DNA of 64,000 nucleotides, from assembly GCF_003610695.1 (NCBI RefSeq), contig NZ_RAQH01000003.1, positions 186,001-250,000 of the forward strand. The letters are read 5' to 3'. A program made the translations under genes and the position numbers. The notes beneath the pieces were generated by a model. That model was not told the DNA's origin. It ran no database searches and saw nothing but the letters and a program-made list of their open reading frames with translations. Shown here piece by piece: positions 1 to 64,000 of this stretch. This stretch comes from Epilithonimonas arachidiradicis (lineage in GTDB: Bacteria > Bacteroidota > Bacteroidia > Flavobacteriales > Weeksellaceae). Position 1 is the stretch's first letter. Each line of letters starts with the position of its first letter.

Positions 1-5
1 TTGTC

Positions 6-443
6 TTATTTTAGATTTTTTCTATCTCTATCGAACTCAATTTGTGCAGTTATAAAATTCGTAAATTTTCTAACAAATTTAGGATTATAATTCATTATAC
101 TAAATGCTTTATCATATTTTGATTTGTATTGCTCTGAGTCATTAAGGTAGACTGTTTCTGGAATTAATTTTCCATTTTTAAATCCAGCTTGATATTCCTC
201 CATAGTAACACCAGAAAAATCAGATGAATGTCCAACTATAAAATTTTTATCTATTAAATTTATTTTCCTTAATAGATTGAGAATTAAATTATCATCTTGA
301 TTATTCTCAAATTCTTCAATAAAAAATTCAATTTCAAATCCGTCTATATCTAACGGGAAAGTGATTAAATCTCTTACTTGAAAGAAAATTACATTATCAG
401 GAATAGTTATCTTTTCGTTTGTTACAATAAAGCTGTAATCCAT
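6..443 (-). CDS. Hypothetical protein, 145 aa
   Basis: I do not recognise this protein. It is acidic in its first half (FFIEEFENNQDD around residues 40-51) and basic at the C-terminus, with no signal peptide or membrane segment, so it is probably cytoplasmic. It starts at ATG and ends 5 bases from the window edge; it is complete. Its coding sequence is visibly more AT-rich than the neighbouring yfhO-like gene, which would fit recent acquisition. The small acidic character resembles many immunity proteins, but no toxin partner is visible inside the window, so that is only a guess. Confidence 0.6.
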   Translation of the reverse strand: MDYSFIVTNEKITIPDNVIFFQVRDLITFPLDIDGFEIEFFIEEFENNQDDNLILNLLRKINLIDKNFIVGHSSDFSGVTMEEYQAGFKNGKLIPETVYLNDSEQYKSKYDKAFSIMNYNPKFVRKFTNFITAQIEFDRDRKNLK

Positions 444-470
444 ATTTTTAGTGTAAACGTTTTAAATTAA

Positions 471-3008
471 CTAAGCTTCCGCAACCTCAGATTTCCGAGA
501 ATCCTTAAACAGAAAATAAACCCCAACCAAACTCAACAAAATAAACAAGCCAAAACTTACCAAAGAGAATAATTTTCCTTTTTCGATAACGGCAGGTTCA
601 AATTTCATTTCTATTTTATGCTTTCCCGCAGGAACGTAAAGCGCTCTCAAAAGATAATTCGCTTTGATGTAATCCACTTTGTTTCCGTCCAGATAAACAT
701 TCCAGCCGTGCGGATAATAAACTTCTGAAAATACTGCTAATTGAGGTGTTTTAGATGAAGATTCAAAAGATAATTCGTTAGGCTGGTAAGTTTTCAGATC
801 CAAATAAGCGGTTGAGTCTTTTGCCAGATTTTTACCATTGAAATAAGCTTTGTCATCCTTCGAAATGACAGCAATAGTCTTGGTGTCAACATTTCCGGTT
901 TCGTTCAGTTCTTCGTTTGGGTTATTCACGAATTTGATATCAAAAACAAACCAAGCATTTCCGTTGGCGTCTGGATTAGGTGTAATTTCCGGTTTTTGCT
1001 GGTCACCTACTAAGAAATATTTGGTGTTCAGCATATTCAGGATTCTAACCGTTTTCACCTGGTCAGTAGTTGAGAAATATTTGTTGATAAGGTCATCGTA
1101 TCGTCTCAATTTCACGGCGTGATAACCACCGATTGAAGATTTGAAATAAGACGTATTCGTTTCACTGAAAGTAGATAGAATATTATTGAAAATCCTGTAA
1201 TGGTCTTTGTCTTTTTCAGCAATTGTTTGCAACGCTTTGTTAACTTCAGTCTGTTGCAAAAGACTTTGAACAAAAGAATCGTTCCCAGCTTTGCTCATCA
1301 GATATTCCGAATTTTCGGTCTGGAATGGATAATCAGCAAAAGTTTTATCGACGAAGTTATCATCGTTCAAATAACGTCTGTTAACGGTCCAAAGGTCGAA
1401 CAAACTCACGAATCCGATAATTAATAAAACAATATTGACATTCAGTTTTTTCTTTAATCCTAAAAACAAAGCGCCCGCTGTTATTAAAACATAAATAATG
1501 GCTTTGATAGCGTCAGCCTGGAACATTGATACTCTTTCGCTCACTAAATAATCCAGCAAAAATGGCGGAAGATAAGTTTTCTCATTGGCTGTGTAGAAGC
1601 CTAAAATTCCTTTCCCGAAAACCAATAAAATCAACGTGATTCCGAGAACCGTTCCCGAAACATAAAGCAAGATTTTCTTTTTGTATTCTTCTGCCAGCTT
1701 TTCATCAGTAAAGAATTTATATAATCCGAGTATCGCAATCAGTGGGAACAAAAACTCGACAACCACCAAGATAGAAGATGGTGCACGGAATTTATTATAC
1801 ATCGGAATATAATCAATAAAAAAGTCCGTAAGAACTGAGAAATTGCTTCCCCAAGCTAATAAAATTGTCAAAATCGATGCCCCTAAAATCCAATATCTGT
1901 ATTTTTTTCCGGCAAAGAAAAAGCCTAAAACTGCCAGAAAACAGACAACCGCACCTTGGTAAGCCGGACCGGAAGTACTCGGTTGGTCGCCCCAATAAGT
2001 CAGGCTTCCGAAGCCTTTCATCATCATTTCGTATTCCTGTTGAGATTTGATATTTTCCTGAGCCAATTCCTGCACTTTTTCCATCATTTTGTCAGAACCT
2101 GGTTCCTGGCTTCCACCGCCCATTAATCTCGGAATGAATAAGTTAAGGGTTTCCAGTTTTCCGTAGCTCCACATCGTGATGCTTTCTTTGTCCATTCCGG
2201 ATTTTCCGGCAGTGTGAGAACTTGTGTTAAGGATTTGTTTTCCACGAACGGTTTCTTTCACATATTCTGCATTGGCCATTATTCTTTGGGAATTCATTCC
2301 AACACCGATGATTACTGCTAATCCGACCAATCCGGACGAAATCAAGAAATGTTTCCATTCAATTTTTCCTTTGAAAGCTCTTATCAATTCGGATAGGAAT
2401 AAGAATCCTAATCCAAGGAACAGATAATAAGTCATCTGTGGGTGATTCGCACAAATCTGTAAACCAGCGAAAAGCGCTGTAACAATGAATCCGAGAATGT
2501 ATTTTTTCCTGAAATAAACCAGAATAATCCCGGCTAAAAGTGGTGCGAAATAAGCAATCGTATGAACTTTCCCATTATGTCCGGCCGCAATAATAATGTA
2601 GAAATAAGTCGATAATCCAAAGAATGTTGCGCCTAATAAAGCATATTTCCAATTACGAACCGCAACCATTCCTAAAAAGAAAAATCCGGCAAACAATAAG
2701 AATAAATAATTGGCGGGTTTTGGAAGAAACAAAAACAGATCATCAATTTTTTTGATGACATCACCACGGAATTGTGCTCCTGTTTGATAAGTCGGCATTC
2801 CGCCAAACATTGCATCGCTCCAATAGGTTTCTTTATCGTTATTCGCACGGTATTGCAACAGCTCTTCTGCGCCACCTTTGTAAAATACGATATCGTGCTG
2901 CATCAATCGTTTTCCTGAAATCACAGGATTGGCATAAATCACCGCCAGCAAAATGAATAGGACAAGACTTGCAAGAACGAATATTAGATTTTTGTTGTTT
3001 TTGAACAT
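471..3008 (-). CDS. YfhO-family polytopic membrane protein
   Basis: An 845-residue membrane protein with about a dozen hydrophobic segments in the first 540 residues, a soluble periplasmic-type region (about 550-805) and a last membrane segment near 815-835. This layout, the early NDKETYWSDAMFGGMPTY stretch and the periplasmic phrase YPHGWNVYLDGN are typical of the Bacteroidetes YfhO family (GT-C-like membrane proteins, proposed to take part in envelope glycan or lipoteichoic-acid-type glycosylation). The exact substrate is unknown. The gene is followed on its 5' side by the RAYT element, which appears to have separated it from the DUF4834 gene. Confidence 0.85.
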   Translation of the reverse strand: MFKNNKNLIFVLASLVLFILLAVIYANPVISGKRLMQHDIVFYKGGAEELLQYRANNDKETYWSDAMFGGMPTYQTGAQFRGDVIKKIDDLFLFLPKPANYLFLLFAGFFFLGMVAVRNWKYALLGATFFGLSTYFYIIIAAGHNGKVHTIAYFAPLLAGIILVYFRKKYILGFIVTALFAGLQICANHPQMTYYLFLGLGFLFLSELIRAFKGKIEWKHFLISSGLVGLAVIIGVGMNSQRIMANAEYVKETVRGKQILNTSSHTAGKSGMDKESITMWSYGKLETLNLFIPRLMGGGSQEPGSDKMMEKVQELAQENIKSQQEYEMMMKGFGSLTYWGDQPSTSGPAYQGAVVCFLAVLGFFFAGKKYRYWILGASILTILLAWGSNFSVLTDFFIDYIPMYNKFRAPSSILVVVEFLFPLIAILGLYKFFTDEKLAEEYKKKILLYVSGTVLGITLILLVFGKGILGFYTANEKTYLPPFLLDYLVSERVSMFQADAIKAIIYVLITAGALFLGLKKKLNVNIVLLIIGFVSLFDLWTVNRRYLNDDNFVDKTFADYPFQTENSEYLMSKAGNDSFVQSLLQQTEVNKALQTIAEKDKDHYRIFNNILSTFSETNTSYFKSSIGGYHAVKLRRYDDLINKYFSTTDQVKTVRILNMLNTKYFLVGDQQKPEITPNPDANGNAWFVFDIKFVNNPNEELNETGNVDTKTIAVISKDDKAYFNGKNLAKDSTAYLDLKTYQPNELSFESSSKTPQLAVFSEVYYPHGWNVYLDGNKVDYIKANYLLRALYVPAGKHKIEMKFEPAVIEKGKLFSLVSFGLFILLSLVGVYFLFKDSRKSEVAEA

Positions 3009-3024
3009 AATTTATTTTGTTTGA

Positions 3025-3057
3025 AACCCCTTCAGAGTTCCAAACTCTAAAGGGGTT
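3025..3057. repeat. REP-like palindrome, left of the RAYT gene
   Basis: An imperfect inverted repeat whose arms begin AACCCCTTCAGAGTT and end AACTCTAAAGGGGTT. It differs from the copy at 3670-3702 by very few bases. It lies between the 5' end of the yfhO-like gene and the 3' end of the RAYT gene, and may also act as a hairpin terminator for the transposase. Confidence 0.85.
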
Positions 3058-3064
3058 AAATTTT

Positions 3065-3658
3065 TTAATAAGGTAAATTAAGTGAATCGTAATTATTATG
3101 CGAAAATATGAAATTACTCTCATCTTCAAAATAGTCTAAAACTTCTTTTCTACTTAATTTTGACGACTTAGTTGATAAAATTGAATTGTACGAAGACCAA
3201 TTGTATTGGTTTGCCTTTTTTGTAATCCCGTGCTTTACCGGATTGTTGTGAATATAAAGAATAACTTGTTTCAAATAGTTTTCCTCAATTATCTTTTTTC
3301 GTTCAAATGGTTTCTCCAGTAAGCTTCCTGTTCTATTATAGCGTTTATTGATAGCTTGAGTATAAGCATTAAAAAGATGAGAAAACTGTTTGGAGGGATT
3401 GATTGATGTTGATTCTTCAATTGTTGAAAATTTGAAATCAGAAGCATCAATTTCTGACTCAGATTTTATTCTAATTAATAAATGAAAATGATTTTTGAGA
3501 AGACAATAGCAATAAACATTGGCAATTGGAGAAATATATTTTAGTAGTAATTTTAAGAAATATCTATAATTATCTTCCTCGAAAAAAATAGCATCTCTAT
3601 TATTTCCCCGATTGTAAATATGATAATATTGTCCAAATTCTAAAATTTCTTTTTGCAT
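3065..3658 (-). mobile_element. REP-associated tyrosine transposase (RAYT, IS200/Y1-like)
   Basis: A 197-residue protein with the Y1 transposase fold. The HUH motif is visible as KNHFHLLIRI (residues about 139-148 counted loosely, H-F-H), and the catalytic tyrosine lies in the YIHNNPVKHG block near residue 129-138 of the helix region. The opening FGQYYHIYNRGNNRDAIFF is characteristic of RAYT proteins in Bacteroidetes. It starts with ATG at 3658. The gene is framed by the palindromes at 3025-3057 and 3670-3702, which is the standard RAYT/REP arrangement. RAYTs are single-copy chromosomal enzymes thought to mobilise REP palindromes rather than themselves. Residue numbers here are approximate. 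Confidence 0.88.
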
Positions 3659-3669
3659 ATTGAAGGCAA

Positions 3670-3702
3670 AACCCCTTCAGAGTTTCAAACTCTGAAGGGG
3701 TT
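3670..3702. repeat. REP-like palindrome, right of the RAYT gene
   Basis: A perfect 15-bp inverted repeat around a 3-base centre: arm AACCCCTTCAGAGTT, then TCA, then its exact complement. It sits just upstream of the RAYT start and downstream of the DUF4834 gene. It is nearly identical to 3025-3057, so the transposase is bracketed by two copies. Confidence 0.9.
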
Positions 3703-3715
3703 GCATAAGATTAAA

Positions 3716-3946
3716 CTAAGGTTTCTTCTCTTCCTTTATTTCTTCGTAATCTACAGTTTCCGCATCCCAATTTACTTTTTTCGCAGGCATTTTTTTAGAA
3801 CTGGCTTGCTGTTGGTTCTGCTGTTGATTTTTAGGATTCAATGTTGGGAAATTTTTATAGAATGCATTAAAAAACAATCTTTTCAAAATATTCCAAACGA
3901 AGAATATAATAATAGTTGCTAATATGAATTCGAAAATGTATTTCAT
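3716..3946 (-). CDS. DUF4834-type small membrane protein
   Basis: A 76-residue protein with one N-terminal membrane segment (about residues 4-20, FEFILATIIIFFVWNIL), a Q/N-rich linker around 39-47 and a charged cytoplasmic tail. Length, N-terminal anchor and the tail motif VNWDAETVDYEEI match the DUF4834 family of Bacteroidetes, whose function is unknown. It lies 9 bases upstream of the DUF6263 lipoprotein gene, in the same direction, and could be co-transcribed with it. Confidence 0.75.
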   Translation of the reverse strand: MKYIFEFILATIIIFFVWNILKRLFFNAFYKNFPTLNPKNQQQNQQQASSKKMPAKKVNWDAETVDYEEIKEEKKP

Positions 3947-3955
3947 TTCCTGATG

Positions 3956-4999
3956 TTATTTATAAGAAGGATTAATAATGATAGACGTTGTCGAGTTTTT
4001 CGACATACTTTGCGTCTGTTTACCGTCTGACAACGATTCTTTCTGATTGGTTTTTACCGACAGATTCTGGTTCAGAAGCCAGCCCGTATTTTCGTCAATG
4101 ATAATTTTTCCGCTTTCAGAACCGCCCATACTCATCGTGTGCGTCATTCCATCTTTGGATTGCTTATCAGATTTGGACGGAATCACACCAGTTACGCTGA
4201 TTTCTGCTTTTCCATCTTCCACTTTTACCAAAGTGAAAGTTAACGTTTGCTTCAGCTTTCCGCTTGGATCGATGTCTTCAGAAGTCGTCCATTTTTCTCC
4301 GATTTTTGCTCCTTTTGCCGGAATCAGTTTCAGATTTTTGCCCAACTGTTCCTTCATCATTGCTTCATTGAAGCCTGCTTTGAAGCTTTCAATAATCGCA
4401 TCCTGCTGTTTTTTATCTTTAATTGTTCCTGCGATTGCTTTTCTCAGGTTATTATGAACAGTCTCGAAACCATTTATCGATTTGATGTTTCCGAAAGCGT
4501 CCATTTTTACATTCAGTTTGTTGCCTGCCAGACCTTTGCTTACAAGGTAATCCATTTTCAGCTGTTCTTCTTTTGGAGCGGCCTGTTTGGTGTCAATAAC
4601 AACTGTTTTTCCGTTGGCGGAACTCGACATTCTTTTGCCGACCATATTCAACGTCATATCATAAATGTTGTCTTTGAAATCATTTACAGTTACGGTCATT
4701 TCGTCTGTTGTTTCATTTGTTCCCGACATTGTTTTTCCGTCCGGCGAAGTGAAAGTCTGGATTTCTCTCTGGTAAGAAACCAGCGGATAAGTCGTGCCTT
4801 TTTCAAGGATAAATTTCTGCTTGTAAACGCCGCTGCTGTCAGCAATCGCCTTTGGTTTTGCCGCTTCTTCCGGTGAAACTTCTACCGTTACAGTTTCCGT
4901 TTTTCCCGTTTTTGGGTCCACTCTTGTAACGGTTTTTGTTTCTTTTTTACAAGCTGTTAATGTTATTGCAATGAGCGCAAGCGCCGTTAATTTTTTCAT
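3956..4999 (-). CDS. DUF6263-family lipoprotein
   Basis: A 347-residue exported protein with a clear lipoprotein signal: hydrophobic residues 4-16 and a lipobox ending at Cys17 (ITLTAC). A low-complexity stretch rich in K, T, V and E follows (about 18-45), then a beta-rich domain. The overall pattern, including GEKWTTSEDIDPSGKLK and a C-terminal SGKIIIDENTGWLLNQN, matches the DUF6263 family found across Flavobacteriia. The function is unknown. It probably sits in the periplasmic leaflet of the outer membrane. Confidence 0.75.
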   Translation of the reverse strand: MKKLTALALIAITLTACKKETKTVTRVDPKTGKTETVTVEVSPEEAAKPKAIADSSGVYKQKFILEKGTTYPLVSYQREIQTFTSPDGKTMSGTNETTDEMTVTVNDFKDNIYDMTLNMVGKRMSSSANGKTVVIDTKQAAPKEEQLKMDYLVSKGLAGNKLNVKMDAFGNIKSINGFETVHNNLRKAIAGTIKDKKQQDAIIESFKAGFNEAMMKEQLGKNLKLIPAKGAKIGEKWTTSEDIDPSGKLKQTLTFTLVKVEDGKAEISVTGVIPSKSDKQSKDGMTHTMSMGGSESGKIIIDENTGWLLNQNLSVKTNQKESLSDGKQTQSMSKNSTTSIIINPSYK

Positions 5000-5057
5000 A
5001 AATGATATTTGATAAATGATGAATGATTTTTTACCATTCTGTGTTTAATATAATATT

Positions 5058-5192
5058 TTGGGCAATTCCCTCGCCAGAGCTCAAGGCCACCGCTCGGGCC
5101 GGGCTATCCGTTACAATCTTTTTATTTTTCCCGAAGCTCAATGCCATCAAAAATAAAAAGGATTTCCACTACTATCCCTATTGCATTTTCCA
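5058..5192. repeat. Intergenic repeat element, copy 1
   Basis: A GC-richer block inside an AT-rich gap between the DUF6263 and rlmB genes. It opens with TTTTGGGCAATTCC, contains GGGCCGGGCTATCCG, then CAATCTTTTTATTTTT facing AAAAATAAAAAGGATTTCC as an inverted repeat, and closes with CTATCCCT. A second, diverged member lies at 18316-18430. I recall similar blocks scattered in Chryseobacterium intergenic regions; that is memory, not a search. Confidence 0.6.
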
Positions 5193-5234
5193 GTTGTACG
5201 TTTCAGAAAATAGAGGTCATTAACACTCCAACCC

Positions 5235-5981
5235 CTAACTCAACTTCTGTCTCACCGCTTCATAGAGAATGGCACCACAAGCTACAGAGACGTTCAGTGA
5301 TTGGGTTTTACCTTCTATCGGAAGTTTTATTTTTTCATCCGCGTGATGAAGTACTTCTTTGGAAATTCCTGTCTCTTCATTTCCCATTACGATGGCACAA
5401 GGTTCTTTAAAATCGACATCATATATCAATTTCTGCGCCTTTTCTGTCGCTGCAAAGACAGCAACTCCGCTTTGCTGCAGAAAATCAACAGTATGCGCCA
5501 GGTTTTTTTCTTTGCAGATTTTGATGTTGTAAATCGCTCCGGCAGATGTTTTAATCGCATCAGAATTAATCGGTGCAGCACCTTTTTCAGGAATGACAAC
5601 GGCGTGTATGCCAACACACTCTGCAGTTCTGCAAATGGCACCAAAGTTTCTGACATCGGTCAAACGGTCAAGAACTAAGATAAAAGGCGTTTTACCTTCT
5701 TCAAAAAGTTGAGGCAATACATCTTCGATTTTGTGGAATGGAACATCAGAAATGAAAGCAACCACACCTTGGTGGTTTTTTCTGGTAAAACGATTCAGTT
5801 TTTCTACAGGAACGTAGTTGGGACGGATATTGTGTTTTGAAAGAAGTTGTTTTAGCTCGATATAGATTTCACCTTGCAACGCATTCTGCACAAATATTTT
5901 GTCAATAGTTTTTCCTGCTTCGATAGCTTCTAATACAGGCCTTAACCCGAAAATAAAATCGTCTTTTTTCTCTTGATTCAT
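5235..5981 (-). CDS. rlmB: 23S rRNA (guanosine-2'-O)-methyltransferase RlmB
   Basis: A 248-residue SpoU/TrmH-type methyltransferase. The N-terminal substrate-binding domain is marked by FIFGLRPVLEAI (9-20). The three SPOUT motifs follow: NFGAICRTAE (112-121), IVMGNEETGIS (197-207) and SLNVSVACGAILYE (228-241), which together form the trefoil knot that binds S-adenosylmethionine. The expected role is 2'-O-methylation of G2251 (E. coli numbering) in the ribosomal P loop. Length is normal for the family. A -7-type box lies at 6001-6008 upstream. The assignment as RlmB rather than another SpoU paralogue rests on the N-terminal domain. Confidence 0.9.
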   Translation of the reverse strand: MNQEKKDDFIFGLRPVLEAIEAGKTIDKIFVQNALQGEIYIELKQLLSKHNIRPNYVPVEKLNRFTRKNHQGVVAFISDVPFHKIEDVLPQLFEEGKTPFILVLDRLTDVRNFGAICRTAECVGIHAVVIPEKGAAPINSDAIKTSAGAIYNIKICKEKNLAHTVDFLQQSGVAVFAATEKAQKLIYDVDFKEPCAIVMGNEETGISKEVLHHADEKIKLPIEGKTQSLNVSVACGAILYEAVRQKLS

Positions 5982-6000
5982 TAATGAGATTTTGAATTGA

Positions 6001-6008
6001 CAAAAGTA
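6001..6008 (-). promoter_or_regulatory. Putative -7 box of rlmB
   Basis: On the minus strand this reads TACTTTTG, matching the Bacteroidetes TAnnTTTG consensus exactly, about 20 bases before the rlmB start codon. No convincing -33 TTTG was seen, so the call is tentative. Confidence 0.45.
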
Positions 6009-6191
6009 AGGCTTTTGATTTTAGTTTTATCTTAAGAAAAATGTAAAATTTCTAACCACAAAAGGCACAAAAGGAAATTATTATAGAATTGATTTGGAAT
6101 AAGTTGAAAAAGAAAAACTTATAAAGTTGTTTTTGAACTTTCAACGAAATATTAAGTTAAAAAACTTTTTAATTTTTGTAGTTTGTATAAT

Positions 6192-6626
6192 TTAATCCAA
6201 AACAAAAACCAGAAATTCATCATTCTCCGTTTTGAATTTCAAATCACCGGTTTTTCTGAGATCTTCGAAAAGCGGCGTAGGAAAAGTATCGTTAAATTGT
6301 TTGGTTTTGAATAATTTGCCTTTGAGTTTCAATGGGGTTTTCTTAATCAATTTATCAGTGATCACCGGAATTTTGAACTTCCTTTTTTCCGGATTTTTGG
6401 AATCAACATAGAAGCAATGATCAATTAATTCCGATTTGTCAATGTACTTATTATAATCCGCTATTTTTATGAAATTAGGTAAATTGGTATCAGTCCAGGT
6501 CAGATAAAGCACTTCGATTTCCTGAGTTTTGCTAATTGGCTGATAATATTTGAACCGCTCATTTTCCGACTTTGAAAAAGATGAAAATAGAAGAAGAAAA
6601 ATTGGTAAGATAAGTCTATAGTTCAT
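6192..6626 (-). CDS. Hypothetical exported protein, 144 aa
   Basis: I do not recognise this protein. An N-terminal hydrophobic stretch (about residues 4-18, RLILPIFLLLFSSFS) suggests Sec export. The rest is basic and beta-rich and ends in a hydrophobic FLVFVLD. It follows the methyltransferase gene by 15 bases in the same orientation, so the two may be co-transcribed. No lipobox cysteine is present. Confidence 0.6.
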   Translation of the reverse strand: MNYRLILPIFLLLFSSFSKSENERFKYYQPISKTQEIEVLYLTWTDTNLPNFIKIADYNKYIDKSELIDHCFYVDSKNPEKRKFKIPVITDKLIKKTPLKLKGKLFKTKQFNDTFPTPLFEDLRKTGDLKFKTENDEFLVFVLD

Positions 6627-6641
6627 TGTGATTTTATATTT

Positions 6642-7376
6642 TCACTCGGCAACTATTGTTAACATATTTGAAAAAGATGTGATTTTTGAATTTTCCTGTA
6701 TTCTCAGACCAGCTTCCGAAATCGCTCTCCTCCATTGTTTTTCACTTAGAAAATGAAACGCTCCAATATTAAAGAAAATAAAATTAATGGTATCACGAAA
6801 TTGCTCAGAAAGAATTATTTTCCCTTCAGCTTTTAAAATTCTCTTAGCTTCTTTAAAAAATAAAACTCTTTGCTGATGGTCAAGAATTTCGTGGATTGCA
6901 GTAATAGCGATTACAATATCTTGAGATTTATCTTCGAAAGGCAATTGGCTAGGATTGATTTTTATTTCCTTAGGATTTGGAGGAAAAACTTTTTTAGAAA
7001 TTTTGATTCCACTTTCGTGTTCGTGCCGATTTCCATAAATATCACAGGTAGTAAGTTTTATATTAGGAAATTTTTCTTCAATTTTTTGTGAAAGTGGGTC
7101 AAAACTTGCGTGAATCAGAATAGCGTTTTCAATTTTTCTAAAATCAATAATTTTATTCAACTTTTTAACATTATACAAATCCGATTTATCATAAAGTACA
7201 TAAGAAGCTACGATTGAAGCTATGATATTGAGAATAATTAAAATTGAAAAGACTTTCAGTAAGATATTAAAATCTGCCGCAAATTGATTAGAAACAATAA
7301 AGGAAATTACTGCCACCAGAAAGCCGAGAAGAATTTTTTTGTAATTAAATAATAAAACAAGTTTTGTGATTTTCAT
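6642..7376 (-). CDS. Membrane-anchored class I SAM-dependent methyltransferase
   Basis: A 244-residue protein with two N-terminal membrane segments (about 13-31 and 38-60) and a cytoplasmic methyltransferase fold from residue 75. The fold is visible from FEDKSQDIVIAITAIHEI (post-motif II/III of class I enzymes) and LKAEGKIILSEQ (motif IV region). The glycine-rich SAM loop is degenerate (ILIHASFDP replaces the usual E/DxGxGxG), so activity is uncertain. The substrate is unknown. It lies 10 bases from the DinB-like gene, in the same direction, and the start overlaps no neighbour. Confidence 0.7.
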   Translation of the reverse strand: MKITKLVLLFNYKKILLGFLVAVISFIVSNQFAADFNILLKVFSILIILNIIASIVASYVLYDKSDLYNVKKLNKIIDFRKIENAILIHASFDPLSQKIEEKFPNIKLTTCDIYGNRHEHESGIKISKKVFPPNPKEIKINPSQLPFEDKSQDIVIAITAIHEILDHQQRVLFFKEAKRILKAEGKIILSEQFRDTINFIFFNIGAFHFLSEKQWRRAISEAGLRIQENSKITSFSNMLTIVAE

Positions 7377-7386
7377 AGATAATAGT

Positions 7387-7863
7387 TTACAAACTCAATC
7401 CTTCGCCAATCAAAGCTCTCTTCTGAGAAAGGATATAACCGTAGTGGATACTCTCGTGCATATTGTTGAAAATAATTGCATCCTGAATATTCTTCAAATC
7501 AATCCCAAAACTGGTGGAATAGGGTGTGTAATCCGGGAAAAAATCGGCATCATAATCTTTCATCAGGATTTTGGATGTTTCGATTAACAAATAAGATAGA
7601 TCTTCCATTTCGGACTGCTTCACATCTACATTAGCAAAAGTTCCTTTTTTGTAAGTTTCCACCCAGTATTTATCAATCCGGAATTGGTTTCCGCTAAGGT
7701 AATAACATAACAATTGTTGTGTCGCAACACAATGGGCGATGTTCCAGTAGATATTATTATTGAATCCGTCAGGGATCGTGAGAAGGTCTTTTTCCGAAGT
7801 ATTTTGTAAAATATCAAGCAGATTTTTTCTGACTTGTCTGTGATTGGCAAAATGATAATTCAT
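7387..7863 (-). CDS. DinB-like four-helix protein
   Basis: A 158-residue soluble protein. The DinB/DUF664-type helical bundle is indicated by the helix with WNIAHCVATQQLLCYYLSG and the C-terminal NNMHESIHYGYILSQKRAL. The histidines in these two helices would form the family's metal site. Members act as metal-dependent enzymes (for example thiol transferases) or have unknown roles; no specific substrate can be assigned. It is the first gene of a three-gene minus-strand run and is divergent from the Bat operon. Confidence 0.7.
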   Translation of the reverse strand: MNYHFANHRQVRKNLLDILQNTSEKDLLTIPDGFNNNIYWNIAHCVATQQLLCYYLSGNQFRIDKYWVETYKKGTFANVDVKQSEMEDLSYLLIETSKILMKDYDADFFPDYTPYSTSFGIDLKNIQDAIIFNNMHESIHYGYILSQKRALIGEGLSL

Positions 7864-8062
7864 TTTTTGAATAAAAGTTTATTTAGTTCAAAGTTATATT
7901 AATTATAAATAAACGACAAATAATCCATATTTATTAGAATCCGACGCAAAAGTTTGTAACATTTGTATCTATACTTTAACAAATATTTAACGCAAGATTA
8001 GCAATTATTGTGTTTGCCGTTGCAGGTTTTTATATGAAATTTACCAATTATTAAGATTAACT

Positions 8063-9067
8063 ATGTCAGAATTGAATCAAGCTGAAGATATCAGACAGCT
8101 TACAGAGAAAGTAAAAGAACAGAATTACTTTTTTAATATTCTAAAACAAGAAATCAACCGCGCTATTATTGGTCAAGATTATATGATTGACCGTCTTTTG
8201 ATAGGACTTTTGGGAAATGGTCATGTCCTTTTGGAAGGTGTTCCCGGCTTAGCTAAAACTTTAGCGATCAAAACTTTGTCCGAAGCTGTTGACGGGGAGT
8301 TTTCCAGGATTCAGTTTACACCGGATTTGTTGCCTGCAGATGTTGTGGGAACAATGATTTATAATGTCAAAGACAATGATTTTTCTATAAAAAAAGGACC
8401 TGTTTTCGCTAATTTCGTTTTAGCGGATGAAATCAACCGTGCGCCGGCGAAAGTCCAGTCCGCACTTCTTGAAGTAATGCAGGAAAAGCAAGTGACGATT
8501 GGCGACGAAACAATGCCCTTGCCAAAACCATTCTTAGTTTTAGCCACTCAAAATCCAATCGACCAGGAAGGAACTTATCTTTTGCCGGAAGCGCAGACCG
8601 ACCGTTTTATGCTGAAGTGTAAAATTGATTATCCGGAGTTTGAAGATGAAAGAAAAGTAATGCGAATGATTTCTACGCAGGATATTCCGCAAATCCGCCA
8701 GGTTGTTAATCTTGAACAAATTGTCGAAGCCAAGAAACTTATTAATCAGATTTATCTGGATGAGAAAATCGAGAAATATATTCTGGATATGGTTTTTGCA
8801 ACCCGTTATCCTGAAAAATACGGCTTGTCTGACCTTAAAAATTACATCAGTTTCGGTGCATCGCCGAGAGCAAGTATCAATTTAGCGATTGCTTCCAGAG
8901 CTTATGCTTTTATCAAAGGAAGAGCTTTTGTGATCCCGGAAGATGTGAAAGAAATTGCGAAAGATGTTCTGAGACACAGGATCGGATTGAGTTTCGAAGC
9001 GGAAGCGGAAGAAGTGACTCAGGACGAAATTGTCAATAGAATTCTTAGTAAAATTCAAGCGCCTTAG
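8063..9067 (+). CDS. MoxR-family AAA+ ATPase (Bat operon)
   Basis: A 334-residue AAA+ ATPase with Walker A GVPGLAKT (59-66), Walker B VLADEIN (119-125) and sensor 1 ATQNP (161-165). MoxR proteins act as chaperone-like ATPases with von Willebrand A (VWA) partners. Here the following genes encode DUF58, a one-TM protein and two VWA proteins, which is the Bacteroidetes aerotolerance arrangement. It probably uses ATP to mature or remodel a membrane-linked target. It is the first gene of the operon, with a 199-base upstream region that it shares with the divergent DinB-like gene. Confidence 0.9.
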   Translation: MSELNQAEDIRQLTEKVKEQNYFFNILKQEINRAIIGQDYMIDRLLIGLLGNGHVLLEGVPGLAKTLAIKTLSEAVDGEFSRIQFTPDLLPADVVGTMIYNVKDNDFSIKKGPVFANFVLADEINRAPAKVQSALLEVMQEKQVTIGDETMPLPKPFLVLATQNPIDQEGTYLLPEAQTDRFMLKCKIDYPEFEDERKVMRMISTQDIPQIRQVVNLEQIVEAKKLINQIYLDEKIEKYILDMVFATRYPEKYGLSDLKNYISFGASPRASINLAIASRAYAFIKGRAFVIPEDVKEIAKDVLRHRIGLSFEAEAEEVTQDEIVNRILSKIQAP

Positions 9068-9150
9068 TCTGGTTCGAGTGTTTGTGAGTTATAGCGTTAA
9101 GGAGTTTTTAACTTGATAAGCTTTAAGCTGGAAAGTTACTTAGGAACAAA

Positions 9151-9213
9151 ATGTTTTTAGAGAAAATCATCCGTGAATGGAAACAGCTCCGTAGTAGCTG
9201 GACTAAATATTAA
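9151..9213 (+). CDS. Possible 20-aa micro-ORF between moxR and the DUF58 gene
   Basis: ATG is preceded by TTAGGAAC, and the frame encodes a basic peptide with three aromatics (MFLEKIIREWKQLRSSWTKY). The stop is followed within 3 bases by the hairpin at 9216-9242. This could be a translated leader peptide or chance; only spacing and base composition support it. Confidence 0.2.
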   Translation: MFLEKIIREWKQLRSSWTKY

Positions 9214-9215
9214 AA

Positions 9216-9242
9216 TTTTTAAGACAAATTTCGTCTTAAAAA
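9216..9242. terminator. Hairpin in the moxR-DUF58 gap
   Basis: A perfect 10-bp stem TTTTTAAGAC / GTCTTAAAAA with a 7-base loop. It has no long T tract beyond the stem, but the AT-rich ends could give termination in either direction or processing of the operon transcript. Confidence 0.5.
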
Positions 9243-9342
9243 TCTGGTTATCTGTTGATAGTGGTCAATTGTCGAATTGTTATGATAGGAGATGATTTGA
9301 AAACTATCAACTGATGACCGACAAAAAATATCAAAAATTAAA

Positions 9343-10203
9343 TTGGAAATAAAAGACATTGTCAAAAAAGTAAAGCAGATAGAAATCCGTACTCGAAAGA
9401 AAACGGAAGCATCGCTTATGGGACAATATCACAGCGCTTTCAAAGGTCAGGGGATGACGTTTTCGGAAGTTCGCCAATACCAGTTCGGAGACGATACACG
9501 TCGAATCGATTGGAACAAAACAGCGCGTTTCCGTGAACCATTCGTGAAAGTAATGGAAGAAGAACGGGAACTGACAATGATGCTGGTTGTCGATATTTCT
9601 GCATCTATGGATTACGGGACGAAAAGTCAATTGAAAAGAGAATACGTTGCAGAGATTTGCGCTTCTCTCGGATTTTCGGCGACGGGAAACAATGATAAGG
9701 TCGGATTGATTTTGTATGCTGATAAAGTGCTGAAAGTTGTTCCGCCACAGAAAGGCAGAAAGCACGTTTTGTCGATTATCAGCAATATCCTTACTGCAGA
9801 CTATGTTCCGGCGCAATCGGATTTGAATTCGGCATTCAATTATATGATGAGTGTTTTCAAAAGAAAATCCTTGGTGTTTGTTTTTTCTGATTTTGAAGAT
9901 GAATTTGACCAGAAAATCCTTAACGTTACAGCAAGAAAACATCAGTTGTTGGGACTTCGGGTTTTTGACGAAAAAGATATGGAGATTCCTGATATCGGTT
10001 ACGCACTATTCCGCGATGCAGAAACCGGAAAACAGGTCTGGGCAAATACTTCCAGTTCCAGGTGGCGTTATGAATTTGCGGAACAGCAAAAGCAGAAGAT
10101 GCGCCAAATTAAAGAAGAATTTGAAAATTCTTCTGCCCATTTTCTTGATGTCAATACTTCTGATGATTACAGCAAATTACTTTATCAATATTTCAGGAAA
10201 TAG
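9343..10203 (+). CDS. DUF58 protein (Bat operon)
   Basis: A 286-residue protein with the DUF58 signature YHSAFKGQGMTFSEVRQY (29-46) and GDDTRRIDWNKTARF, followed by a VWA-like fold with a MIDAS motif DISAS (84-88). It has no membrane segment and is probably cytoplasmic, acting with the MoxR ATPase. I chose the TTG start because residues 1-25 (MEIKDIVKKVKQIEIRT) match the usual N-terminus of the family; the first ATG would remove them. The gap of 275 bases to moxR is unusual for this operon. Confidence 0.88.
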   Translation: MEIKDIVKKVKQIEIRTRKKTEASLMGQYHSAFKGQGMTFSEVRQYQFGDDTRRIDWNKTARFREPFVKVMEEERELTMMLVVDISASMDYGTKSQLKREYVAEICASLGFSATGNNDKVGLILYADKVLKVVPPQKGRKHVLSIISNILTADYVPAQSDLNSAFNYMMSVFKRKSLVFVFSDFEDEFDQKILNVTARKHQLLGLRVFDEKDMEIPDIGYALFRDAETGKQVWANTSSSRWRYEFAEQQKQKMRQIKEEFENSSAHFLDVNTSDDYSKLLYQYFRK

Positions 10204-10281
10204 AAAAAGCAATAGTAAAAGAACAAAGAATCAAAACACAATAGACTAACAACTATCAAACAACAACTGTCAATTATATAA

Positions 10282-11238
10282 ATGCCTTACAGACTATTCA
10301 AAATATTTTTTTCGTTTTTTATATTCTTTTTTTCATTAGGATTTTCACAAACCTTGTCTTCGAATCTGGACAAAACCACTTTGGCTTTGGGCGAAGTGGC
10401 GGTTTTCAAGATTCAGATTCTGGATTTGGACGGGAAAGATGTTCAGATTGCACCAAGGAACGAGTTGCTGCCTTTTCACTTCGAAATGGTCAATGACAGT
10501 ATTGCGAAACAGAAAGATATCTATCTGCGCTCCGTAAAATTTGCCATTTTTGAGGAAGGAAAATTTAAGATTCCCGAGATTCAGGTAAAAGTTGGAGATA
10601 AAATCCTTAAAACTATTCCGTACGAAGTGGAAGTCATTAATACCGCAAAAAAAGGCGACCAGATTAATGACATTATGAAGAACAAGGAAGTGGAGTTGGA
10701 TGTCAAAGACTATTGGGATCTATACAAGTTCTACGTTCTTTTGGCTTTGATAATTATTGCAATTATTGTTTTGATTATTGGCATTGTAAAATGGGGTAGA
10801 AAGCGAAAAGATAGCCCTGTAGTTACTACGAATCAGACCTTAAAGGATTTGGAAAAACTTAGAAAGAAAAATTATATCGAGAACGAAAATTTCCGTGCTT
10901 TCTATGTTGAACTGATTGAAATTACCAGAGGTTTTATTACCAAGCAATATCAGATTCCTGCAGATGTTTTGCTGACCGATGATTTAATCGATTATATGAA
11001 AAATACGAACGCTATTTCTCAGGAAAATGAAAAAATAGTGGAAGATATATTTTTGCGTGGCGACTTGGTAAAGTTTGCGAAAACGATTCCGACCAAAGAG
11101 ATAATGTCAAAAGATTTTACAGCAATTCGGGATTTCGTAAAACGTTCTACCAAAGACGTGGAAGCGGAGAATCTTCGAAATAATTCTGTCACAGAAATCT
11201 CAGCTGAAGACCAATCCAAATTACGAAAACTCAAATAA
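10282..11238 (+). CDS. BatD-like exported one-TM protein of the Bat operon
   Basis: A 318-residue protein with an N-terminal signal segment (about 8-23), a beta-rich extracytoplasmic domain (25-135), one strong membrane segment (about 148-170, FYVLLALIIIAIIVLIIGIV) and a helical cytoplasmic tail. The first domain resembles the oxygen-tolerance BatD type; the tail contains the FRAFYVELIEITRGFI pattern seen in Bat-operon accessory proteins. The role is inferred: it presents a periplasmic domain while contacting the MoxR/DUF58 pair. It is shorter than classical BatD. Confidence 0.7.
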   Translation: MPYRLFKIFFSFFIFFFSLGFSQTLSSNLDKTTLALGEVAVFKIQILDLDGKDVQIAPRNELLPFHFEMVNDSIAKQKDIYLRSVKFAIFEEGKFKIPEIQVKVGDKILKTIPYEVEVINTAKKGDQINDIMKNKEVELDVKDYWDLYKFYVLLALIIIAIIVLIIGIVKWGRKRKDSPVVTTNQTLKDLEKLRKKNYIENENFRAFYVELIEITRGFITKQYQIPADVLLTDDLIDYMKNTNAISQENEKIVEDIFLRGDLVKFAKTIPTKEIMSKDFTAIRDFVKRSTKDVEAENLRNNSVTEISAEDQSKLRKLK

Positions 11239-11270
11239 ATCATTAATCAAAATTCAATTATAATCAACCC

Positions 11271-12260
11271 GTGAATTTCGAGTTTTACAGTCCGATTTTT
11301 TTACTGCTTTTTTTATTGTTCATCCCATTATTAATATTGGATGCTGGCAAAAAAAAGAGTCGGGGAATTGCAGTGCCTTCTGTCAAAAATATGAAGCCGA
11401 CAGGAAGCATTTCTCTTGTGATGACTTTTCTTAAGATTTCGAAATATTTCATACTTTCCGCTTTGATCATTGCTTTGGCAAGACCGAGAACTTACACGAT
11501 TTCCCAGGATAGAGATGAGTCCAAAGGCATTGATATTATGCTTTCCGTGGACGTTTCGCTCAGTATGTTGGCGAAAGACCTTGATCCGGACAGGTTGGAA
11601 GCGCTTAAAAAAATCGCTATTGATTTTGTTAATAAACGAGACAACGACCGAATTGGTTTGGTTGCATATTCAGGAGAAGCTTACACCAAGGTTCCTTTAA
11701 CAACGGATCACCAAGTTGTAGTAGATGAACTGAATCAATTAAATCCTCTCGAATTACAACCTGGAACGGCGATTGGAGAAGGACTTTCTGTTGCTGTAAA
11801 CCATTTGAAAAAAAGCAAAGCTAAAAGTAAAATCATCATCTTGATGACTGACGGCGTCAATACCGTTTTGAATGCGATGCCTCCACAAATTGCTGCAGAA
11901 TTAGCAAAAAATAACGGGATCAAAGTTTATACAGTCGGGATTGGAAGCAATGGTTTTGCCGCTTTCCCGACGGGAACTAATATTTTTGGAGATATTGTTT
12001 TTACAGAACAGAAAACCGAAATCGATGAAAACACGTTGATCGATATCGCACAATTGACCGGTGGAAAGTACTTCCGCGCCACGTCTAACAGCAGCCTGCA
12101 AAATGTTTATGACGAGATTAATCAACTGGAAAAATCCGATGTCAAAACTTCAAAATTGTATAATTATGAAGAATATTTCAGGATTTTCCTTTGGATGGCT
12201 TTAGGATTTCTATTGTTGGATGCGTTGTTCCGTTGGGTTATTTTTAAAATTTTGAATTAA
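11271..12260 (+). CDS. batA: BatA-like VWA membrane protein
   Basis: A 329-residue protein with membrane segments near 7-24, 55-72 and 305-325, and a VWA domain between. The MIDAS motif DVSLS is at 94-98, with the conserved LDPDRLEALKK after it. BatA and BatB are paired VWA proteins of the Bat operon, linked in Bacteroides fragilis to oxygen tolerance. The start is GTG, 32 bases after the preceding stop. It ends 4 bases before batB, so the two are surely co-transcribed. BatA versus BatB naming follows gene order. Confidence 0.85.
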   Translation: MNFEFYSPIFLLLFLLFIPLLILDAGKKKSRGIAVPSVKNMKPTGSISLVMTFLKISKYFILSALIIALARPRTYTISQDRDESKGIDIMLSVDVSLSMLAKDLDPDRLEALKKIAIDFVNKRDNDRIGLVAYSGEAYTKVPLTTDHQVVVDELNQLNPLELQPGTAIGEGLSVAVNHLKKSKAKSKIIILMTDGVNTVLNAMPPQIAAELAKNNGIKVYTVGIGSNGFAAFPTGTNIFGDIVFTEQKTEIDENTLIDIAQLTGGKYFRATSNSSLQNVYDEINQLEKSDVKTSKLYNYEEYFRIFLWMALGFLLLDALFRWVIFKILN

Positions 12261-12264
12261 GCTG

Positions 12265-13275
12265 ATGAATTGGTATTTAGGAAATTACTGGTATCTGTTA
12301 TTACTTCTTTTGTTGCCTGTCATTGGTTACTTCATTATCCATTATATCCGGTGGAAAAACCGCAAAAGAAACCTTTTTGCAGAAGGCAGATTTCAGGATA
12401 CGTTGTTTGAAAAAACATCTTGGTTTGCCAAGTTGTTTCCGGTTTTGTATCTGTTAGGTTTTTTATTCCTGATATTTTCGATTATTGACCTTTTGGGTGG
12501 AAAAGAGGAGATCAGTGTCAAGCAGAATGTCAGCAGTACGATGTTTGTTCTGGATGTTTCCAACTCTATGAATGCCCAGGATATCCAACCAAGCCGATTA
12601 GAGGAAGCAAAGAATATTATCATTAATTCTCTTCAAAAGCTGTCGAATGATAGAGTAGGAATCATTGTATTTGCCGGCGATTCATACTCTGTGATGCCTT
12701 TGTCCAGCGACTATTCGGCGGCAGAAAACTACCTTTTGGGAATCGAAACCAGTGTAGTTCAAAACCAGGGAACCGATTTTTTGAAACCGATTCAAATCGC
12801 GGCTCAGAAATTCAAAAATATAACAAAAGGTTCTCGGAATATTGTATTAATAAGTGATGGTGAAGATAACGAAGGTCACGAGGATGAAGCAATTAACCTC
12901 GCAAAAAAAGAAGGAATAAGAGTTACAACAATTGGTGTCGGAACCGAAGAAGGCGCACCAATTCCGGAATATTATTTCGGACAATTAATGGGCTACAAAT
13001 CCGATATGTATGGCGAAACAGTCGTTTCCAAGTTACAAACCAAAGCATTGAAAAATATTGCATCTTCAACCGGCGGAAGTTATCTTGATGGAAATAATCT
13101 GGACAATGCGATTAACAATCTTATTAATGAGCTACACAAATCCACGGCTTCCGGCATAACAACTGTTATCAGTTCACAATCTGCAGTGCACTACTATCAA
13201 TATTTTTTAGGAGTATCAGTTTTCTTTTTCTTTTTGATTTATCTTTTCAATCCGAAGAAGGATTTTAATTTGTAG
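12265..13275 (+). CDS. batB: BatB-like VWA membrane protein
   Basis: A 336-residue protein with the same plan as the upstream BatA: N-terminal membrane segments (about 6-28 and 55-75), a VWA domain with MIDAS motif DVSNS (97-101), then a C-terminal membrane segment near 310-330. It closes the Bat operon here: the next gene is on the other strand, so the batC/batE TPR genes that often follow are missing at this locus. Confidence 0.85.
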   Translation: MNWYLGNYWYLLLLLLLPVIGYFIIHYIRWKNRKRNLFAEGRFQDTLFEKTSWFAKLFPVLYLLGFLFLIFSIIDLLGGKEEISVKQNVSSTMFVLDVSNSMNAQDIQPSRLEEAKNIIINSLQKLSNDRVGIIVFAGDSYSVMPLSSDYSAAENYLLGIETSVVQNQGTDFLKPIQIAAQKFKNITKGSRNIVLISDGEDNEGHEDEAINLAKKEGIRVTTIGVGTEEGAPIPEYYFGQLMGYKSDMYGETVVSKLQTKALKNIASSTGGSYLDGNNLDNAINNLINELHKSTASGITTVISSQSAVHYYQYFLGVSVFFFFLIYLFNPKKDFNL

Positions 13276-13289
13276 AATTCTTAACTTCA

Positions 13290-13724
13290 TTATACTTTCG
13301 CATTCAAAAACTGATATTTACCGTCCTTATAATCCGCAAAAATATGATGAAAACCATTGCTGATAATAATCTGTTCAGCACCGATTAGGCTGTTATATCG
13401 GGCAATTTGCTCAAAATGGATTTCCTTCAGAACAATATTCGGTGCCTTACATTCAATAAGGATTTTCGGTTTTGTTTTTTCAGTGATAAGCAGGTCAATT
13501 CGTTTCGTAGTTCCATTCAGTTCCAGCTTTCTTTCAAGAATTAATGACGATGGATTTTTCTTTTGTACAAAACGATAATAATGCAGCCAATGCTGTCTTA
13601 CCCATTCTTCCGGTGTCAAGACAAGCCAGCTTTTTCTTACCAGATCATAGATAAAAAATGTATCTTTGTCTTGTTTGATTTGGAAATCAAATTGATGTTC
13701 AAAATTTAGTTTGGGAACCTGCAT
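13290..13724 (-). CDS. HsdR N-terminal-domain (PD-(D/E)XK-like) protein
   Basis: A 144-residue protein consisting of the type I restriction enzyme R N-terminal domain alone. The nuclease-like core is visible as KRIDLLI followed by ILIECKAP (the D...ECK pattern). There is no helicase domain, so it is not a restriction subunit. Stand-alone copies next to holA are common in Flavobacteriia and of unknown role. Its start lies 8 bases from the start of holA on the opposite strand, so the promoters must overlap the coding ends. Confidence 0.75.
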   Translation of the reverse strand: MQVPKLNFEHQFDFQIKQDKDTFFIYDLVRKSWLVLTPEEWVRQHWLHYYRFVQKKNPSSLILERKLELNGTTKRIDLLITEKTKPKILIECKAPNIVLKEIHFEQIARYNSLIGAEQIIISNGFHHIFADYKDGKYQFLNAKV

Positions 13725-13732
13725 ACTTTAAG

Positions 13733-14770
13733 ATGAAAGAAATAGATATTATCCTCAAAAATATTAAAAATAAAGAACTTTTACCGGTTTATTTTTTTCA
13801 GGGCGACGAGGCTTTTTATATCGATTTGGCGGTCAAACATTTTGAGCAAGATGTTTTGGAAGAAGACGAGAAGGCTTTTAACCAAACGGTTGCGTACGGT
13901 CGTGATACCAATTATCTGGAAGTTCTTTCTTTGGCGAGGCAATATCCAATGATGGGAGATAAGCAGCTCATCATTGTGAAAGAAGCGCAGGATATGAAAC
14001 TGAATGAAGAAGAATCCAAAGCTTTGGAAACTTATCTGGAAAATCCTGTTCCTTCTACCATTTTGGTTTTTGCTCATAAACACAAAAAGCTGGATGCCAG
14101 AAAAAAAGTGGCGAAAACTCTTGTCAAATCCGGAATGCTTTTCACAAGCGAGAAGATGAAAGATTATCAGCTTCCGACTTGGATTCAAGGGGAAATGTCG
14201 GTGATGGGGATCAAATCTGCACCCAACATCAGTCATCTCTTGGCAGAATATCTTGGGAATGACCTTTCCCGAATTGCGAATGAACTGAATAAACTGAAAA
14301 TCGTCCTAAAAGATGGCGCTGTTCTCGATGGTAAAATTATTGAAGAACATATCGGAATCAGTAAAGACTTCAACATCTTCGAGCTTCAGAAAGCATTAGC
14401 GACGAAAGACCAGGCAAAAGCTTTCAGTATCGCTTACTACATGGGAAAAAATAAAAAATCGAATCCTGTGCAAATGGCTTTTGGTGCGCTTTACAATTTC
14501 TTTTCCAACATTATTATTTATCATACTTTGTCAGGCCAATCTCCTCAAACAATAGCTTCTACAATGGGTGTAAATCCTTATGCTATCAAGGATTATTCGG
14601 AAGCGGCAAGGTTTTATCCGTTGAAGCACGCTACAAGAGTGATTTCAATTCTTCGTGAGATGGATTTAAAATCTAAAGGTTTGGGCGTAAGACAAATGGA
14701 AGATGAAGAAATCTATAAAGAAATGGTTTACAAAATCATAAAAGTGGATGAATTGAAAATGAAGGTTTAA
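13733..14770 (+). CDS. holA: DNA polymerase III subunit delta
   Basis: A 345-residue protein of the clamp-loader delta family. It opens with the typical ELLPVYFFQGDEAFYID and has the family's LPTWIQGEMSVMGIKSAPN-type linker and a C-terminal helical collar region. Delta opens the sliding clamp beta during loading by the clamp loader complex. There is no Walker A motif, as expected for delta. Length is normal. It is divergent from the HsdR_N-type gene. Confidence 0.9.
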   Translation: MKEIDIILKNIKNKELLPVYFFQGDEAFYIDLAVKHFEQDVLEEDEKAFNQTVAYGRDTNYLEVLSLARQYPMMGDKQLIIVKEAQDMKLNEEESKALETYLENPVPSTILVFAHKHKKLDARKKVAKTLVKSGMLFTSEKMKDYQLPTWIQGEMSVMGIKSAPNISHLLAEYLGNDLSRIANELNKLKIVLKDGAVLDGKIIEEHIGISKDFNIFELQKALATKDQAKAFSIAYYMGKNKKSNPVQMAFGALYNFFSNIIIYHTLSGQSPQTIASTMGVNPYAIKDYSEAARFYPLKHATRVISILREMDLKSKGLGVRQMEDEEIYKEMVYKIIKVDELKMKV

Positions 14771-14799
14771 ACTAAATTATAAAACTAAAACACAAACAA

Positions 14800-15495
14800 A
14801 TGAAAAACGAAGCATCAAGTAACTTCAAATTATTCGGGAAAATCACAGCAAAATCCTTATTCGCTTGGATAAAAGTCGCTTTTATTGGAGTGGTTATTAT
14901 GATTACCAATATTACAATTGCTGTGATTTTATTTAGTGATAATCCGGGTGGTGGATTTCCGGCTTCAGGCCACGCCGGGATTCTCGGTGCCGTTATGGGA
15001 TTTATCTTCCTTTTTATGGTGGAGTTTTGGTCGGCTTTGTTATTAACGGTCGGAATTCTCACGCCAGTTCTGTTCATTATTTTAGCCAATAAAAATGCAA
15101 TTGCTTCCGCTATTTATAATATCTGGAAATTCAAGTTGGCGGATTTTATAGAACCTAAGATTGAATTTTACGTTGATAAAATTCTTCAGAAACAACCCGA
15201 TTTTCTAAAGAAAATTTCAGATTGGAGTGTGGTAAAAGTAAAACTGCTGGATACAATTAATCATGATTCGCAAACGCCTAAGCTACAGAAAAGAATCATC
15301 AAATTCATTCTGAAAAAAATCAAAATGGATGATGTCGATTTTAAAAACCCAAATACCAATTTGAGCAGTATTTTATCTTTTAAAATAAGACAGTTCATAG
15401 AAGGTTTTGCAGAACCGGACCTCAAATTAGTTTGGATTCTTGTAGCCATTGATATTGTGTTGATTATTCTGGCTTTTGTTTTTAACAGTCATTGA
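14800..15495 (+). CDS. Hypothetical membrane protein, 231 aa
   Basis: I do not recognise a family. Membrane segments are visible near residues 24-46, 65-90 and 90-105, and at the C-terminus (about 210-229). The middle third (105-205) is charged and probably cytoplasmic. It follows holA by 29 bases and may be co-transcribed. Confidence 0.65.
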   Translation: MKNEASSNFKLFGKITAKSLFAWIKVAFIGVVIMITNITIAVILFSDNPGGGFPASGHAGILGAVMGFIFLFMVEFWSALLLTVGILTPVLFIILANKNAIASAIYNIWKFKLADFIEPKIEFYVDKILQKQPDFLKKISDWSVVKVKLLDTINHDSQTPKLQKRIIKFILKKIKMDDVDFKNPNTNLSSILSFKIRQFIEGFAEPDLKLVWILVAIDIVLIILAFVFNSH

Positions 15496-15560
15496 TTATT
15501 TATCATTCATATATTTTGCATTGACAGTTTAGATAGGTTCTGAATAATTAATTCCCGAAA

Positions 15561-15596
15561 TTTGTACCCGATTTTTCAAACAAAGAATTATATTTG
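15561..15596 (+). promoter_or_regulatory. Putative trxB promoter
   Basis: A -33 element TTTG at 15561-15564 and an exact -7 element TATATTTG at 15589-15596, spaced 24 bases, lie about 55 bases before the trxB start. This fits the Bacteroidetes primary sigma consensus TTTG/TAnnTTTG, with slightly long spacing. Confidence 0.55.
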
Positions 15597-15651
15597 AAAA
15601 TTCCTATTTCGAAAGAAATATTCATCCTAAAAAAATAATTTAATAATAAAA

Positions 15652-16620
15652 ATGGAGAACAATATCTTAGACTGTGTCATTGTAGGTTCCGGACCAGCTG
15701 GTTTCACAGCCGCAATTTATGCAGGAAGAGCAAACCTGAAACCTGAACTTTTCACAGGATTGGAACCGGGCGGACAACTAACAACAACAACAGAAGTGGA
15801 GAATTTCCCTGGTTATCCGGATGGAATTACCGGGCCGGAAATGATGCTTCAGTTACAAAAGCAAGCGGAACGTTTCGAGACCAAAGTTCATTACGAGATG
15901 ATCTCCAAAGTTGAGTTTTCCAAAGTAAGAGGCGGCATTCATAAACTGAGTACAGGCTCTCGTGAGATTTTGGCGAAAAGTGTGATTATCTCTACGGGTG
16001 CTGCCGCAAAATATCTGGGTTTGGCAGATGAGAAAAAATATGCTGGCGGCGGCGTTTCTGCTTGCGCCACTTGTGACGGATTTTTCTACAGAGGAAAAGA
16101 TGTGATTGTAGTTGGAGCAGGCGATACGGCGGCAGAAGAAGCAACTTATCTTTCCAAGATTTGCAACAAAGTCACATTGTTAGTACGAAAAGACCACTTC
16201 CGTGCTTCAAAAGTAATGGTTGACAGAGTTTTGAGTACACCAAATATCGAAGTGAAATACAACCACGAATTAATAGGAATCGAAGGAGAAAACTTCTTGG
16301 TAGAAAGAGCTAAAGTGGTTAATAATTTGACAGATGAGGTTTCTACAATAGATGTTCACGGGATTTTCATTGCCATCGGTCACAAACCTAATACGGAACT
16401 TTTCAAAGGACAAATCGACCTTGACGAAAACGAATATATCATCACAGAAGGTAAATCTGCAAGAACCAATCTTCCAGGTGTGTTTGCAGCAGGCGATGTT
16501 CAGGATCACCATTACAGACAAGCGATTACTGCTGCTGGTAGTGGTTGTATGGCAGCAATGGATGCAGAGAAATATCTTGGCGAATTAGCCGGAGAAAACC
16601 ATACTTGGGTTGAACAATAA
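15652..16620 (+). CDS. trxB: Thioredoxin-disulfide reductase
   Basis: A 322-residue flavoprotein that reduces thioredoxin with NADPH. The FAD-binding GSGPAG lies at 12-17, the redox-active CATC at 138-141, the NADPH-binding GAGDTA at 155-160, and the C-terminal FAD motif is FAAGDVQD. All key residues are present and length is normal. It stands alone, with its own promoter and a strong terminator. Confidence 0.95.
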   Translation: MENNILDCVIVGSGPAGFTAAIYAGRANLKPELFTGLEPGGQLTTTTEVENFPGYPDGITGPEMMLQLQKQAERFETKVHYEMISKVEFSKVRGGIHKLSTGSREILAKSVIISTGAAAKYLGLADEKKYAGGGVSACATCDGFFYRGKDVIVVGAGDTAAEEATYLSKICNKVTLLVRKDHFRASKVMVDRVLSTPNIEVKYNHELIGIEGENFLVERAKVVNNLTDEVSTIDVHGIFIAIGHKPNTELFKGQIDLDENEYIITEGKSARTNLPGVFAAGDVQDHHYRQAITAAGSGCMAAMDAEKYLGELAGENHTWVEQ

Positions 16621-16647
16621 TTGAAAGATTTATTAATATCACAAATC

Positions 16648-16680
16648 AAAACCGCCGAAGAATTTCTCCGGCGGTTTTTC
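16648..16680 (+). terminator. Rho-independent terminator of trxB
   Basis: Stem AAACCGCCG / CGGCGGTTT with an 11-base loop followed by T residues, 28 bases after the trxB stop. This is the clearest terminator in the window. Confidence 0.88.
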
Positions 16681-16738
16681 AATAAAGAACTATTACAAAA
16701 AATTGATTTATGATGAAGTGTTTTTTTTGGAGGAATAA

Positions 16739-17587
16739 TTACTTGTCGCTAAAGGCCAATTTTGCATTAGTATTAGGTCTACTTACAGTTCTTTTCTCTT
16801 CTTTATTATGGATCTTGTAGTACAAAAACGCTATCAGGGTCGGTTTGTGATAGATTTTGTAATATCTGTATTCTGTATGGAAATGTCTAAGGTTGATTTT
16901 ATAAAAATCATAACCAATGACCACCAGAAGACAAACGCTTATCACATAAAACACACGGAATTCCAAATTATAGTAAGTCAGTCCTGAGAATACCGCTCCC
17001 AAAACATAAGCCGTCATAATACTCATTAGCAGTTTAGCACGTGCAATTAATTCAGGGTTTTTTCTGAATTTTTTCTGAGTAAACATCGAGAATAGGATTC
17101 CCAAATCGGTCGTTGTTCCTGTCAAGTGGGTGGTCTTCACGGAGAAGTTGGAGATACTCGCTGTCAAGCCGTTTTGCAATCCCGTTGCGAATAGCATCAA
17201 TGCTACCAAAGCTTCCGTCTCTTCCAGTGTTTTTTTATAATAGAATTGTCCGTAGAATCCTACAAACAAGAGGCATAAAATCTCCAAAACAATTGGTAAA
17301 GCGTGGGCAAAATATTTACTTTTCCTGTTAAAGTTGATGACACTCATATTCGCCACAAATCCACCGAAGAAGAATAAGAAAATCCATCCGGCGACAACAG
17401 CAACCTGAGTCCAGTTTCCCTGGCTGATTTCTGCTGCCAAAATCGCATAATGTCCTGTTACGTTGGATGTAAAAGACAAGAATATCAATAGAGATGCTAT
17501 ATTTATAGTCCCCGCCGTGAAGGCAGTCAGCGTCCCCAGTCTGATGTTGTCTCCCAACGTTCTGCTGTTACTATAATTTCTTAACAT
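16739..17587 (-). CDS. YoaK/DUF1275-family membrane protein
   Basis: A 282-residue protein with six or seven membrane segments. The family's features are seen in GTLTAFTAGTINIASLL near the start, the SNVTGHY motif at about residue 40, and GLQNGLTASISNFSVKTTHLTGTTTDLG at about 137-165. The DUF1275 (YoaK) family is widespread with no established substrate; a transport role is often assumed. The closest neighbour is the universal-stress-like gene, 48 bases upstream on the same strand. Confidence 0.85.
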   Translation of the reverse strand: MLRNYSNSRTLGDNIRLGTLTAFTAGTINIASLLIFLSFTSNVTGHYAILAAEISQGNWTQVAVVAGWIFLFFFGGFVANMSVINFNRKSKYFAHALPIVLEILCLLFVGFYGQFYYKKTLEETEALVALMLFATGLQNGLTASISNFSVKTTHLTGTTTDLGILFSMFTQKKFRKNPELIARAKLLMSIMTAYVLGAVFSGLTYYNLEFRVFYVISVCLLVVIGYDFYKINLRHFHTEYRYYKIYHKPTLIAFLYYKIHNKEEKRTVSRPNTNAKLAFSDK

Positions 17588-17635
17588 TGTGATTTATTTT
17601 ATGATTTAATTTCTGATTTTCAAGAATCAAAATTT

Positions 17636-18127
17636 TTATGAGAAAACTTCCGCCAATCTTCCTTTTTCGTGAACAAATTCCGGAGCTTGTGTTACGATCT
17701 CCACGGGTTGCAGATGCTTGCATTTTTTGACATAAGGTGTAATATCAAATTGTCCTTTGCTTAGATTATTACTTTTTGAAGATGAGTAGTAAGCTTCTGC
17801 AATCTCTGTAGCTTCCACATAATTATTGAAAGTCCTTTGGAAACTTCCCGTGAAAATATCACAAGAGATCTTGTTGATCAGGTTTGGATATTTGTTATTG
17901 ATAATGCTGTAAGCATCACAGAACTCCTGCGGCCTTATCTTGGTGAAGATGGTACTCTTGGAATTAAACAAAAGATCTCTGATAGAATCACCCATATCGT
18001 AACCAGTTACGAAAAGGATGTTGTATCGATTGTCATCGTTTTGATCATTTTTGTTTTTTAAAACTTTTTTTAGAATGTCCAGAGATTCCAAAGAAAAATC
18101 CGTAGCAATTAAAATGGTTTTGATCAT
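17636..18127 (-). CDS. Universal-stress-protein-like protein
   Basis: A 163-residue cytoplasmic protein. Only the first strand and helix, MIKTILIATDFSLESLDILK, match the UspA fold well; the later half has no recognisable ATP-binding GxxGxxxxxxG. It may be a diverged Usp-like or unrelated Rossmann-type protein. It runs in the same direction as the DUF1275 gene and may share its transcript. Confidence 0.5.
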   Translation of the reverse strand: MIKTILIATDFSLESLDILKKVLKNKNDQNDDNRYNILFVTGYDMGDSIRDLLFNSKSTIFTKIRPQEFCDAYSIINNKYPNLINKISCDIFTGSFQRTFNNYVEATEIAEAYYSSSKSNNLSKGQFDITPYVKKCKHLQPVEIVTQAPEFVHEKGRLAEVFS

Positions 18128-18443
18128 AACTATATAATTTTGTGAGTTGTTACTTTTTGATGATACAAAACTATACTCACTAAATTAGAAAGTCTTTGGA
18201 ACGAAATTAAAATGTAATTAAAGAGATTAAAATGAGATTAGAATTTCACTTAAGGAAATTAATTTTGGAACAAAATCTACCTTTAAATAGATAACTATCT
18301 AAGCTTAAATAATGATTTGGGCAGCTTTATCCGCCTTCCGCTCCCAAACCTAACGTAGTGGTTCGACGAAGTCAATCTTTTTGTTCCGCTTTGCTCCACA
18401 AAAAGGATTTCCGCTCAAGTCGGGCTGCAAAGATTCAGTGTTT
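18128..18443. other. 316-base gap holding the second intergenic repeat
   Basis: The first 190 bases are AT-rich and carry the upstream region of the Usp-like gene; I see no gene in them. The remainder is the repeat listed at 18316-18430, which abuts the 3' end of the histidine kinase gene. Confidence 0.6.
18316..18430. repeat. Intergenic repeat element, copy 2
   Basis: It opens ATTTGGGCAGCTTTATCCG, contains CAATCTTTTTG facing CAAAAAGGATTTCC as an inverted repeat, and closes with GTCGGGCTGCA. It shares the TTTGGGCA start and the CAATCTTTTT...AAAAAGGATTTCC core with 5058-5192, in the same order and orientation, but the rest has diverged. Confidence 0.55.
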
Positions 18444-19835
18444 TTATTCCGTGGGAACATAAATAGGAAAACGGATTTGAACCGTAGTTCCAACATTTTC
18501 TTTAGAATTCACGATCAATTCGCCGTTGTGGATTCTGATAATATTTCTTGCCAAAGGTAATCCGATGCCATATCCTTCATAGTTTTTCGTATTCGACGCA
18601 CGGAAAAACGGATCGTAGATTTTATCCATTTCAGAGTCCGGAATCCCGATTCCGCTGTCTTTGATGATGACATAAACGTGATCATCTGTTGCGCCAAGAG
18701 AAACTTTAACCTGTTGAAAATTAGAATATTTACAACCATTATTGATAATATTTGCCATTGCAAGATGCAGAAGTTGTTCGTTACCTTGGACTTTCAGTTT
18801 TTTGGGATTTTCTGGCAACATACTGATATCCATAAAAACATTATTCTTAGAATTGATTCTTGTTGCCGTTTCGATCACATCCCAAAGTAGCTGATCCATT
18901 CTTACTTTATCCATCTTCTGGATTTTCCCGTCAAATCCAGTTTGAGCGATCATTAATAAAGCCTTGATTTTCTTATCCAGTTTTTCGGCTTCATTCAGGA
19001 TGATTTGAAGTGTTTCCTGGTAATGTTCTTTTGATCTTGGGATAGATAACGCCACATCAGCTTCGCCCATAATCGAAGTCAAAGGTGTTCTGAGCTCGTG
19101 AGAAACATTCCCGATCAGGTGATTTTGGGTTTCAAAAGACGTTTCGATCCGGTTCAACATATCGTTGAAGGTGTCAACCAATTCATTTAATTCTTTATTT
19201 CCCGGCTGGGGTTCTAATCTCAGATGGAGATTCTCAGAACTGATTTCCTTTACTTTTCCTGTAATCTTAAGAATCGGACGAAACAATGTCTTCGACAAAT
19301 AAAAAGAAAAGATCATCGAGAAGAACAGAGCCAGAATCATGCAGGTGATCAAGGTTCTTTTCAGATAGCCCAGATAATAAACAACATAATGGTTTTGAGC
19401 AGATGCAATGGCAATGTAAGTTTTATTATCAGATTTGAAAGACTGCCCTATGTAATAGAATTCTTTGTCATTGTAATTGGCTTCCCCTTTTTTGACAATA
19501 CTCTTGAAAAAACTATCCGGAATATGGATCTGATTAGAAATCTGACTGTAATTAGAATCCTTCGGAACCTCGAAAACGTAATCTTTCTCCATCGGGAGTT
19601 CTTCGTCATTCAGACTATTCAGGATGTGATTTTCGGGAATGTCGAGATGTTCTTTGCTTTTCTCGATTTGGACAATCGTTGTCGCCCGGATTTTCAGTAA
19701 TTCGTAAAAACGCTGATGCGAGAAATTAACAATGGAAAAATAGACCAATCCACTGAACAGCAGAATAACCACTGTAAAAACCAGCATCAGGAGAAGCATT
19801 GTTTTTGTTTGATTGGTAGGATTTCCTTTCAGCAT
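18444..19835 (-). CDS. HAMP sensor histidine kinase
   Basis: A 463-residue kinase. Membrane segments lie at 12-36 and 161-183 and enclose a periplasmic sensor region of about 120 residues. HAMP follows (about 183-235). The phosphoacceptor is His246 in NVSHELRTPLTS, and the ATPase has the N box (IINNGCKYS), a G1 box with DSGIGIPDSE and a G2 box with GYGIGLPLA. It is 2 bases downstream of its response regulator, so the pair is one operon. The sensed signal is unknown; the sensor region shows no known domain that I recognise. Confidence 0.92.
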   Translation of the reverse strand: MLKGNPTNQTKTMLLLMLVFTVVILLFSGLVYFSIVNFSHQRFYELLKIRATTIVQIEKSKEHLDIPENHILNSLNDEELPMEKDYVFEVPKDSNYSQISNQIHIPDSFFKSIVKKGEANYNDKEFYYIGQSFKSDNKTYIAIASAQNHYVVYYLGYLKRTLITCMILALFFSMIFSFYLSKTLFRPILKITGKVKEISSENLHLRLEPQPGNKELNELVDTFNDMLNRIETSFETQNHLIGNVSHELRTPLTSIMGEADVALSIPRSKEHYQETLQIILNEAEKLDKKIKALLMIAQTGFDGKIQKMDKVRMDQLLWDVIETATRINSKNNVFMDISMLPENPKKLKVQGNEQLLHLAMANIINNGCKYSNFQQVKVSLGATDDHVYVIIKDSGIGIPDSEMDKIYDPFFRASNTKNYEGYGIGLPLARNIIRIHNGELIVNSKENVGTTVQIRFPIYVPTE

Positions 19836-19837
19836 TG

Positions 19838-20539
19838 TTATGATTTTTTAAGGACGTAGCCCATTCCTATGACGGTGTGGATCAATTTATCATCATCCTG
19901 ATTATCGAGTTTTTTTCTGAGATAGTTAACATAAACATCCACAACATTGGTTCCCAATTCGTAGTTCACGCCCCAAACCGCCTCCAGTATTTCTGCTCTG
20001 GAAATCACTTTTTCAGGATTATTCAGAAAATAAAGTAAGAGTTTGTATTCTGTTGAGGTTAATGAAATTTCTACTCCAGCTCGAGTTACTTTCTTGGTAT
20101 AGTCGTTAACTGTCAGATCTGAAAATTGATACGTGTTTTGATCATCAATTTCGTTAGATTCTGTTCCGTTACTATGGCCGCTTCTTCTGAGAAGAGATTT
20201 GATTCTCGCCACCAGTTCTATGAATTTGAAAGGCTTCACAAGATAATCATCGCCGCCACTTTCTAATCCAAGAACGATGTTTTCCGAAGAATCCAAAGCG
20301 GTTAAAAACAAAATTGGAACGGTTTTATTCTTCTTTCGGATTTCTTTACAGACTTCCAAGCCATTGATGTCGGGCAACATAATATCCAAAATGATGAGAT
20401 CGAAATCATTATCATCAACCAACTTGATACCTGTGGAGCCGTCCAAAGCTACGGAAATCTCATAATCCAATTCCTGTAATCCTTTTTTGATAAAGGAAAC
20501 AACACTGGATTCGTCTTCTATCAGAATAATTTTTTTCAT
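19838..20539 (-). CDS. OmpR-family response regulator
   Basis: A 233-residue regulator. The receiver has the phosphoacceptor Asp52 (LIILDIMLPDINGLE) and Lys102 (YLVKPFK). The C-terminal winged-helix domain carries the typical LTSTEYKLLLYFLNNPEKVISR and NVVDVYVNYLRKKLD. Partner of the kinase immediately downstream. It is the first gene of the pair, with a long AT-rich upstream region. Confidence 0.93.
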   Translation of the reverse strand: MKKIILIEDESSVVSFIKKGLQELDYEISVALDGSTGIKLVDDNDFDLIILDIMLPDINGLEVCKEIRKKNKTVPILFLTALDSSENIVLGLESGGDDYLVKPFKFIELVARIKSLLRRSGHSNGTESNEIDDQNTYQFSDLTVNDYTKKVTRAGVEISLTSTEYKLLLYFLNNPEKVISRAEILEAVWGVNYELGTNVVDVYVNYLRKKLDNQDDDKLIHTVIGMGYVLKKS

Positions 20540-21104
20540 AACTAATTCTACAAAAATATAAAATTACAGTTACCGGAAAAATTTACGATCTCATAAAAGG
20601 CGTTAATTTTTTTAAGTTTCAGTCATCAGAATGTGTGCGAAAACAAGAATAGTAACAAAGCCCAATGAGCGGAATGATGCTTCATCTTTTCCGATTAAAA
20701 AAATTAACATATTCTCTAATGATATTGATAATATTATGAATGGACCAATCTTTCTTCAGGATAAAAAAAAGTAAAATCAGATTCAATAAAACGAGTAAGC
20801 TGATAATATAACTGTCGTACGAGCCAAACATAAAAAATCTTTGTTGTGGCAAAACTAATGGGATTCTGAGGATTATTGTTCAGTATTTTTACTCAAATTG
20901 ATTTAGCCTTTGTAGAATTTTGGGTCATTCAGGAATAAGAATTATTATAATTAAAATATTAGTACGTTAAAAATTAATATTTTTACAAAAAACTACAAAT
21001 GAAAAATAACCAGCCTGATCGCGATTCGTCATTCATTCAGAATTATCTCAACCGTATTCTTTTCAAAGACTGTAACGATCTTTGAATTCCTCAAAATAAA
21101 CACA
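20540..21104. other. 565-base intergenic region
   Basis: AT-rich region between the divergent response-regulator and lipoprotein genes. It presumably carries both promoters. It also holds the minus-strand open frame given at 20619-20831, which looks like a gene remnant. I saw no convincing hairpin or repeat. Confidence 0.5.
20619..20831 (-). pseudogene. Possible remnant of a membrane protein gene, 70 codons
   Basis: The open frame encodes a hydrophobic segment (YIISLLVLLNLILLFFILKK), then IINIIREYVNFLIGKDEASF and RSLGFVTILVF. The composition is protein-like, and a one-base slip in the T run near 20641 would extend a hydrophobic helix as GFVTILVFAHILM. The pattern with DEASFRSLGF before a membrane helix reminds me of the C-terminal membrane part of cation P-type ATPases, but weakly. 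Upstream the frame stays open only about 16 codons. It could equally be a small genuine membrane protein. Confidence 0.25.
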
Positions 21105-22067
21105 ATGAAAGAACTAATTCTATTATTAATCTCAATTTTTCTGATAGGTTGTAATTCCAAAGAAGAAAAAATCAATGAATCAAAACCAATTACAAAACTT
21201 GAAAATGAGCCTGCCGACGAGCTGAAAGTCATTGAAAAAAACGGAAGGTCTTTCTATGATTGGTATTTCGAGAACGAATTTCCAAACTGTGATATTGTTA
21301 AACGTAAAGACGGGAAATGCTTGGTGGATACGGTTTCTTATTTCAAAACTTTGCGAGGTTTGGGAACTATTTCGGAGAAATTTATTCTTCAGGAAAGGGA
21401 GAGATTGCAGCCTTGCGCCGAGTTTATAGCGACTTTGGATTATTCGGAATATGAGAATGCAGATCTGTATGAATATGACGAATATTGCCTCGATATTTAC
21501 TATATGTATTGGCTGAAAAGTCAGGATAGTCCGAGTAGTTTTACTGTGAAGAATGTCAAAAAAATCAATGAGAATAATACTTCGCTCGATATTTATGAAA
21601 AGTATGATTCTGCTGATACTGTCGGTACGCCTTTGTCAACCGTCTTTTTAGAAAAAGAAAAAAATGATTGGAAAATTACCCAAATCAAATTTATCAATCG
21701 GGAAGAAATGCCAACTCAATCAGATATTTCCGGAAGATGGTTTGGCGGAATTGTATCATTAAATGTCTTAAAGAATGAATTGATTTTCGAATATCACGGC
21801 CAGTGTCAATACACTTATCCCATTAGAAAAATCAATGAAAATGAATTTGAAATGATTTGGGCAAGAGATAGGGATTGTGTTTTTGATAACAGTACGGATG
21901 AAAACTTTGGTCTGAAAAATGTTCCTACAATTGGAAAGCCTTTTGCAAAATACAAACTGAAAAATAACATTCTCTATGCCGAATATTATTACAAAGATTG
22001 GGTGAAAGAGTATGCAAAGCAAGTACAAAATGAGGTTTTCAAAGACAAATATTTCAGGAAAAATTAA
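21105..22067 (+). CDS. Hypothetical lipoprotein, 320 aa
   Basis: A lipoprotein with a lipobox ending at Cys16 (FLIGC). The mature part is acidic, tyrosine-rich around ADLYEYDEYCLDIYYMYWL, and contains a DISGRWFGG phrase like those opening lipocalin-type beta folds. No family is recognised. It is the first gene of a plus-strand island of small envelope proteins, 4 bases upstream of the next gene, so they form an operon. Confidence 0.7.
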   Translation: MKELILLLISIFLIGCNSKEEKINESKPITKLENEPADELKVIEKNGRSFYDWYFENEFPNCDIVKRKDGKCLVDTVSYFKTLRGLGTISEKFILQERERLQPCAEFIATLDYSEYENADLYEYDEYCLDIYYMYWLKSQDSPSSFTVKNVKKINENNTSLDIYEKYDSADTVGTPLSTVFLEKEKNDWKITQIKFINREEMPTQSDISGRWFGGIVSLNVLKNELIFEYHGQCQYTYPIRKINENEFEMIWARDRDCVFDNSTDENFGLKNVPTIGKPFAKYKLKNNILYAEYYYKDWVKEYAKQVQNEVFKDKYFRKN

Positions 22068-22071
22068 ACCG

Positions 22072-22653
22072 ATGAAAAAAATAATACTAAAAATATATCT
22101 AGTTCTCTCGATACTTTTGGTGTCAGATAGCGTGCTGTATTATTTCTGGAAAATCAGTTTTGCAGGTTATTACAGCGATGTTATTTTGTTTTGGCTTTGG
22201 ATCTTAACAAGTTTTGCAGTGATCGTTCTGTTTTGGAAAAAACTATTGGCGAAATTATTATTAGGAACATTGATCGTGGCATTGATCCTGAGTATTTTAC
22301 CGATGATGCTGCCGTTTTACACCATATTTTTTGCGATGACACCTTTCGGTTCCAGAATGCAGAAAGATCTGAATCAAAATTATAGAGCTCAGATTGTTGG
22401 TTACAGCGTGATGACGCGTCCTTGGCTGGAAATCATTGAGAAAAAAGGAATTTTTGAACAGCAAATTATCCATTCTACAGATCACGATATTTTTAAAAAT
22501 GATGGAAATTTGAGGATTAGTTTGGCGAAAGACATCCGATTTGATAATGAAACAGATAATATTTTAACCCTTATTTTGTTTTATGGCGGACCTAATTACA
22601 AAATTACTTTTGACAAGAAAACAGGGAAAGTTAAAGCCATTGAAAATCATTAG
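22072..22653 (+). CDS. Hypothetical membrane protein, 193 aa
   Basis: Three or four hydrophobic segments in the first 100 residues, then a soluble C-terminal half. I chose the ATG 4 bases after the previous stop (MKKIILKIYLVL), which gives a normal hydrophobic N-terminus; an upstream ATG at 22012 would overlap the lipoprotein gene by 56 bases and adds a non-conserved-looking basic stretch. Family unknown. Confidence 0.65.
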   Translation: MKKIILKIYLVLSILLVSDSVLYYFWKISFAGYYSDVILFWLWILTSFAVIVLFWKKLLAKLLLGTLIVALILSILPMMLPFYTIFFAMTPFGSRMQKDLNQNYRAQIVGYSVMTRPWLEIIEKKGIFEQQIIHSTDHDIFKNDGNLRISLAKDIRFDNETDNILTLILFYGGPNYKITFDKKTGKVKAIENH

Positions 22654-22672
22654 TTAAACTAAAAATTATGCT

Positions 22673-23422
22673 ATGAAAATCAATTTTTTTATTTTGTTGT
22701 TAATGTTTTGTTTGAGTAAAAATTTTGCTCAAAACAAGAGTAATGACTTTTACAACGATATTAAGAACTATGATATTTCCGGGATTCTTACGGCTGAAAC
22801 TATAATTACTGATGATAATGAAACTTTGAAAAAACCCGAACCGATTGGTTTTATCGGGAACGATTATCAGAGATTTTATATCCATTTTATTTCAGTGATT
22901 AAGAATAATGACAATCCTTACGAATATCTTGTTCAGGGAAAAACTAAGGTGAAAGAAACAATTCGACCTTTTCAGGGAATGTTGACGATCAAAAGTGCCA
23001 CGGTTGGAAAAGATGCTGATTTCCCAAGTCATCTTCAAGGTTTTGCCACTTGCGAAATCAATTTTTATGAAGACCGGAAAATGACTTCCACAGGTTCTAT
23101 CAAAGGTACAATGACTGTGGGATACATCATTGATAAAAATAAACTCAAGTATAATTCTTTGGCTTATGATACCGATGGTTTTAGTAATAATGAGTTTAAA
23201 GGAAAATGGACAAGCTATAAAACAGGCGTTTCAAAAAAGTGCAACTGGGGCGATTACAGAATTCCGGAAAGTGGTGATTTGGATATTGGAGCGGGAGAAT
23301 TTTCGCCGGATCCAAAATATTTTGACAAAGGCTGGAAATATTATATCCTTTCAATGTATGGCGAAACGGAGTTGGATACCAATCTGGGAAAGAAGAAAGA
23401 GAATGAGAAATGGTGGAAATAG
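22673..23422 (+). CDS. Hypothetical secreted protein, 249 aa
   Basis: Signal peptide about residues 1-19 (ILLLMFCLSKNFAQ), with no lipobox at the right place. The mature part is beta-rich and tyrosine-rich and ends in a basic KKENEKWWK. It resembles no family I know. It follows the membrane protein by 19 bases on the same strand. Confidence 0.65.
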   Translation: MKINFFILLLMFCLSKNFAQNKSNDFYNDIKNYDISGILTAETIITDDNETLKKPEPIGFIGNDYQRFYIHFISVIKNNDNPYEYLVQGKTKVKETIRPFQGMLTIKSATVGKDADFPSHLQGFATCEINFYEDRKMTSTGSIKGTMTVGYIIDKNKLKYNSLAYDTDGFSNNEFKGKWTSYKTGVSKKCNWGDYRIPESGDLDIGAGEFSPDPKYFDKGWKYYILSMYGETELDTNLGKKKENEKWWK

Positions 23423-23439
23423 AATTTTAAATGATTGAA

Positions 23440-24210
23440 ATGAAGAAGTTTTTATTATTAATTATAATTTTCACTTTGCAATCCTGCATAGAAGAAAAGC
23501 AGAAGACAATTGGAAAAAAAGAACCTCAAAAAATTACAGAAACAAAGCCAATTTCTGAAGAAGCTGATATAACGTCATTTTGCAATTTTGCTGTGATTGT
23601 CGATAAAGACGGTTACGTGAATGTGAGAGAAAAAGAGTCGGCGAACAGCAAAATCATCGGAAAGATAAAATCGGGAGAAGCGGTTTTTATTTTTGAAGAC
23701 TTAGACACAGATTGGTTGAATATTAGCTTTGATAACAATAGAAAATCCGGTTATATACACCGTTCAAGGATCAAATATATCAAAGATCTTGAGAAAATAC
23801 CTTCTGTAGATACTCACGATAACAAGGCGGTATTTCATTTAAACGATATCGATATCAATATCAAAACGGGTGATTTTGATTATGAATCCAACAAAAAATA
23901 CTTTTCTGAAACAGATTTTCCAATCACAAAATACAAAGGCCGCGAAATGTGGGGAACAGACGGAACAATTCCTAAAAGTTATTACCAGTCTATTACTGTG
24001 AAAATAGGAAATCAGAAGATCGAAATCCCCAAGAAAGATATCGAAGACCTTTTCAATCTCAACAATGGTTACACCGAATGTTATTATGACAAAGTAAATA
24101 ATTCGATATACATCCATTTGTCAAATTCCGACGGAGCGGGTTCTTATGTCGCATTATTCAAAATCGAAAACGACATTTATAAGGGAAGACAAGTTGAGAT
24201 ACCTTTTTAA
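23440..24210 (+). CDS. Lipoprotein with an SH3b domain
   Basis: I chose the start at 23440 because MKKFLLLIIIFTLQSC gives a clean signal with the lipobox Cys at residue 16; an ATG three codons upstream (23431) is possible. An SH3b domain covers about residues 48-105 (DGYVNVREKESANSKIIGKI, then GYIHRSRI). SH3b domains bind cell-wall or protein ligands. The rest of the protein is unknown. It is 17 bases after the preceding gene. Confidence 0.75.
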   Translation: MKKFLLLIIIFTLQSCIEEKQKTIGKKEPQKITETKPISEEADITSFCNFAVIVDKDGYVNVREKESANSKIIGKIKSGEAVFIFEDLDTDWLNISFDNNRKSGYIHRSRIKYIKDLEKIPSVDTHDNKAVFHLNDIDINIKTGDFDYESNKKYFSETDFPITKYKGREMWGTDGTIPKSYYQSITVKIGNQKIEIPKKDIEDLFNLNNGYTECYYDKVNNSIYIHLSNSDGAGSYVALFKIENDIYKGRQVEIPF

Positions 24211-24242
24211 AAATTGAATTGATAATTGAATTAAAACAAAAA

Positions 24243-25331
24243 ATGATGACCAGGTTTTTACTTCAAATAGTATTAATATTAACAAGCGTTTCGGCCTTTG
24301 CAAATGATGGCGCATTTTTCGCGAAAGGCAATCAGTTGATTCCAATCAATGAAACCGATATTACGGTCAAAAAGGAAATTTTAACTCTGAAAAAAGTGCG
24401 AAATCAGGTAATTGAAGTCACGGTTTATTATGAGTTTTTCAATCCGAAAGAAGACAAGAAAATCATCGTTGGTTTTGAAGCTTTTTCGCCGGAAGGAGAT
24501 GTGGATGGCGCGCCAAAAAATGGGCAACATCCGTATATGAGAGATTTCAAGGTGGAGCTCAATAATTCGGTTTTGAAATATAATGTTTCTTACGTTGCCG
24601 ACTCTTTATACAATCAAAATGGAAATATAAAGTCTTTGGATTTAGCCAAATTCAATGGTAACAAAAGCGGGAATAATGTCGATTTCTTTTACGTCTATCA
24701 TTTTGAAGCCAATTTCAAAAAAGGACTCAACATCATCAAACATACTTACAATTATGACGTTTCTGGTTCGATAGATTATAATTATGAATTTGAATATGTT
24801 TTGACCGCGGCCAAGCGTTGGGCGAATAAACAGATTGATGATTTTACATTGATTATTGATGTTGGCGAGTTTGAAACATTTTCTATCAACAAAACGTTCT
24901 TCAAAAATTCTAATGAATGGCAGATTAACGGCATCGGAAAAACAGAAGACATCAAAGGAATTAAAAATTCTTTTATCGAAAATGATGCTTTGAAATTTCA
25001 TTTACAAAAAGGCAACATTGTTTTCCGGAAGAAGAATTTCAAAATCAATGGTGATTTGTTTTTGTATGCTCAAAACTATTTGGGAATTCAGGATTTGGGA
25101 TACATTCCGTTCTCTTATTATCAGGAAGAAAATATTGCGGAACCTAAAAATGATCTGGAAAGAAAAATACTCAAAAATTTACCATTTGCGAGACGCGGTT
25201 ATATTTTTCAGAATCCGGAATTAAGTCAGTTTTACAAAACAATGGAGTGGTACATTCCTAATCCTGCTTATAAACCGGAAACGGAAACTCTAACCGAAAG
25301 AGAAAAGAAATGGCTGAAAAGATGGAAATGA
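24243..25331 (+). CDS. Exported YARHG-domain protein
   Basis: An exported protein of about 362 residues with a signal peptide ending near SAFA. The bulk is a DUF4424-like beta domain, and the C-terminus carries the YARHG domain, seen here as LPFARRGYIFQNPELSQFY and ending TLTEREKKWLKRW. YARHG domains are found at the C-terminus of bacterial envelope proteins with no known activity. I chose the ATG at 24243 (MMTRFLLQ) over an in-frame ATG at 24219 because it gives a typical signal peptide. Confidence 0.72.
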   Translation: MMTRFLLQIVLILTSVSAFANDGAFFAKGNQLIPINETDITVKKEILTLKKVRNQVIEVTVYYEFFNPKEDKKIIVGFEAFSPEGDVDGAPKNGQHPYMRDFKVELNNSVLKYNVSYVADSLYNQNGNIKSLDLAKFNGNKSGNNVDFFYVYHFEANFKKGLNIIKHTYNYDVSGSIDYNYEFEYVLTAAKRWANKQIDDFTLIIDVGEFETFSINKTFFKNSNEWQINGIGKTEDIKGIKNSFIENDALKFHLQKGNIVFRKKNFKINGDLFLYAQNYLGIQDLGYIPFSYYQEENIAEPKNDLERKILKNLPFARRGYIFQNPELSQFYKTMEWYIPNPAYKPETETLTEREKKWLKRWK

Positions 25332-25469
25332 AATAATAAAACAGCCAGATTGTAATTAATTTTTCAACAAATTGCAAATAATGTTTTCAATTTTTTATAA
25401 TTTTAATTATCTTTAGAAAGTGAACAATTTTATTCTAATCTAAAAATTGTATAACTTAAAAAACAAACA

Positions 25470-25925
25470 ATGATGAATTTAAAACCAATTTTTCTGGTAT
25501 CTGCATTGATGCTCTCTGCCTGCAATTTTCTATCGGCAAAAGCCAAAATCCCTATTGGCGAAAGAGAGGCACTCACAAAAGTTTATGACCTTCCCAATAC
25601 CGAAGAATACAAACTTAACAATGGGAACTATCTCGATCTTGCCACCCTGCATAAAGAATTTAATATCGCTTATATCCTCCCATTATATGTCATTGAAGAA
25701 CCCAAATTAGTAGGTTATGATGAAAAAACGGATGAGTTCTATAATATTCCGGATAAGGAAATGGATGCGATTTTAGCCTCTCAAAAGCTCAAAAAAGATG
25801 ACCTCAATAAACTTCCTTTTTATACAAGATATGGTGGAAAGCTGGTGGCATTGCTTCTTATTGCTTTTATGATCTGGGGCGTAATTCCTTCGAAGAAAAA
25901 AAGAGTAGAACCTACGAAAATATAA
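25470..25925 (+). CDS. Small lipoprotein with a C-terminal membrane segment
   Basis: A lipobox-like signal ends at Cys18 (MLSAC). A membrane segment lies near residues 122-140 (KLVALLLIAFMIWGVI), followed by a basic tail SKKKRVEP, so it may be anchored at both ends. I do not recognise the family. A new transcript may start here: a near-match -7 box (TATCTTTA) lies at 25408-25415. Confidence 0.6.
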   Translation: MMNLKPIFLVSALMLSACNFLSAKAKIPIGEREALTKVYDLPNTEEYKLNNGNYLDLATLHKEFNIAYILPLYVIEEPKLVGYDEKTDEFYNIPDKEMDAILASQKLKKDDLNKLPFYTRYGGKLVALLLIAFMIWGVIPSKKKRVEPTKI

Positions 25926-25943
25926 ATTTAAAACACAAAAACT

Positions 25944-26657
25944 ATGAGTACAATTTTTTTTATTATCGGATTTATGGTGCTTTTTTATGGCGGCGTGATG
26001 TATTTTATGTACGCTAAAAAGCAAAAAATGAAACAAACTCTGCAGAGTACAGATTTCAAATCAGAGTTTCAACGGGCAGAAACTTACAAATCCAATTTTC
26101 TGAACGGCGATTACAGTTATCTGAAAACCCAGATGAACGGAAAACCTATTGATGCATTCAATTTTGCAAACCTTGAATATTCCGGCGCAACTGCCATCAA
26201 AGACGGGATGAAAGATTCTTTGAAAAGTATGGCGACTTTGGGAACGGTAAGATATCAAACCGTTCAGACTCCGAAATATTTGATTTTGAGTAATGATGAA
26301 CTTCATCTTTTGGATACCGATACCGATGGCGATATCAGCAATCATTTGGTGTTTGACAGTCATAGGCTTTCACAATCGAGCCTGGTGGAGATTCCGCAGC
26401 AAGGAACAATGAAAGCTTTTGCAAAACAGAAAGGTGATACGGTAAAAGCGTACAAAATCTCTTTAGCGACGGATGATAAACCGATAGAGCTGATTTTGTT
26501 TTCGGCGCTTGTTTTTACCCACGTGAATACGGCAAGCAATATGTTGTCGATGGATATGCAGAAAGTGGTACAGGAAAACGTCATCGCTAATGATTTCCTC
26601 AAAAAACTGGGTGACAAATATCCCAATCTGAAAGTTGATGTTCCTATTTTGAATTAA
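25944..26657 (+). CDS. Hypothetical membrane-anchored protein, 237 aa
   Basis: One N-terminal membrane segment (about 3-24, ending in FMYAKKQK), then a soluble domain of about 210 residues with no recognisable family. It contains the phrase HLLDTDTDGDIS, which looks like a short calcium-loop-like turn but does not repeat. It follows the previous gene by 18 bases and is probably co-transcribed with it. Confidence 0.65.
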   Translation: MSTIFFIIGFMVLFYGGVMYFMYAKKQKMKQTLQSTDFKSEFQRAETYKSNFLNGDYSYLKTQMNGKPIDAFNFANLEYSGATAIKDGMKDSLKSMATLGTVRYQTVQTPKYLILSNDELHLLDTDTDGDISNHLVFDSHRLSQSSLVEIPQQGTMKAFAKQKGDTVKAYKISLATDDKPIELILFSALVFTHVNTASNMLSMDMQKVVQENVIANDFLKKLGDKYPNLKVDVPILN

Positions 26658-26775
26658 TTGCAACAATAAAAATCTTTTAAAAACGTGTAAACAATTCAAT
26701 CCTGTTTATGCGTTTTTTATCTTAACAAAATCAAAGTTTCAGCTGATTTGAATTTTTAAGAACTAACTTTTATAA

Positions 26776-27216
26776 ATGAGAATTTTACCTTTCCTGAAGA
26801 ACTCAACGTTTTACTTTCTTGTCATTTTTGCAGGAACGTTTTTACAGGTTTATTGGGCAATGGGATTTTTGTCGGACAATACTTCAAGTCATTGTTTAGA
26901 ATGTAGTTTCTTTGAGGATATATTTTTGTATTCGATTCTTACGGGAATTTTGCTTTCATTAATTTTTTCATTTATATCAAAAATTAATAATAGATTTCTA
27001 AAAATCGCGGCAGAATTATTTTTTACAACAGCGACCTGGTTCTTTTGGAATTACGAGATTTTTGTAGATAGAGAATCATCGTGGAGTACTTATCTTTTGA
27101 CCGAGGAGTTGTTTGTAACTTTGTATTGTAGCTTATTTCCAATTCTGACAATGTCTGTTGTTGTAATTTTTATAATTAATTATCGATTAATTCTCAAAAG
27201 AAATGAAACAAGCTGA
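26776..27216 (+). CDS. Hypothetical membrane protein, 146 aa
   Basis: Four hydrophobic segments (about 10-30, 50-70, 78-96 and 115-140). I do not recognise a family. It overlaps the next gene by 14 bases, so translation is coupled. A CLECSFFEDIFLYS stretch precedes the second segment. Confidence 0.6.
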   Translation: MRILPFLKNSTFYFLVIFAGTFLQVYWAMGFLSDNTSSHCLECSFFEDIFLYSILTGILLSLIFSFISKINNRFLKIAAELFFTTATWFFWNYEIFVDRESSWSTYLLTEELFVTLYCSLFPILTMSVVVIFIINYRLILKRNETS

Positions 27217-27505
27217 TTATATTCACCTTCTGAAAATCATTGCGGTTCTGGTGTTGTTCATTTTTATTCCGGCTTTACTGTTCTATTTCGGAATTGTCGT
27301 TCCTGAATATTGCGCTTGTGACAAAACGATGTATGAAGGCCAAAAAGGAGTTGATATTTGGGGCGATATAGTCTATTGCGATGGGGAAAGTCAGGATGTT
27401 GCTGAAGCATTTTTCCAGCTTTTTACGATTGTTCTTTTGGGCTGTTTGGCTCTTCTGGCTTTTATTCGCTTCTTAATTTATAGAATTAAAAAAAATAACA
27501 AATGA
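27203..27505 (+). CDS. Hypothetical two-TM protein, 100 aa
   Basis: Membrane segments near residues 10-32 and 73-95 bracket a periplasmic loop with EYCACDKTMYEG and YCDGE, i.e. three cysteines. Overlaps the preceding gene by 14 bases and the following one by 4 (ATGA), so the three genes are translationally coupled. Family unknown. Confidence 0.65.
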   Translation: MKQADYIHLLKIIAVLVLFIFIPALLFYFGIVVPEYCACDKTMYEGQKGVDIWGDIVYCDGESQDVAEAFFQLFTIVLLGCLALLAFIRFLIYRIKKNNK

Positions 27506-27993
27506 GAAAAATAATACTGACCTTTATTTTATTGAGTTTTTCATTTCTGTTCAAAGCGCAAAATACTTCTGAAGCAGACATCTGGAGTGGGAGTTACGCT
27601 GTTTATTCGATAAAAGATGATAAAACAGCTTTAGATACATTAGTGATTGCAAAAACCAAAGATGTAAAACCCGAAAATGTTCCTTCCAGATTTGAGGTTG
27701 ATTTGAAAAGATGGACAGTTATTTCCAAAAAAGATAAAAGGGGAGACTCAGAAGTGGTTCGCCGGTTTATTTTTAATCCTGAAAATAAGGATGATGAATA
27801 CAAAGAATTCGGTTGGACAAGGCTTTATCAGGAAGGAAAAATGAACTGTATCGATGGCGGTCATTTTTTCATTTGTCAGACAAAACCAGATACAACGGTA
27901 GATTTTCAGAAAGAAGGAACATTTTTAACCAAAACAGGGTTTTTCGGAGTTTGGCTGCATTTTGGATTGGTAGAATTGAAAAAACTTAATTAA
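27502..27993 (+). CDS. Hypothetical secreted protein, 163 aa
   Basis: Signal peptide about residues 1-19 (ending in FKAQ). The mature part is charged with a CxxxxxFFIC-type pair (NCIDGGHFFICQ near 114-126) that could form a disulfide. Unknown family. Starts inside the stop of the previous gene, with the ATGA overlap. Confidence 0.65.
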   Translation: MRKIILTFILLSFSFLFKAQNTSEADIWSGSYAVYSIKDDKTALDTLVIAKTKDVKPENVPSRFEVDLKRWTVISKKDKRGDSEVVRRFIFNPENKDDEYKEFGWTRLYQEGKMNCIDGGHFFICQTKPDTTVDFQKEGTFLTKTGFFGVWLHFGLVELKKLN

Positions 27994-28005
27994 AAACTCA
28001 AACCA

Positions 28006-28491
28006 ATGAACTCAAAAACACTCATAACCATTCTACTGATAGGAGTTATATTTTTTGCTTTAGGCTTTTTCGGTAAAGACTTTTATCAAAAAAAACAAAA
28101 GATTGAGGTTCCGGCTTCAAAAACTCCGGTAGAAAATCCCAAACAAACAGTTGATAAAAAATCTAATCAGGATACCGATTTTTCTAAAATACTCAAAGGC
28201 AAATTCATTCTAAAAGGAGCAGATTATGCAGGATTCGATTTCGTAGACAACCAAACGATTACCTGGACCAACGAAATGTTTCCGATGGATCCCGATACGA
28301 TGCGGGTGAAATGGATTGATGAAAGAACTTTTGTGGCAACTTTTACCCAAAAAGTCAACGAAGATTGTCCGCCGTCCAATTGGATCAGGAAAATAGAATC
28401 TTACGACGGTTACCAGTTGGTTATCAGGAATTATTGGACGGGTTGGGGAGAATCACCCGATACGTCGGAAGTTTTTTACAAAGAAAATTAA
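28006..28491 (+). CDS. Hypothetical membrane-anchored protein, 161 aa
   Basis: One N-terminal membrane segment (about 6-24), a linker of basic and proline-rich character, then a soluble C-terminal domain with TITWTNEMFPMDPDTM and a QLVIRNYWTGWG motif. The fold looks lipocalin/beta-barrel-like, but no family is recognised. It follows the previous gene by 12 bases. Confidence 0.6.
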   Translation: MNSKTLITILLIGVIFFALGFFGKDFYQKKQKIEVPASKTPVENPKQTVDKKSNQDTDFSKILKGKFILKGADYAGFDFVDNQTITWTNEMFPMDPDTMRVKWIDERTFVATFTQKVNEDCPPSNWIRKIESYDGYQLVIRNYWTGWGESPDTSEVFYKEN

Positions 28492-28577
28492 TTCCTGAAA
28501 CGATTTCGTGATGTATTAATTCTAAACCACAACGAATATTTTAAATTGTTATTTCTAAGCTTACAAAAACCCTGAAA

Positions 28578-29273
28578 ATGAAAAACTGTTTATTGCTGAT
28601 TATAATATTTTTCGGTCTGAATATTAAGGCTCAAGATCTGAGAGAAGAAATCAAACTAAAAAGCTCTGATTTCAAAGTCTATGATATCAATTCCAATGAA
28701 AAAGATTCTGATGTTACCAAATATCAGATCATCGATTCCAAAGGTAACAAATTGGAACACATTGCCAGAATTTTCGATAAGAAGCTGAACAAAGAAACAT
28801 TTCTTGGGATTTACAGAAAAAACGATTCTGAAATTCATTTTATAGAATTCAATCAGACCCAAGAAACGCCGACGCTGGACCATTATGTTTATATTCCTGA
28901 TGTGAACGGGAAATTGGTTTTAGCCAAAAAAGAAGTCGGCTTAAAGGATTATCCGGCAGATTTGCCTCCAAAATTTAAAAACAATAAACCGATTCATCCG
29001 GAATTTGTTGGTGGCGATGCAGAACTGAACAAGTGGATTGAGAAAAATATCACACCAATTCTGAAAAAAGAATTGGCTACGAAAGATCTTGTTCTTATTC
29101 TGGAAATCGATGAGAACGGAACAGCAACTTTACAGAATCTGTCATTACTTTTATTAAAAAACGAAACCGAAAAAGCCTTGATTGCAAAAATCGGCGAAAT
29201 GCCCAAATGGAATACAACTGTTCAAGGTTATAAAGTAACTGGTGTGGCTTATGTTCCGGTTTCTAAGCCTTAA
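28578..29273 (+). CDS. Exported protein with a TonB C-terminal-like domain
   Basis: A signal peptide (about 1-18) leads a 231-residue protein. The C-terminal third matches TonB C-terminal domains: HPEFVGGDAELNKWIEKNI, then LVLILEIDENGTATLQNLSL, then IGEMPKWN followed by GVAYVPV. The usual N-terminal membrane anchor and proline-rich spacer of a working TonB are absent. It is therefore probably an exported domain that only borrows the fold, rather than an energy transducer. Confidence 0.7.
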   Translation: MKNCLLLIIIFFGLNIKAQDLREEIKLKSSDFKVYDINSNEKDSDVTKYQIIDSKGNKLEHIARIFDKKLNKETFLGIYRKNDSEIHFIEFNQTQETPTLDHYVYIPDVNGKLVLAKKEVGLKDYPADLPPKFKNNKPIHPEFVGGDAELNKWIEKNITPILKKELATKDLVLILEIDENGTATLQNLSLLLLKNETEKALIAKIGEMPKWNTTVQGYKVTGVAYVPVSKP

Positions 29274-29290
29274 TAACTTAATATCTGTTT

Positions 29291-29731
29291 ATGAAAATGT
29301 CAGGATATTTCACACTCACTTGGCTGATCATTATGATCGTCAGTTTTCTGGTTTCAAGATTGTTGCTCATCGATTATTTAGGATTAAGCGATGATGACAA
29401 TGTATCGTGGCTGGATATTTTTTCAGGCATTACCTTTGTGTTTACCTTAAGATTTGTCTTTTTCCTGTCTTTATCTTCGATTACTATTTTCCTGAATTTA
29501 TTTAAAAAAATCCGAAGCAATTGGTTCCTGTCATTGCTGACTTATTTGTTGATTCCGGTTGGTACTTTTCTGTCGATAGTTTTTGGGGATATTTTCGAGG
29601 AATCTTTCAAGTACGAGAATCTAAAGTCGGGTTTTAAATTTGCAGCTTGTGTGGTTTTACCTCATCTGGCGATTAGTTTACTTTGCTTTCTGCATTTTAG
29701 GAGACTGATGCAAAAAGGAAAACTGAATTAG
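29291..29731 (+). CDS. Hypothetical membrane protein, 146 aa
   Basis: Four hydrophobic segments (about 7-28, 48-70, 82-102 and 117-138). No family recognised. It lies 17 bases after the TonB-like gene and 2 bases before the next one, in one operon. Confidence 0.6.
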   Translation: MKMSGYFTLTWLIIMIVSFLVSRLLLIDYLGLSDDDNVSWLDIFSGITFVFTLRFVFFLSLSSITIFLNLFKKIRSNWFLSLLTYLLIPVGTFLSIVFGDIFEESFKYENLKSGFKFAACVVLPHLAISLLCFLHFRRLMQKGKLN

Positions 29732-29733
29732 CG

Positions 29734-29943
29734 ATGACCATTTTGTTTCTTATTATATTAATTCCGCTTTTGGCCGGAGCTTGGTACGGAATAGATAATC
29801 TGGTAAAGCAAATAATGAAGGAAAAATACAATATCAACATTACATTAGTATCATTTGTCGTTGCAGTCCCTGTTTTATTTGTGATATTCGTTTATATTTT
29901 ATTGGCTTTGGCATTGATGTCGGGAGCTGAATTTAAAGATTGA
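29734..29943 (+). CDS. Hypothetical two-TM protein, 69 aa
   Basis: Two hydrophobic segments (about 2-18 and 38-62) with a basic loop between. It starts 2 bases after the previous stop, and its size and position argue that it is real even though no family is recognisable. Confidence 0.55.
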   Translation: MTILFLIILIPLLAGAWYGIDNLVKQIMKEKYNINITLVSFVVAVPVLFVIFVYILLALALMSGAEFKD

Positions 29944-29954
29944 AAATTATTGAT

Positions 29955-30290
29955 ATGAAAAAATTAATTGCTGTTTCTCTTTGTATTATCACGATGATCA
30001 TCTGCGGATTTTTAATTGTAAAAAAGTTAGATTCCCTTGATATTGCATCCAATAAAACCGATTGGTATGTGATGGATTCTATTCGTAAAATAGAAGAGCG
30101 AACCGATATTGACGATTGTGAAAAGAAAATTCTGAAAAAAGAAATTCAGACAAAAAGACAAAATGAAAAAGATAAGTCAGGCATTGCTTTTGAAACTCAG
30201 ATATATGCTTTCGGAATCATTATGATACAGATTATCCTGCTGTTTTTCATCATAATGATGCCTTCTGAGAACTACAAAAAATTGAACTAA
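29955..30290 (+). CDS. Hypothetical membrane protein, 111 aa
   Basis: Two membrane segments (about 2-21 and 85-105) flank a highly charged, probably coiled-coil middle (KIEERTDIDDCEKKILKKEI). I chose ATG at 29955 because it gives MKKLIAVSLCIITMI; a TTG at 29940 would overlap the preceding stop. Family unknown. Confidence 0.6.
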   Translation: MKKLIAVSLCIITMIICGFLIVKKLDSLDIASNKTDWYVMDSIRKIEERTDIDDCEKKILKKEIQTKRQNEKDKSGIAFETQIYAFGIIMIQIILLFFIIMMPSENYKKLN

Positions 30291-30299
30291 TAAAAAAAA

Positions 30300-30833
30300 A
30301 TGATGAAAACCTTTATATTGAACTTGTTCTTAAAGTGTTCAGTTTTTAATTTTTACCTGATCGATTCATTCAGAAATGATGATGATTTTCTGGCGGTACT
30401 TTTAATAATGGGCGCATTTTTCTGCTTGTTTGCCGTTATTATTGGTGTTGCATTGGTATTGATATTTTTCGCAATTTTATTAGTATTAATCAGCGGAGGA
30501 TTGATTTCTGCATCGGTTTTGGTAGGTCTGCAGCAAAAGTCTGTAAGTAAAGGCTTCAAAACACTTTTCTTATCATCATCAATATTGGGTACAACTATTA
30601 TTTCGGTAATTTTCTTTTGGTTTCTAAATAAGATTGAACATTGGTGGAGTAATGATATTTCGATTTTTGCAGGAATTGTTTTCGGATTGATTTCCGGCTG
30701 GATTTTGGGGATAATAGTTTTTACAGCCGCTAAAAAAATGGTATTATTTCTGAAAATTAAATACGATAAAAGATTTAACCGAAACATAGAAGAGGCCAAT
30801 AATGATTTAATTGATTTTAAAGATGAAAAATAA
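30300..30833 (+). CDS. Hypothetical polytopic membrane protein, 177 aa
   Basis: Four hydrophobic segments (about 28-52, 52-78, 88-108 and 120-147), rich in I, L, V and G, with a basic-acidic cytoplasmic tail. Start at 30300 (MMKTF). It is the last gene of the island. Family unknown. Confidence 0.6.
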   Translation: MMKTFILNLFLKCSVFNFYLIDSFRNDDDFLAVLLIMGAFFCLFAVIIGVALVLIFFAILLVLISGGLISASVLVGLQQKSVSKGFKTLFLSSSILGTTIISVIFFWFLNKIEHWWSNDISIFAGIVFGLISGWILGIIVFTAAKKMVLFLKIKYDKRFNRNIEEANNDLIDFKDEK

Positions 30834-30850
30834 CCCAATACTCATTGTAA

Positions 30851-31025
30851 TGTTTTGAATATGAGAAGGAAATTGGTAACGAGAATAATAAAACTTATGA
30901 ATACGCCTTAAATCTGGATAGAAATCAGCGGACACTTTCAATGCTGTTTCATTTGCTAATAAAACGCCCATTTAAAGCACCTTTACCGGAAGAAAATAAT
31001 ATCTTTACTGTCGAAAATAGATCAA
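30851..31025 (+). other. Open frame before the TonB-receptor gene
   Basis: The frame has no stop from 30851 to 31141 and reads FEYEKEIGNENNKTYEYALN near its start. It has no start codon until 30941 and overlaps the receptor gene by over 100 bases. The upstream part has a protein-like composition and may be a decayed gene end; otherwise this is simply the leader of the receptor gene. Confidence 0.2.
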
Positions 31026-33362
31026 ATGCAGACATCATCCCTGAAAATTGCAACTTCAATAGCAGCAATTTGTTTCAGTACAGCCATTTTTGCACAGCAG
31101 AAATATTCGGTAAGTGGTACAGTAAAAGATCAGAAAAACGGTGAATTGCTCATCGGTGTTTCTGTAAAAGTTGCCGAAGATCCTACCATTTCTGTTGTCG
31201 CCAACGAATACGGATTTTACTCACTTTCACTTCCGAAAGGCTCTTATACTTTGGTCGTTTCCAATCCTGGGTTTAAAGATTTTCAGCAGATTGTGAATGT
31301 TGAGGATGATGTGAAGCTTAATTTACAGCTCAATCAGGAAGGAAGTGATGAAAGAGTAAAACAAATAGATGAAGTCGTCATTTCTGCGGTTAAAAAAGAC
31401 AAAAATCTTTCATCGGCACAAATGGGAACGGAAACCTTAAGCATTAAACAGATTGACAAACTTCCTGTTTTGTTTGGTGAAAAAGACGTGATGAAAACCA
31501 TTCAGCTTTTACCGGGAATTAAAAGCAACGGAGAAGGAAGCAGCGGATTTTCGGTAAGAGGTGGGGCGACCGATCAGAATTTAATTTTACTGGATGAGGC
31601 AGCAGTTTACAATGCATCGCATTTACTTGGATTCTTCAGTACCTTCAATAGCGATGCTTTGAAAGATGTAAGTATCATCAAAGGAAACAGTCCTGCTCAA
31701 TACGGAGGCCGACTTTCATCTGTTCTGGATGTCAAAATGAAAGACGGAAACAACAAAGATTACAACGTCAACGGCGGAATCGGGTTAATCAGCAGCAGAT
31801 TAAGCGTGGAAGGGCCAATTCAGAAAGAAAAATCGTCATTTATCGTTTCCGGAAGAAGAACGTATGCTGATTTATTTTTAAAAACTACCGATGATTTTAA
31901 AGACAGCAAACTGTATTTTTATGATTTAAACTTAAAAGCCAATTATCAGATTAATGACAACAACCGTTTGTATTTGTCGGGATATTTTGGAAGAGATGTT
32001 TTAGGTTTGGGTGATACTTTCTCAACAGATTGGGGAAATACCACGGCAACTTTGCGCTGGAACAGTATTATCAACAGTAAATTATTTTCAAATACTTCAT
32101 TTATCTACAGCAACTACAATTATAATGTAAGTTTAAGCAGTAACAACAATACTTTCGGATTGGATTCGGAGATTGAAGACTGGAATTTGAAGCAGGATTT
32201 CTCTTGGTTTGCAGGAAATAAACATAATGTAAAATTTGGTTTTCAGTCGATTTATCATACGATTACTCCAAGCAGTGCTTCCGGAACGAGTGTAAGCAGC
32301 TTTCCGAGAAACCCGAGATATTCTTGGGAAAATGCAATTTATATTAATGATGATTTTAAAGCAACAGAAAAGCTGACCATCAATTACGGGGCAAGACTTT
32401 CAATGTTCAGTGTTTTGGGTGGCGATACTTTTAATACTTACGAAAACGGAATTTTAACGGATTCTGAATATTTAGAAAAAGGAAAATTTGGTAAAACCTA
32501 CGTAAATCTTGAACCGAGAATTACTGCGAATTACAGAATTAACGAAGTAAGCAGTGTGAAAGGTGGATATTCCCGAAACACGCAGAATTTACACCTTTTG
32601 AGCAACAGCGGAAGCGGAAATCCGACCGATCAGTGGATTGGAAGCAGCTATACGGTAAAGCCTGAAATTGCAGACCAGATCAGTGCAGGTTACAGCCGAA
32701 ATTTCAACAACAATAATTATGAATTGAATGCTGAGATTTATTACAAATCGATGCAGAATCAGATTGATTATAAAAACGGTGCGCAAATCAGTTTTGATAC
32801 GGCAGCAGACGTAGAAAGTGAATTGTTGTTCGGAAAAGGAAGAGCTTACGGTCTGGAATTAATTGCCAAAAAGAAAAGCGGAAAACTAACGGGCTGGATT
32901 TCTTATACTTTATCTAAAACGGAGAGGAAAATCGAAGGAATCAACGACAATCAATGGTACGATGCAAGACAGGATAAAACACACGATCTTTCTGTTGTCG
33001 CAACTTATCAGTTAAATCCAAAGTGGTCTTTTTCCGGATTATTCCTTTACAGCACAGGAAATGCAGTAACTTTCCCAACCGGGAAATATGAACTGAACGG
33101 ACAAACAGTTTTCCAGTACAGCAACAGAAACGCAGACAGAATGCCTGCTTATCACCGAATGGATCTGAGTGCAACCTATGAACCGGTTTCTACTAAACGT
33201 TGGAAAGGATCCTGGTCATTCGGAATTTACAATGTATATGGCAGACAAAATGCGTACACTATTAATTTTGAAGACAATCCAGACAAGCCGGGAACGACAA
33301 GAGCAATGCAGACTTCGTTATTCCGCTGGGTTCCAAACATTACGTATAACTTCAAATTTTAA
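31026..33362 (+). CDS. TonB-dependent receptor with CarboxypepD_reg-like domain
   Basis: A 778-residue outer-membrane receptor. A signal peptide ends near residue 22 (TAIFA). A carboxypeptidase-regulatory-like beta domain (about 25-110) follows, then the plug (about 120-250, with GFSVRGGATDQNLILLDEA) and the beta-barrel. It ends in a C-terminal phenylalanine (ITYNFKF), as outer-membrane barrels do. The pairing with a DUF4249 lipoprotein 7 bases downstream is common in Bacteroidetes and presumably forms one uptake unit. The ligand is unknown. Confidence 0.9.
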   Translation: MQTSSLKIATSIAAICFSTAIFAQQKYSVSGTVKDQKNGELLIGVSVKVAEDPTISVVANEYGFYSLSLPKGSYTLVVSNPGFKDFQQIVNVEDDVKLNLQLNQEGSDERVKQIDEVVISAVKKDKNLSSAQMGTETLSIKQIDKLPVLFGEKDVMKTIQLLPGIKSNGEGSSGFSVRGGATDQNLILLDEAAVYNASHLLGFFSTFNSDALKDVSIIKGNSPAQYGGRLSSVLDVKMKDGNNKDYNVNGGIGLISSRLSVEGPIQKEKSSFIVSGRRTYADLFLKTTDDFKDSKLYFYDLNLKANYQINDNNRLYLSGYFGRDVLGLGDTFSTDWGNTTATLRWNSIINSKLFSNTSFIYSNYNYNVSLSSNNNTFGLDSEIEDWNLKQDFSWFAGNKHNVKFGFQSIYHTITPSSASGTSVSSFPRNPRYSWENAIYINDDFKATEKLTINYGARLSMFSVLGGDTFNTYENGILTDSEYLEKGKFGKTYVNLEPRITANYRINEVSSVKGGYSRNTQNLHLLSNSGSGNPTDQWIGSSYTVKPEIADQISAGYSRNFNNNNYELNAEIYYKSMQNQIDYKNGAQISFDTAADVESELLFGKGRAYGLELIAKKKSGKLTGWISYTLSKTERKIEGINDNQWYDARQDKTHDLSVVATYQLNPKWSFSGLFLYSTGNAVTFPTGKYELNGQTVFQYSNRNADRMPAYHRMDLSATYEPVSTKRWKGSWSFGIYNVYGRQNAYTINFEDNPDKPGTTRAMQTSLFRWVPNITYNFKF

Positions 33363-33369
33363 TTTAGCT

Positions 33370-34173
33370 ATGAAAAATATATTTTTAATGATACTTTCAT
33401 TATTTCTGGTCACATCTTGCGAAAAAGAAATCGATCTCGATCTGGAAGATCAAAGCGGGAATATTGTGATTGAAGGAAATGTAACCGATCAGGCTGGTCC
33501 GTATTACGTTAAAATCACAAAATCTGTTGCATTTACTCAGGCGAATCAATATCCAGCAATAGAAAATGCACAGGTTGTTTTAAGCGACAATACCGGACAA
33601 ACCGAAACTTTACAATACATTGGAAACGGAAGATACCAAACCTCAACTTTTGTTGGACAATCCGGAAGAACATACACTTTAAAAATTCAGGCAGAAGGAA
33701 AAGAATACACTTCAACAAGTACAATGCCTGAAGCGGTACCTTTTGATGGTCTTGAACAGGATTCTTTTATGGTTGGAGGTGAAACAAGTTATACGCTTTT
33801 ACCAATTTTTACAGATCCGCAAGCCCTAGGAAACCGTTATCTTTTCAGCTATAATGTCAACAATCGCTCTAAGAGTAATTTTCAGGAATTTTCTGATAAT
33901 ATCAATAACGGGATGCTTAATCAGAGGCCTCTCATTCTTCCCAATGATGATGAAGATGGTAGTGTTAAAGTTAAAGTAGGCGATACGATTAATGTAGAGA
34001 TGCGTTGTATCGATGAAAAAGTGTACACCTATTATTCTGCGCTTTTGCAGCTTGCAAACGGTGGAGCTAATGGAGGTGTTACGCCCGCAAATCCGCCAAG
34101 CAATATCAGTAATGGCGCATTAGGTTACTTTTCTGCACACACCGTCAGGAAAAGGACTAAGGTCATTGAATAA
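33370..34173 (+). CDS. DUF4249-family lipoprotein
   Basis: A 267-residue lipoprotein (lipobox Cys17, LFLVTSC). The DUF4249 beta-sandwich is visible from IVIEGNVTDQAGPYYVKITKSV (about 29-50) onward. The frame stays open back to 33169, but that part overlaps the receptor gene; the ATG at 33370, 7 bases after its stop, gives the signal peptide. Proposed as the surface partner of the upstream receptor. Confidence 0.85.
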   Translation: MKNIFLMILSLFLVTSCEKEIDLDLEDQSGNIVIEGNVTDQAGPYYVKITKSVAFTQANQYPAIENAQVVLSDNTGQTETLQYIGNGRYQTSTFVGQSGRTYTLKIQAEGKEYTSTSTMPEAVPFDGLEQDSFMVGGETSYTLLPIFTDPQALGNRYLFSYNVNNRSKSNFQEFSDNINNGMLNQRPLILPNDDEDGSVKVKVGDTINVEMRCIDEKVYTYYSALLQLANGGANGGVTPANPPSNISNGALGYFSAHTVRKRTKVIE

Positions 34174-34181
34174 GCAATCCC

Positions 34182-34211
34182 AACATCATTCATTTCCGAT
34201 GATGTTTTTTT
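34182..34211 (+). terminator. Rho-independent terminator after the DUF4249 gene
   Basis: Arms AACATCAT and ATGATGTT with a 9-base loop, followed directly by a T run, 8 bases after the stop. Confidence 0.75.
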
Positions 34212-34635
34212 ATATTACAATATTTCTTATCTCAAAAAGAAGATATCGTTAGAATTTATACATCTAATTCTAACAAAAATTTCTAAGTTTTTAATCAATT
34301 TTTAAAATTAATGCCAAAAATGGTTAAAGCTTTTTCTCCTCTTTGATCTATTTTGTGTAATAATAAGTATGAAAATTACACTTAATCTAAAAAAATATTG
34401 ATGTGATTTCTTAACATTCTTATCATAGATATTTCTTATCTGAATTTAATTTTCTAAAGAATAAAAAAATGACCGTAAAATTAATATTAACAGTTGATTT
34501 TTGAATTTATAATCATAAAAATTATGATAAGCTTATCATAATTTGTATTCAATTCTTATCATATTTTACCGATATGTAATTAGTTGGTATTAAGCGGATA
34601 ATGGGAAAAATATTTTTTTTTCTCAATTCTATTTT

Positions 34636-34643
34636 TATATTTG
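34636..34643 (+). promoter_or_regulatory. Putative -7 box before the Nudix regulator
   Basis: TATATTTG, an exact match to TAnnTTTG, 27 bases before the start codon. A -33 element was not found. Confidence 0.45.
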
Positions 34644-34647
34644 TGAT

Positions 34648-34664
34648 GTTACGTAAATGTTAAC
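34648..34664. promoter_or_regulatory. Candidate operator for the Nudix regulator
   Basis: GTTACGTAAATGTTAAC, with GTTA/TAAC as inverted arms, lies between the -7 box and the start codon of the regulator gene. Its position suggests autoregulation, but the same motif was not confirmed before other PUL genes. Confidence 0.25.
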
Positions 34665-34670
34665 GCGCTA

Positions 34671-35396
34671 ATGGGTTCAACTTTTATTCATACTTACGTC
34701 TCTGTAGATTGTGTTGTTTTTGGTTTCGATCACGAGAATCGTTTGAACATTTTATTAGTTCAAAGATTTCTGGATGCATTGCCTGCTGAGAAACAAAAAA
34801 AGCTGCCTGGTAGCTTAATATTGAGTGATGAAGATGTAGATGATGCGGCACAAAGAGTTTTGCACGAATTAACTGGAATTAAAAAAATGGTTCTGAAGCA
34901 GTTCAAATGCTTTGCAGATCCTTTACGGGCTAGCAATACGGACGATATCCAATGGATGGACAAAGAGTACAAGCACAATATTGACAGAATCATCACCGTA
35001 GCGTACTTATCACTTTGTAAAATAGATCATAAGATCAACAGTTCAAAATACGATACGGTTGACTGGTGTCCAATAGATAAAGTACCGTCATTGCCATTTG
35101 ATCACAATCAGATTATCGAAGAATCTTTTGTAGAAATCAAGAGATGGATAGAGTATGATTTCTCAATAATATTTGAGCTTTTACCAAAGAAATTTACAAT
35201 CAGACAATTATATCAGCTTTATAATGCTTTGAGCGAAAAGCAGATTGATATAAAAAACTTTCATAAAAAAATATCTTCATTCAATTACATTATTCCATTG
35301 AACGAAATTGAAAAAGGAGTTTCGCACCGTGCAGCCAGATATTATAAGTTTGATGCTAAAGTTTATAAAAAAAATAATAACAAATTAATTAAATAA
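34671..35396 (+). CDS. Nudix-type transcriptional regulator of pentose use (AraR/NrtR-like)
   Basis: A 241-residue protein. Residues about 8-150 form a Nudix-like fold (VSVDCVVFGFDHENRLNILL, then LPGSLILSDEDVDDAAQRVLHELTG). The Nudix box is degenerate: the G-x5-E-x7-REUxEE pattern is replaced by non-catalytic residues, so this is a ligand-sensing and not a hydrolytic module. The C-terminal part (about 165-235, FTIRQLYQLYNALSEKQID) is a winged-helix DNA-binding domain. Bacteroides AraR is a known member. Location directly before xylB and xylA suggests a xylose-responsive regulator; specificity is inferred. Confidence 0.82.
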   Translation: MGSTFIHTYVSVDCVVFGFDHENRLNILLVQRFLDALPAEKQKKLPGSLILSDEDVDDAAQRVLHELTGIKKMVLKQFKCFADPLRASNTDDIQWMDKEYKHNIDRIITVAYLSLCKIDHKINSSKYDTVDWCPIDKVPSLPFDHNQIIEESFVEIKRWIEYDFSIIFELLPKKFTIRQLYQLYNALSEKQIDIKNFHKKISSFNYIIPLNEIEKGVSHRAARYYKFDAKVYKKNNNKLIK

Positions 35397-35409
35397 GCCC
35401 TCAATAATA

Positions 35410-36894
35410 ATGTATTTGCTTGGATATGATATAGGTAGCTCGTCTGTGAAAGTTTGTCTGATGGAGGCTTCCAGCGGAAAAATTATTGCTTCCGATTTTT
35501 CACCAAAAAAGGAGATGAAGATTACAGCTATCCAGCCGGGATGGGCAGAACAAAATCCTTCTGACTGGTGGACAAATCTGAAATTGGCGCACGAAGCAGT
35601 AATGCACCACGCCGGTATTGATCCGGAAGATATCAAAGCCATCGGGATAACTTGGCAAATGCACGGATTGATATTGGTGGATAAAGATCAAAATCTTCTT
35701 CGTCCGTCGATCATTTGGTGTGATAGCAGAGCTGTACCTTATGGTGAGAAAGCATTCAAAGCTATTGGTGAAGAGAAGTGTTTGTCACATCTTCTCAATT
35801 CGCCGGGAAATTTTACAGCATCTAAGCTAGCCTGGGTAAAGGAGAATGAACCAGAGCTTTTTGATAAAATTGATAAAATCATGCTGCCTGGAGATTACAT
35901 TGTAATGAAACTTTCAGGCGAAATAGGAATTACTGTAGAAGGTCTGTCAGAAGGGATTTTCTGGGATTTTAAAAACAATTGCATCTCAGAAGATGTTATC
36001 AACTATTATGGTATTCCGAAAAGTTTTTTCCCGGATATTGTACCAACTTTCGGGATTCAGGCAACAGTTTCTGCAGCTGCAGCACAGGAACTGGGACTGA
36101 AAGAAGGGACACCAATATCATACAGAGCAGGTGACCAGCCAAATAATGCCTTGTCTCTGAATGTTTTTAATCCGGGAGAGATTGCTTCCACAGCAGGAAC
36201 TTCGGGAGTGGTTTATGGAGTTTTGGATAAGCTGGATTATGATAAATTTTCCAGAGTCAACACTTTTGCCCACGTGAACTATACCGAAGAATTGACAAGA
36301 TTAGGAGTCTTGCTATGCATCAATGGAACGGGAATTCTGAACTCTTGGCTAAAGCACAACTTTGCAACATCGCTCGCATCTTATGGTGATATGAATGATA
36401 TGGCATCGCTCTCACCGATTGGATCAAAAGGGCTGAGCATTATTCCTTTCGGAAATGGGGCAGAGAGGGTTTTGGAGAATAAGGACACAAGTTGCTGTAT
36501 CCACGGTATCAACTTTAACATCCATTCGAAAGGTGATATTTTGCGCGCAGCACAGGAAGGAATCGTATTTTCCTATGAGTATGGAATGGATATTATGAGG
36601 AATATCGGGATGGATATCAATGTAATCCGCGCAGGAAATGCCAATATGTTCCTAAGCTCGATTTTCCGCCAGTCATTGGCGAGTGTAAGCAATGCAACAA
36701 TTGAACTGTTTGATACAGACGGAGCAGTTGGTGCCGCAAGAGCCGCAGGAATGGGAATCGGTTTTTATGCAGATTCCAAAGAAGCATTTTCTTCGTTAGA
36801 AAAAATCACTGTTATAGAACCGGAACACGAGAAAAGAGAACAATATCTAGAAGCCTATGCAAGATGGAAGAATCATCTTAACAAAATAATTTAA
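35410..36894 (+). CDS. xylB: Xylulokinase
   Basis: A 494-residue FGGY sugar kinase. ATP-site residues DIGSSSVK (7-14) open the fold, WQMHG (about 83) is the substrate loop, and the catalytic Asp242 lies in YRAGDQPNNA. It phosphorylates D-xylulose to xylulose 5-phosphate for the pentose phosphate pathway. The xylA neighbour fixes the substrate among FGGY kinases. It starts 13 bases after the regulator stop. Confidence 0.93.
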   Translation: MYLLGYDIGSSSVKVCLMEASSGKIIASDFSPKKEMKITAIQPGWAEQNPSDWWTNLKLAHEAVMHHAGIDPEDIKAIGITWQMHGLILVDKDQNLLRPSIIWCDSRAVPYGEKAFKAIGEEKCLSHLLNSPGNFTASKLAWVKENEPELFDKIDKIMLPGDYIVMKLSGEIGITVEGLSEGIFWDFKNNCISEDVINYYGIPKSFFPDIVPTFGIQATVSAAAAQELGLKEGTPISYRAGDQPNNALSLNVFNPGEIASTAGTSGVVYGVLDKLDYDKFSRVNTFAHVNYTEELTRLGVLLCINGTGILNSWLKHNFATSLASYGDMNDMASLSPIGSKGLSIIPFGNGAERVLENKDTSCCIHGINFNIHSKGDILRAAQEGIVFSYEYGMDIMRNIGMDINVIRAGNANMFLSSIFRQSLASVSNATIELFDTDGAVGAARAAGMGIGFYADSKEAFSSLEKITVIEPEHEKREQYLEAYARWKNHLNKII

Positions 36895-37002
36895 TTCCCA
36901 CAAAAAGAAAACTTAGCAATTAACTTATTGATGTTAAAAATCAATGAGGAAGGGAGATTTTATGTCAAAATTGAGAATAATTAAAAAATAAATATAAAAA
37001 GA

Positions 37003-38331
37003 ATGAACACTTTAACAGGTACAAAAGAGTTTTTTACAGGTATCGACAAAATCCAATTTGAAGGAAAAGAAAGCAGAAATCCATTGGCATTCCGCTATTA
37101 TGATGCAGACAGAGTAGTGATGGGAAAACCTATGAAGGACTGGACACGTTTTGCAATGGCTTGGTGGCATACGCTATGTGCAAACGGTAGCGATCCATTC
37201 GGGGGACCAACGATCCATCATCCTTGGGATATGGGAACTGATGCTGTGAGCAGGGCAATGCACAAGATGGATGCAGGTTTCGAATTTATGCAGAAAATGG
37301 GTTTCAATTTTTATTGCTTCCACGACATTGATCTTGTAGATCCTGCTGATAATTGGAGAGATTATGAAAAAAATCTTCAGGTTGTTGTAGATTATGCCAA
37401 GCAAAAACAGCAGGAAACCGGAATCAAATTACTTTGGGGAACAGCCAACGTTTTCACTCACGAGAGATATATGAATGGAGCATCTACCAATCCAAACTTT
37501 GATGTGGTAGCTTGCGCAGGTACTCAGGTTAAGAATTCTATCGATGCAACCATTGCGCTTGGTGGAGAAAATTATGTTTTCTGGGGTGGAAGAGAAGGCT
37601 ATATGAGTCTTCTGAATACCGATATGAAACGTGAAAAAGACCATCTTGCACAATTCCTTACGATGTCCAGAGACTATGCAAGAAAGCAAGGATTTACAGG
37701 AACATTTTTGATTGAACCTAAACCAATGGAACCTACAAAACATCAGTATGACTATGATGCAGAAACGGTAATTGGATTCCTGAGACATTACGGTCTTGAT
37801 AAAGATTTCAAACTGAATCTTGAAGTCAATCACGCTACTTTGGCCGGACATACTTTTGAACACGAACTTCAGGCAGCTGTAGATGCAGGAATGTTGGGAA
37901 GTATTGATGCGAACAGGGGCGATTATCAGAATGGCTGGGATACAGATCAGTTTCCGGTGGACTACTATGAGATGATTCAGGCCTGGCTGGTACTTCTTCC
38001 GGCTGGTGGCTTAGGAACAGGAGGAGTCAACTTTGATGCGAAAATCCGTCGTAACTCTACAGATGCGGAAGACCTTTTCATCGCACATGTTTCGGGCATG
38101 GATGCTTTTGCAAAAGGATTATTGGTAGCTGCAGATATTCTTGAAAATTCTGATTACAACAAACTGAGAAACGAGAGATATTCATCATTTGACAATGGTA
38201 ATGGGAAAGCATTTGAAGAAGGCAAACTAACATTAGAAGACCTTCAGAAGATTGCTCACGAGTCAGGAGAACCAATGCCGAAAAGCGGTAAACAGGAACT
38301 TTTCGAAGCTATTGTGAATATGTATATCTAA
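37003..38331 (+). CDS. xylA: Xylose isomerase
   Basis: A 442-residue enzyme that converts D-xylose to D-xylulose with divalent metal. The catalytic His107 and Asp110 lie in FHDIDL, and the metal ligands include the Glu of FLIEPKP and the block [12 protein letters not shown]. Length matches class II isomerases. It follows xylB by 108 bases, in the expected order regulator-xylB-xylA. Confidence 0.97.
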
Positions 38332-38414
38332 AAAATGCATAAAGAGAGTTACGTCAATCTCAATAACGGGAACCGACAACTTTCTTATCAAAACTAACTT
38401 TAAAAATAATAATT

Positions 38415-41279
38415 ATGAATCTATTTCATTTAAGTAAAACCAATAGAGCCGCATTGTTTTTCGCAATGACTCTATTACCAACAGGTCTTGTCTATGCGCA
38501 GAGCAAACGGGACACTGTACAAAAGGAGAAGCAGATTGAGGAGGTTGTTGTTATTGGATATGGAACTCAGAAGAAAGAGGCAGTGACTGGGTCAGTTGCA
38601 TCTCTAAGTGGAAATGCTTTGAAAGAAGTACCATCAGCAAACGTCACTGATGCATTGCAAGGTCGAGTAGCTGGTTTAGATATTGGTAGAACTTCAACAA
38701 AGCCGGGTGCAGTGCAGCAGATAAGAATCAGAGGAGAACGTTCTCTCACAGGATCCAATGATCCGCTGATTGTTTTGGATGGTATTCCGTTTATAGGTAG
38801 TTTGGGCGATATTAGTCCATCAGATATAAAAAGTTTGGATGTTTTGAAGGATGCTTCAGCAACTGCAATTTATGGCTCAAGAGGTGCTAATGGTGTAATT
38901 ATAATCACTACAAATAGAGGAGGAAAAGGACAAAAAGCAAAATTTAGCTATAATGGATATACTGGATACCAGACAATATTTTCAAAATATCCGATGATGG
39001 ATGGGCCGAAGTTCGCAAAGTTGAGAGCGGATGCTAATCTTTTCACAAATGGTCCAGATGAAGCTAATGATGTTAATACAGATTGGCAAGACCTATATTA
39101 TGGCGTAGGACTTATGATGAATCACGATATAGGAGTTACAGGCGGTACAGAAAAAGGTGGTTATAATTTTGGAGTAGCATATTTCCAGCAAAATGGTGTT
39201 GTGCCTTTACAAAGTTATAAGAGACTTTCTATCCGTGGAGCTTTGGATCAAGAAGTCAATTCTTGGCTTAAAGTAGGTTTTTCAACTAATTCAAATTTTT
39301 CGATTAATGATTTTAATGGAGTTAGTGGAGCTCCAGTCTTAGGTTACTCGCCATTGGGAAAACCTTATCTCGAAGATGGTTCGCCAAGATTAAGAACAAC
39401 ATTTGCAAACTTAGATCAGACAGCTATCCAAACAAGAACAATATTACAAAGTCTGGGAGATGCTTACGCAGACCGTACAAATGCATTTAGTTCATATAAT
39501 AATCTATACAGTGAAATTAAATTTCCTGTTGATGGACTTAAGTATAGGCTAAATGTTGGTTTGACTTACAGAAATTCTAATAGTGGTTACTATTTAGGAA
39601 CTGGAGCATTAAACTTCCAACCTGCTACGCTATCTTCTGCTAGTATAGGTAATTCCTTAACTACACAGTGGGTTTTGGAAAATTTAATAACTTATGATAA
39701 GACATTTGGAAAACATAAAATCAATGCGGTAGCGCTTTATTCTGCTGAGCAGACGAGGTTCAATAGTTCTTCAATAGGAGCTCGAGACGTACCTATTGAT
39801 GCTTTTCAGTACTTCAATCTCGGTCAGGCGCAGGGTGAAATAACAATTAATCCTGCCAATCAAGGATATTGGAGAAGAGGTTTAATGTCATTGATGGGAA
39901 GAGCAATGTATCAGTATGATAACCGATATATGCTAACGGCAACAGTTCGGTCCGACGGCTCATCTGTTCTGGCCAAAGGCTATCAATGGCATACATATCC
40001 AGCAGTTTCCATAGGTTGGAATGTTGCAAACGAAAGCTTCCTTAGAGATTCCAGATATATTAATATGCTAAAATTGAGAGCTGGTTTCGGACAAACATCT
40101 AATCAGGCTGTAGATCCATATATGACCTTTGGGAGTCTAAGTACAACACCATATAATTTCGGGAGTAATTATGCTGTAGGAAATTTTGTAAACAGAGCAC
40201 CAAACTATTCTTTGGGTTGGGAATATTCAAAAACTTGGAATTATGGTTTAGACTTTTCAATACTTAACAAGCGTATTTCCGGAACTATAGAATATTATGT
40301 GACCAATACGGAAAAGTTATTATTAGATAAAGTATTACCTCAATCTAGTGGATTAGGTGTAGTCTTACAAAATGTTGGTGCTTCTCAAAACAAAGGTCTG
40401 GAAATATCCCTCAATGGTGTTATTATTGATAATCCAGAAGGCTTCAGTTGGGAAGTAGGCGGAAACTTGGCGGCCAACAGAAACAAGATTACTGCTTTAG
40501 CATCCGGTCAGGACAGAAATGTTGGAAATCTTTGGTTTGTTGGTTATAACATCAACGCCATTTATGATTATCAAAATATTGGTTTATGGCAGCAGGGCGA
40601 CCCTTATTTAAATATTCTTGAACCTCAATCAGGAGCAGCACCAGGTATGATAAAAGTTCTTTACACAGGGGCATACAATGCTGATGGGACGCCTACAAGA
40701 GCAATTAATGAATCTGATAGACAAATTATTAATACAAATCCTGATTTTGTAGGTGGCTTTAATACCCGTTTAGCTTATAAAAATTTAGATTTAAGTATCG
40801 TTGGAGCTTTTCAAAGTGGAGGAGTACTCGTAAGTACAATTTATGGATCAGCCGGATATCTTAATAGACTTACAGGACGTGCAAATAACGTAGACGTTGA
40901 CTATTGGACGGCAGAAAATCCAAATGTGAGATATCCAAAGCCTGGTGGATTGCTAAGTGGAGACAATCCTAAATATGCGTCGACATTAGCATTGTTTGAT
41001 GGCTCTTTTGTAAAAATAAGAACTATAACTTTGGGCTATAATTTTAATAAAACGATTTTAGATGATTTAGGAGTTAGCAATCTTAGATTATATGTTACGC
41101 TTCAGAATCCATTTGTTTTTGCATCACCGTATTATAGACATTCTGGAATGGATCCAGAACCAAATTCAAGAGGGGACGAAAATCAAGCTGTAAATTCCTA
41201 CAAGAGAAATCAGTTGGTTATCGGTACTAATAACCCATCTACTAGAAACTACCTTTTAGGTCTTAACTTAACCTTTTAA
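38415..41279 (+). CDS. SusC/RagA-type TonB-linked outer-membrane transporter
   Basis: A 954-residue receptor with signal peptide (about 1-28), a TonB-box-like EEVVVIGYGTQKKEAVTGSV (about 43-62), plug (to about 180) and barrel ending in GLNLTF. It is shorter at the N-terminus than usual SusC, with no carboxypeptidase-regulatory domain. With the SusD protein 12 bases downstream it imports oligosaccharides. The surrounding genes point to xylan-derived ones. Confidence 0.93.
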   Translation: MNLFHLSKTNRAALFFAMTLLPTGLVYAQSKRDTVQKEKQIEEVVVIGYGTQKKEAVTGSVASLSGNALKEVPSANVTDALQGRVAGLDIGRTSTKPGAVQQIRIRGERSLTGSNDPLIVLDGIPFIGSLGDISPSDIKSLDVLKDASATAIYGSRGANGVIIITTNRGGKGQKAKFSYNGYTGYQTIFSKYPMMDGPKFAKLRADANLFTNGPDEANDVNTDWQDLYYGVGLMMNHDIGVTGGTEKGGYNFGVAYFQQNGVVPLQSYKRLSIRGALDQEVNSWLKVGFSTNSNFSINDFNGVSGAPVLGYSPLGKPYLEDGSPRLRTTFANLDQTAIQTRTILQSLGDAYADRTNAFSSYNNLYSEIKFPVDGLKYRLNVGLTYRNSNSGYYLGTGALNFQPATLSSASIGNSLTTQWVLENLITYDKTFGKHKINAVALYSAEQTRFNSSSIGARDVPIDAFQYFNLGQAQGEITINPANQGYWRRGLMSLMGRAMYQYDNRYMLTATVRSDGSSVLAKGYQWHTYPAVSIGWNVANESFLRDSRYINMLKLRAGFGQTSNQAVDPYMTFGSLSTTPYNFGSNYAVGNFVNRAPNYSLGWEYSKTWNYGLDFSILNKRISGTIEYYVTNTEKLLLDKVLPQSSGLGVVLQNVGASQNKGLEISLNGVIIDNPEGFSWEVGGNLAANRNKITALASGQDRNVGNLWFVGYNINAIYDYQNIGLWQQGDPYLNILEPQSGAAPGMIKVLYTGAYNADGTPTRAINESDRQIINTNPDFVGGFNTRLAYKNLDLSIVGAFQSGGVLVSTIYGSAGYLNRLTGRANNVDVDYWTAENPNVRYPKPGGLLSGDNPKYASTLALFDGSFVKIRTITLGYNFNKTILDDLGVSNLRLYVTLQNPFVFASPYYRHSGMDPEPNSRGDENQAVNSYKRNQLVIGTNNPSTRNYLLGLNLTF

Positions 41280-41291
41280 AAGTCAGATATT

Positions 41292-43253
41292 ATGATTAAT
41301 TTAAATAAAAAAATTATTGCTGTTTTATTTTTGGCATCTTTAGTTTTTAATACTGCATGTAATGAGATACTAGACGAACAGCCTAGAGGTATTTATACTC
41401 CGGAAGATTTTACCACTGAAAGAGGTATATCACAAGGCGTTACATCTTTGTATAGACAATTAAGATTACTATATGGAAATGGTTATTGGCTAAATGCCAA
41501 TATGACAGGTACGGACGAGGCCACTTGGGGTCAAAGTGCTGATGGTAATTTTAAAGATTTGGATATGACAGGAGGAACGGGGAGTATAAACTCTAACACA
41601 TTCCCGACAAGTATGGTATGGGGTGCTGTTTTTCCATCAATCAACACCGCAAATGGGATTATTCAAAATGGCTCTGCAGCGGGTATTTCTGAATCTCTTA
41701 TTTCAGAAGCAAGATTCTTTAGATCATTTTATTATTTTCTTTTAGTTCAAACATATGGTGGAGTACCATTAGATCTTGGCTCAGGAGAATTGGCATTCAA
41801 TATTAACCCAAAAACGACATCAACCAGAAATACCGTTACCGAGGTTTATACAAAAGCTATTTTTCCAGATTTATTAACTGCGATTACAAATCTTCCTACG
41901 AATCCAAGAGTACAGGGAGGTATTACTAAAAATGTAGCTAGATTGACATTAGCAAAAGCTTATCTCACATATGGTTGGTGGCTTCAGAATCCAAATAATA
42001 TTCCAACTTATCCTGAAACACCAAGAACAGACCCGGATGGGCACAATCCACAATGGTATTTCCAGAAAGCTTATGATATTGCTTTGGAAGGTATTAATAA
42101 TCCTGGACCATACGCTTTACAACCTACTTATTATGATGTTAATTTAGGTTCGAAAGACCGTAATAATGAAACGATGTTATACGCTGATCATACAGAAACA
42201 AGTGCTTACTTTAATGAAGGGGTGATTCAGGCAAGTTATGGTGACGGATGGTCTCCAAATAATTTTGCCTCTTGGATGATGACTTGGAATTATACTAACC
42301 TTAAAAGTAGTACAAGTAATACCTCTTGGACAGCCGCAAGCTCTGTGCAAAGAGCAGCTTTTCAACCATTGGGAAGACCTTGGGTAAGGATGGCTCCTCC
42401 AATCGGAGTTATTAAAAATACTTTTGCAGATAAAATAAATGACTCAAGATACGATGGAACTTTCACCACAGTATATCGAGGAAATTGGAACAAAGAAGGT
42501 ACAGGATTAACAACTGTGGGTACATTATACAATGCCAATAACCTTCCTATAAAACCTAACGATCCCGTGCTTACATTTTTAAACGATGATTCGCAAATTC
42601 CAAGCTATACATCTGGTGCTGGGCAAAGTGGCGTAGGTGCTGGTAGCCTACCAGGAAGATCGGATTGGGTCATTTCACCTAATGGAATTAGCAGAATTGT
42701 TTATCCTGGCTTATGGAAAATAGGTCCCTATAGAACAGATAATGGGAATGGTTTGGGATACCCAAATCCTAGCCATACTAGACCTTTCTATGCACTTAAG
42801 TTTTCAGAATTCTATTTTGTTGCAGCAGAAGCTGCAGTAAAAGGTGCAAGCGGAAGTAGCTCTGCTCGGGATTTAATAAATGTAATACGTGCAAGAGCTG
42901 GAAAATGGCGCTGGGATAATAATGGTAACGTTGAGAAGATACAAGATAATAGTGCAGCGATGATTGCAGCTACACCTTCTACGATTACCATAGATTATAT
43001 CTTAGCAGAACGCTCCCGAGAGTACTATGGAGAAGGTTATAGATGGTATGATTTAGTAAGAACTCAGAAGTGGACAGAGTATTCGGCTACTTATTCAATA
43101 TGTGGAGATGCCTATGGCAATCATACACCACAAACCGTTATGCGTAATATTCAACCTTTCCATTATTTACGACCAATACCACAAGGACAACTAGATAATA
43201 TGGAAGTCTCGCCTGAAGAAAAAGCAAAATATCAGAATCCGGGATATAATTAA
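41292..43253 (+). CDS. SusD/RagB-type glycan-binding lipoprotein
   Basis: A 653-residue surface lipoprotein (lipobox Cys23, VFNTAC). Family features: EQPRGIYTPEDF near the N-terminus and, at the C-terminal RagB domain, YILAERSREYYGEGYRWYDLVRT. It closes the SusC barrel as a lid and binds oligosaccharide. Specificity cannot be read from sequence. A hairpin follows its stop. Confidence 0.93.
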   Translation: MINLNKKIIAVLFLASLVFNTACNEILDEQPRGIYTPEDFTTERGISQGVTSLYRQLRLLYGNGYWLNANMTGTDEATWGQSADGNFKDLDMTGGTGSINSNTFPTSMVWGAVFPSINTANGIIQNGSAAGISESLISEARFFRSFYYFLLVQTYGGVPLDLGSGELAFNINPKTTSTRNTVTEVYTKAIFPDLLTAITNLPTNPRVQGGITKNVARLTLAKAYLTYGWWLQNPNNIPTYPETPRTDPDGHNPQWYFQKAYDIALEGINNPGPYALQPTYYDVNLGSKDRNNETMLYADHTETSAYFNEGVIQASYGDGWSPNNFASWMMTWNYTNLKSSTSNTSWTAASSVQRAAFQPLGRPWVRMAPPIGVIKNTFADKINDSRYDGTFTTVYRGNWNKEGTGLTTVGTLYNANNLPIKPNDPVLTFLNDDSQIPSYTSGAGQSGVGAGSLPGRSDWVISPNGISRIVYPGLWKIGPYRTDNGNGLGYPNPSHTRPFYALKFSEFYFVAAEAAVKGASGSSSARDLINVIRARAGKWRWDNNGNVEKIQDNSAAMIAATPSTITIDYILAERSREYYGEGYRWYDLVRTQKWTEYSATYSICGDAYGNHTPQTVMRNIQPFHYLRPIPQGQLDNMEVSPEEKAKYQNPGYN

Positions 43254-43284
43254 TTATAATTTTCACATTCATATCAATCATAAG

Positions 43285-43317
43285 CAAAGTAGGTGTTATG
43301 CTGCACCTGCTTTGTTT
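43285..43317 (+). terminator. Hairpin downstream of the SusD gene
   Basis: Arms CAAAGTAGGTG and CACCTGCTTTG (one G-T pair) with an 8-base loop, followed by TTT. It could partially terminate the transcript after the SusC/SusD pair or protect its 3' end. It is the only such structure between the pair and the catabolic genes. Confidence 0.6.
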
Positions 43318-43340
43318 AATGAAATAAATTTACAAGTATT

Positions 43341-44519
43341 ATGGAAAAAACATGGCGTTGGTTTGGGAAGAACGATAAAATTACATTACAAACACTTCGA
43401 CAGATTGGTGTGGAAGGTATTGTTTCTGCGCTGCACGATATTCCTAACGGAGAAATCTGGAGCTTAGAGGCTATTAACGATTACAAAAATTATATAGAAA
43501 GTCACGGTCTTCGCTGGTCTGTTGTGGAGAGTCTTCCGGTAAGCGAAGCAATCAAATACGGAGGTGCAGACCGTGATTTTTTGATAGAAAATTATATCAA
43601 AAGTCTCGAAAACTTAGGAAAAGCAGGCGTAACTACCGTTTGTTACAACTTTATGCCGGTTTTAGATTGGGCAAGAACAGATCTTTTCCACGAATGGGAA
43701 GACGGTTCGTCGTCATTGTATTTTGATAAAGCAAGATTTGCCTATTTTGAAATTCATATTCTGAAAAGAGAAGGTGCAGAAAATGATTATACTCCTGAGA
43801 TTCTACAAAAAGTTGAAGAATTAAAAAATACACTCACAGAGAAAGATAACAATGATTTGATAGATTCAGTTATTGTAAAAACACAGGGATTCGTTAATGG
43901 GAATATTAAAGAAGGCGATTTGAATCCGGTAGAAAAGTTCAATAATTTATTGGCTTTGTATGACGGAATTGATAAAAATCAACTTCGTGAAAATTTAAAA
44001 TATTTCCTCGAAAAAATAATGCCGGTTTGCGAAGAATGGAACATTCAAATGTGTGTGCATCCAGATGACCCGCCGTTTGCTTTGCTCGGTTTACCCAGAA
44101 TCGTAACCAATGAAGAAGATATCGATTGGTTCCTGAATGCAGTGGATAATCCCCACAATGGATTGACTTTCTGCGCAGGTTCTTTGAGTGCCAATCTTCA
44201 GAATGACGTTCCGAAGCTGGCTCAGAAATTTGCCCACAGAACAAAGTTTGTTCATTTAAGAAGCACCAATGTTTTTGAAAACGGAGACTTCATTGAAGCC
44301 CATCATTTAGTGGGAAGAGGAAAATTAATCGAAGTGATCCGCGTATTCGAAAAAGAAAATCCGGATTTGCCAATGAGGATCGACCACGGAAGATTATTAT
44401 CGGAAGATATTGATAAAGGTTATAATCCAGGCTATTCTTTCTTAGGAAGAATGTTGGCTTTAGGACAGATTGAAGGGGTAATGGCAACAGTACAAAACGA
44501 AATGTCCAAAAAACTTTAA
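43341..44519 (+). CDS. uxuA: D-mannonate dehydratase
   Basis: A 392-residue enzyme matching UxuA in length and features: MEKTWRWFGKNDKITLQTLRQ at the start (TIM barrel), CVHPDDPPFALLGLPRIV in the middle and FVHLRSTN, then RIDHGRLLSED near the end. It dehydrates D-mannonate to 2-keto-3-deoxygluconate. It is the first of the glucuronate genes here. Confidence 0.92.
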   Translation: MEKTWRWFGKNDKITLQTLRQIGVEGIVSALHDIPNGEIWSLEAINDYKNYIESHGLRWSVVESLPVSEAIKYGGADRDFLIENYIKSLENLGKAGVTTVCYNFMPVLDWARTDLFHEWEDGSSSLYFDKARFAYFEIHILKREGAENDYTPEILQKVEELKNTLTEKDNNDLIDSVIVKTQGFVNGNIKEGDLNPVEKFNNLLALYDGIDKNQLRENLKYFLEKIMPVCEEWNIQMCVHPDDPPFALLGLPRIVTNEEDIDWFLNAVDNPHNGLTFCAGSLSANLQNDVPKLAQKFAHRTKFVHLRSTNVFENGDFIEAHHLVGRGKLIEVIRVFEKENPDLPMRIDHGRLLSEDIDKGYNPGYSFLGRMLALGQIEGVMATVQNEMSKKL

Positions 44520-44520
44520 A

Positions 44521-44604
44521 AAACCCGAAGGGTTTAATATAAATAGCCGTAGGTAAAACCTATGGAAAAAATGAAAGACAATTTTCAACGAACCCGAAGG
44601 GTTC
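44521..44604. repeat. Palindrome cluster, uxuA-uxuB gap
   Basis: Three short palindromes: AAACCCGAAGGGTTT (44521-44535), CCGTAGGT-AAA-ACCTATGG (44547-44565) and GAACCCGAAGGGTTC (44590-44604). The first and third are almost the same unit. They resemble the cluster at 52411-52612, suggesting a shared REP-like family. Confidence 0.75.
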
Positions 44605-44643
44605 AATATCATTTATCAACCATCAATTATCATCAATATCATA

Positions 44644-45459
44644 ATGAACGAAATATTCAGCATAAAAGATAAAGTTGCAGTTATTACAGGAGCTTCCGGC
44701 GTTTTGGGAGGAAGCCTTGCCAAAAGTTTTATCGAAGCCGGAGCAAGAGTAGTGGCTTTGGGAAGAAATCAGGAAACACTTGATTCTCGTGTAAAGGAAC
44801 TTACAGATTCGGGTGGTGATGCATTTGCCGTTGAAGCTAATGTAATGAACATCGAAAGCCTCGAAAATGCATCAAAGAAAATCATAGAAAAGTATCGTAA
44901 AATAGACATTTTGCTGAATATTGCCGGAGGAAACATTCCTTCAGCAACATTGTCTCCAGAGCAGTCATTTTTCGATATGAATATTGCAGGATGGGATGAG
45001 GTAACCGATCTTAACATAAACGGAACGGTTTATCCAAGCTATGTTTTTGGAAAAGTGATGGCGGAACAGGGCAGCGGAAGTATTGTCAATATTTCCTCAA
45101 TGGCAGCTTATTCGGCAATTACAAGAGTGGCAGGTTATTCGGCGGCGAAATCAGCAATCACCAATTTTACACAATGGCTGGCTTCTGATTTGGCTCTAAA
45201 ATTCGGAGATAAAATCCGTGTCAATGCCGTTGCTCCTGGATTTTTCATAGGAGATCAGAACCGTGCCATTTTACTGAATCCTGATGGATCTTTAACAGAC
45301 AGAAGCAAAAAAGTAATGGCCAAGACACCAATGCAAAGATTCGGAGAGGTGGAAGAACTCAATGGAACAGTACAGTTTCTCTGTTCGGATGCCGCAAGTT
45401 TCATTACTGGTGCTTTAATCCCTGTAGATGGTGGTTTCAGTGCTTTCAGCGGGGTTTAA
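44644..45459 (+). CDS. SDR-type D-mannonate oxidoreductase
   Basis: A 271-residue short-chain dehydrogenase: NAD(P)-binding TGASGVLG (15-22), catalytic Tyr165 and Lys169 in GYSAAKSA, and the C-terminal FITGALIPVDGGFSAF. It is not the long-chain UxuB of E. coli but the SDR replacement common in Bacteroidetes. It would reduce fructuronate to mannonate; function is inferred from the pathway. Confidence 0.82.
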   Translation: MNEIFSIKDKVAVITGASGVLGGSLAKSFIEAGARVVALGRNQETLDSRVKELTDSGGDAFAVEANVMNIESLENASKKIIEKYRKIDILLNIAGGNIPSATLSPEQSFFDMNIAGWDEVTDLNINGTVYPSYVFGKVMAEQGSGSIVNISSMAAYSAITRVAGYSAAKSAITNFTQWLASDLALKFGDKIRVNAVAPGFFIGDQNRAILLNPDGSLTDRSKKVMAKTPMQRFGEVEELNGTVQFLCSDAASFITGALIPVDGGFSAFSGV

Positions 45460-45489
45460 AATTGAATATTATTTTCTTTATATACTGAG

Positions 45490-45530
45490 CAAGGCCTTAA
45501 TGATTTTCTCATAATTAAGGTCTTGTTTTT
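45490..45530 (+). terminator. Terminator between the SDR and uxaC genes
   Basis: Arms CAAGGCCTTAAT and ATTAAGGTCTTG (one G-T pair) with a 12-base loop, followed by TTTTT. It implies that uxaC may start a new transcript. Confidence 0.75.
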
Positions 45531-45571
45531 AAAGATTTTTCACAAAAGTCAAAATCAATTTAAATTTAAAA

Positions 45572-46990
45572 ATGACTCATTTCACAAGCAAAATAGAAGT
45601 TTTCGGAGAATCATTTTTGCTGGAATCGGCAAAGGCGGAGAATCTCTATTTTGGCTATGCGAAAGAGATGCCGATTATCGATTATCACAACCATCTGGAG
45701 CCTCAGGTCATTTCAGATAATCAGAATTTCCGTTCTCCGACAGCGATTTGGCTGGATGGCGACCATTATAAGTGGCGTGCGATGCGAAATTTCGGAATTG
45801 ATGAGCGATTCATTTCCGGACAGGCAACCCACGAGGAAAAATTCCAAAAATGGGCAGAAACGGTTCCTTACACGCTTCGGAATCCCTTGTTTCACTGGAC
45901 ACATCTGGAGCTCAAAAATTCTTTCTGGATTAAGGAATATTTGTCTGGCAAAAATGCGGCCGAAATTTACAGCTCGATGCAGGATACTTTACAGCAACCC
46001 GGATTTACACCACAGAATCTGCTCAAAAATTATAAAGTGGAAGCTCTTTGTACAACAGATGACCCGGCTGACAATCTGGATTATCATAAAGGATTAAAAG
46101 CAAGTAACTTTACTACAACGGTTTTACCAAGCTTTCGTCCGGATATTTACATCAACATTATTGATTCCGAATCTTATATTCTCAATATTAAAAAACTTGA
46201 AAAAGCTTCAGGAATCAATATTAATTCAGTTTCAGATTTACTAAACGCGCTTGAATCCCGAATCAATTACTTTGATGAGATTGGCGCAAAAGTTTCGGAC
46301 CACGGCTTCGAATATTTTCCGGACACGACCCGGTGGAATTCGGATTTAGAAAAAGAATTTTCAGAATTTCTAAAAGGTAACCAACTTACATTTTCCAATC
46401 CGGATGCGCTTTGCGGATTTCTTTTGAAAGAGCTCTGTAAAATGTATTCTGATAAAGGCTGGGTTCAGCAGTTTCACGTTGGAGCAACCAGAAATAACAA
46501 TTCCCTGATGCTGAAAAATATCGGAGCAAATACAGGTTTTGATGCAATTGGAGAACAATATTTTGCACAAAGAATGAGCATTCTTTTTGACGAGCTCAAT
46601 TCCGAAGGTAAGCTTGCAAAAACAATTATTTATAATCTGAATCCGGTTTATAATGAAGTTCTGGCATCTCTTGCAGGCAATTTCAACGAATCAGGAATCA
46701 AGTCGAAAGTACAGTTCGGCGCCGCCTGGTGGTTTCTGGACCAGCTGGATGGGATGCAGAAGCAGATGAACACGCTTTCCAATATTGGACTGATAAGCAC
46801 ATTTGTCGGAATGCTGACCGATTCCAGAAGTTTTTTGTCATTCTCGAGACACGAATATTTCAGACGATTGCTTTGTAATATGTTCGGAAACGAGATGGAA
46901 AAAGGTCTTATTCCCGATGACGAAAAATGGGTTGGAAAAATCATTCAGGATATCTGTTATTATAACGCGAAAAACTATTTCAATTTTTAA
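45572..46990 (+). CDS. uxaC: Glucuronate isomerase
   Basis: A 472-residue amidohydrolase-fold enzyme converting D-glucuronate to D-fructuronate (also galacturonate to tagaturonate). Family features: MPIIDYHNHLEPQ (about 34), WKWRAMR-like HYKWRAMRNFG, and WVQQFHVGATRNNN near residue 306. Starts ATG at 45572. It ends 2 bases before the kinase gene. Confidence 0.94.
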   Translation: MTHFTSKIEVFGESFLLESAKAENLYFGYAKEMPIIDYHNHLEPQVISDNQNFRSPTAIWLDGDHYKWRAMRNFGIDERFISGQATHEEKFQKWAETVPYTLRNPLFHWTHLELKNSFWIKEYLSGKNAAEIYSSMQDTLQQPGFTPQNLLKNYKVEALCTTDDPADNLDYHKGLKASNFTTTVLPSFRPDIYINIIDSESYILNIKKLEKASGININSVSDLLNALESRINYFDEIGAKVSDHGFEYFPDTTRWNSDLEKEFSEFLKGNQLTFSNPDALCGFLLKELCKMYSDKGWVQQFHVGATRNNNSLMLKNIGANTGFDAIGEQYFAQRMSILFDELNSEGKLAKTIIYNLNPVYNEVLASLAGNFNESGIKSKVQFGAAWWFLDQLDGMQKQMNTLSNIGLISTFVGMLTDSRSFLSFSRHEYFRRLLCNMFGNEMEKGLIPDDEKWVGKIIQDICYYNAKNYFNF

Positions 46991-46992
46991 GA

Positions 46993-48000
46993 ATGGCTCA
47001 GGAAACTTCAAATAAAATTTTATGTTTCGGCGAATTGCTTTTGCATTTTGCTCCGGATTCTGAAGGAACTTGGCTGAAAAATCAAGCTCTCAAAATTTAC
47101 GTTGGCGGAGCTGAGTATAATGTTGCTTCTGCACTTTCGAGATGGGGAAATCAGGTTTCTTTATATTCTGCATTGCCGGAAAATTATCTCGGCAATCAGT
47201 TGGAATTAAAATTAAATGATGAAAAAATAAAAGTTCTTGCAGAGAAGTCAAATGGCAGGATGGGAACTTTTTACCTTCCTTTTGATGGCGATATGCAGAA
47301 TGCGAAAGTCATTTACGACCGTTTCCCGTCAGTTTTCACAGAATCGGATTTTTCAGGTTTTTCTGATGACGAAGTCTTTAAGGATGTAACCTGGCTTCAT
47401 ATCAGTACAATTACGCCTGCTTTGAGCGAGAACGCTTTCCGGAAATGTCTTGATTTGATGAAGAAAGCCAATGCCCGAAATATCAAAGTTTCTCTGGATT
47501 TGAATTACCGTGCATCGCTTTGGCAGCATCAGAATCCTTACGATAAAATCTCTCAATTAATGCCATTTGTTAAGGTTTTAATGGGAAATATCTGGTCGAT
47601 TCAGGAATTCTTAAATATCCCAATCGAATACGAATTGAATGGAAATTTTAATGATGAGAACCTTCTAAAACAAGCTGAAAAATCAGCTTCAGAAATTCAG
47701 AAACAATATCCTAATGTAGAATTGATTGTCAACACATTCCGATTCACAAAAGGTGATGAGGTCAATTATTTTGCGACTATATATTCTGAAGATAAATTAT
47801 TCATTTCAGAGCAATATTGTTCGGATAAGATTTTGGAAAGAGTCGGCAGCGGCGATTCCTTTATGGCAGCTTTGATTCACGGAAGCATAAAAGGAAATTC
47901 AATCCAAAAAATCCTGGATGATGCTGTAAAAGTGGCTTTCAAAAAACTTTTTGTACAAGGCGATACCATCAACGAAACGATTAATATCGAAAATTTATGA
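46993..48000 (+). CDS. kdgK: 2-Dehydro-3-deoxygluconokinase
   Basis: A 335-residue PfkB-family kinase. Signature: GGAEYNVASALSRWG near the N-terminus and the anion-hole/catalytic motif VGSGDSF with Asp288. It phosphorylates KDG to KDPG. Substrate is assigned from the neighbours (uxuA before, eda after). It overlaps eda by the ATGA quadruplet, so the two are translationally coupled. Confidence 0.9.
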   Translation: MAQETSNKILCFGELLLHFAPDSEGTWLKNQALKIYVGGAEYNVASALSRWGNQVSLYSALPENYLGNQLELKLNDEKIKVLAEKSNGRMGTFYLPFDGDMQNAKVIYDRFPSVFTESDFSGFSDDEVFKDVTWLHISTITPALSENAFRKCLDLMKKANARNIKVSLDLNYRASLWQHQNPYDKISQLMPFVKVLMGNIWSIQEFLNIPIEYELNGNFNDENLLKQAEKSASEIQKQYPNVELIVNTFRFTKGDEVNYFATIYSEDKLFISEQYCSDKILERVGSGDSFMAALIHGSIKGNSIQKILDDAVKVAFKKLFVQGDTINETINIENL

Positions 48001-48635
48001 GTTTAAAAATCATACAAAAAATAAAAGACCAGAAAATTGTTCCGTTGTTCTACAACGAATCTTTTGAGGTTTCAAAAAGTACTATAAAAGCGCTTTATGA
48101 CGGTGGAATCCGAATCATAGAATATACTAACCGTGGCGATCAGGCATTGGAAAATTTTACCAGGCTTAAAGAAATTTCTTCTACAGAATTTCCCGGACTT
48201 TTATTAGGAATCGGAACTGTTAAAAATACCGAAGAAATGGACGATTATGCCAATGCAAAAGCTGATTTCATTATTACACCGGTTATTAGCAGGAAGCTTA
48301 TCAAACATTCGGTAAAGAAAGATGTGCTGCTGATTCCGGGCTGTTTTACGCCGTCTGATGTTAATTTAGCTTTTCAGAGCGAACTTAATTTAGTTAAAAT
48401 ATTTCCGGCTGATGCGTTAGGTAAAAATTATATTAAATCCATCCAACCCGTTTTTCCGGGAATGAATTTTATGCCAACCGGCGGAGTAAATGCTAATGTT
48501 GAAGATATCAAAGAATGGCTCAAAGGCGGAGCAATGGGCGTTGGATTGGGCAGTTCCTTGGTAAAATCAGATTTAAACGAAGAACAACTTACCGAAAAGG
48601 TGAAAAATTTATTACAACAACTTAATCAAAACTAA
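47997..48635 (+). CDS. eda: KDPG aldolase
   Basis: A 212-residue class I aldolase that splits KDPG to pyruvate and glyceraldehyde 3-phosphate. The Schiff-base Lys134 lies in LVKIFPADALG, and the base Glu42 in RIIEYTNRG, as in E. coli Eda. It starts inside the kdgK stop codon and overlaps the transporter start by one base. Confidence 0.93.
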   Translation: MSLKIIQKIKDQKIVPLFYNESFEVSKSTIKALYDGGIRIIEYTNRGDQALENFTRLKEISSTEFPGLLLGIGTVKNTEEMDDYANAKADFIITPVISRKLIKHSVKKDVLLIPGCFTPSDVNLAFQSELNLVKIFPADALGKNYIKSIQPVFPGMNFMPTGGVNANVEDIKEWLKGGAMGVGLGSSLVKSDLNEEQLTEKVKNLLQQLNQN

Positions 48636-49933
48636 TGCTGGCTCCTAAAAACCGAAATATCAGATGGTTTATGCTGTCTCTGGTCTTTCTCGCAACGACC
48701 ATCAATTATCTCGACCGTCAGGTAATGGGCTTGCTAAAACCTGTTCTGGAAAAGGAATTCAGCTGGGACGAGAAGGATTACAGCTACATTGTGATGGCTT
48801 TTACGACGACTTATGCTGTCGGTTATCTCGCAATGGGAAGATTCATAGATAGAGTAGGAACTAAAATTGGTTATGCAGTTTCTTTGATAGTCTGGAGTTT
48901 AGCGTCTATCGGGCACGGTTTTGTGAAAAGTACAGTCGGATTTTTAATTGCGAGAAGTACTTTGGGAATTAGTGAAGCGGGAAATTTTCCGGCAGCCATA
49001 AAATCTGTCGCCGAATGGTTTCCGAAAAAAGAAAGAGCCTTAGCAACCGGAATTTTCAATTCGGGTGCAACAGTTGGAGCCATTTTAGCACCGCTTCTTG
49101 TTCCTTTTATTTTAGGGCATTATGGCTGGAGAGAAACTTTTGTCTGGATTGGCGCATTGGGTTTATTATGGATTGTTTTGTGGTGGAGATTTTACAATAT
49201 TCCGGAAAAAACTAAAAATCTAAGTCAGGAAGAACTTCAATACATCAAAAGTGATCAGGCTGGACAAACGGAAGAACAGTCCAAAGTTCCGCTTTCGGAA
49301 TTATTAAAATATAAAGTAACCTGGGCTTTTGCCATCGGAAAAATCCTTACCGACCCGATTTGGTATTTCTTTATGTTCTGGCTTCCGGCTTATTTCGCAG
49401 ACGTTTTTAAAATGGATTTGACGAAACCTTCATTACCATTGATTTTAATCTATGGAGGAACAACAATAGGCAGTATTGGCGGCGGTTATTTGTCTTCTGC
49501 TTTAATCAAGAAGGGCTGGGAAATCAGCAGAGCCCGGAATTTTACAATGCTATTGTTTGCATTGCTGGTAGTTCCGGTGATATTTTCAAAATACCTGGAT
49601 AATATGTGGATGATAACGGTTGTAATTGCATTTGCAACAGCTGCACATCAAGGTTGGGGAGCGAATCTGATGACAAGCGTGGGCGACAAGCTTCCCAATA
49701 ATTATGTGAGTTCGGTCATTGGTTTTGGCGGAATGCTGGGGTCAGCTGCCGGAATTCTTTTTCCTCTTTTCATCGGAATTATTTTGGATACATTCAAAAA
49801 AGCGGGAAATATCAATGGTGGTTACAATATCATATTTTTCATAGCTGGTGTTTCTTACATTGCAGCTTGGGGAATTATTTGGTTGATTAATAGAAATACG
49901 ACCGTCAATTCTGTCTCAGAAAAGAAAATTTAA
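48635..49933 (+). CDS. MFS hexuronate transporter (ExuT-like)
   Basis: A 432-residue, 12-segment major facilitator of the anion:cation symporter type. Motif A-like GRFIDRVGTKIGYAV and the stretch TINYLDRQVMGLLKPVL, plus STLGISEAGNFPAAIKSVAEW, are typical of hexuronate permeases. It would import glucuronate at the inner membrane. It overlaps eda by one base, inside the glucuronate operon. Confidence 0.88.
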   Translation: MLAPKNRNIRWFMLSLVFLATTINYLDRQVMGLLKPVLEKEFSWDEKDYSYIVMAFTTTYAVGYLAMGRFIDRVGTKIGYAVSLIVWSLASIGHGFVKSTVGFLIARSTLGISEAGNFPAAIKSVAEWFPKKERALATGIFNSGATVGAILAPLLVPFILGHYGWRETFVWIGALGLLWIVLWWRFYNIPEKTKNLSQEELQYIKSDQAGQTEEQSKVPLSELLKYKVTWAFAIGKILTDPIWYFFMFWLPAYFADVFKMDLTKPSLPLILIYGGTTIGSIGGGYLSSALIKKGWEISRARNFTMLLFALLVVPVIFSKYLDNMWMITVVIAFATAAHQGWGANLMTSVGDKLPNNYVSSVIGFGGMLGSAAGILFPLFIGIILDTFKKAGNINGGYNIIFFIAGVSYIAAWGIIWLINRNTTVNSVSEKKI

Positions 49934-49937
49934 AAAA

Positions 49938-52403
49938 ATGAACTTCAAGTTTTCCATATTAACCTTCTGTCTTTTCCTAAGCGGATTTTCCTTTGCTCAA
50001 AAAGGAGGAAAGAACAAGCTTTGGTACGACAAACCCGCCAAACAGTGGGTAGAAGCGTTACCGGTTGGAAACGGAAGATTAGCATCGATGGTTTTTGGCG
50101 GCCCTTCTCAGGAAAAACTTCAGCTGAACGAAGCGACTTTTTGGTCAGGTGGACCTTCAAGAAACGATAATCCGGATGGACCAAAAGTGTTGGATTCTAT
50201 CCGATATTATTTATTTAATGGGAATTACAAAAGAGCTCAGATTCTTGCGGATAAAGGATTGACAGCGAAAAGCCTTCACGGTTCGGCCTATCAGAATATT
50301 GGTGATTTTACGCTTGATTTTAGTAATGTTAATGATGTTAAAAATTATTACAGGGAATTAGATATTGAAAAAGCAATCACAACCACGACATTTACTTCCA
50401 ACGGAATTAATTTCAAAAGGGAAGTGTTCGCTTCAATTCCTGATAATGTTATTGTAATTAAATTAAGTTCGGACAAAAAAAATGCACTGAATTTCACAGC
50501 CAATTTCAACAGCGAACTCAAAAAAACCAGCAAAGCCATTGATTCAAAAACTTTGCAAATGGACGGATTGTCTTCAACTTTAGACGGCGTTCAACGTCAG
50601 GTTAAATTCAATGCCATCGCAAAAATTATCAACAAAAGTGGCAAAACAGAAGTTTCAGAAAACGGGATTTCGGTAAGCAATGCCGATGAAGTTACAATTC
50701 TGATTTCCATTGCAACTAACTTTACAGATTACAAAACGTTAAATACAGACGAAGTTTCAAAAAGCAGAAAATACATCGAAGCATCAGAACAGAAAAGTTT
50801 CAATACGTTGCTGAAAAATCATCTGGCTTCGTATCAAGAATATTTCAAAAGAGTCGATTTCGACTTAGGAACTTCCGAAGCAGCAAAACAACCAACCGAC
50901 ATTCGGATTAAAAATTTCGCAACCCATTACGACCCGGAATTGATTTCGTTATATTACCAATTCGGGCGCTATCTCCTGATTTCGTCCTCACAACCAGGAG
51001 GTCAGCCAGCCAATCTCCAGGGAATCTGGAATAATTCCAACAAACCCGCCTGGGACAGCAAATATACCATCAATATCAACACGGAAATGAATTACTGGCC
51101 GGCGGAAAAAACCAACCTTTCCGAGATGCACGAACCGCTGATTCAGATGATAAAAGATTTGAGTGAATCCGGAAAAGAAACTGCGAAAGTAATGTACAAC
51201 AGTCGTGGCTGGGTTGCCCATCACAATACGGATATCTGGAGAATCACAGGAGTCATAGATTTTGCCAACGCAGGAATGTGGCCGATGGGCGGAGCCTGGC
51301 TTTCCCAGCATCTTTGGGAAAAATATCTGTACACCGGCGACAAAAATTATCTTAAATCCATCTATCCGATTCTGAAATCTGCCGCTCAGTTTTACGAAGA
51401 TTTTTTAATTGAAGAACCAACGCATAAATGGCTGGTCATAAGTCCTTCAATGTCTCCTGAGAATATTCCGGACGGACATCAGGGAAGTGCTTTGGCAGCA
51501 GGAAATACGATGGATAATCAGCTGATGTTTGACCTTTTTACGAAGACAAAAAAAGCGGCAGAAATTCTTAATATAGACTCAGATAAAATCCCGGTTTGGA
51601 ACAATATCATTTCAAAATTACCACCGATGAAAATCGGAAGATATGGTCAATTGCAGGAATGGGCAGAAGACTGGGACAATCCGAAAGATAATCACAGGCA
51701 CGTTTCGCATCTCTACGGATTGTTTCCGTCCAACCAAATCAATCCTTTTACGACACCTGAATTGTTGGATGCCTCCAAAACCGTTTTACTTCATCGTGGC
51801 GACGTTTCCACAGGCTGGAGTATGGGCTGGAAAGTCAATCTTTGGGCAAAATTATTAGACGGAAATCACGCCAACAAATTAATCAGAGACCAATTAACGC
51901 TGGTAGAAAAAGACGGCTGGGGCAGCAAAGGCGGAACTTACCCCAATCTTTTCGACGCACATCCGCCGTTTCAGATTGATGGAAATTTTGGCTGCACTTC
52001 AGGAATTACCGAAATGCTTTTGCAAACCCAAAACGGTTTCATCGATATTCTTCCCTCACTTCCCGACGAGTGGAAAAACGGAAAAATTTCAGGTCTTAAA
52101 ACCTATGGCGATTTTGAAATCAGCATCATTTGGGAAAATAATAAAGTGAAGGAAATCACCATAAAATCAAATTTGGGTGGAAACTGCAGAATCAGAATTC
52201 CGAACGAAATGGAATTAAAAGGAAATGTAAAATTGAAAAAAGCAGAAGGCAATAATCCGAATCCTTTTTTTGAAACCCCTGAAATTAAGCAACCAATGAT
52301 TTCCAGTGAAGCTAAATTAAATCCTATAGAAATAAAAAAATCGGTAATGTACGATTTCCCGACTGAAGCAGGAAAAACATACAAACTGAAAATGAAAAGC
52401 TGA
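49938..52403 (+). CDS. GH95 family alpha-L-fucosidase/alpha-L-galactosidase
   Basis: An 821-residue exported protein with signal peptide (about 1-20) and the GH95 layout: N-terminal beta domain (LWYDKPAKQWVEALPVGNGR), linker and an (alpha/alpha)6 barrel with NINTEMNYWPAE (about 379-390) and GHQGSALAAGNTMDNQL. In the active-site T-I-N-I-N motif residue 377 is Thr. The corresponding residue in Bifidobacterium AfcA is, as I recall, His, and Thr marks the alpha-L-galactosidase of Bacteroides ovatus. Beta-helix ends normally. It starts 4 bases after the transporter. Confidence 0.88.
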   Translation: MNFKFSILTFCLFLSGFSFAQKGGKNKLWYDKPAKQWVEALPVGNGRLASMVFGGPSQEKLQLNEATFWSGGPSRNDNPDGPKVLDSIRYYLFNGNYKRAQILADKGLTAKSLHGSAYQNIGDFTLDFSNVNDVKNYYRELDIEKAITTTTFTSNGINFKREVFASIPDNVIVIKLSSDKKNALNFTANFNSELKKTSKAIDSKTLQMDGLSSTLDGVQRQVKFNAIAKIINKSGKTEVSENGISVSNADEVTILISIATNFTDYKTLNTDEVSKSRKYIEASEQKSFNTLLKNHLASYQEYFKRVDFDLGTSEAAKQPTDIRIKNFATHYDPELISLYYQFGRYLLISSSQPGGQPANLQGIWNNSNKPAWDSKYTININTEMNYWPAEKTNLSEMHEPLIQMIKDLSESGKETAKVMYNSRGWVAHHNTDIWRITGVIDFANAGMWPMGGAWLSQHLWEKYLYTGDKNYLKSIYPILKSAAQFYEDFLIEEPTHKWLVISPSMSPENIPDGHQGSALAAGNTMDNQLMFDLFTKTKKAAEILNIDSDKIPVWNNIISKLPPMKIGRYGQLQEWAEDWDNPKDNHRHVSHLYGLFPSNQINPFTTPELLDASKTVLLHRGDVSTGWSMGWKVNLWAKLLDGNHANKLIRDQLTLVEKDGWGSKGGTYPNLFDAHPPFQIDGNFGCTSGITEMLLQTQNGFIDILPSLPDEWKNGKISGLKTYGDFEISIIWENNKVKEITIKSNLGGNCRIRIPNEMELKGNVKLKKAEGNNPNPFFETPEIKQPMISSEAKLNPIEIKKSVMYDFPTEAGKTYKLKMKS

Positions 52404-52410
52404 TTAATAG

Positions 52411-52612
52411 GAACGGGCTTTAGCCCGTTTAACAAATGAATCAAACAATTGGCTTTAGCCAAAATTTAAATGTGAATCAAAGTCCCGAGGGGACGATTTA
52501 AACGAGAATAGGATGAAATCCTATAAAATGAACCCGGAGGGTTTAATAACAATAGCCACAGGTGAAACCTGTGGGACAATGTGAAAATAAACCACGAACC
52601 CTGAAAGGGTTC
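52411..52612. repeat. Array of seven short palindromes between GH95 and GH43 genes
   Basis: Seven palindromes in about 200 bases: AACGGGCTTTAGCCCGTT (52412-52429), TTGGCTTTAGCCAA (52449-52462), GTCCCGAGGGGAC (52482-52494), ATAGGATGAAATCCTAT (52508-52524), AACCCGGAGGGTTT (52531-52544), CCACAGGT-GAA-ACCTGTGG (52556-52574) and GAACCCTGAAAGGGTTC (52596-52612). Arms differ but the loops are short and purine- or GAA-rich. It looks like a composite REP block. Confidence 0.85.
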
Positions 52613-52639
52613 AACAAAAAATTAAATAAAAAATTATAT

Positions 52640-54358
52640 ATGAAAAAGATAACAATGAAATCCAATTTCCTAAAAAACAAGACCAGCATTTTTGCAGCAG
52701 CAGCTTTACTGTCGATGACCGGCATCTCAGCCCAGACATTCACCGATTTTCAATATAAAGGAAACGACAAATTATACAACGACAATCCTCTGAATCCGGA
52801 CGAATTCTATTCACCGATTCTTCAGGGCTGTTATCCCGATCCAAGCATCACCAAAAAAGGAGATGATTATTATCTGGTAAACTCTTCTTTCTCAATGTTT
52901 CCGGGTGTTCCGATTTTTACCTCTAAAGATTTGGTGAATTGGAAGCAGGTTGGGCACGTTCTAGACAGACCTTCACAGCTGAAAGTTGAAAAAGGTGGTG
53001 TTTCTCAGGGAATTTATGCACCGGATATCAAATACAACAAGTACAACGACACATTTTATATGATTACAACCCAAATCGCAGGCGGAGTCGGTAATATGGT
53101 CGTGAAAACCAAAGATCCATCAAAAGGCTGGAGTGAAGTCCAGAAATTGAATTTTGACGGTATTGATCCTGCCATTTTCTTTGATGATGACGGAAAAGCG
53201 TACATCGTTCACAACGACGCTCCACCAAAAGGAACCGAGCAATATCAAGGTCATCGCGTCATCAAAATGTGGGATTACGATTTGGAAAAAGATCAGGTTG
53301 TCGCAGGTTCAGACAGGATTATTGTAAACGGCGGCGTTGATCTTTCTCAAAAACCAATTTGGATTGAAGGTCCACATTTATACAAATACAAAGGAAAATA
53401 TTACCTGATGTGTGCGGAAGGCGGAACCGGAGGCAACCACAGCGAAGTGATTTTTATGGCAGATTCTCCGAAAGGACCATTTGTTCCCGCTAAAAACAAT
53501 CCAATTCTTACGCAAAGATATTTTCCTAGAGACAGAAAAGAAAAAGTAGATTGGGCAGGTCACGCTGATTTGGTGGAAGGACCGAACGGACAATGGTACG
53601 GCGTATTTTTAGCCATTCGCCCGAATGTCAATAATCGTGTCAACAAAGGTCGTGAAACCTTCATTCTTCCGGTTGACTGGAGCGGAACATATCCTGTTTT
53701 CCAAAATGGCCTGGTTCCGATGAAACCGAAATTGAAAATGCCACAAGGTGTTCAGAATCAAACCGGACAAACCGGATTCTTCCCGAACGGAAATTTTACC
53801 TATAACGATAAATTAACCGATAAAAACCTTGATTTCCGTTGGATTGCAATGCGTGGTCCCCGCGAAAATTTCATTACAGCTACAAAGACGGGTGTTAAAG
53901 TAAACCCGATGGAAACGAATATCAAAGCTTTGGCTCCAGTTTCGTCATTATTCCACAGATTACAGCACGAAGATTTTGAAACATCCGTGACACTTGATTT
54001 TAAGCCGAAATCAGAAAAAGAATTGGCTGGAATTACGCTCTACCAAAGCGAAACATTCAATTACGTTTTCGGCATTACGAAGAAAGACAAAGACTTCTAT
54101 ATCGTTTTAGAAAGAACCGAAAAAGGAAGTTCGAAACTCATTGCCAGCGAGAAAATTTCATTAGGTAAGACTATCAGATTCCAGGCTGTTGGCGAGAAAG
54201 ATAACATTAGCTTCAATTATTCTTTGGACGGCAAAAATTTCAAAAATCTTGGCGGTCCGGTTTCAGGAGATATCCTTTCAACGGATGTTGCAGGCGGTTT
54301 CACAGGAAGTTTAATCGGTCTTTATAGCACGTCTTCAAACGATATTGTACCGAATTAA
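52640..54358 (+). CDS. GH43 glycosidase (beta-xylosidase/alpha-L-arabinofuranosidase type)
   Basis: A 572-residue exported enzyme. The start at 52640 gives a signal peptide ending near TGISAQ; the frame is open upstream but crosses the palindromic array. The five-bladed GH43 propeller carries the general base Asp in YPDPSITKKGDDYY, the pKa modulator Asp in GIDPAIFFDDDGK and the acid Glu in IWIEGPHLYK. A C-terminal concanavalin-like beta domain follows from about residue 360. The linkage (xylose or arabinose) cannot be decided. Confidence 0.88.
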   Translation: MKKITMKSNFLKNKTSIFAAAALLSMTGISAQTFTDFQYKGNDKLYNDNPLNPDEFYSPILQGCYPDPSITKKGDDYYLVNSSFSMFPGVPIFTSKDLVNWKQVGHVLDRPSQLKVEKGGVSQGIYAPDIKYNKYNDTFYMITTQIAGGVGNMVVKTKDPSKGWSEVQKLNFDGIDPAIFFDDDGKAYIVHNDAPPKGTEQYQGHRVIKMWDYDLEKDQVVAGSDRIIVNGGVDLSQKPIWIEGPHLYKYKGKYYLMCAEGGTGGNHSEVIFMADSPKGPFVPAKNNPILTQRYFPRDRKEKVDWAGHADLVEGPNGQWYGVFLAIRPNVNNRVNKGRETFILPVDWSGTYPVFQNGLVPMKPKLKMPQGVQNQTGQTGFFPNGNFTYNDKLTDKNLDFRWIAMRGPRENFITATKTGVKVNPMETNIKALAPVSSLFHRLQHEDFETSVTLDFKPKSEKELAGITLYQSETFNYVFGITKKDKDFYIVLERTEKGSSKLIASEKISLGKTIRFQAVGEKDNISFNYSLDGKNFKNLGGPVSGDILSTDVAGGFTGSLIGLYSTSSNDIVPN

Positions 54359-54370
54359 TTTAATCATTCT

Positions 54371-54403
54371 AAACCTTCAAGGTTTCAAAAACCTTGAAGG
54401 TTT
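54371..54403. repeat. Perfect 15-bp palindrome after the first GH43 gene
   Basis: Arms AAACCTTCAAGGTTT and AAACCTTGAAGGTTT around 3 bases, 12 bases after the stop. Core CCTTCA...TGAAGG is shared with the RAYT-flanking palindromes. It may also be a terminator, since T follows. Confidence 0.85.
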
Positions 54404-54438
54404 TGTAACGTAAAAGTAGTAATATCAATAGAAAATCA

Positions 54439-54500
54439 ATAGGAACGGGCTTTAGCCCGTTTTCAAAGAAAACAATCAATCGGCTTTAGCCCAAATTTAC
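54439..54500. repeat. Second copy of the GGGCTTTAGCCC block
   Basis: AATAGGAACGGGCTTTAGCC and its continuation repeat the unit at 52406-52470, including the downstream second motif CGGCTTTAGCCC. The two are about 2 kb apart in the same orientation. The gap is AT-rich. Confidence 0.8.
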
Positions 54501-54555
54501 AATAATATAAGCTTGATTTGATAAGCCAATTTGAAATAAACAGTTAGTATTAGCA

Positions 54556-54582
54556 ATGTCACACTGAGCTTGTCGAAGTGTT
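54556..54582. repeat. Short repeat ACACTGAGCTTGTCGAAGTGT
   Basis: A 21-base unit with ACACT/AGTGT ends, of a type I have seen widely in Bacteroidetes and other bacteria. It lies in the 267-base gap between the two GH43 genes. Confidence 0.5.
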
Positions 54583-54625
54583 TTTTAAGATTACTTAAAA
54601 TCAACCAAACCAAAATATCAAAACC

Positions 54626-56242
54626 GTGAAAATTAATAAATCATTTTATATAGTTTCTTTTTTGGGATTTATCGGGCTGAATCACCTTTCAGCCCAGGTA
54701 AATCACTCTGAAAAGGCGACAACCCGATTTACCAACCCAATCATTTGGGCAGATGCCCCGGATTTATCAATCACCAGAAACGGCGACGATTTTTACCTGA
54801 TAAGCACTACAATGCATCTTATGCCAGGCGCTCCGGTAATGCATTCCAAAGATTTGGTCCATTGGGAAATGTCGAGCTATGTTTTTGATACACTAAATGA
54901 TAATTCAAAATACGATTTGATTGACGGAAGCGTTTACGGGCGCGGACAATGGGCATCGTCCATCCGTTATCACAAAGGAAAATATTACGTTCTGTTCTCT
55001 CCGAATGACGAGCCTTTCAAATCCTATTTTTATGTTACCGACAATCCTGAAAAAGGCAATTGGAAGCTTATCACGAGAACCAGGCATTTTCACGACGCGT
55101 CTTTACTTTTTGATGATGATGACAGAGTTTACGTTTTTACTTCCAACAAAGTTTTTGAGCTGAGCCCGGATTTTAAAACCATTATCGGGAATCAGGACGG
55201 AACGGAAGTTTTTCAAAAAGATGCTTCGGAAACCGGACTTTTGGAAGGTAACCAAATCATTAAAAAAGACGGAAAATATTATATGATGATGATTTCCTGG
55301 CCAAGAGGAGGAAAACGTCGTCAGGAAGTCTACAGAGCTGATAAAGTAACTGGACCTTATGAGAAAAAAGTTATTCTTGAAGACAATTTTCTTGGATTTT
55401 CATACGCCGGACAAGGTGCTTTAATCGATGATAAAAATGGTAATTGGTATTCGCTGATTTTCCAGGATAGAAATGGTGTAGGCCGTGTCCCGATTTTGCT
55501 TCCGGTAAAATGGGAAAACGACTGGCCGGTTTTGGGCGACAACGGAAAAGTGCCTGTGACAGGTGAAGTCCCGCTTTCGCCATTTAAACCAAAAAATCAT
55601 CTGGTGGAAAGCGACGAATTCTCCGACAAAAAAATGAAAATCCAGTGGCAATGGAATCATAATCCTGTCAACACAGCTTGGTCTTTATCCGACAGAAAAG
55701 GCTTTTTAAGGTTAAAAACCAATAGAGTCGTTGCTAATCTGTACCTCGCTCCGAATACGTTGACCCAAAGAATGGAAGGCCCGAAATCCAGTGGTATTGT
55801 TGCTCTGGATGTCAAAGAGATGAAAGACGGTGATGTTACAGGATTTAGCGCATTCAATGGCGATTCCGGGATTCTGTCTGTGGTAATGGAAAATGGTAAA
55901 AAGTTTATTATCTTTTCAACGAATGAAGTCAGTTTAGATAATAAAACTAAGGCGGTTACAGGTGTTAAAAAAGAAGAAAAAAAGAGAATCCCATTAAACT
56001 CGGACAAAGTTTATTTTAAAATTGATGCCGATTTCAACCTTGGAAAAGATTTGGCCGATTTTTATTACAGCACCGACCAAAAGAACTGGACCGAAATGGC
56101 GAAAGATTACAAAATGATTTTCGATTACCGGAGATTTTTTATGGGTTCCAAGTTTGCGATTTTCAATTATGCAACGAAAAATCTGGGAGGTTTTGTAGAT
56201 GTTGATTTTTTTAGATATACAAATTCTTCAACCATAAAATAA
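54626..56242 (+). CDS. GH43 glycosidase, second copy (GH43_12-like)
   Basis: A 538-residue exported enzyme with GTG start, signal peptide (about 1-24), GH43 propeller and a C-terminal concanavalin-like domain. The motif APDLSITRNGDDFYLISTTM carries the base Asp; HDASLLFDDDDRVYVF the second acidic residue; and LEGNQIIKKDGKYYMM the acid Glu. The STTMHLMPGAPVMHSKDL pattern matches GH43 subfamily 12-type beta-xylosidases/arabinofuranosidases. Only about 28% of residues look shared with the first GH43 (eye estimate). Confidence 0.85.
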   Translation: MKINKSFYIVSFLGFIGLNHLSAQVNHSEKATTRFTNPIIWADAPDLSITRNGDDFYLISTTMHLMPGAPVMHSKDLVHWEMSSYVFDTLNDNSKYDLIDGSVYGRGQWASSIRYHKGKYYVLFSPNDEPFKSYFYVTDNPEKGNWKLITRTRHFHDASLLFDDDDRVYVFTSNKVFELSPDFKTIIGNQDGTEVFQKDASETGLLEGNQIIKKDGKYYMMMISWPRGGKRRQEVYRADKVTGPYEKKVILEDNFLGFSYAGQGALIDDKNGNWYSLIFQDRNGVGRVPILLPVKWENDWPVLGDNGKVPVTGEVPLSPFKPKNHLVESDEFSDKKMKIQWQWNHNPVNTAWSLSDRKGFLRLKTNRVVANLYLAPNTLTQRMEGPKSSGIVALDVKEMKDGDVTGFSAFNGDSGILSVVMENGKKFIIFSTNEVSLDNKTKAVTGVKKEEKKRIPLNSDKVYFKIDADFNLGKDLADFYYSTDQKNWTEMAKDYKMIFDYRRFFMGSKFAIFNYATKNLGGFVDVDFFRYTNSSTIK

Positions 56243-56262
56243 ATTCTTTAATGAATATTTAA

Positions 56263-58251
<1,989 letters not shown>

Positions 58252-58614
58252 ACATTAAATATAAAAATACAGATTTGTCTTATTTGCTTAATAAAAATAA
58301 ACTTGTTTGTTCTTGAAAAAGCATAAAGTATTCTTAGAATGATTTGCTAAAATTCTTGTCTGATAAAAATAAAATATAATAAAACAGGTCGCTCTTACAG
58401 AGCTTTTAATTCTGAAAATATTGTTTTCTATTAACGGTTCGCTCCAAAGGAGCTGTATTTAGTCCCAGCGGGACTTTCTGATAGTAGAAAAAACAAAGTA
58501 AAAAAAACAAAGCTCCGGAGGAGCGACCTGTTGATTTATACTATTAATATTTATAAAGAAAATTGATAAATCAGGCTTAATTTCTTAATGTTCTAATCCA
58601 AAATCAATCCACCA
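58252..58614. other. 363-base gap with a composite repeat
   Basis: An AT-rich first third with no gene, the 150-base repeat at 58383-58532, then AT-rich DNA leading to the GH31 gene. No clear promoter was recognised. Confidence 0.6.
58383..58532. repeat. 150-base BIME-like element with 12-bp inverted ends
   Basis: Ends are AACAGGTCGCTC and its exact complement GAGCGACCTGTT. Inside lie GCTCTTACAGAGC, GCTCCAAAGGAGC, AGTCCCAGCGGGACT and GCTCCGGAGGAGC as nested palindromes. It could be a REP composite or a small non-autonomous element. No target-site duplication was verified. Confidence 0.85.
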
Positions 58615-61059
58615 ATGAATTTCAAAAGAATAAAAATCAAAACACTTATTATCACGGTCGTTATTGTATCGGGAAATATCACGGCGCAATCTTATCTGAA
58701 GACAGATTCAGGATTGAAGTTTTCTAATGATAATATGAATGTTGAAGTAAAATTGTATGGAGAAAATACGATTAGAATTATTAAATATCCCGTCGGAAAA
58801 TCATTTGTCAAAAATAGTTTATCGGTCATTAGACAGGAACAGAAAACCAGATTTTCAGTTTCAGAAAACAATCATATTATTTCATTAAAAACAAATGATT
58901 TAAATATTTTCATTGATGCTAAAAATGGTAAAATCACTTACAATTCATCCTCAGGAAAAGAACTTTTAAAGGAAATAGGAAGCGATTTCAAACCTTTTAA
59001 TGATGCCGGAAACCCGACTTATTCAGTGACACAGTCTTTTCAGCTGGAAAAAGAAGAACCCATCTATGGTTTAGGAATTTTACAAAACGGTAAAATGTCA
59101 CAGCGAAATACGGATGTGAAAATGATTCAGAATAACACCTGGGATTTTGTACCGTTTTTTCAGTCTGTAAAAGGTTATGGCGTTTTTTGGGATAACTATT
59201 CTCCGACGCAATTTACTGATAAGCCCGACAAAACAACATTCTCATCGGAAGTTGGGGAGGGTGTTGATTATTATTTTATCTACGGAAAAAATGCGGATGG
59301 TGTAGTTGCCGGAATGCGAAATCTTACGGGAAAAGTGCCGATGATACCTTTATGGACTTACGGTTTTTGGCAGAGCAAAGAACGCTATAAAAGTCAGGAT
59401 GAACTTTTGGAGGTTGTTAAAAAATACCGTGATTTGAAAGTTCCTTTAGACGGAATTATCCAGGATTGGCAATATTGGGGCAACAATTATCAGTGGAATG
59501 CGATGGATTTCATCAGCCCTGATTTTCCCGATGCCAAAAAAATGATACAGGACATTCACGATATGAATGCGCATCTTTCCGTTTCCATTTGGTCGTCTTT
59601 TGGACCGATGACCAATCAGTACCGTGAAATGGATAAAAAAGGAATGCTGTTTAATTTCGCAACCTGGCCGGAATCTGGCCTTGAAGTTTGGCCTCCCGAT
59701 ATGAATTATCCTTCCGGAGTCCGTGTTTACGATGCCTTCAATCCCGAAGCCAGAAATATTTACTGGAAATATCTCAACAGAGGCGTTTTCAGTCTTGGTG
59801 TAGATTCTTGGTGGATGGATTCTACGGAACCGGATCATCTCAGCCAAAAACCGGAAGATTTGGACACCCAAACGTACCTCGGCTCATTCCGGAAAGTGAG
59901 AAATGCGTATCCGCTGATGACAGTTGGTGGCGTTTACGACCATCAGCGTGACACTACGAGTGATAAAAGGGTTTTTATTTTGACGCGTTCGGCTTTTGCA
60001 GGACAGCAAAGATACGCAGCTAATACGTGGTCGGGAGATGTCAACTCTTCGTGGGAATCTTTGCGCAATCAGGTTCCGGCAGGTTTAAATTTCAGCCTCA
60101 CAGGAAATCCGAATTTCAACTCTGATATCGGCGGTTTCTTTGCTGGTGTTTATAAAAGAAACGGAGGCGCCAACAATTCGATGTTTCAGGAATTGTATGT
60201 TCGCTGGTTGCAATACGGCACTTTCACGCCAATGATGCGTTCCCACGGAACCGATATTCCGAGGGAAATTTATCAGTTTGGACAAAAAGGAGATGTGGTT
60301 TATGATATTATCGAGAAATTCATCAGGTTGCGTTACAATATGTTGCCGTATATTTATTCGACTTCGTGGGATGTTTCTAAAAATAATTCAAGTTTTTTGA
60401 GGGCACTTTCGATGGATTTTTCATCAGACCAAAAAACCTGGGATATTAACAATGAATATCTTTTTGGTAAATCATTCTTAGTAGTACCAATTCTCAATCC
60501 TCAATACACACCTGAAAAATTCATTAAAACCGATGAAAATGAAGGCTGGAATAAAACCGATGCTACCAAAAAAGAAAATTCGCTTTCCAATATAGATTTT
60601 ACACAAAATAAAACAGTTAAAGTTTACCTTCCCGCAGGTGCAGACTGGTTTGATTTCTGGACGGATGAAAAACACAAAGGCGGTCAGGAAATTGAAAAAT
60701 CCGTTAACCTTCAAAGCATTCCGTTGTATGTGAAAGCGGGAAGTATCATTCCGTTTGGTCCTTATGTACAATACGCAACCGAGAAAAAATGGGATAATCT
60801 TACCATAAAAATTTATCCGGGAGCAGATTCAGACTTTGTTTTATACGAAGATGAATTTGATAATTACAATTACGAAAAAGGAAATTATACCGAAATCCCT
60901 TTTCATTGGAATGATAAATCAAAGACCTTAACGATAGATTCCCGAAAAGGAAATTTTAAAGGAATGATTGATAAACGAAACTTTGTAGTAATTCTTCCTG
61001 ATGGACAGCAGCAATCGTTGAGTTATTCAGGAAAGAAAGTGAATGTCAATTTTAAATAA
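58615..61059 (+). CDS. GH31 alpha-xylosidase-like enzyme
   Basis: An 814-residue exported protein with a signal peptide (about 1-25) and GH31 domain order: N-terminal beta-sandwich, (beta/alpha)8 barrel and C-terminal domains. The nucleophile Asp402 lies in WWMDSTEPD and the acid/base Asp475 in WSGDVNSSWE. Alpha-xylosidases and alpha-glucosidases share this fold. The PUL setting (xylan) argues for alpha-xylosidase. It ends 16 bases before the next GH43 start. Confidence 0.87.
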   Translation: MNFKRIKIKTLIITVVIVSGNITAQSYLKTDSGLKFSNDNMNVEVKLYGENTIRIIKYPVGKSFVKNSLSVIRQEQKTRFSVSENNHIISLKTNDLNIFIDAKNGKITYNSSSGKELLKEIGSDFKPFNDAGNPTYSVTQSFQLEKEEPIYGLGILQNGKMSQRNTDVKMIQNNTWDFVPFFQSVKGYGVFWDNYSPTQFTDKPDKTTFSSEVGEGVDYYFIYGKNADGVVAGMRNLTGKVPMIPLWTYGFWQSKERYKSQDELLEVVKKYRDLKVPLDGIIQDWQYWGNNYQWNAMDFISPDFPDAKKMIQDIHDMNAHLSVSIWSSFGPMTNQYREMDKKGMLFNFATWPESGLEVWPPDMNYPSGVRVYDAFNPEARNIYWKYLNRGVFSLGVDSWWMDSTEPDHLSQKPEDLDTQTYLGSFRKVRNAYPLMTVGGVYDHQRDTTSDKRVFILTRSAFAGQQRYAANTWSGDVNSSWESLRNQVPAGLNFSLTGNPNFNSDIGGFFAGVYKRNGGANNSMFQELYVRWLQYGTFTPMMRSHGTDIPREIYQFGQKGDVVYDIIEKFIRLRYNMLPYIYSTSWDVSKNNSSFLRALSMDFSSDQKTWDINNEYLFGKSFLVVPILNPQYTPEKFIKTDENEGWNKTDATKKENSLSNIDFTQNKTVKVYLPAGADWFDFWTDEKHKGGQEIEKSVNLQSIPLYVKAGSIIPFGPYVQYATEKKWDNLTIKIYPGADSDFVLYEDEFDNYNYEKGNYTEIPFHWNDKSKTLTIDSRKGNFKGMIDKRNFVVILPDGQQQSLSYSGKKVNVNFK

Positions 61060-61075
61060 TCTTAAAATATTAATT

Positions 61076-62443
61076 ATGAAATTTTTAAGTTTAATAACGG
61101 TTTTAGGATTTTTTCAGATTTCCTTCGCTCAAAATCCGATTATCCAAACCAAGTACACTGCAGACCCTGCACCAATGGTTTATAAGGATACGGTTTATCT
61201 TTACACAAGCCACGATGAAGACGATGCCTTCGGATTCAAAATGAAAGACTGGTTACTATACACGTCCACCGATATGGTCAATTGGACAGACCACGGTGTA
61301 GTGGCTTCGCTCAAGGATTTTAAATGGGTAAATACCGACAACGGTGCCTGGGCGCCACAGGTTGTTGAAAGAAAAGGAAAATTCTATATGTATTGTCCAA
61401 TGCCTAACAATATGGGTATTGGGGTATTGGTGGCGGACAGTCCGTATGGTCCTTTCACCGATCCTATCGGCAAGCCTTTGATCAAAAATTCTCTGGATGA
61501 CATCGATCCCACAGTTTTAATTGATGACGACGGGCAGGCTTATCTGTACTGGGGAAATCCGAATCTTTGGTATGCTAAACTCAACGAAGATATGATATCT
61601 CTTGCCGGACCAATTACCAAAGACCCTTCGTTTGCGAAGGTTAAAGACCAGCCAGATCCTTTCAAATATCAGGAGGGACCTTGGGCGTGGAAAAGAAACG
61701 GAATTTACTATATGGCTTACGCTTCTAAATGTTGTCCGGAAGGGATTGGTTATGCAATGGCAAAATCGCCTACAGGTCCCTGGAATTATGGAGGCGTGAT
61801 AATGGATGGCGACCAGAGATCCAGCGGAAATCATCCCGGTATCATAGATTTCAAAGGTAAATCTTATGTTTTCGGATTCAACCATATGCTAAGGATGCAG
61901 ACGATGAGCAAACATTACGAACGCCGGTCTGTTAGTGTCACAGAAATTACCTACAATGCAGATGGAACCATTCAGAAGCTTCCTTTCTGGACTACGGATG
62001 GTGCAAAAAGAGTAGGTACTCTGGACCCTTATAAAAAAGTGGAAGCAGAAACGATGGCTTACAGCGAAGGTCTGAAAACAGAAATGGTAACAGAATGGGA
62101 ACGCAATCAACCCTATAACAGAGGTAAAAAAATCACAGACCGTGTCATTGTTACCTCTATTAACAATGGTGATTATATTAAAATCCAGGGGGTAGATTTT
62201 TCCAAAGGCGTAAAATCTTTGGATGTGAATGTCGCTTCTCTCTATGGCGGAAAAATAGAAGTGCGTTCAGATGCTCTTAATGGGCCATTGCTGGGAGTTG
62301 TTAACGTTACAGGAAAAGGTGAGGGCGACTTATATAAAACCATTAATACACCTCTGAAAAGTACAAAGGGAATCCACGATTTATATTTTGTTTTTAAGGG
62401 AGAAAAAGACCTTTTCTATTTTGATTGGTGGAAATTTAATTAA
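61076..62443 (+). CDS. GH43-CBM6 arabinofuranosidase-type enzyme
   Basis: A 455-residue exported enzyme. I chose ATG at 61076 (MKFLSLITVLGFF) because it gives a signal peptide; an ATG at 61043 would overlap the GH31 gene. The GH43 propeller carries the base Asp in YTADPAPMVYKD, the modulator Asp in DIDPTVLIDDDG and the acid Glu in QEGPWAWKRNG. A CBM6 domain follows (about 330-455, KKVEAETMAYSEG to FYFDWWKF). Such pairs act on arabinoxylan side chains. Only 16 bases separate it from GH31. Confidence 0.87.
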   Translation: MKFLSLITVLGFFQISFAQNPIIQTKYTADPAPMVYKDTVYLYTSHDEDDAFGFKMKDWLLYTSTDMVNWTDHGVVASLKDFKWVNTDNGAWAPQVVERKGKFYMYCPMPNNMGIGVLVADSPYGPFTDPIGKPLIKNSLDDIDPTVLIDDDGQAYLYWGNPNLWYAKLNEDMISLAGPITKDPSFAKVKDQPDPFKYQEGPWAWKRNGIYYMAYASKCCPEGIGYAMAKSPTGPWNYGGVIMDGDQRSSGNHPGIIDFKGKSYVFGFNHMLRMQTMSKHYERRSVSVTEITYNADGTIQKLPFWTTDGAKRVGTLDPYKKVEAETMAYSEGLKTEMVTEWERNQPYNRGKKITDRVIVTSINNGDYIKIQGVDFSKGVKSLDVNVASLYGGKIEVRSDALNGPLLGVVNVTGKGEGDLYKTINTPLKSTKGIHDLYFVFKGEKDLFYFDWWKFN

Positions 62444-62459
62444 ATCCAAATTTTTAATA

Positions 62460-64000
62460 ATGTTGAAGACGAAAATACTTTTAATTGCTGTAACATTTTT
62501 GCTGTCGGGAAATATTTCCAAGGCGCAGTCAACCGTTTGGTTAGACCAGTTGGATTTAAGCGTAGCAACACAGGGACACGGAAAACCCGGCATCAATACT
62601 TCGGTGGACGGAAAACCTTTGACGATTGCCGGCGATGTTTTCAAAAGAGGTTTCGGAACGCACGCTGAAAGTTCTTTGTTGATTAAATTAAACGGCAAAG
62701 CAAAAAGCTTTTCCGCAATGGTAGGAATGGATGATGAAATCAAAGGTCAAAATCCCGCTGCCGAATTTGAAATTTATGGCGACAATAAAAAGCTTTGGTC
62801 AAGCGGAATAATGAAATTAGGCGACAAAGCAAAACCTGTTTCCGTTTCGCTGGAAGGTGTAAAACAATTAGAATTAGTCGTAACAGATGGCGGAAACGGA
62901 CCGTATTATGACCACGCCGATTGGGCAGATGCCAAATTTGAAACAGCAGACGGTGCAAAACTGATAACATTTAATCCGATTTCATCAGTACCTTATATTC
63001 TGACACCAAAACCTGCGGCAACTCCAAAAATTAATTCAGCAGGCGTTTATGGCGTTCGTCCCGGCTCACCTTTTTTGTTCAGGGTTGCAGCAACAGGTGA
63101 AAGGCCAATGACTTTTACGGCAAAAAATCTTCCGAAAGGTTTAACAATAGATTCACAAACCGGAATCATCACCGGAAAAATAGATACGAAAGGAACCTAT
63201 GAAGTCCTTTTATCAGCTAAAAATGCTAAAGGCTCAGTTTCAAAAAAATTAAAAATCGAAAGCGGCGATAAAATAGCTTTGACACCAACAATGGGATGGA
63301 ACAGCTGGAACTGTTTCGGACACGAAGTTTCTGCCGATAAAGTAAAACGAGCTGCCGATGCTTTGGTTAAAACAGGATTGGTAAACCACGGCTGGAATTA
63401 TATCAACATCGATGATTCGTGGCAATTTAACAGAGACGGAAAAGACCCGTCTTTCAAAGGGAAAATGCGTGATGAAAATGGTTATATTCTGACCAATTCC
63501 AAATTTCCGGATATGAAGGAATTAACCGATTACTTTCATTCAAAAGGTTTGAAAGCAGGAATCTATTCTTCTCCCGGACCCTGGACCTGTGGTGGTTGTG
63601 CAGGAAGCTACGGTTACGAAAAGCAGGATGCCGAAAGCTACGCCAAATGGGGAATCGATTATCTGAAATACGACTGGTGCAGCTACGGAGGCGTGATTGA
63701 CGGTTTGCCTGATAACGACCCGAATAAAGTTTCTTCACTCAATTTTCAGGGTGGAGGAGATTTGGATAAAGGCGTGAAACCATTTAAACTGATGGGCGAT
63801 TTATTAAAAAATCAGCCTCGTGATATTGTGTATAATCTTTGTCAATACGGAATGGGCGATGTCTGGAAATGGGGAAATGATGCCGATGCGCAATCCTGGC
63901 GAACAACCAATGACATCACCGATACCTGGGCAAGTGTTAAAAATATTGCTTTGGCTCAGGATAAAGCCGCTCCTTATGCAAAACCCGGCAACTGGAATGA
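62460..64000 (+). CDS. NPCBM-Ig-GH27 glycosidase, truncated by the window edge
   Basis: The frame is open from ATG at 62460 to the end, so the C-terminus is missing. Signal peptide (about 1-23); NPCBM domain (about 25-165, KRGFGTHAESSLLIKL); an Ig-like domain (about 180-270, ATGERPMTFTAKNLPKGLTI); then the GH27 barrel from LTPTMGWNSWNCFG (about 280). The nucleophile is Asp405 in YLKYDWC, and the INIDDSW motif is intact. GH27 includes alpha-galactosidases and beta-L-arabinopyranosidases; which one is unresolved. Confidence 0.88.
   Translation, partial: MLKTKILLIAVTFLLSGNISKAQSTVWLDQLDLSVATQGHGKPGINTSVDGKPLTIAGDVFKRGFGTHAESSLLIKLNGKAKSFSAMVGMDDEIKGQNPAAEFEIYGDNKKLWSSGIMKLGDKAKPVSVSLEGVKQLELVVTDGGNGPYYDHADWADAKFETADGAKLITFNPISSVPYILTPKPAATPKINSAGVYGVRPGSPFLFRVAATGERPMTFTAKNLPKGLTIDSQTGIITGKIDTKGTYEVLLSAKNAKGSVSKKLKIESGDKIALTPTMGWNSWNCFGHEVSADKVKRAADALVKTGLVNHGWNYINIDDSWQFNRDGKDPSFKGKMRDENGYILTNSKFPDMKELTDYFHSKGLKAGIYSSPGPWTCGGCAGSYGYEKQDAESYAKWGIDYLKYDWCSYGGVIDGLPDNDPNKVSSLNFQGGGDLDKGVKPFKLMGDLLKNQPRDIVYNLCQYGMGDVWKWGNDADAQSWRTTNDITDTWASVKNIALAQDKAAPYAKPGNWN

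Follow-up and report, generated by a model that had tools for sequence, protein, structure and literature searches.

Complex-xylan digestion has been worked out in gut Bacteroides. The large xylan locus of B. ovatus (PUL-XylL) contains GH31, GH95, GH97, GH43, GH30 and GH115, the small one (PUL-XylS) contains GH10, GH67 and GH43, and high synteny with the PUL-XylL of B. ovatus and B. xylanisolvens was not found in the other genomes examined there (PMC4491172). Flavobacterial xylan loci include F. johnsoniae PUL20, with SusC/D, GH43, GH115, CE1 and CE6 (PMC5863359), and the Gramella flava xylan PULs, with SusC/D, GH10, GH43, GH67, xylA and xylB (PMC5306329). In work on sugarcane bagasse, expression of GH10, GH30, GH43, GH51 and GH67 has been associated with Chryseobacterium and Paenibacillus (PMC5834485).

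The locus described here (C3:220671-296064, about 75 kb, 45 genes) was delimited by profile scans beyond the window, the 64,000-nucleotide stretch of DNA analysed; window positions 34671-64000 hold its first 29 kb, and about 46 kb more lie past position 64000. We consider it likely (probability roughly 0.8) that this single locus provides for complete use of acetylated, feruloylated, sugar-decorated glucuronoarabinoxylan such as that of corn bran, under predicted gating by XylR and AraR. If true, complex-xylan digestion would extend to a genus whose members live in soil, in water and on plants; searches of the open-access literature turned up no report of a locus of this kind from either Chryseobacterium or Cloacibacterium.

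Comparison with described loci

Compared by gene content, the locus resembles both B. ovatus xylan loci rolled into one, minus GH98 and hybrid two-component regulators (HTCS). As in PUL-XylL, GH95, GH31, GH97, GH43 (some with CBM6), GH3, GH30 and GH115 are grouped around SusC/D, and the GH95 is closest to the B. ovatus PUL-XylL structure 4UFC; the earlier note's statement that the large B. ovatus locus combines GH95, GH31 and GH43 agrees with the available text of PMC4491172. Unlike PUL-XylL as described there, the locus has no GH98 or GH5 (so no GH5_21), no HTCS, one SusC/D pair rather than two, T9SS-type export of GH30, and integrated genes for sugar catabolism. With PUL-XylS it shares GH10, GH67, an MFS-type transporter and GH43 that shows no evident signal peptide (PMC4491172), the GH10, GH67 and GH43 beta-xylosidase occurring together; unlike in PUL-XylS, this set is fused with XylL-like enzymes in one locus and no HTCS is present.

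For F. johnsoniae PUL20 and the G. flava xylan PULs, neither GH95 nor a uronate route is mentioned in the available text (PMC5863359, PMC5306329), unlike here; in G. flava, uxaC, uxuB and kdgK lie in a pectin PUL, and a figure legend gives a LacI-type regulator (PMC5306329). Dysgonomonas mossii PUL 17, a xylan locus, shares the CE1-CBM48-CE1 layout through DmCE1B, whereas the rest of that locus differs and includes an HTCS (PMC8040265); the C-terminal CE1 unit of the double esterase found here matches DmCE1B (7b5v) at 350 bits. The fold, operator type and clustering with ara and xyl genes are shared with BtAraR and BtXylR of the NrtR family (PMC4666351, PMC3878776). In B. theta, AraR stands in a SusC/D operon together with an HTCS (same sources), whereas here AraR and XylR appear to act on one SusC/D xylan-locus promoter in an HTCS-free locus.

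Gene content and target polymer

Every gene family that had been named for 34671-64000 was verified by Pfam and NCBIfam scans, all on the plus strand (Table 1). The weakest best match among window genes was that of SusD (3.5e-19), so chance is no issue for these calls. Pfam scans covered the 45 locus proteins, with GH27 represented by its in-window part only. The GTG or TTG starts given for 52562, 54626 and 62388 were set mechanically; translation may really begin further downstream.

Table 1. Features of the locus. Positions are those of the window except where C3, the contig carrying it, is given.
Feature	Position	Strand	Evidence or remark
Candidate AraR operator AAGTATGAAAATTACACTT, main promoter region	34365..34383	+	1 mismatch to AAGTGT-N7-ACACTT
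Candidate XylR operator, perfect 20-bp palindrome TTATGATAAGCTTATCATAA	34522..34541	.	
Further half-sites CTTATCATA of candidate XylR operator	34419-34427 and 34555-34563		
Promoter -7-like element TATATTTG	34636..34643	+	identical in 12/12 aligned upstream regions
XylR-type NrtR-family regulator (Nudix + winged helix)	34671..35396	+	NrtR_WHD 9.8e-21, NUDIX 3.2e-8
xylB, xylulokinase	35410..36894	+	XylB model 6.4e-91, under that model's cut-off
xylA, xylose isomerase	37003..38331	+	TIGR02630, 681 bits, over cut-off
SusC-type outer-membrane transporter	38415..41279	+	TIGR04056, 689 bits, over cut-off
SusD-type glycan-binding lipoprotein	41292..43253	+	SusD_RagB 3.5e-19; lipobox by eye
Terminator-like hairpin, susD-uxuA gap	43284..43314	+	conserved, 11 genomes aligned; 56-nt stretch -24.6 kcal/mol, z -6.0
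uxuA, mannonate dehydratase	43341..44519	+	Pfam/NCBIfam
uxuB-type D-mannonate oxidoreductase (SDR family)	44644..45459	+	NF006132, 379 bits vs cut-off 281
Terminator-like hairpin, uxuB-uxaC gap	45490..45525	+	8 genomes aligned; 71-nt stretch -19.1 kcal/mol, z -4.6
uxaC, glucuronate isomerase	45572..46990	+	second, divergent copy in genome
kdgK, PfkB-family kinase, presumed KDG kinase	46993..48000	+	role by context
kdgA, KDPG/KHG aldolase	47997..48635	+	Pfam
MFS transporter, presumed hexuronate/glycoside uptake	48635..49933	+	role by context
GH95, presumed alpha-L-galactosidase	49938..52403	+	4ufc, 853 bits
GH43 with GH43_C2	52562..54358	+	nearest structures 7jvh (GH43_12) and 7erl
GH43 with GH43_C2, presumed O3 arabinofuranosidase on doubly substituted xylose	54626..56242	+	related to 6mly and HiAXHd3
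Double CE1 esterase	56326..58251	+	N-terminal CE1 (18-273), C-terminal CE1 unit (289-641), DmCE1B-like
GH31, presumed alpha-xylosidase	58615..61059	+	nearest solved relatives are alpha-xylosidases
GH43 + CBM6	61043..62443	+	Pfam
NPCBM + Melibiase_2 (GH27-type), presumed alpha-galactosidase	62388..64000, runs to C3:250484	+	
GH115	C3:257415-259949	+	same contig and strand
GH10	C3:286104-287225	+	same contig and strand; sole GH10 in genome
GH67	C3:288574-290604	+	same contig and strand

The locus thus contains a susC/susD pair with linked carbohydrate-active enzymes for one glycan in conserved order. Outside the window it also holds GH51, GH97, GH127, three more GH43s, two SASA esterases, a GH3, a T9SS-tailed GH30, araBDA and galK/galT. 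The earlier note had read positions 34671-64000 as a PUL for heavily decorated glucuronoarabinoxylan and had proposed a search past 64 kb for GH10, GH8, GH115 and GH67. That reading is supported by GH10, GH115 and GH67 downstream, so a lack of any xylanase or alpha-glucuronidase nearby, named there as speaking against it, was not encountered; GH8, the remaining family of that search, is absent from the genome (search whose control matched in three genomes). The GH30 matches XynC-type glucuronoxylanases, reaching only 202 bits on NCBIfam XynC against a cut-off of 650, and an Arg and a Tyr align that we take to be residues of the GlcA pocket. GH98, the B. ovatus enzyme cleaving uncut corn xylan, was found in none of the 45 locus proteins, and a genome-wide GH98 search gave no match with a control that matched nowhere either.

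A xyloglucan locus, in which GH31, GH95 and GH43 would strip xyloglucan side chains, was weighed against the xylan reading. The solved alpha-xylosidases nearest to the locus GH31 include BoGH31A and Xyl31A, which we take to be xyloglucan enzymes, and one locus GH43 has BoGH43A (5jow) among its more distant matches. Xyloglucan-type GH31 enzymes generally carry a PA14 domain, whereas a Pfam scan found none in the locus GH31; GH10, GH30, GH115 and GH67 are xylan enzymes, and no GH5, GH74 or GH16 occurs among the 45 locus proteins, the genome's one GH5 being on contig C9. Although GH31 and GH95 co-occur in characterised xyloglucan loci (PMC8245568), a xyloglucan locus is very improbable, and xyloglucan or pectin as the target was rejected because GH5, GH74, GH16 and the pectinase families are absent from the 45 locus proteins. 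In the locus GH95 aligned to 4UFC, the catalytic Glu501, Asn372 and Asn374 and also Thr370 are all present. Thr370 was dropped as proof of an L-galactosidase because the proposed Thr marker of GH95 has been shown not to be diagnostic for alpha-L-galactosidase (PMC8245568); specificity for L-galactose is presumed from 4UFC similarity and context.

With export judged by eye from N-termini and specificities assigned by similarity, glucuronoarabinoxylan use would proceed as follows. The chain would be cut by T9SS-secreted GH30 and surface-type lipoprotein GH10, and the pieces imported via SusC/SusD. Ester groups would be removed by the double CE1 and the two SASA esterases, galactose, xylose and arabinose side groups by GH95, GH31, GH27/GH97, the GH43 enzymes, GH51 and GH127, and glucuronate by GH115 and GH67, with GH3 and GH43 reducing the chain to xylose. 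The sugars would be taken up through inner-membrane carriers (MFS, SSF, GPH) and passed to central metabolism by xylAB, araBDA, uxaC-uxuB-uxuA-kdgK-kdgA, galK/galT and transaldolase/transketolase. The NrtR-family repressors XylR and AraR would keep the main promoter closed until intracellular xylose and arabinose are present.

Regulators and the main promoter

The best solved relative of the XylR-type regulator is AraR 5bs6 (115 bits). A second NrtR-type regulator, AraR (Nudix-like domain and winged helix), lies in the locus outside the window and is closely related to BtAraR, which it matches at 233 bits. Promoter motifs were obtained by footprinting across genomes; spaced-dyad counts and a TTG-N-TAnnTTTG promoter scan over intergenic stretches gave nothing useful. 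TATATTTG was likened to a -7 element through the consensus TAnnTTTG, which we assume to apply.

The sequence AAGTGT-N7-ACACTT agrees with sites at which BtAraR has been examined in gel-shift experiments. Allowing at most one mismatch, it was found upstream of xylR in 9/12 genomes, comprising all nine with a locus araR and none of the three without (a split that may stem from one evolutionary event), and upstream of araB (9/9), araR (9/9), GH3 (7/8) and tal (7/11 genomes). None of 400 shuffles of the 400-bp region gave a site with one mismatch or fewer. The site is some 290-320 bp away from xylR, distant from the promoter core, and degenerate AraR-type sites also occur within genes. AraR-like matches upstream of uxuA (seven genomes, two mismatches) were discounted as arms of a conserved hairpin. 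Upstream of the double CE1 gene, matches with two mismatches occur in 8/8 and were kept as weak. The 20-bp palindrome is probably the XylR operator, as judged from sequence; with up to four mismatches it is found upstream of xylR in 11/12 genomes, and its 16-bp core has no other exact copy in the genome.

No HTCS domains were found among the 45 locus proteins, which, together with the motifs, suggests that the locus would be switched on by xylose and arabinose and not by a sensor protein of the gut-bacterial type. From the main promoter we infer joint arabinose/xylose gating; an HTCS-free locus with an AraR-type operator and a probable XylR palindrome in the same main promoter would be new. 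The enzymes and substrate could be as stated and the motifs nevertheless not be regulator sites, control lying with an unlinked sensor or carbon catabolite control instead. Binding of AraR and XylR to these sites is predicted from sequence, a second block upstream of xylR (TTACGTAA...GTTAAC, 34649-34664) is also highly conserved, and a Crp-like site has been described ahead of the ara and xyl operons of Bacteroides (PMC3878776). AraR-type sites are, however, missing upstream of 37 of the 45 locus genes, yet present on araB, araR and xylR in all nine araR-bearing genomes, and we regard control by other means as unlikely, though less so than either alternative substrate.

Conservation in relatives

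The full layout is present in 7/23 same-genus genomes including this one, the six others having nearly the same gene order, and is not unusual within the genus. Three same-genus genomes carry only the glucuronoxylan core (27-29 kb) and lack the debranching genes; the locus therefore appears to consist of this core plus added modules. In four genomes (G007, G012, G014, G018) no GH95 is present anywhere in the genome, nor are any of the other debranching genes in the stretches examined. Two more (G010, G017) have GH95 with GH115 and lack a UxaC of the locus type; the uronate genes are therefore no fixed partner, and UxaC was dropped as a constant companion of GH95.

The core-only genomes and the lack of GH98 in the locus would also fit a locus for simpler glucuronoxylan or arabinoxylan, with the galactose, xylose and ester enzymes mere neighbours acting on other polymers. 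GH95 genes elsewhere in Bacteroidota are likewise mostly in other surroundings: among 80 of 585 GH95 loci, a GH67 relative lay within the flank in five and a GH115 relative in three, so GH95 alone does not imply xylan. We consider the simpler target improbable, since the debranching genes are embedded in the xylan locus, all on the same strand, with an order shared by seven genomes and Cloacibacterium, and where GH95 is absent the remainder of the debranching block is absent from the stretches examined too.

For the decorated-xylan locus, one history is tentatively proposed, at somewhat less than even odds: the main promoter of an older xylose-controlled glucuronoxylan core would have gained an AraR operator as an arabinose cassette and araR joined it, giving an HTCS-free, one-locus xylan catabolic island with joint arabinose-and-xylose gating while debranching modules for branched xylan were added. 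At the left boundary, four proteins left of xylR had no match in relatives' stretches reaching about 0.6-8 kb left; the right boundary was tested with rtcB/WYL, a weaker test in which some relatives' stretches stop near galT. Close relatives form a natural series, from the core through an intermediate to the full locus, for testing each debranching module and operator, the closest named ones being Chryseobacterium sp. SSA4.19 and Cloacibacterium rupense.

Extent and gene content of the locus

Contig C3, from an own genome of 15 contigs and 3.65 Mb in total, was followed past the window (G000:C3:186001-250000) as far as C3:306999, and the predicted xylan locus was found to span C3:220671-296064, with 45 genes, 44 of them on the same strand and araR alone reversed. 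Protein family scans confirmed every in-window family claimed by the earlier note, and with it the gene-content observation; the further interpretation, a PUL for heavily decorated glucuronoarabinoxylan, is supported, since the extension shows GH115, GH10 and GH67 on C3.

Locus genes beyond the window, in order along contig C3
Feature	Position	Strand	Evidence
GH43+CBM6	C3:250396-251898	locus	family scan
GH43+CBM6, second	C3:252024-253391	locus	family scan
GH97	C3:253394-255334	locus	family scan
SASA esterase with GH2_N	C3:255365-257254	locus	family scan
GH115	C3:257415-259949	locus	family scan
GH30 with T9SS tail	C3:260622-263345	locus	family scan
GH3	C3:263592-266219	locus	family scan
GH51-type	C3:266327-268306	locus	family scan
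araB-type FGGY kinase, araD-type aldolase, araA, aldose epimerase, SSF symporter	after GH51-type, in that order	locus	
Exonuclease-domain gene, then cNMP-binding/CBS/DUF294 gene	C3:276023-278622, between SSF symporter and araR	locus	
araR	C3:278625-279311	reverse	
GH127-type	C3:279833-282223	locus	family scan
Second SASA esterase, then GPH symporter	between GH127-type and GH10	locus	
GH10	C3:286104-287225	locus	family scan
GH43 without evident signal peptide	C3:287412-288386	locus	
GH67	C3:288574-290604	locus	family scan
Transaldolase, split transketolase, galK, galT	after GH67, in that order	locus	

In genome-wide searches the locus copy was the sole GH10; GH43 gave seven full-length matches (six in the locus, the seventh on C7) and three weak partial ones on C1 and C5, and one of 11 SusD matches (nine over the cut-off) lay in the locus. 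A second uronate cluster (G000:C7:165001-195000; loci L099/L100) combines a separate UxaC (53% to that of the locus) with a GH43 and with kdgA, MFS and SusC homologues.

Against solved structures, GH95 scored 853 bits with 4ufc, 691 with 7kmq and 613 with 2rdy; the alignment retains both the 4UFC catalytic positions and the Thr position, this Thr being present also in 7kmq, a fucosidase. GH31 matched alpha-xylosidases (7kmp, 530 bits; 5jou, 508; 2xvg, 500), GH30 matched XynC-type chains, among them 9rdg (195 bits), and GH97 matched the alpha-galactosidase 3a24 (128 bits) and 5xfm (798 bits), labelled alpha-glucosidase, which we take to be a beta-L-arabinopyranosidase/alpha-galactosidase. The esterase at 56326 has the domain layout of DmCE1B, residues 18-273 matching 1jjf (236 bits) and residues 289-641 matching 7b5v (350 bits). 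The GH43 at 52562 scored 869 with 7erl and 714 with 7jvh, that at 61043 scored 390 with 8hcj and 289 with 4nov, and that at 54626 scored 433 with 6mly and 238 with HiAXHd3, to which BACOVA_03417 is likened in the available part of PMC4491172.

As described in that part of PMC4491172, Bacteroides ovatus has two loci, one for simple and the other for complex xylans, each with an HTCS; the locus here has the enzyme families of both, GH98 excepted, together with a single SusC/D pair and no HTCS. It would function as PUL-XylL and PUL-XylS combined. If the PUL-XylL type is defined by gene order, an HTCS and either GH98 or GH5_21, the locus falls outside it.

Modular layout and divergence among relatives

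The most useful additions are a modular series across relatives and a candidate AraR/XylR operator pattern. A marker search of 59 genomes (own included; 23 same-genus) found GH67 in 17, GH115 in 16, UxaC in 22 and GH95 in 16, of which 11 had a complete domain; nine of the 23 same-genus genomes had GH95. The order UxaC-GH95-GH115-GH67 on one contig occurred in 7/23 same-genus genomes, namely our own and six full relatives (G008, G009, G015, G016, G020, G022).

When own proteins were mapped onto stretches from 11 relatives, almost the entire gene order was common to these six; G008 lacks GH30, one SASA, and the exonuclease-domain and DUF294 genes, the last two being retained in the other five and absent also from G007 and G031. 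G007 is an intermediate layout, having uronate genes, arabinose genes and GH30 and lacking the GH95-GH97 block, GH3, GH51 and GH127. G012, G014 and G018 retain a core of 27-29 kb (xylR, xylB, xylA, susCD, uxuA, uxuB, GH43, GH115, galM, SASA, GPH, GH10, GH43, GH67); tal is also present in two of the three. In the Cloacibacterium rupense-type G031, partly rearranged, the debranching block lies immediately 3' of susD, and no uronate genes were found at that block. Own gene order was matched across the 22 kb of the Chryseobacterium sp. SSA4.19 locus. Among the best 80 of 585 GH95 loci from named genomes, taken with at most 10 kb of flank, 28 had a relative of the own GH43 at 54626, 13 of the esterase, five of GH67, three of GH115 and three of UxaC.

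Between GH27 and the next GH43+CBM6, G008, G009, G015, G020 and G031 carry extra GH97-like (30-32%) and/or GH31-like (39-41%) genes absent from the own genome; in G016 an extra GH115-like gene (47%) precedes GH43+CBM6.

SusC and SusD (38415-43253), along with kdgA, are the least conserved locus proteins. Median identity to the six full relatives was 66% for SusC and 73% for SusD, against 80% and 81% among the six themselves and 85-97% for most other locus genes; SusC divergence was highest near residues 200-350. These sequences may reflect importer diversification or exchange inside an otherwise conserved locus. Across the own genome and its relatives, uxaC/kdgK and kdgA (45572-48635) sort into two allele groups without keeping in step (values for uxaC, kdgK and kdgA, for example: G022, 96, 98 and 66; G016, 79, 75 and 86), and this mosaic suggests recombination inside the locus.

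Candidate XylR and AraR sites

Among 13 upstream regions footprinted across genomes, those of xylR (12 genomes) and araB (nine) were strongly conserved, and both had TATATTTG in all aligned sequences. The own palindrome TTATGATAAGCTTATCATAA (34522-34541) is a candidate XylR operator. Its 18-bp core (<=4 mismatches) was found 5' of xylR in 11/12 genomes, G031 being the exception, and 5' of GH30 in 7/8, and exact half-sites lay 5' of GH127 in 8/8. Six half-sites were seen vs 0.13 expected in 9,294 intergenic bases (including two gaps outside the locus); genome-wide, the 16-bp core had one exact match and six with two mismatches.

Sites of the related BtAraR (Bacteroides theta) have the form AAGTGT-N7-ACACTT in the available part of PMC4666351. 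With <=1 mismatch allowed within 350 bp upstream, candidate AraR sites were found at araB and araR (9/9 genomes each), GH3 (7/8), tal (7/11), GH30 (3/8), GH51 (2/8), GH127 (1/8) and none of the remaining 37 genes, and at xylR in 9/12 genomes, which, being related, are not independent. Shuffled 400-bp regions held such a site in 0 to 0.5%. The best match at xylR in the other three genomes had 3-4 mismatches, and orthologous araR was not found in the stretch read of these three, where G012 has a 34% homologue. Genome-wide, araA was not found in G012 or G014; G018 has one, about 180 kb distant.

A weaker AraR-like site (56301-56319; two mismatches) lies 16-18 bp 5' of the double-CE1 start in 8/8 genomes. 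Directly 5' of xylR, at 34649-34664, a TTACGTAA...GTTAAC block is near-identical in 12/12 aligned upstream regions, Cloacibacterium included.
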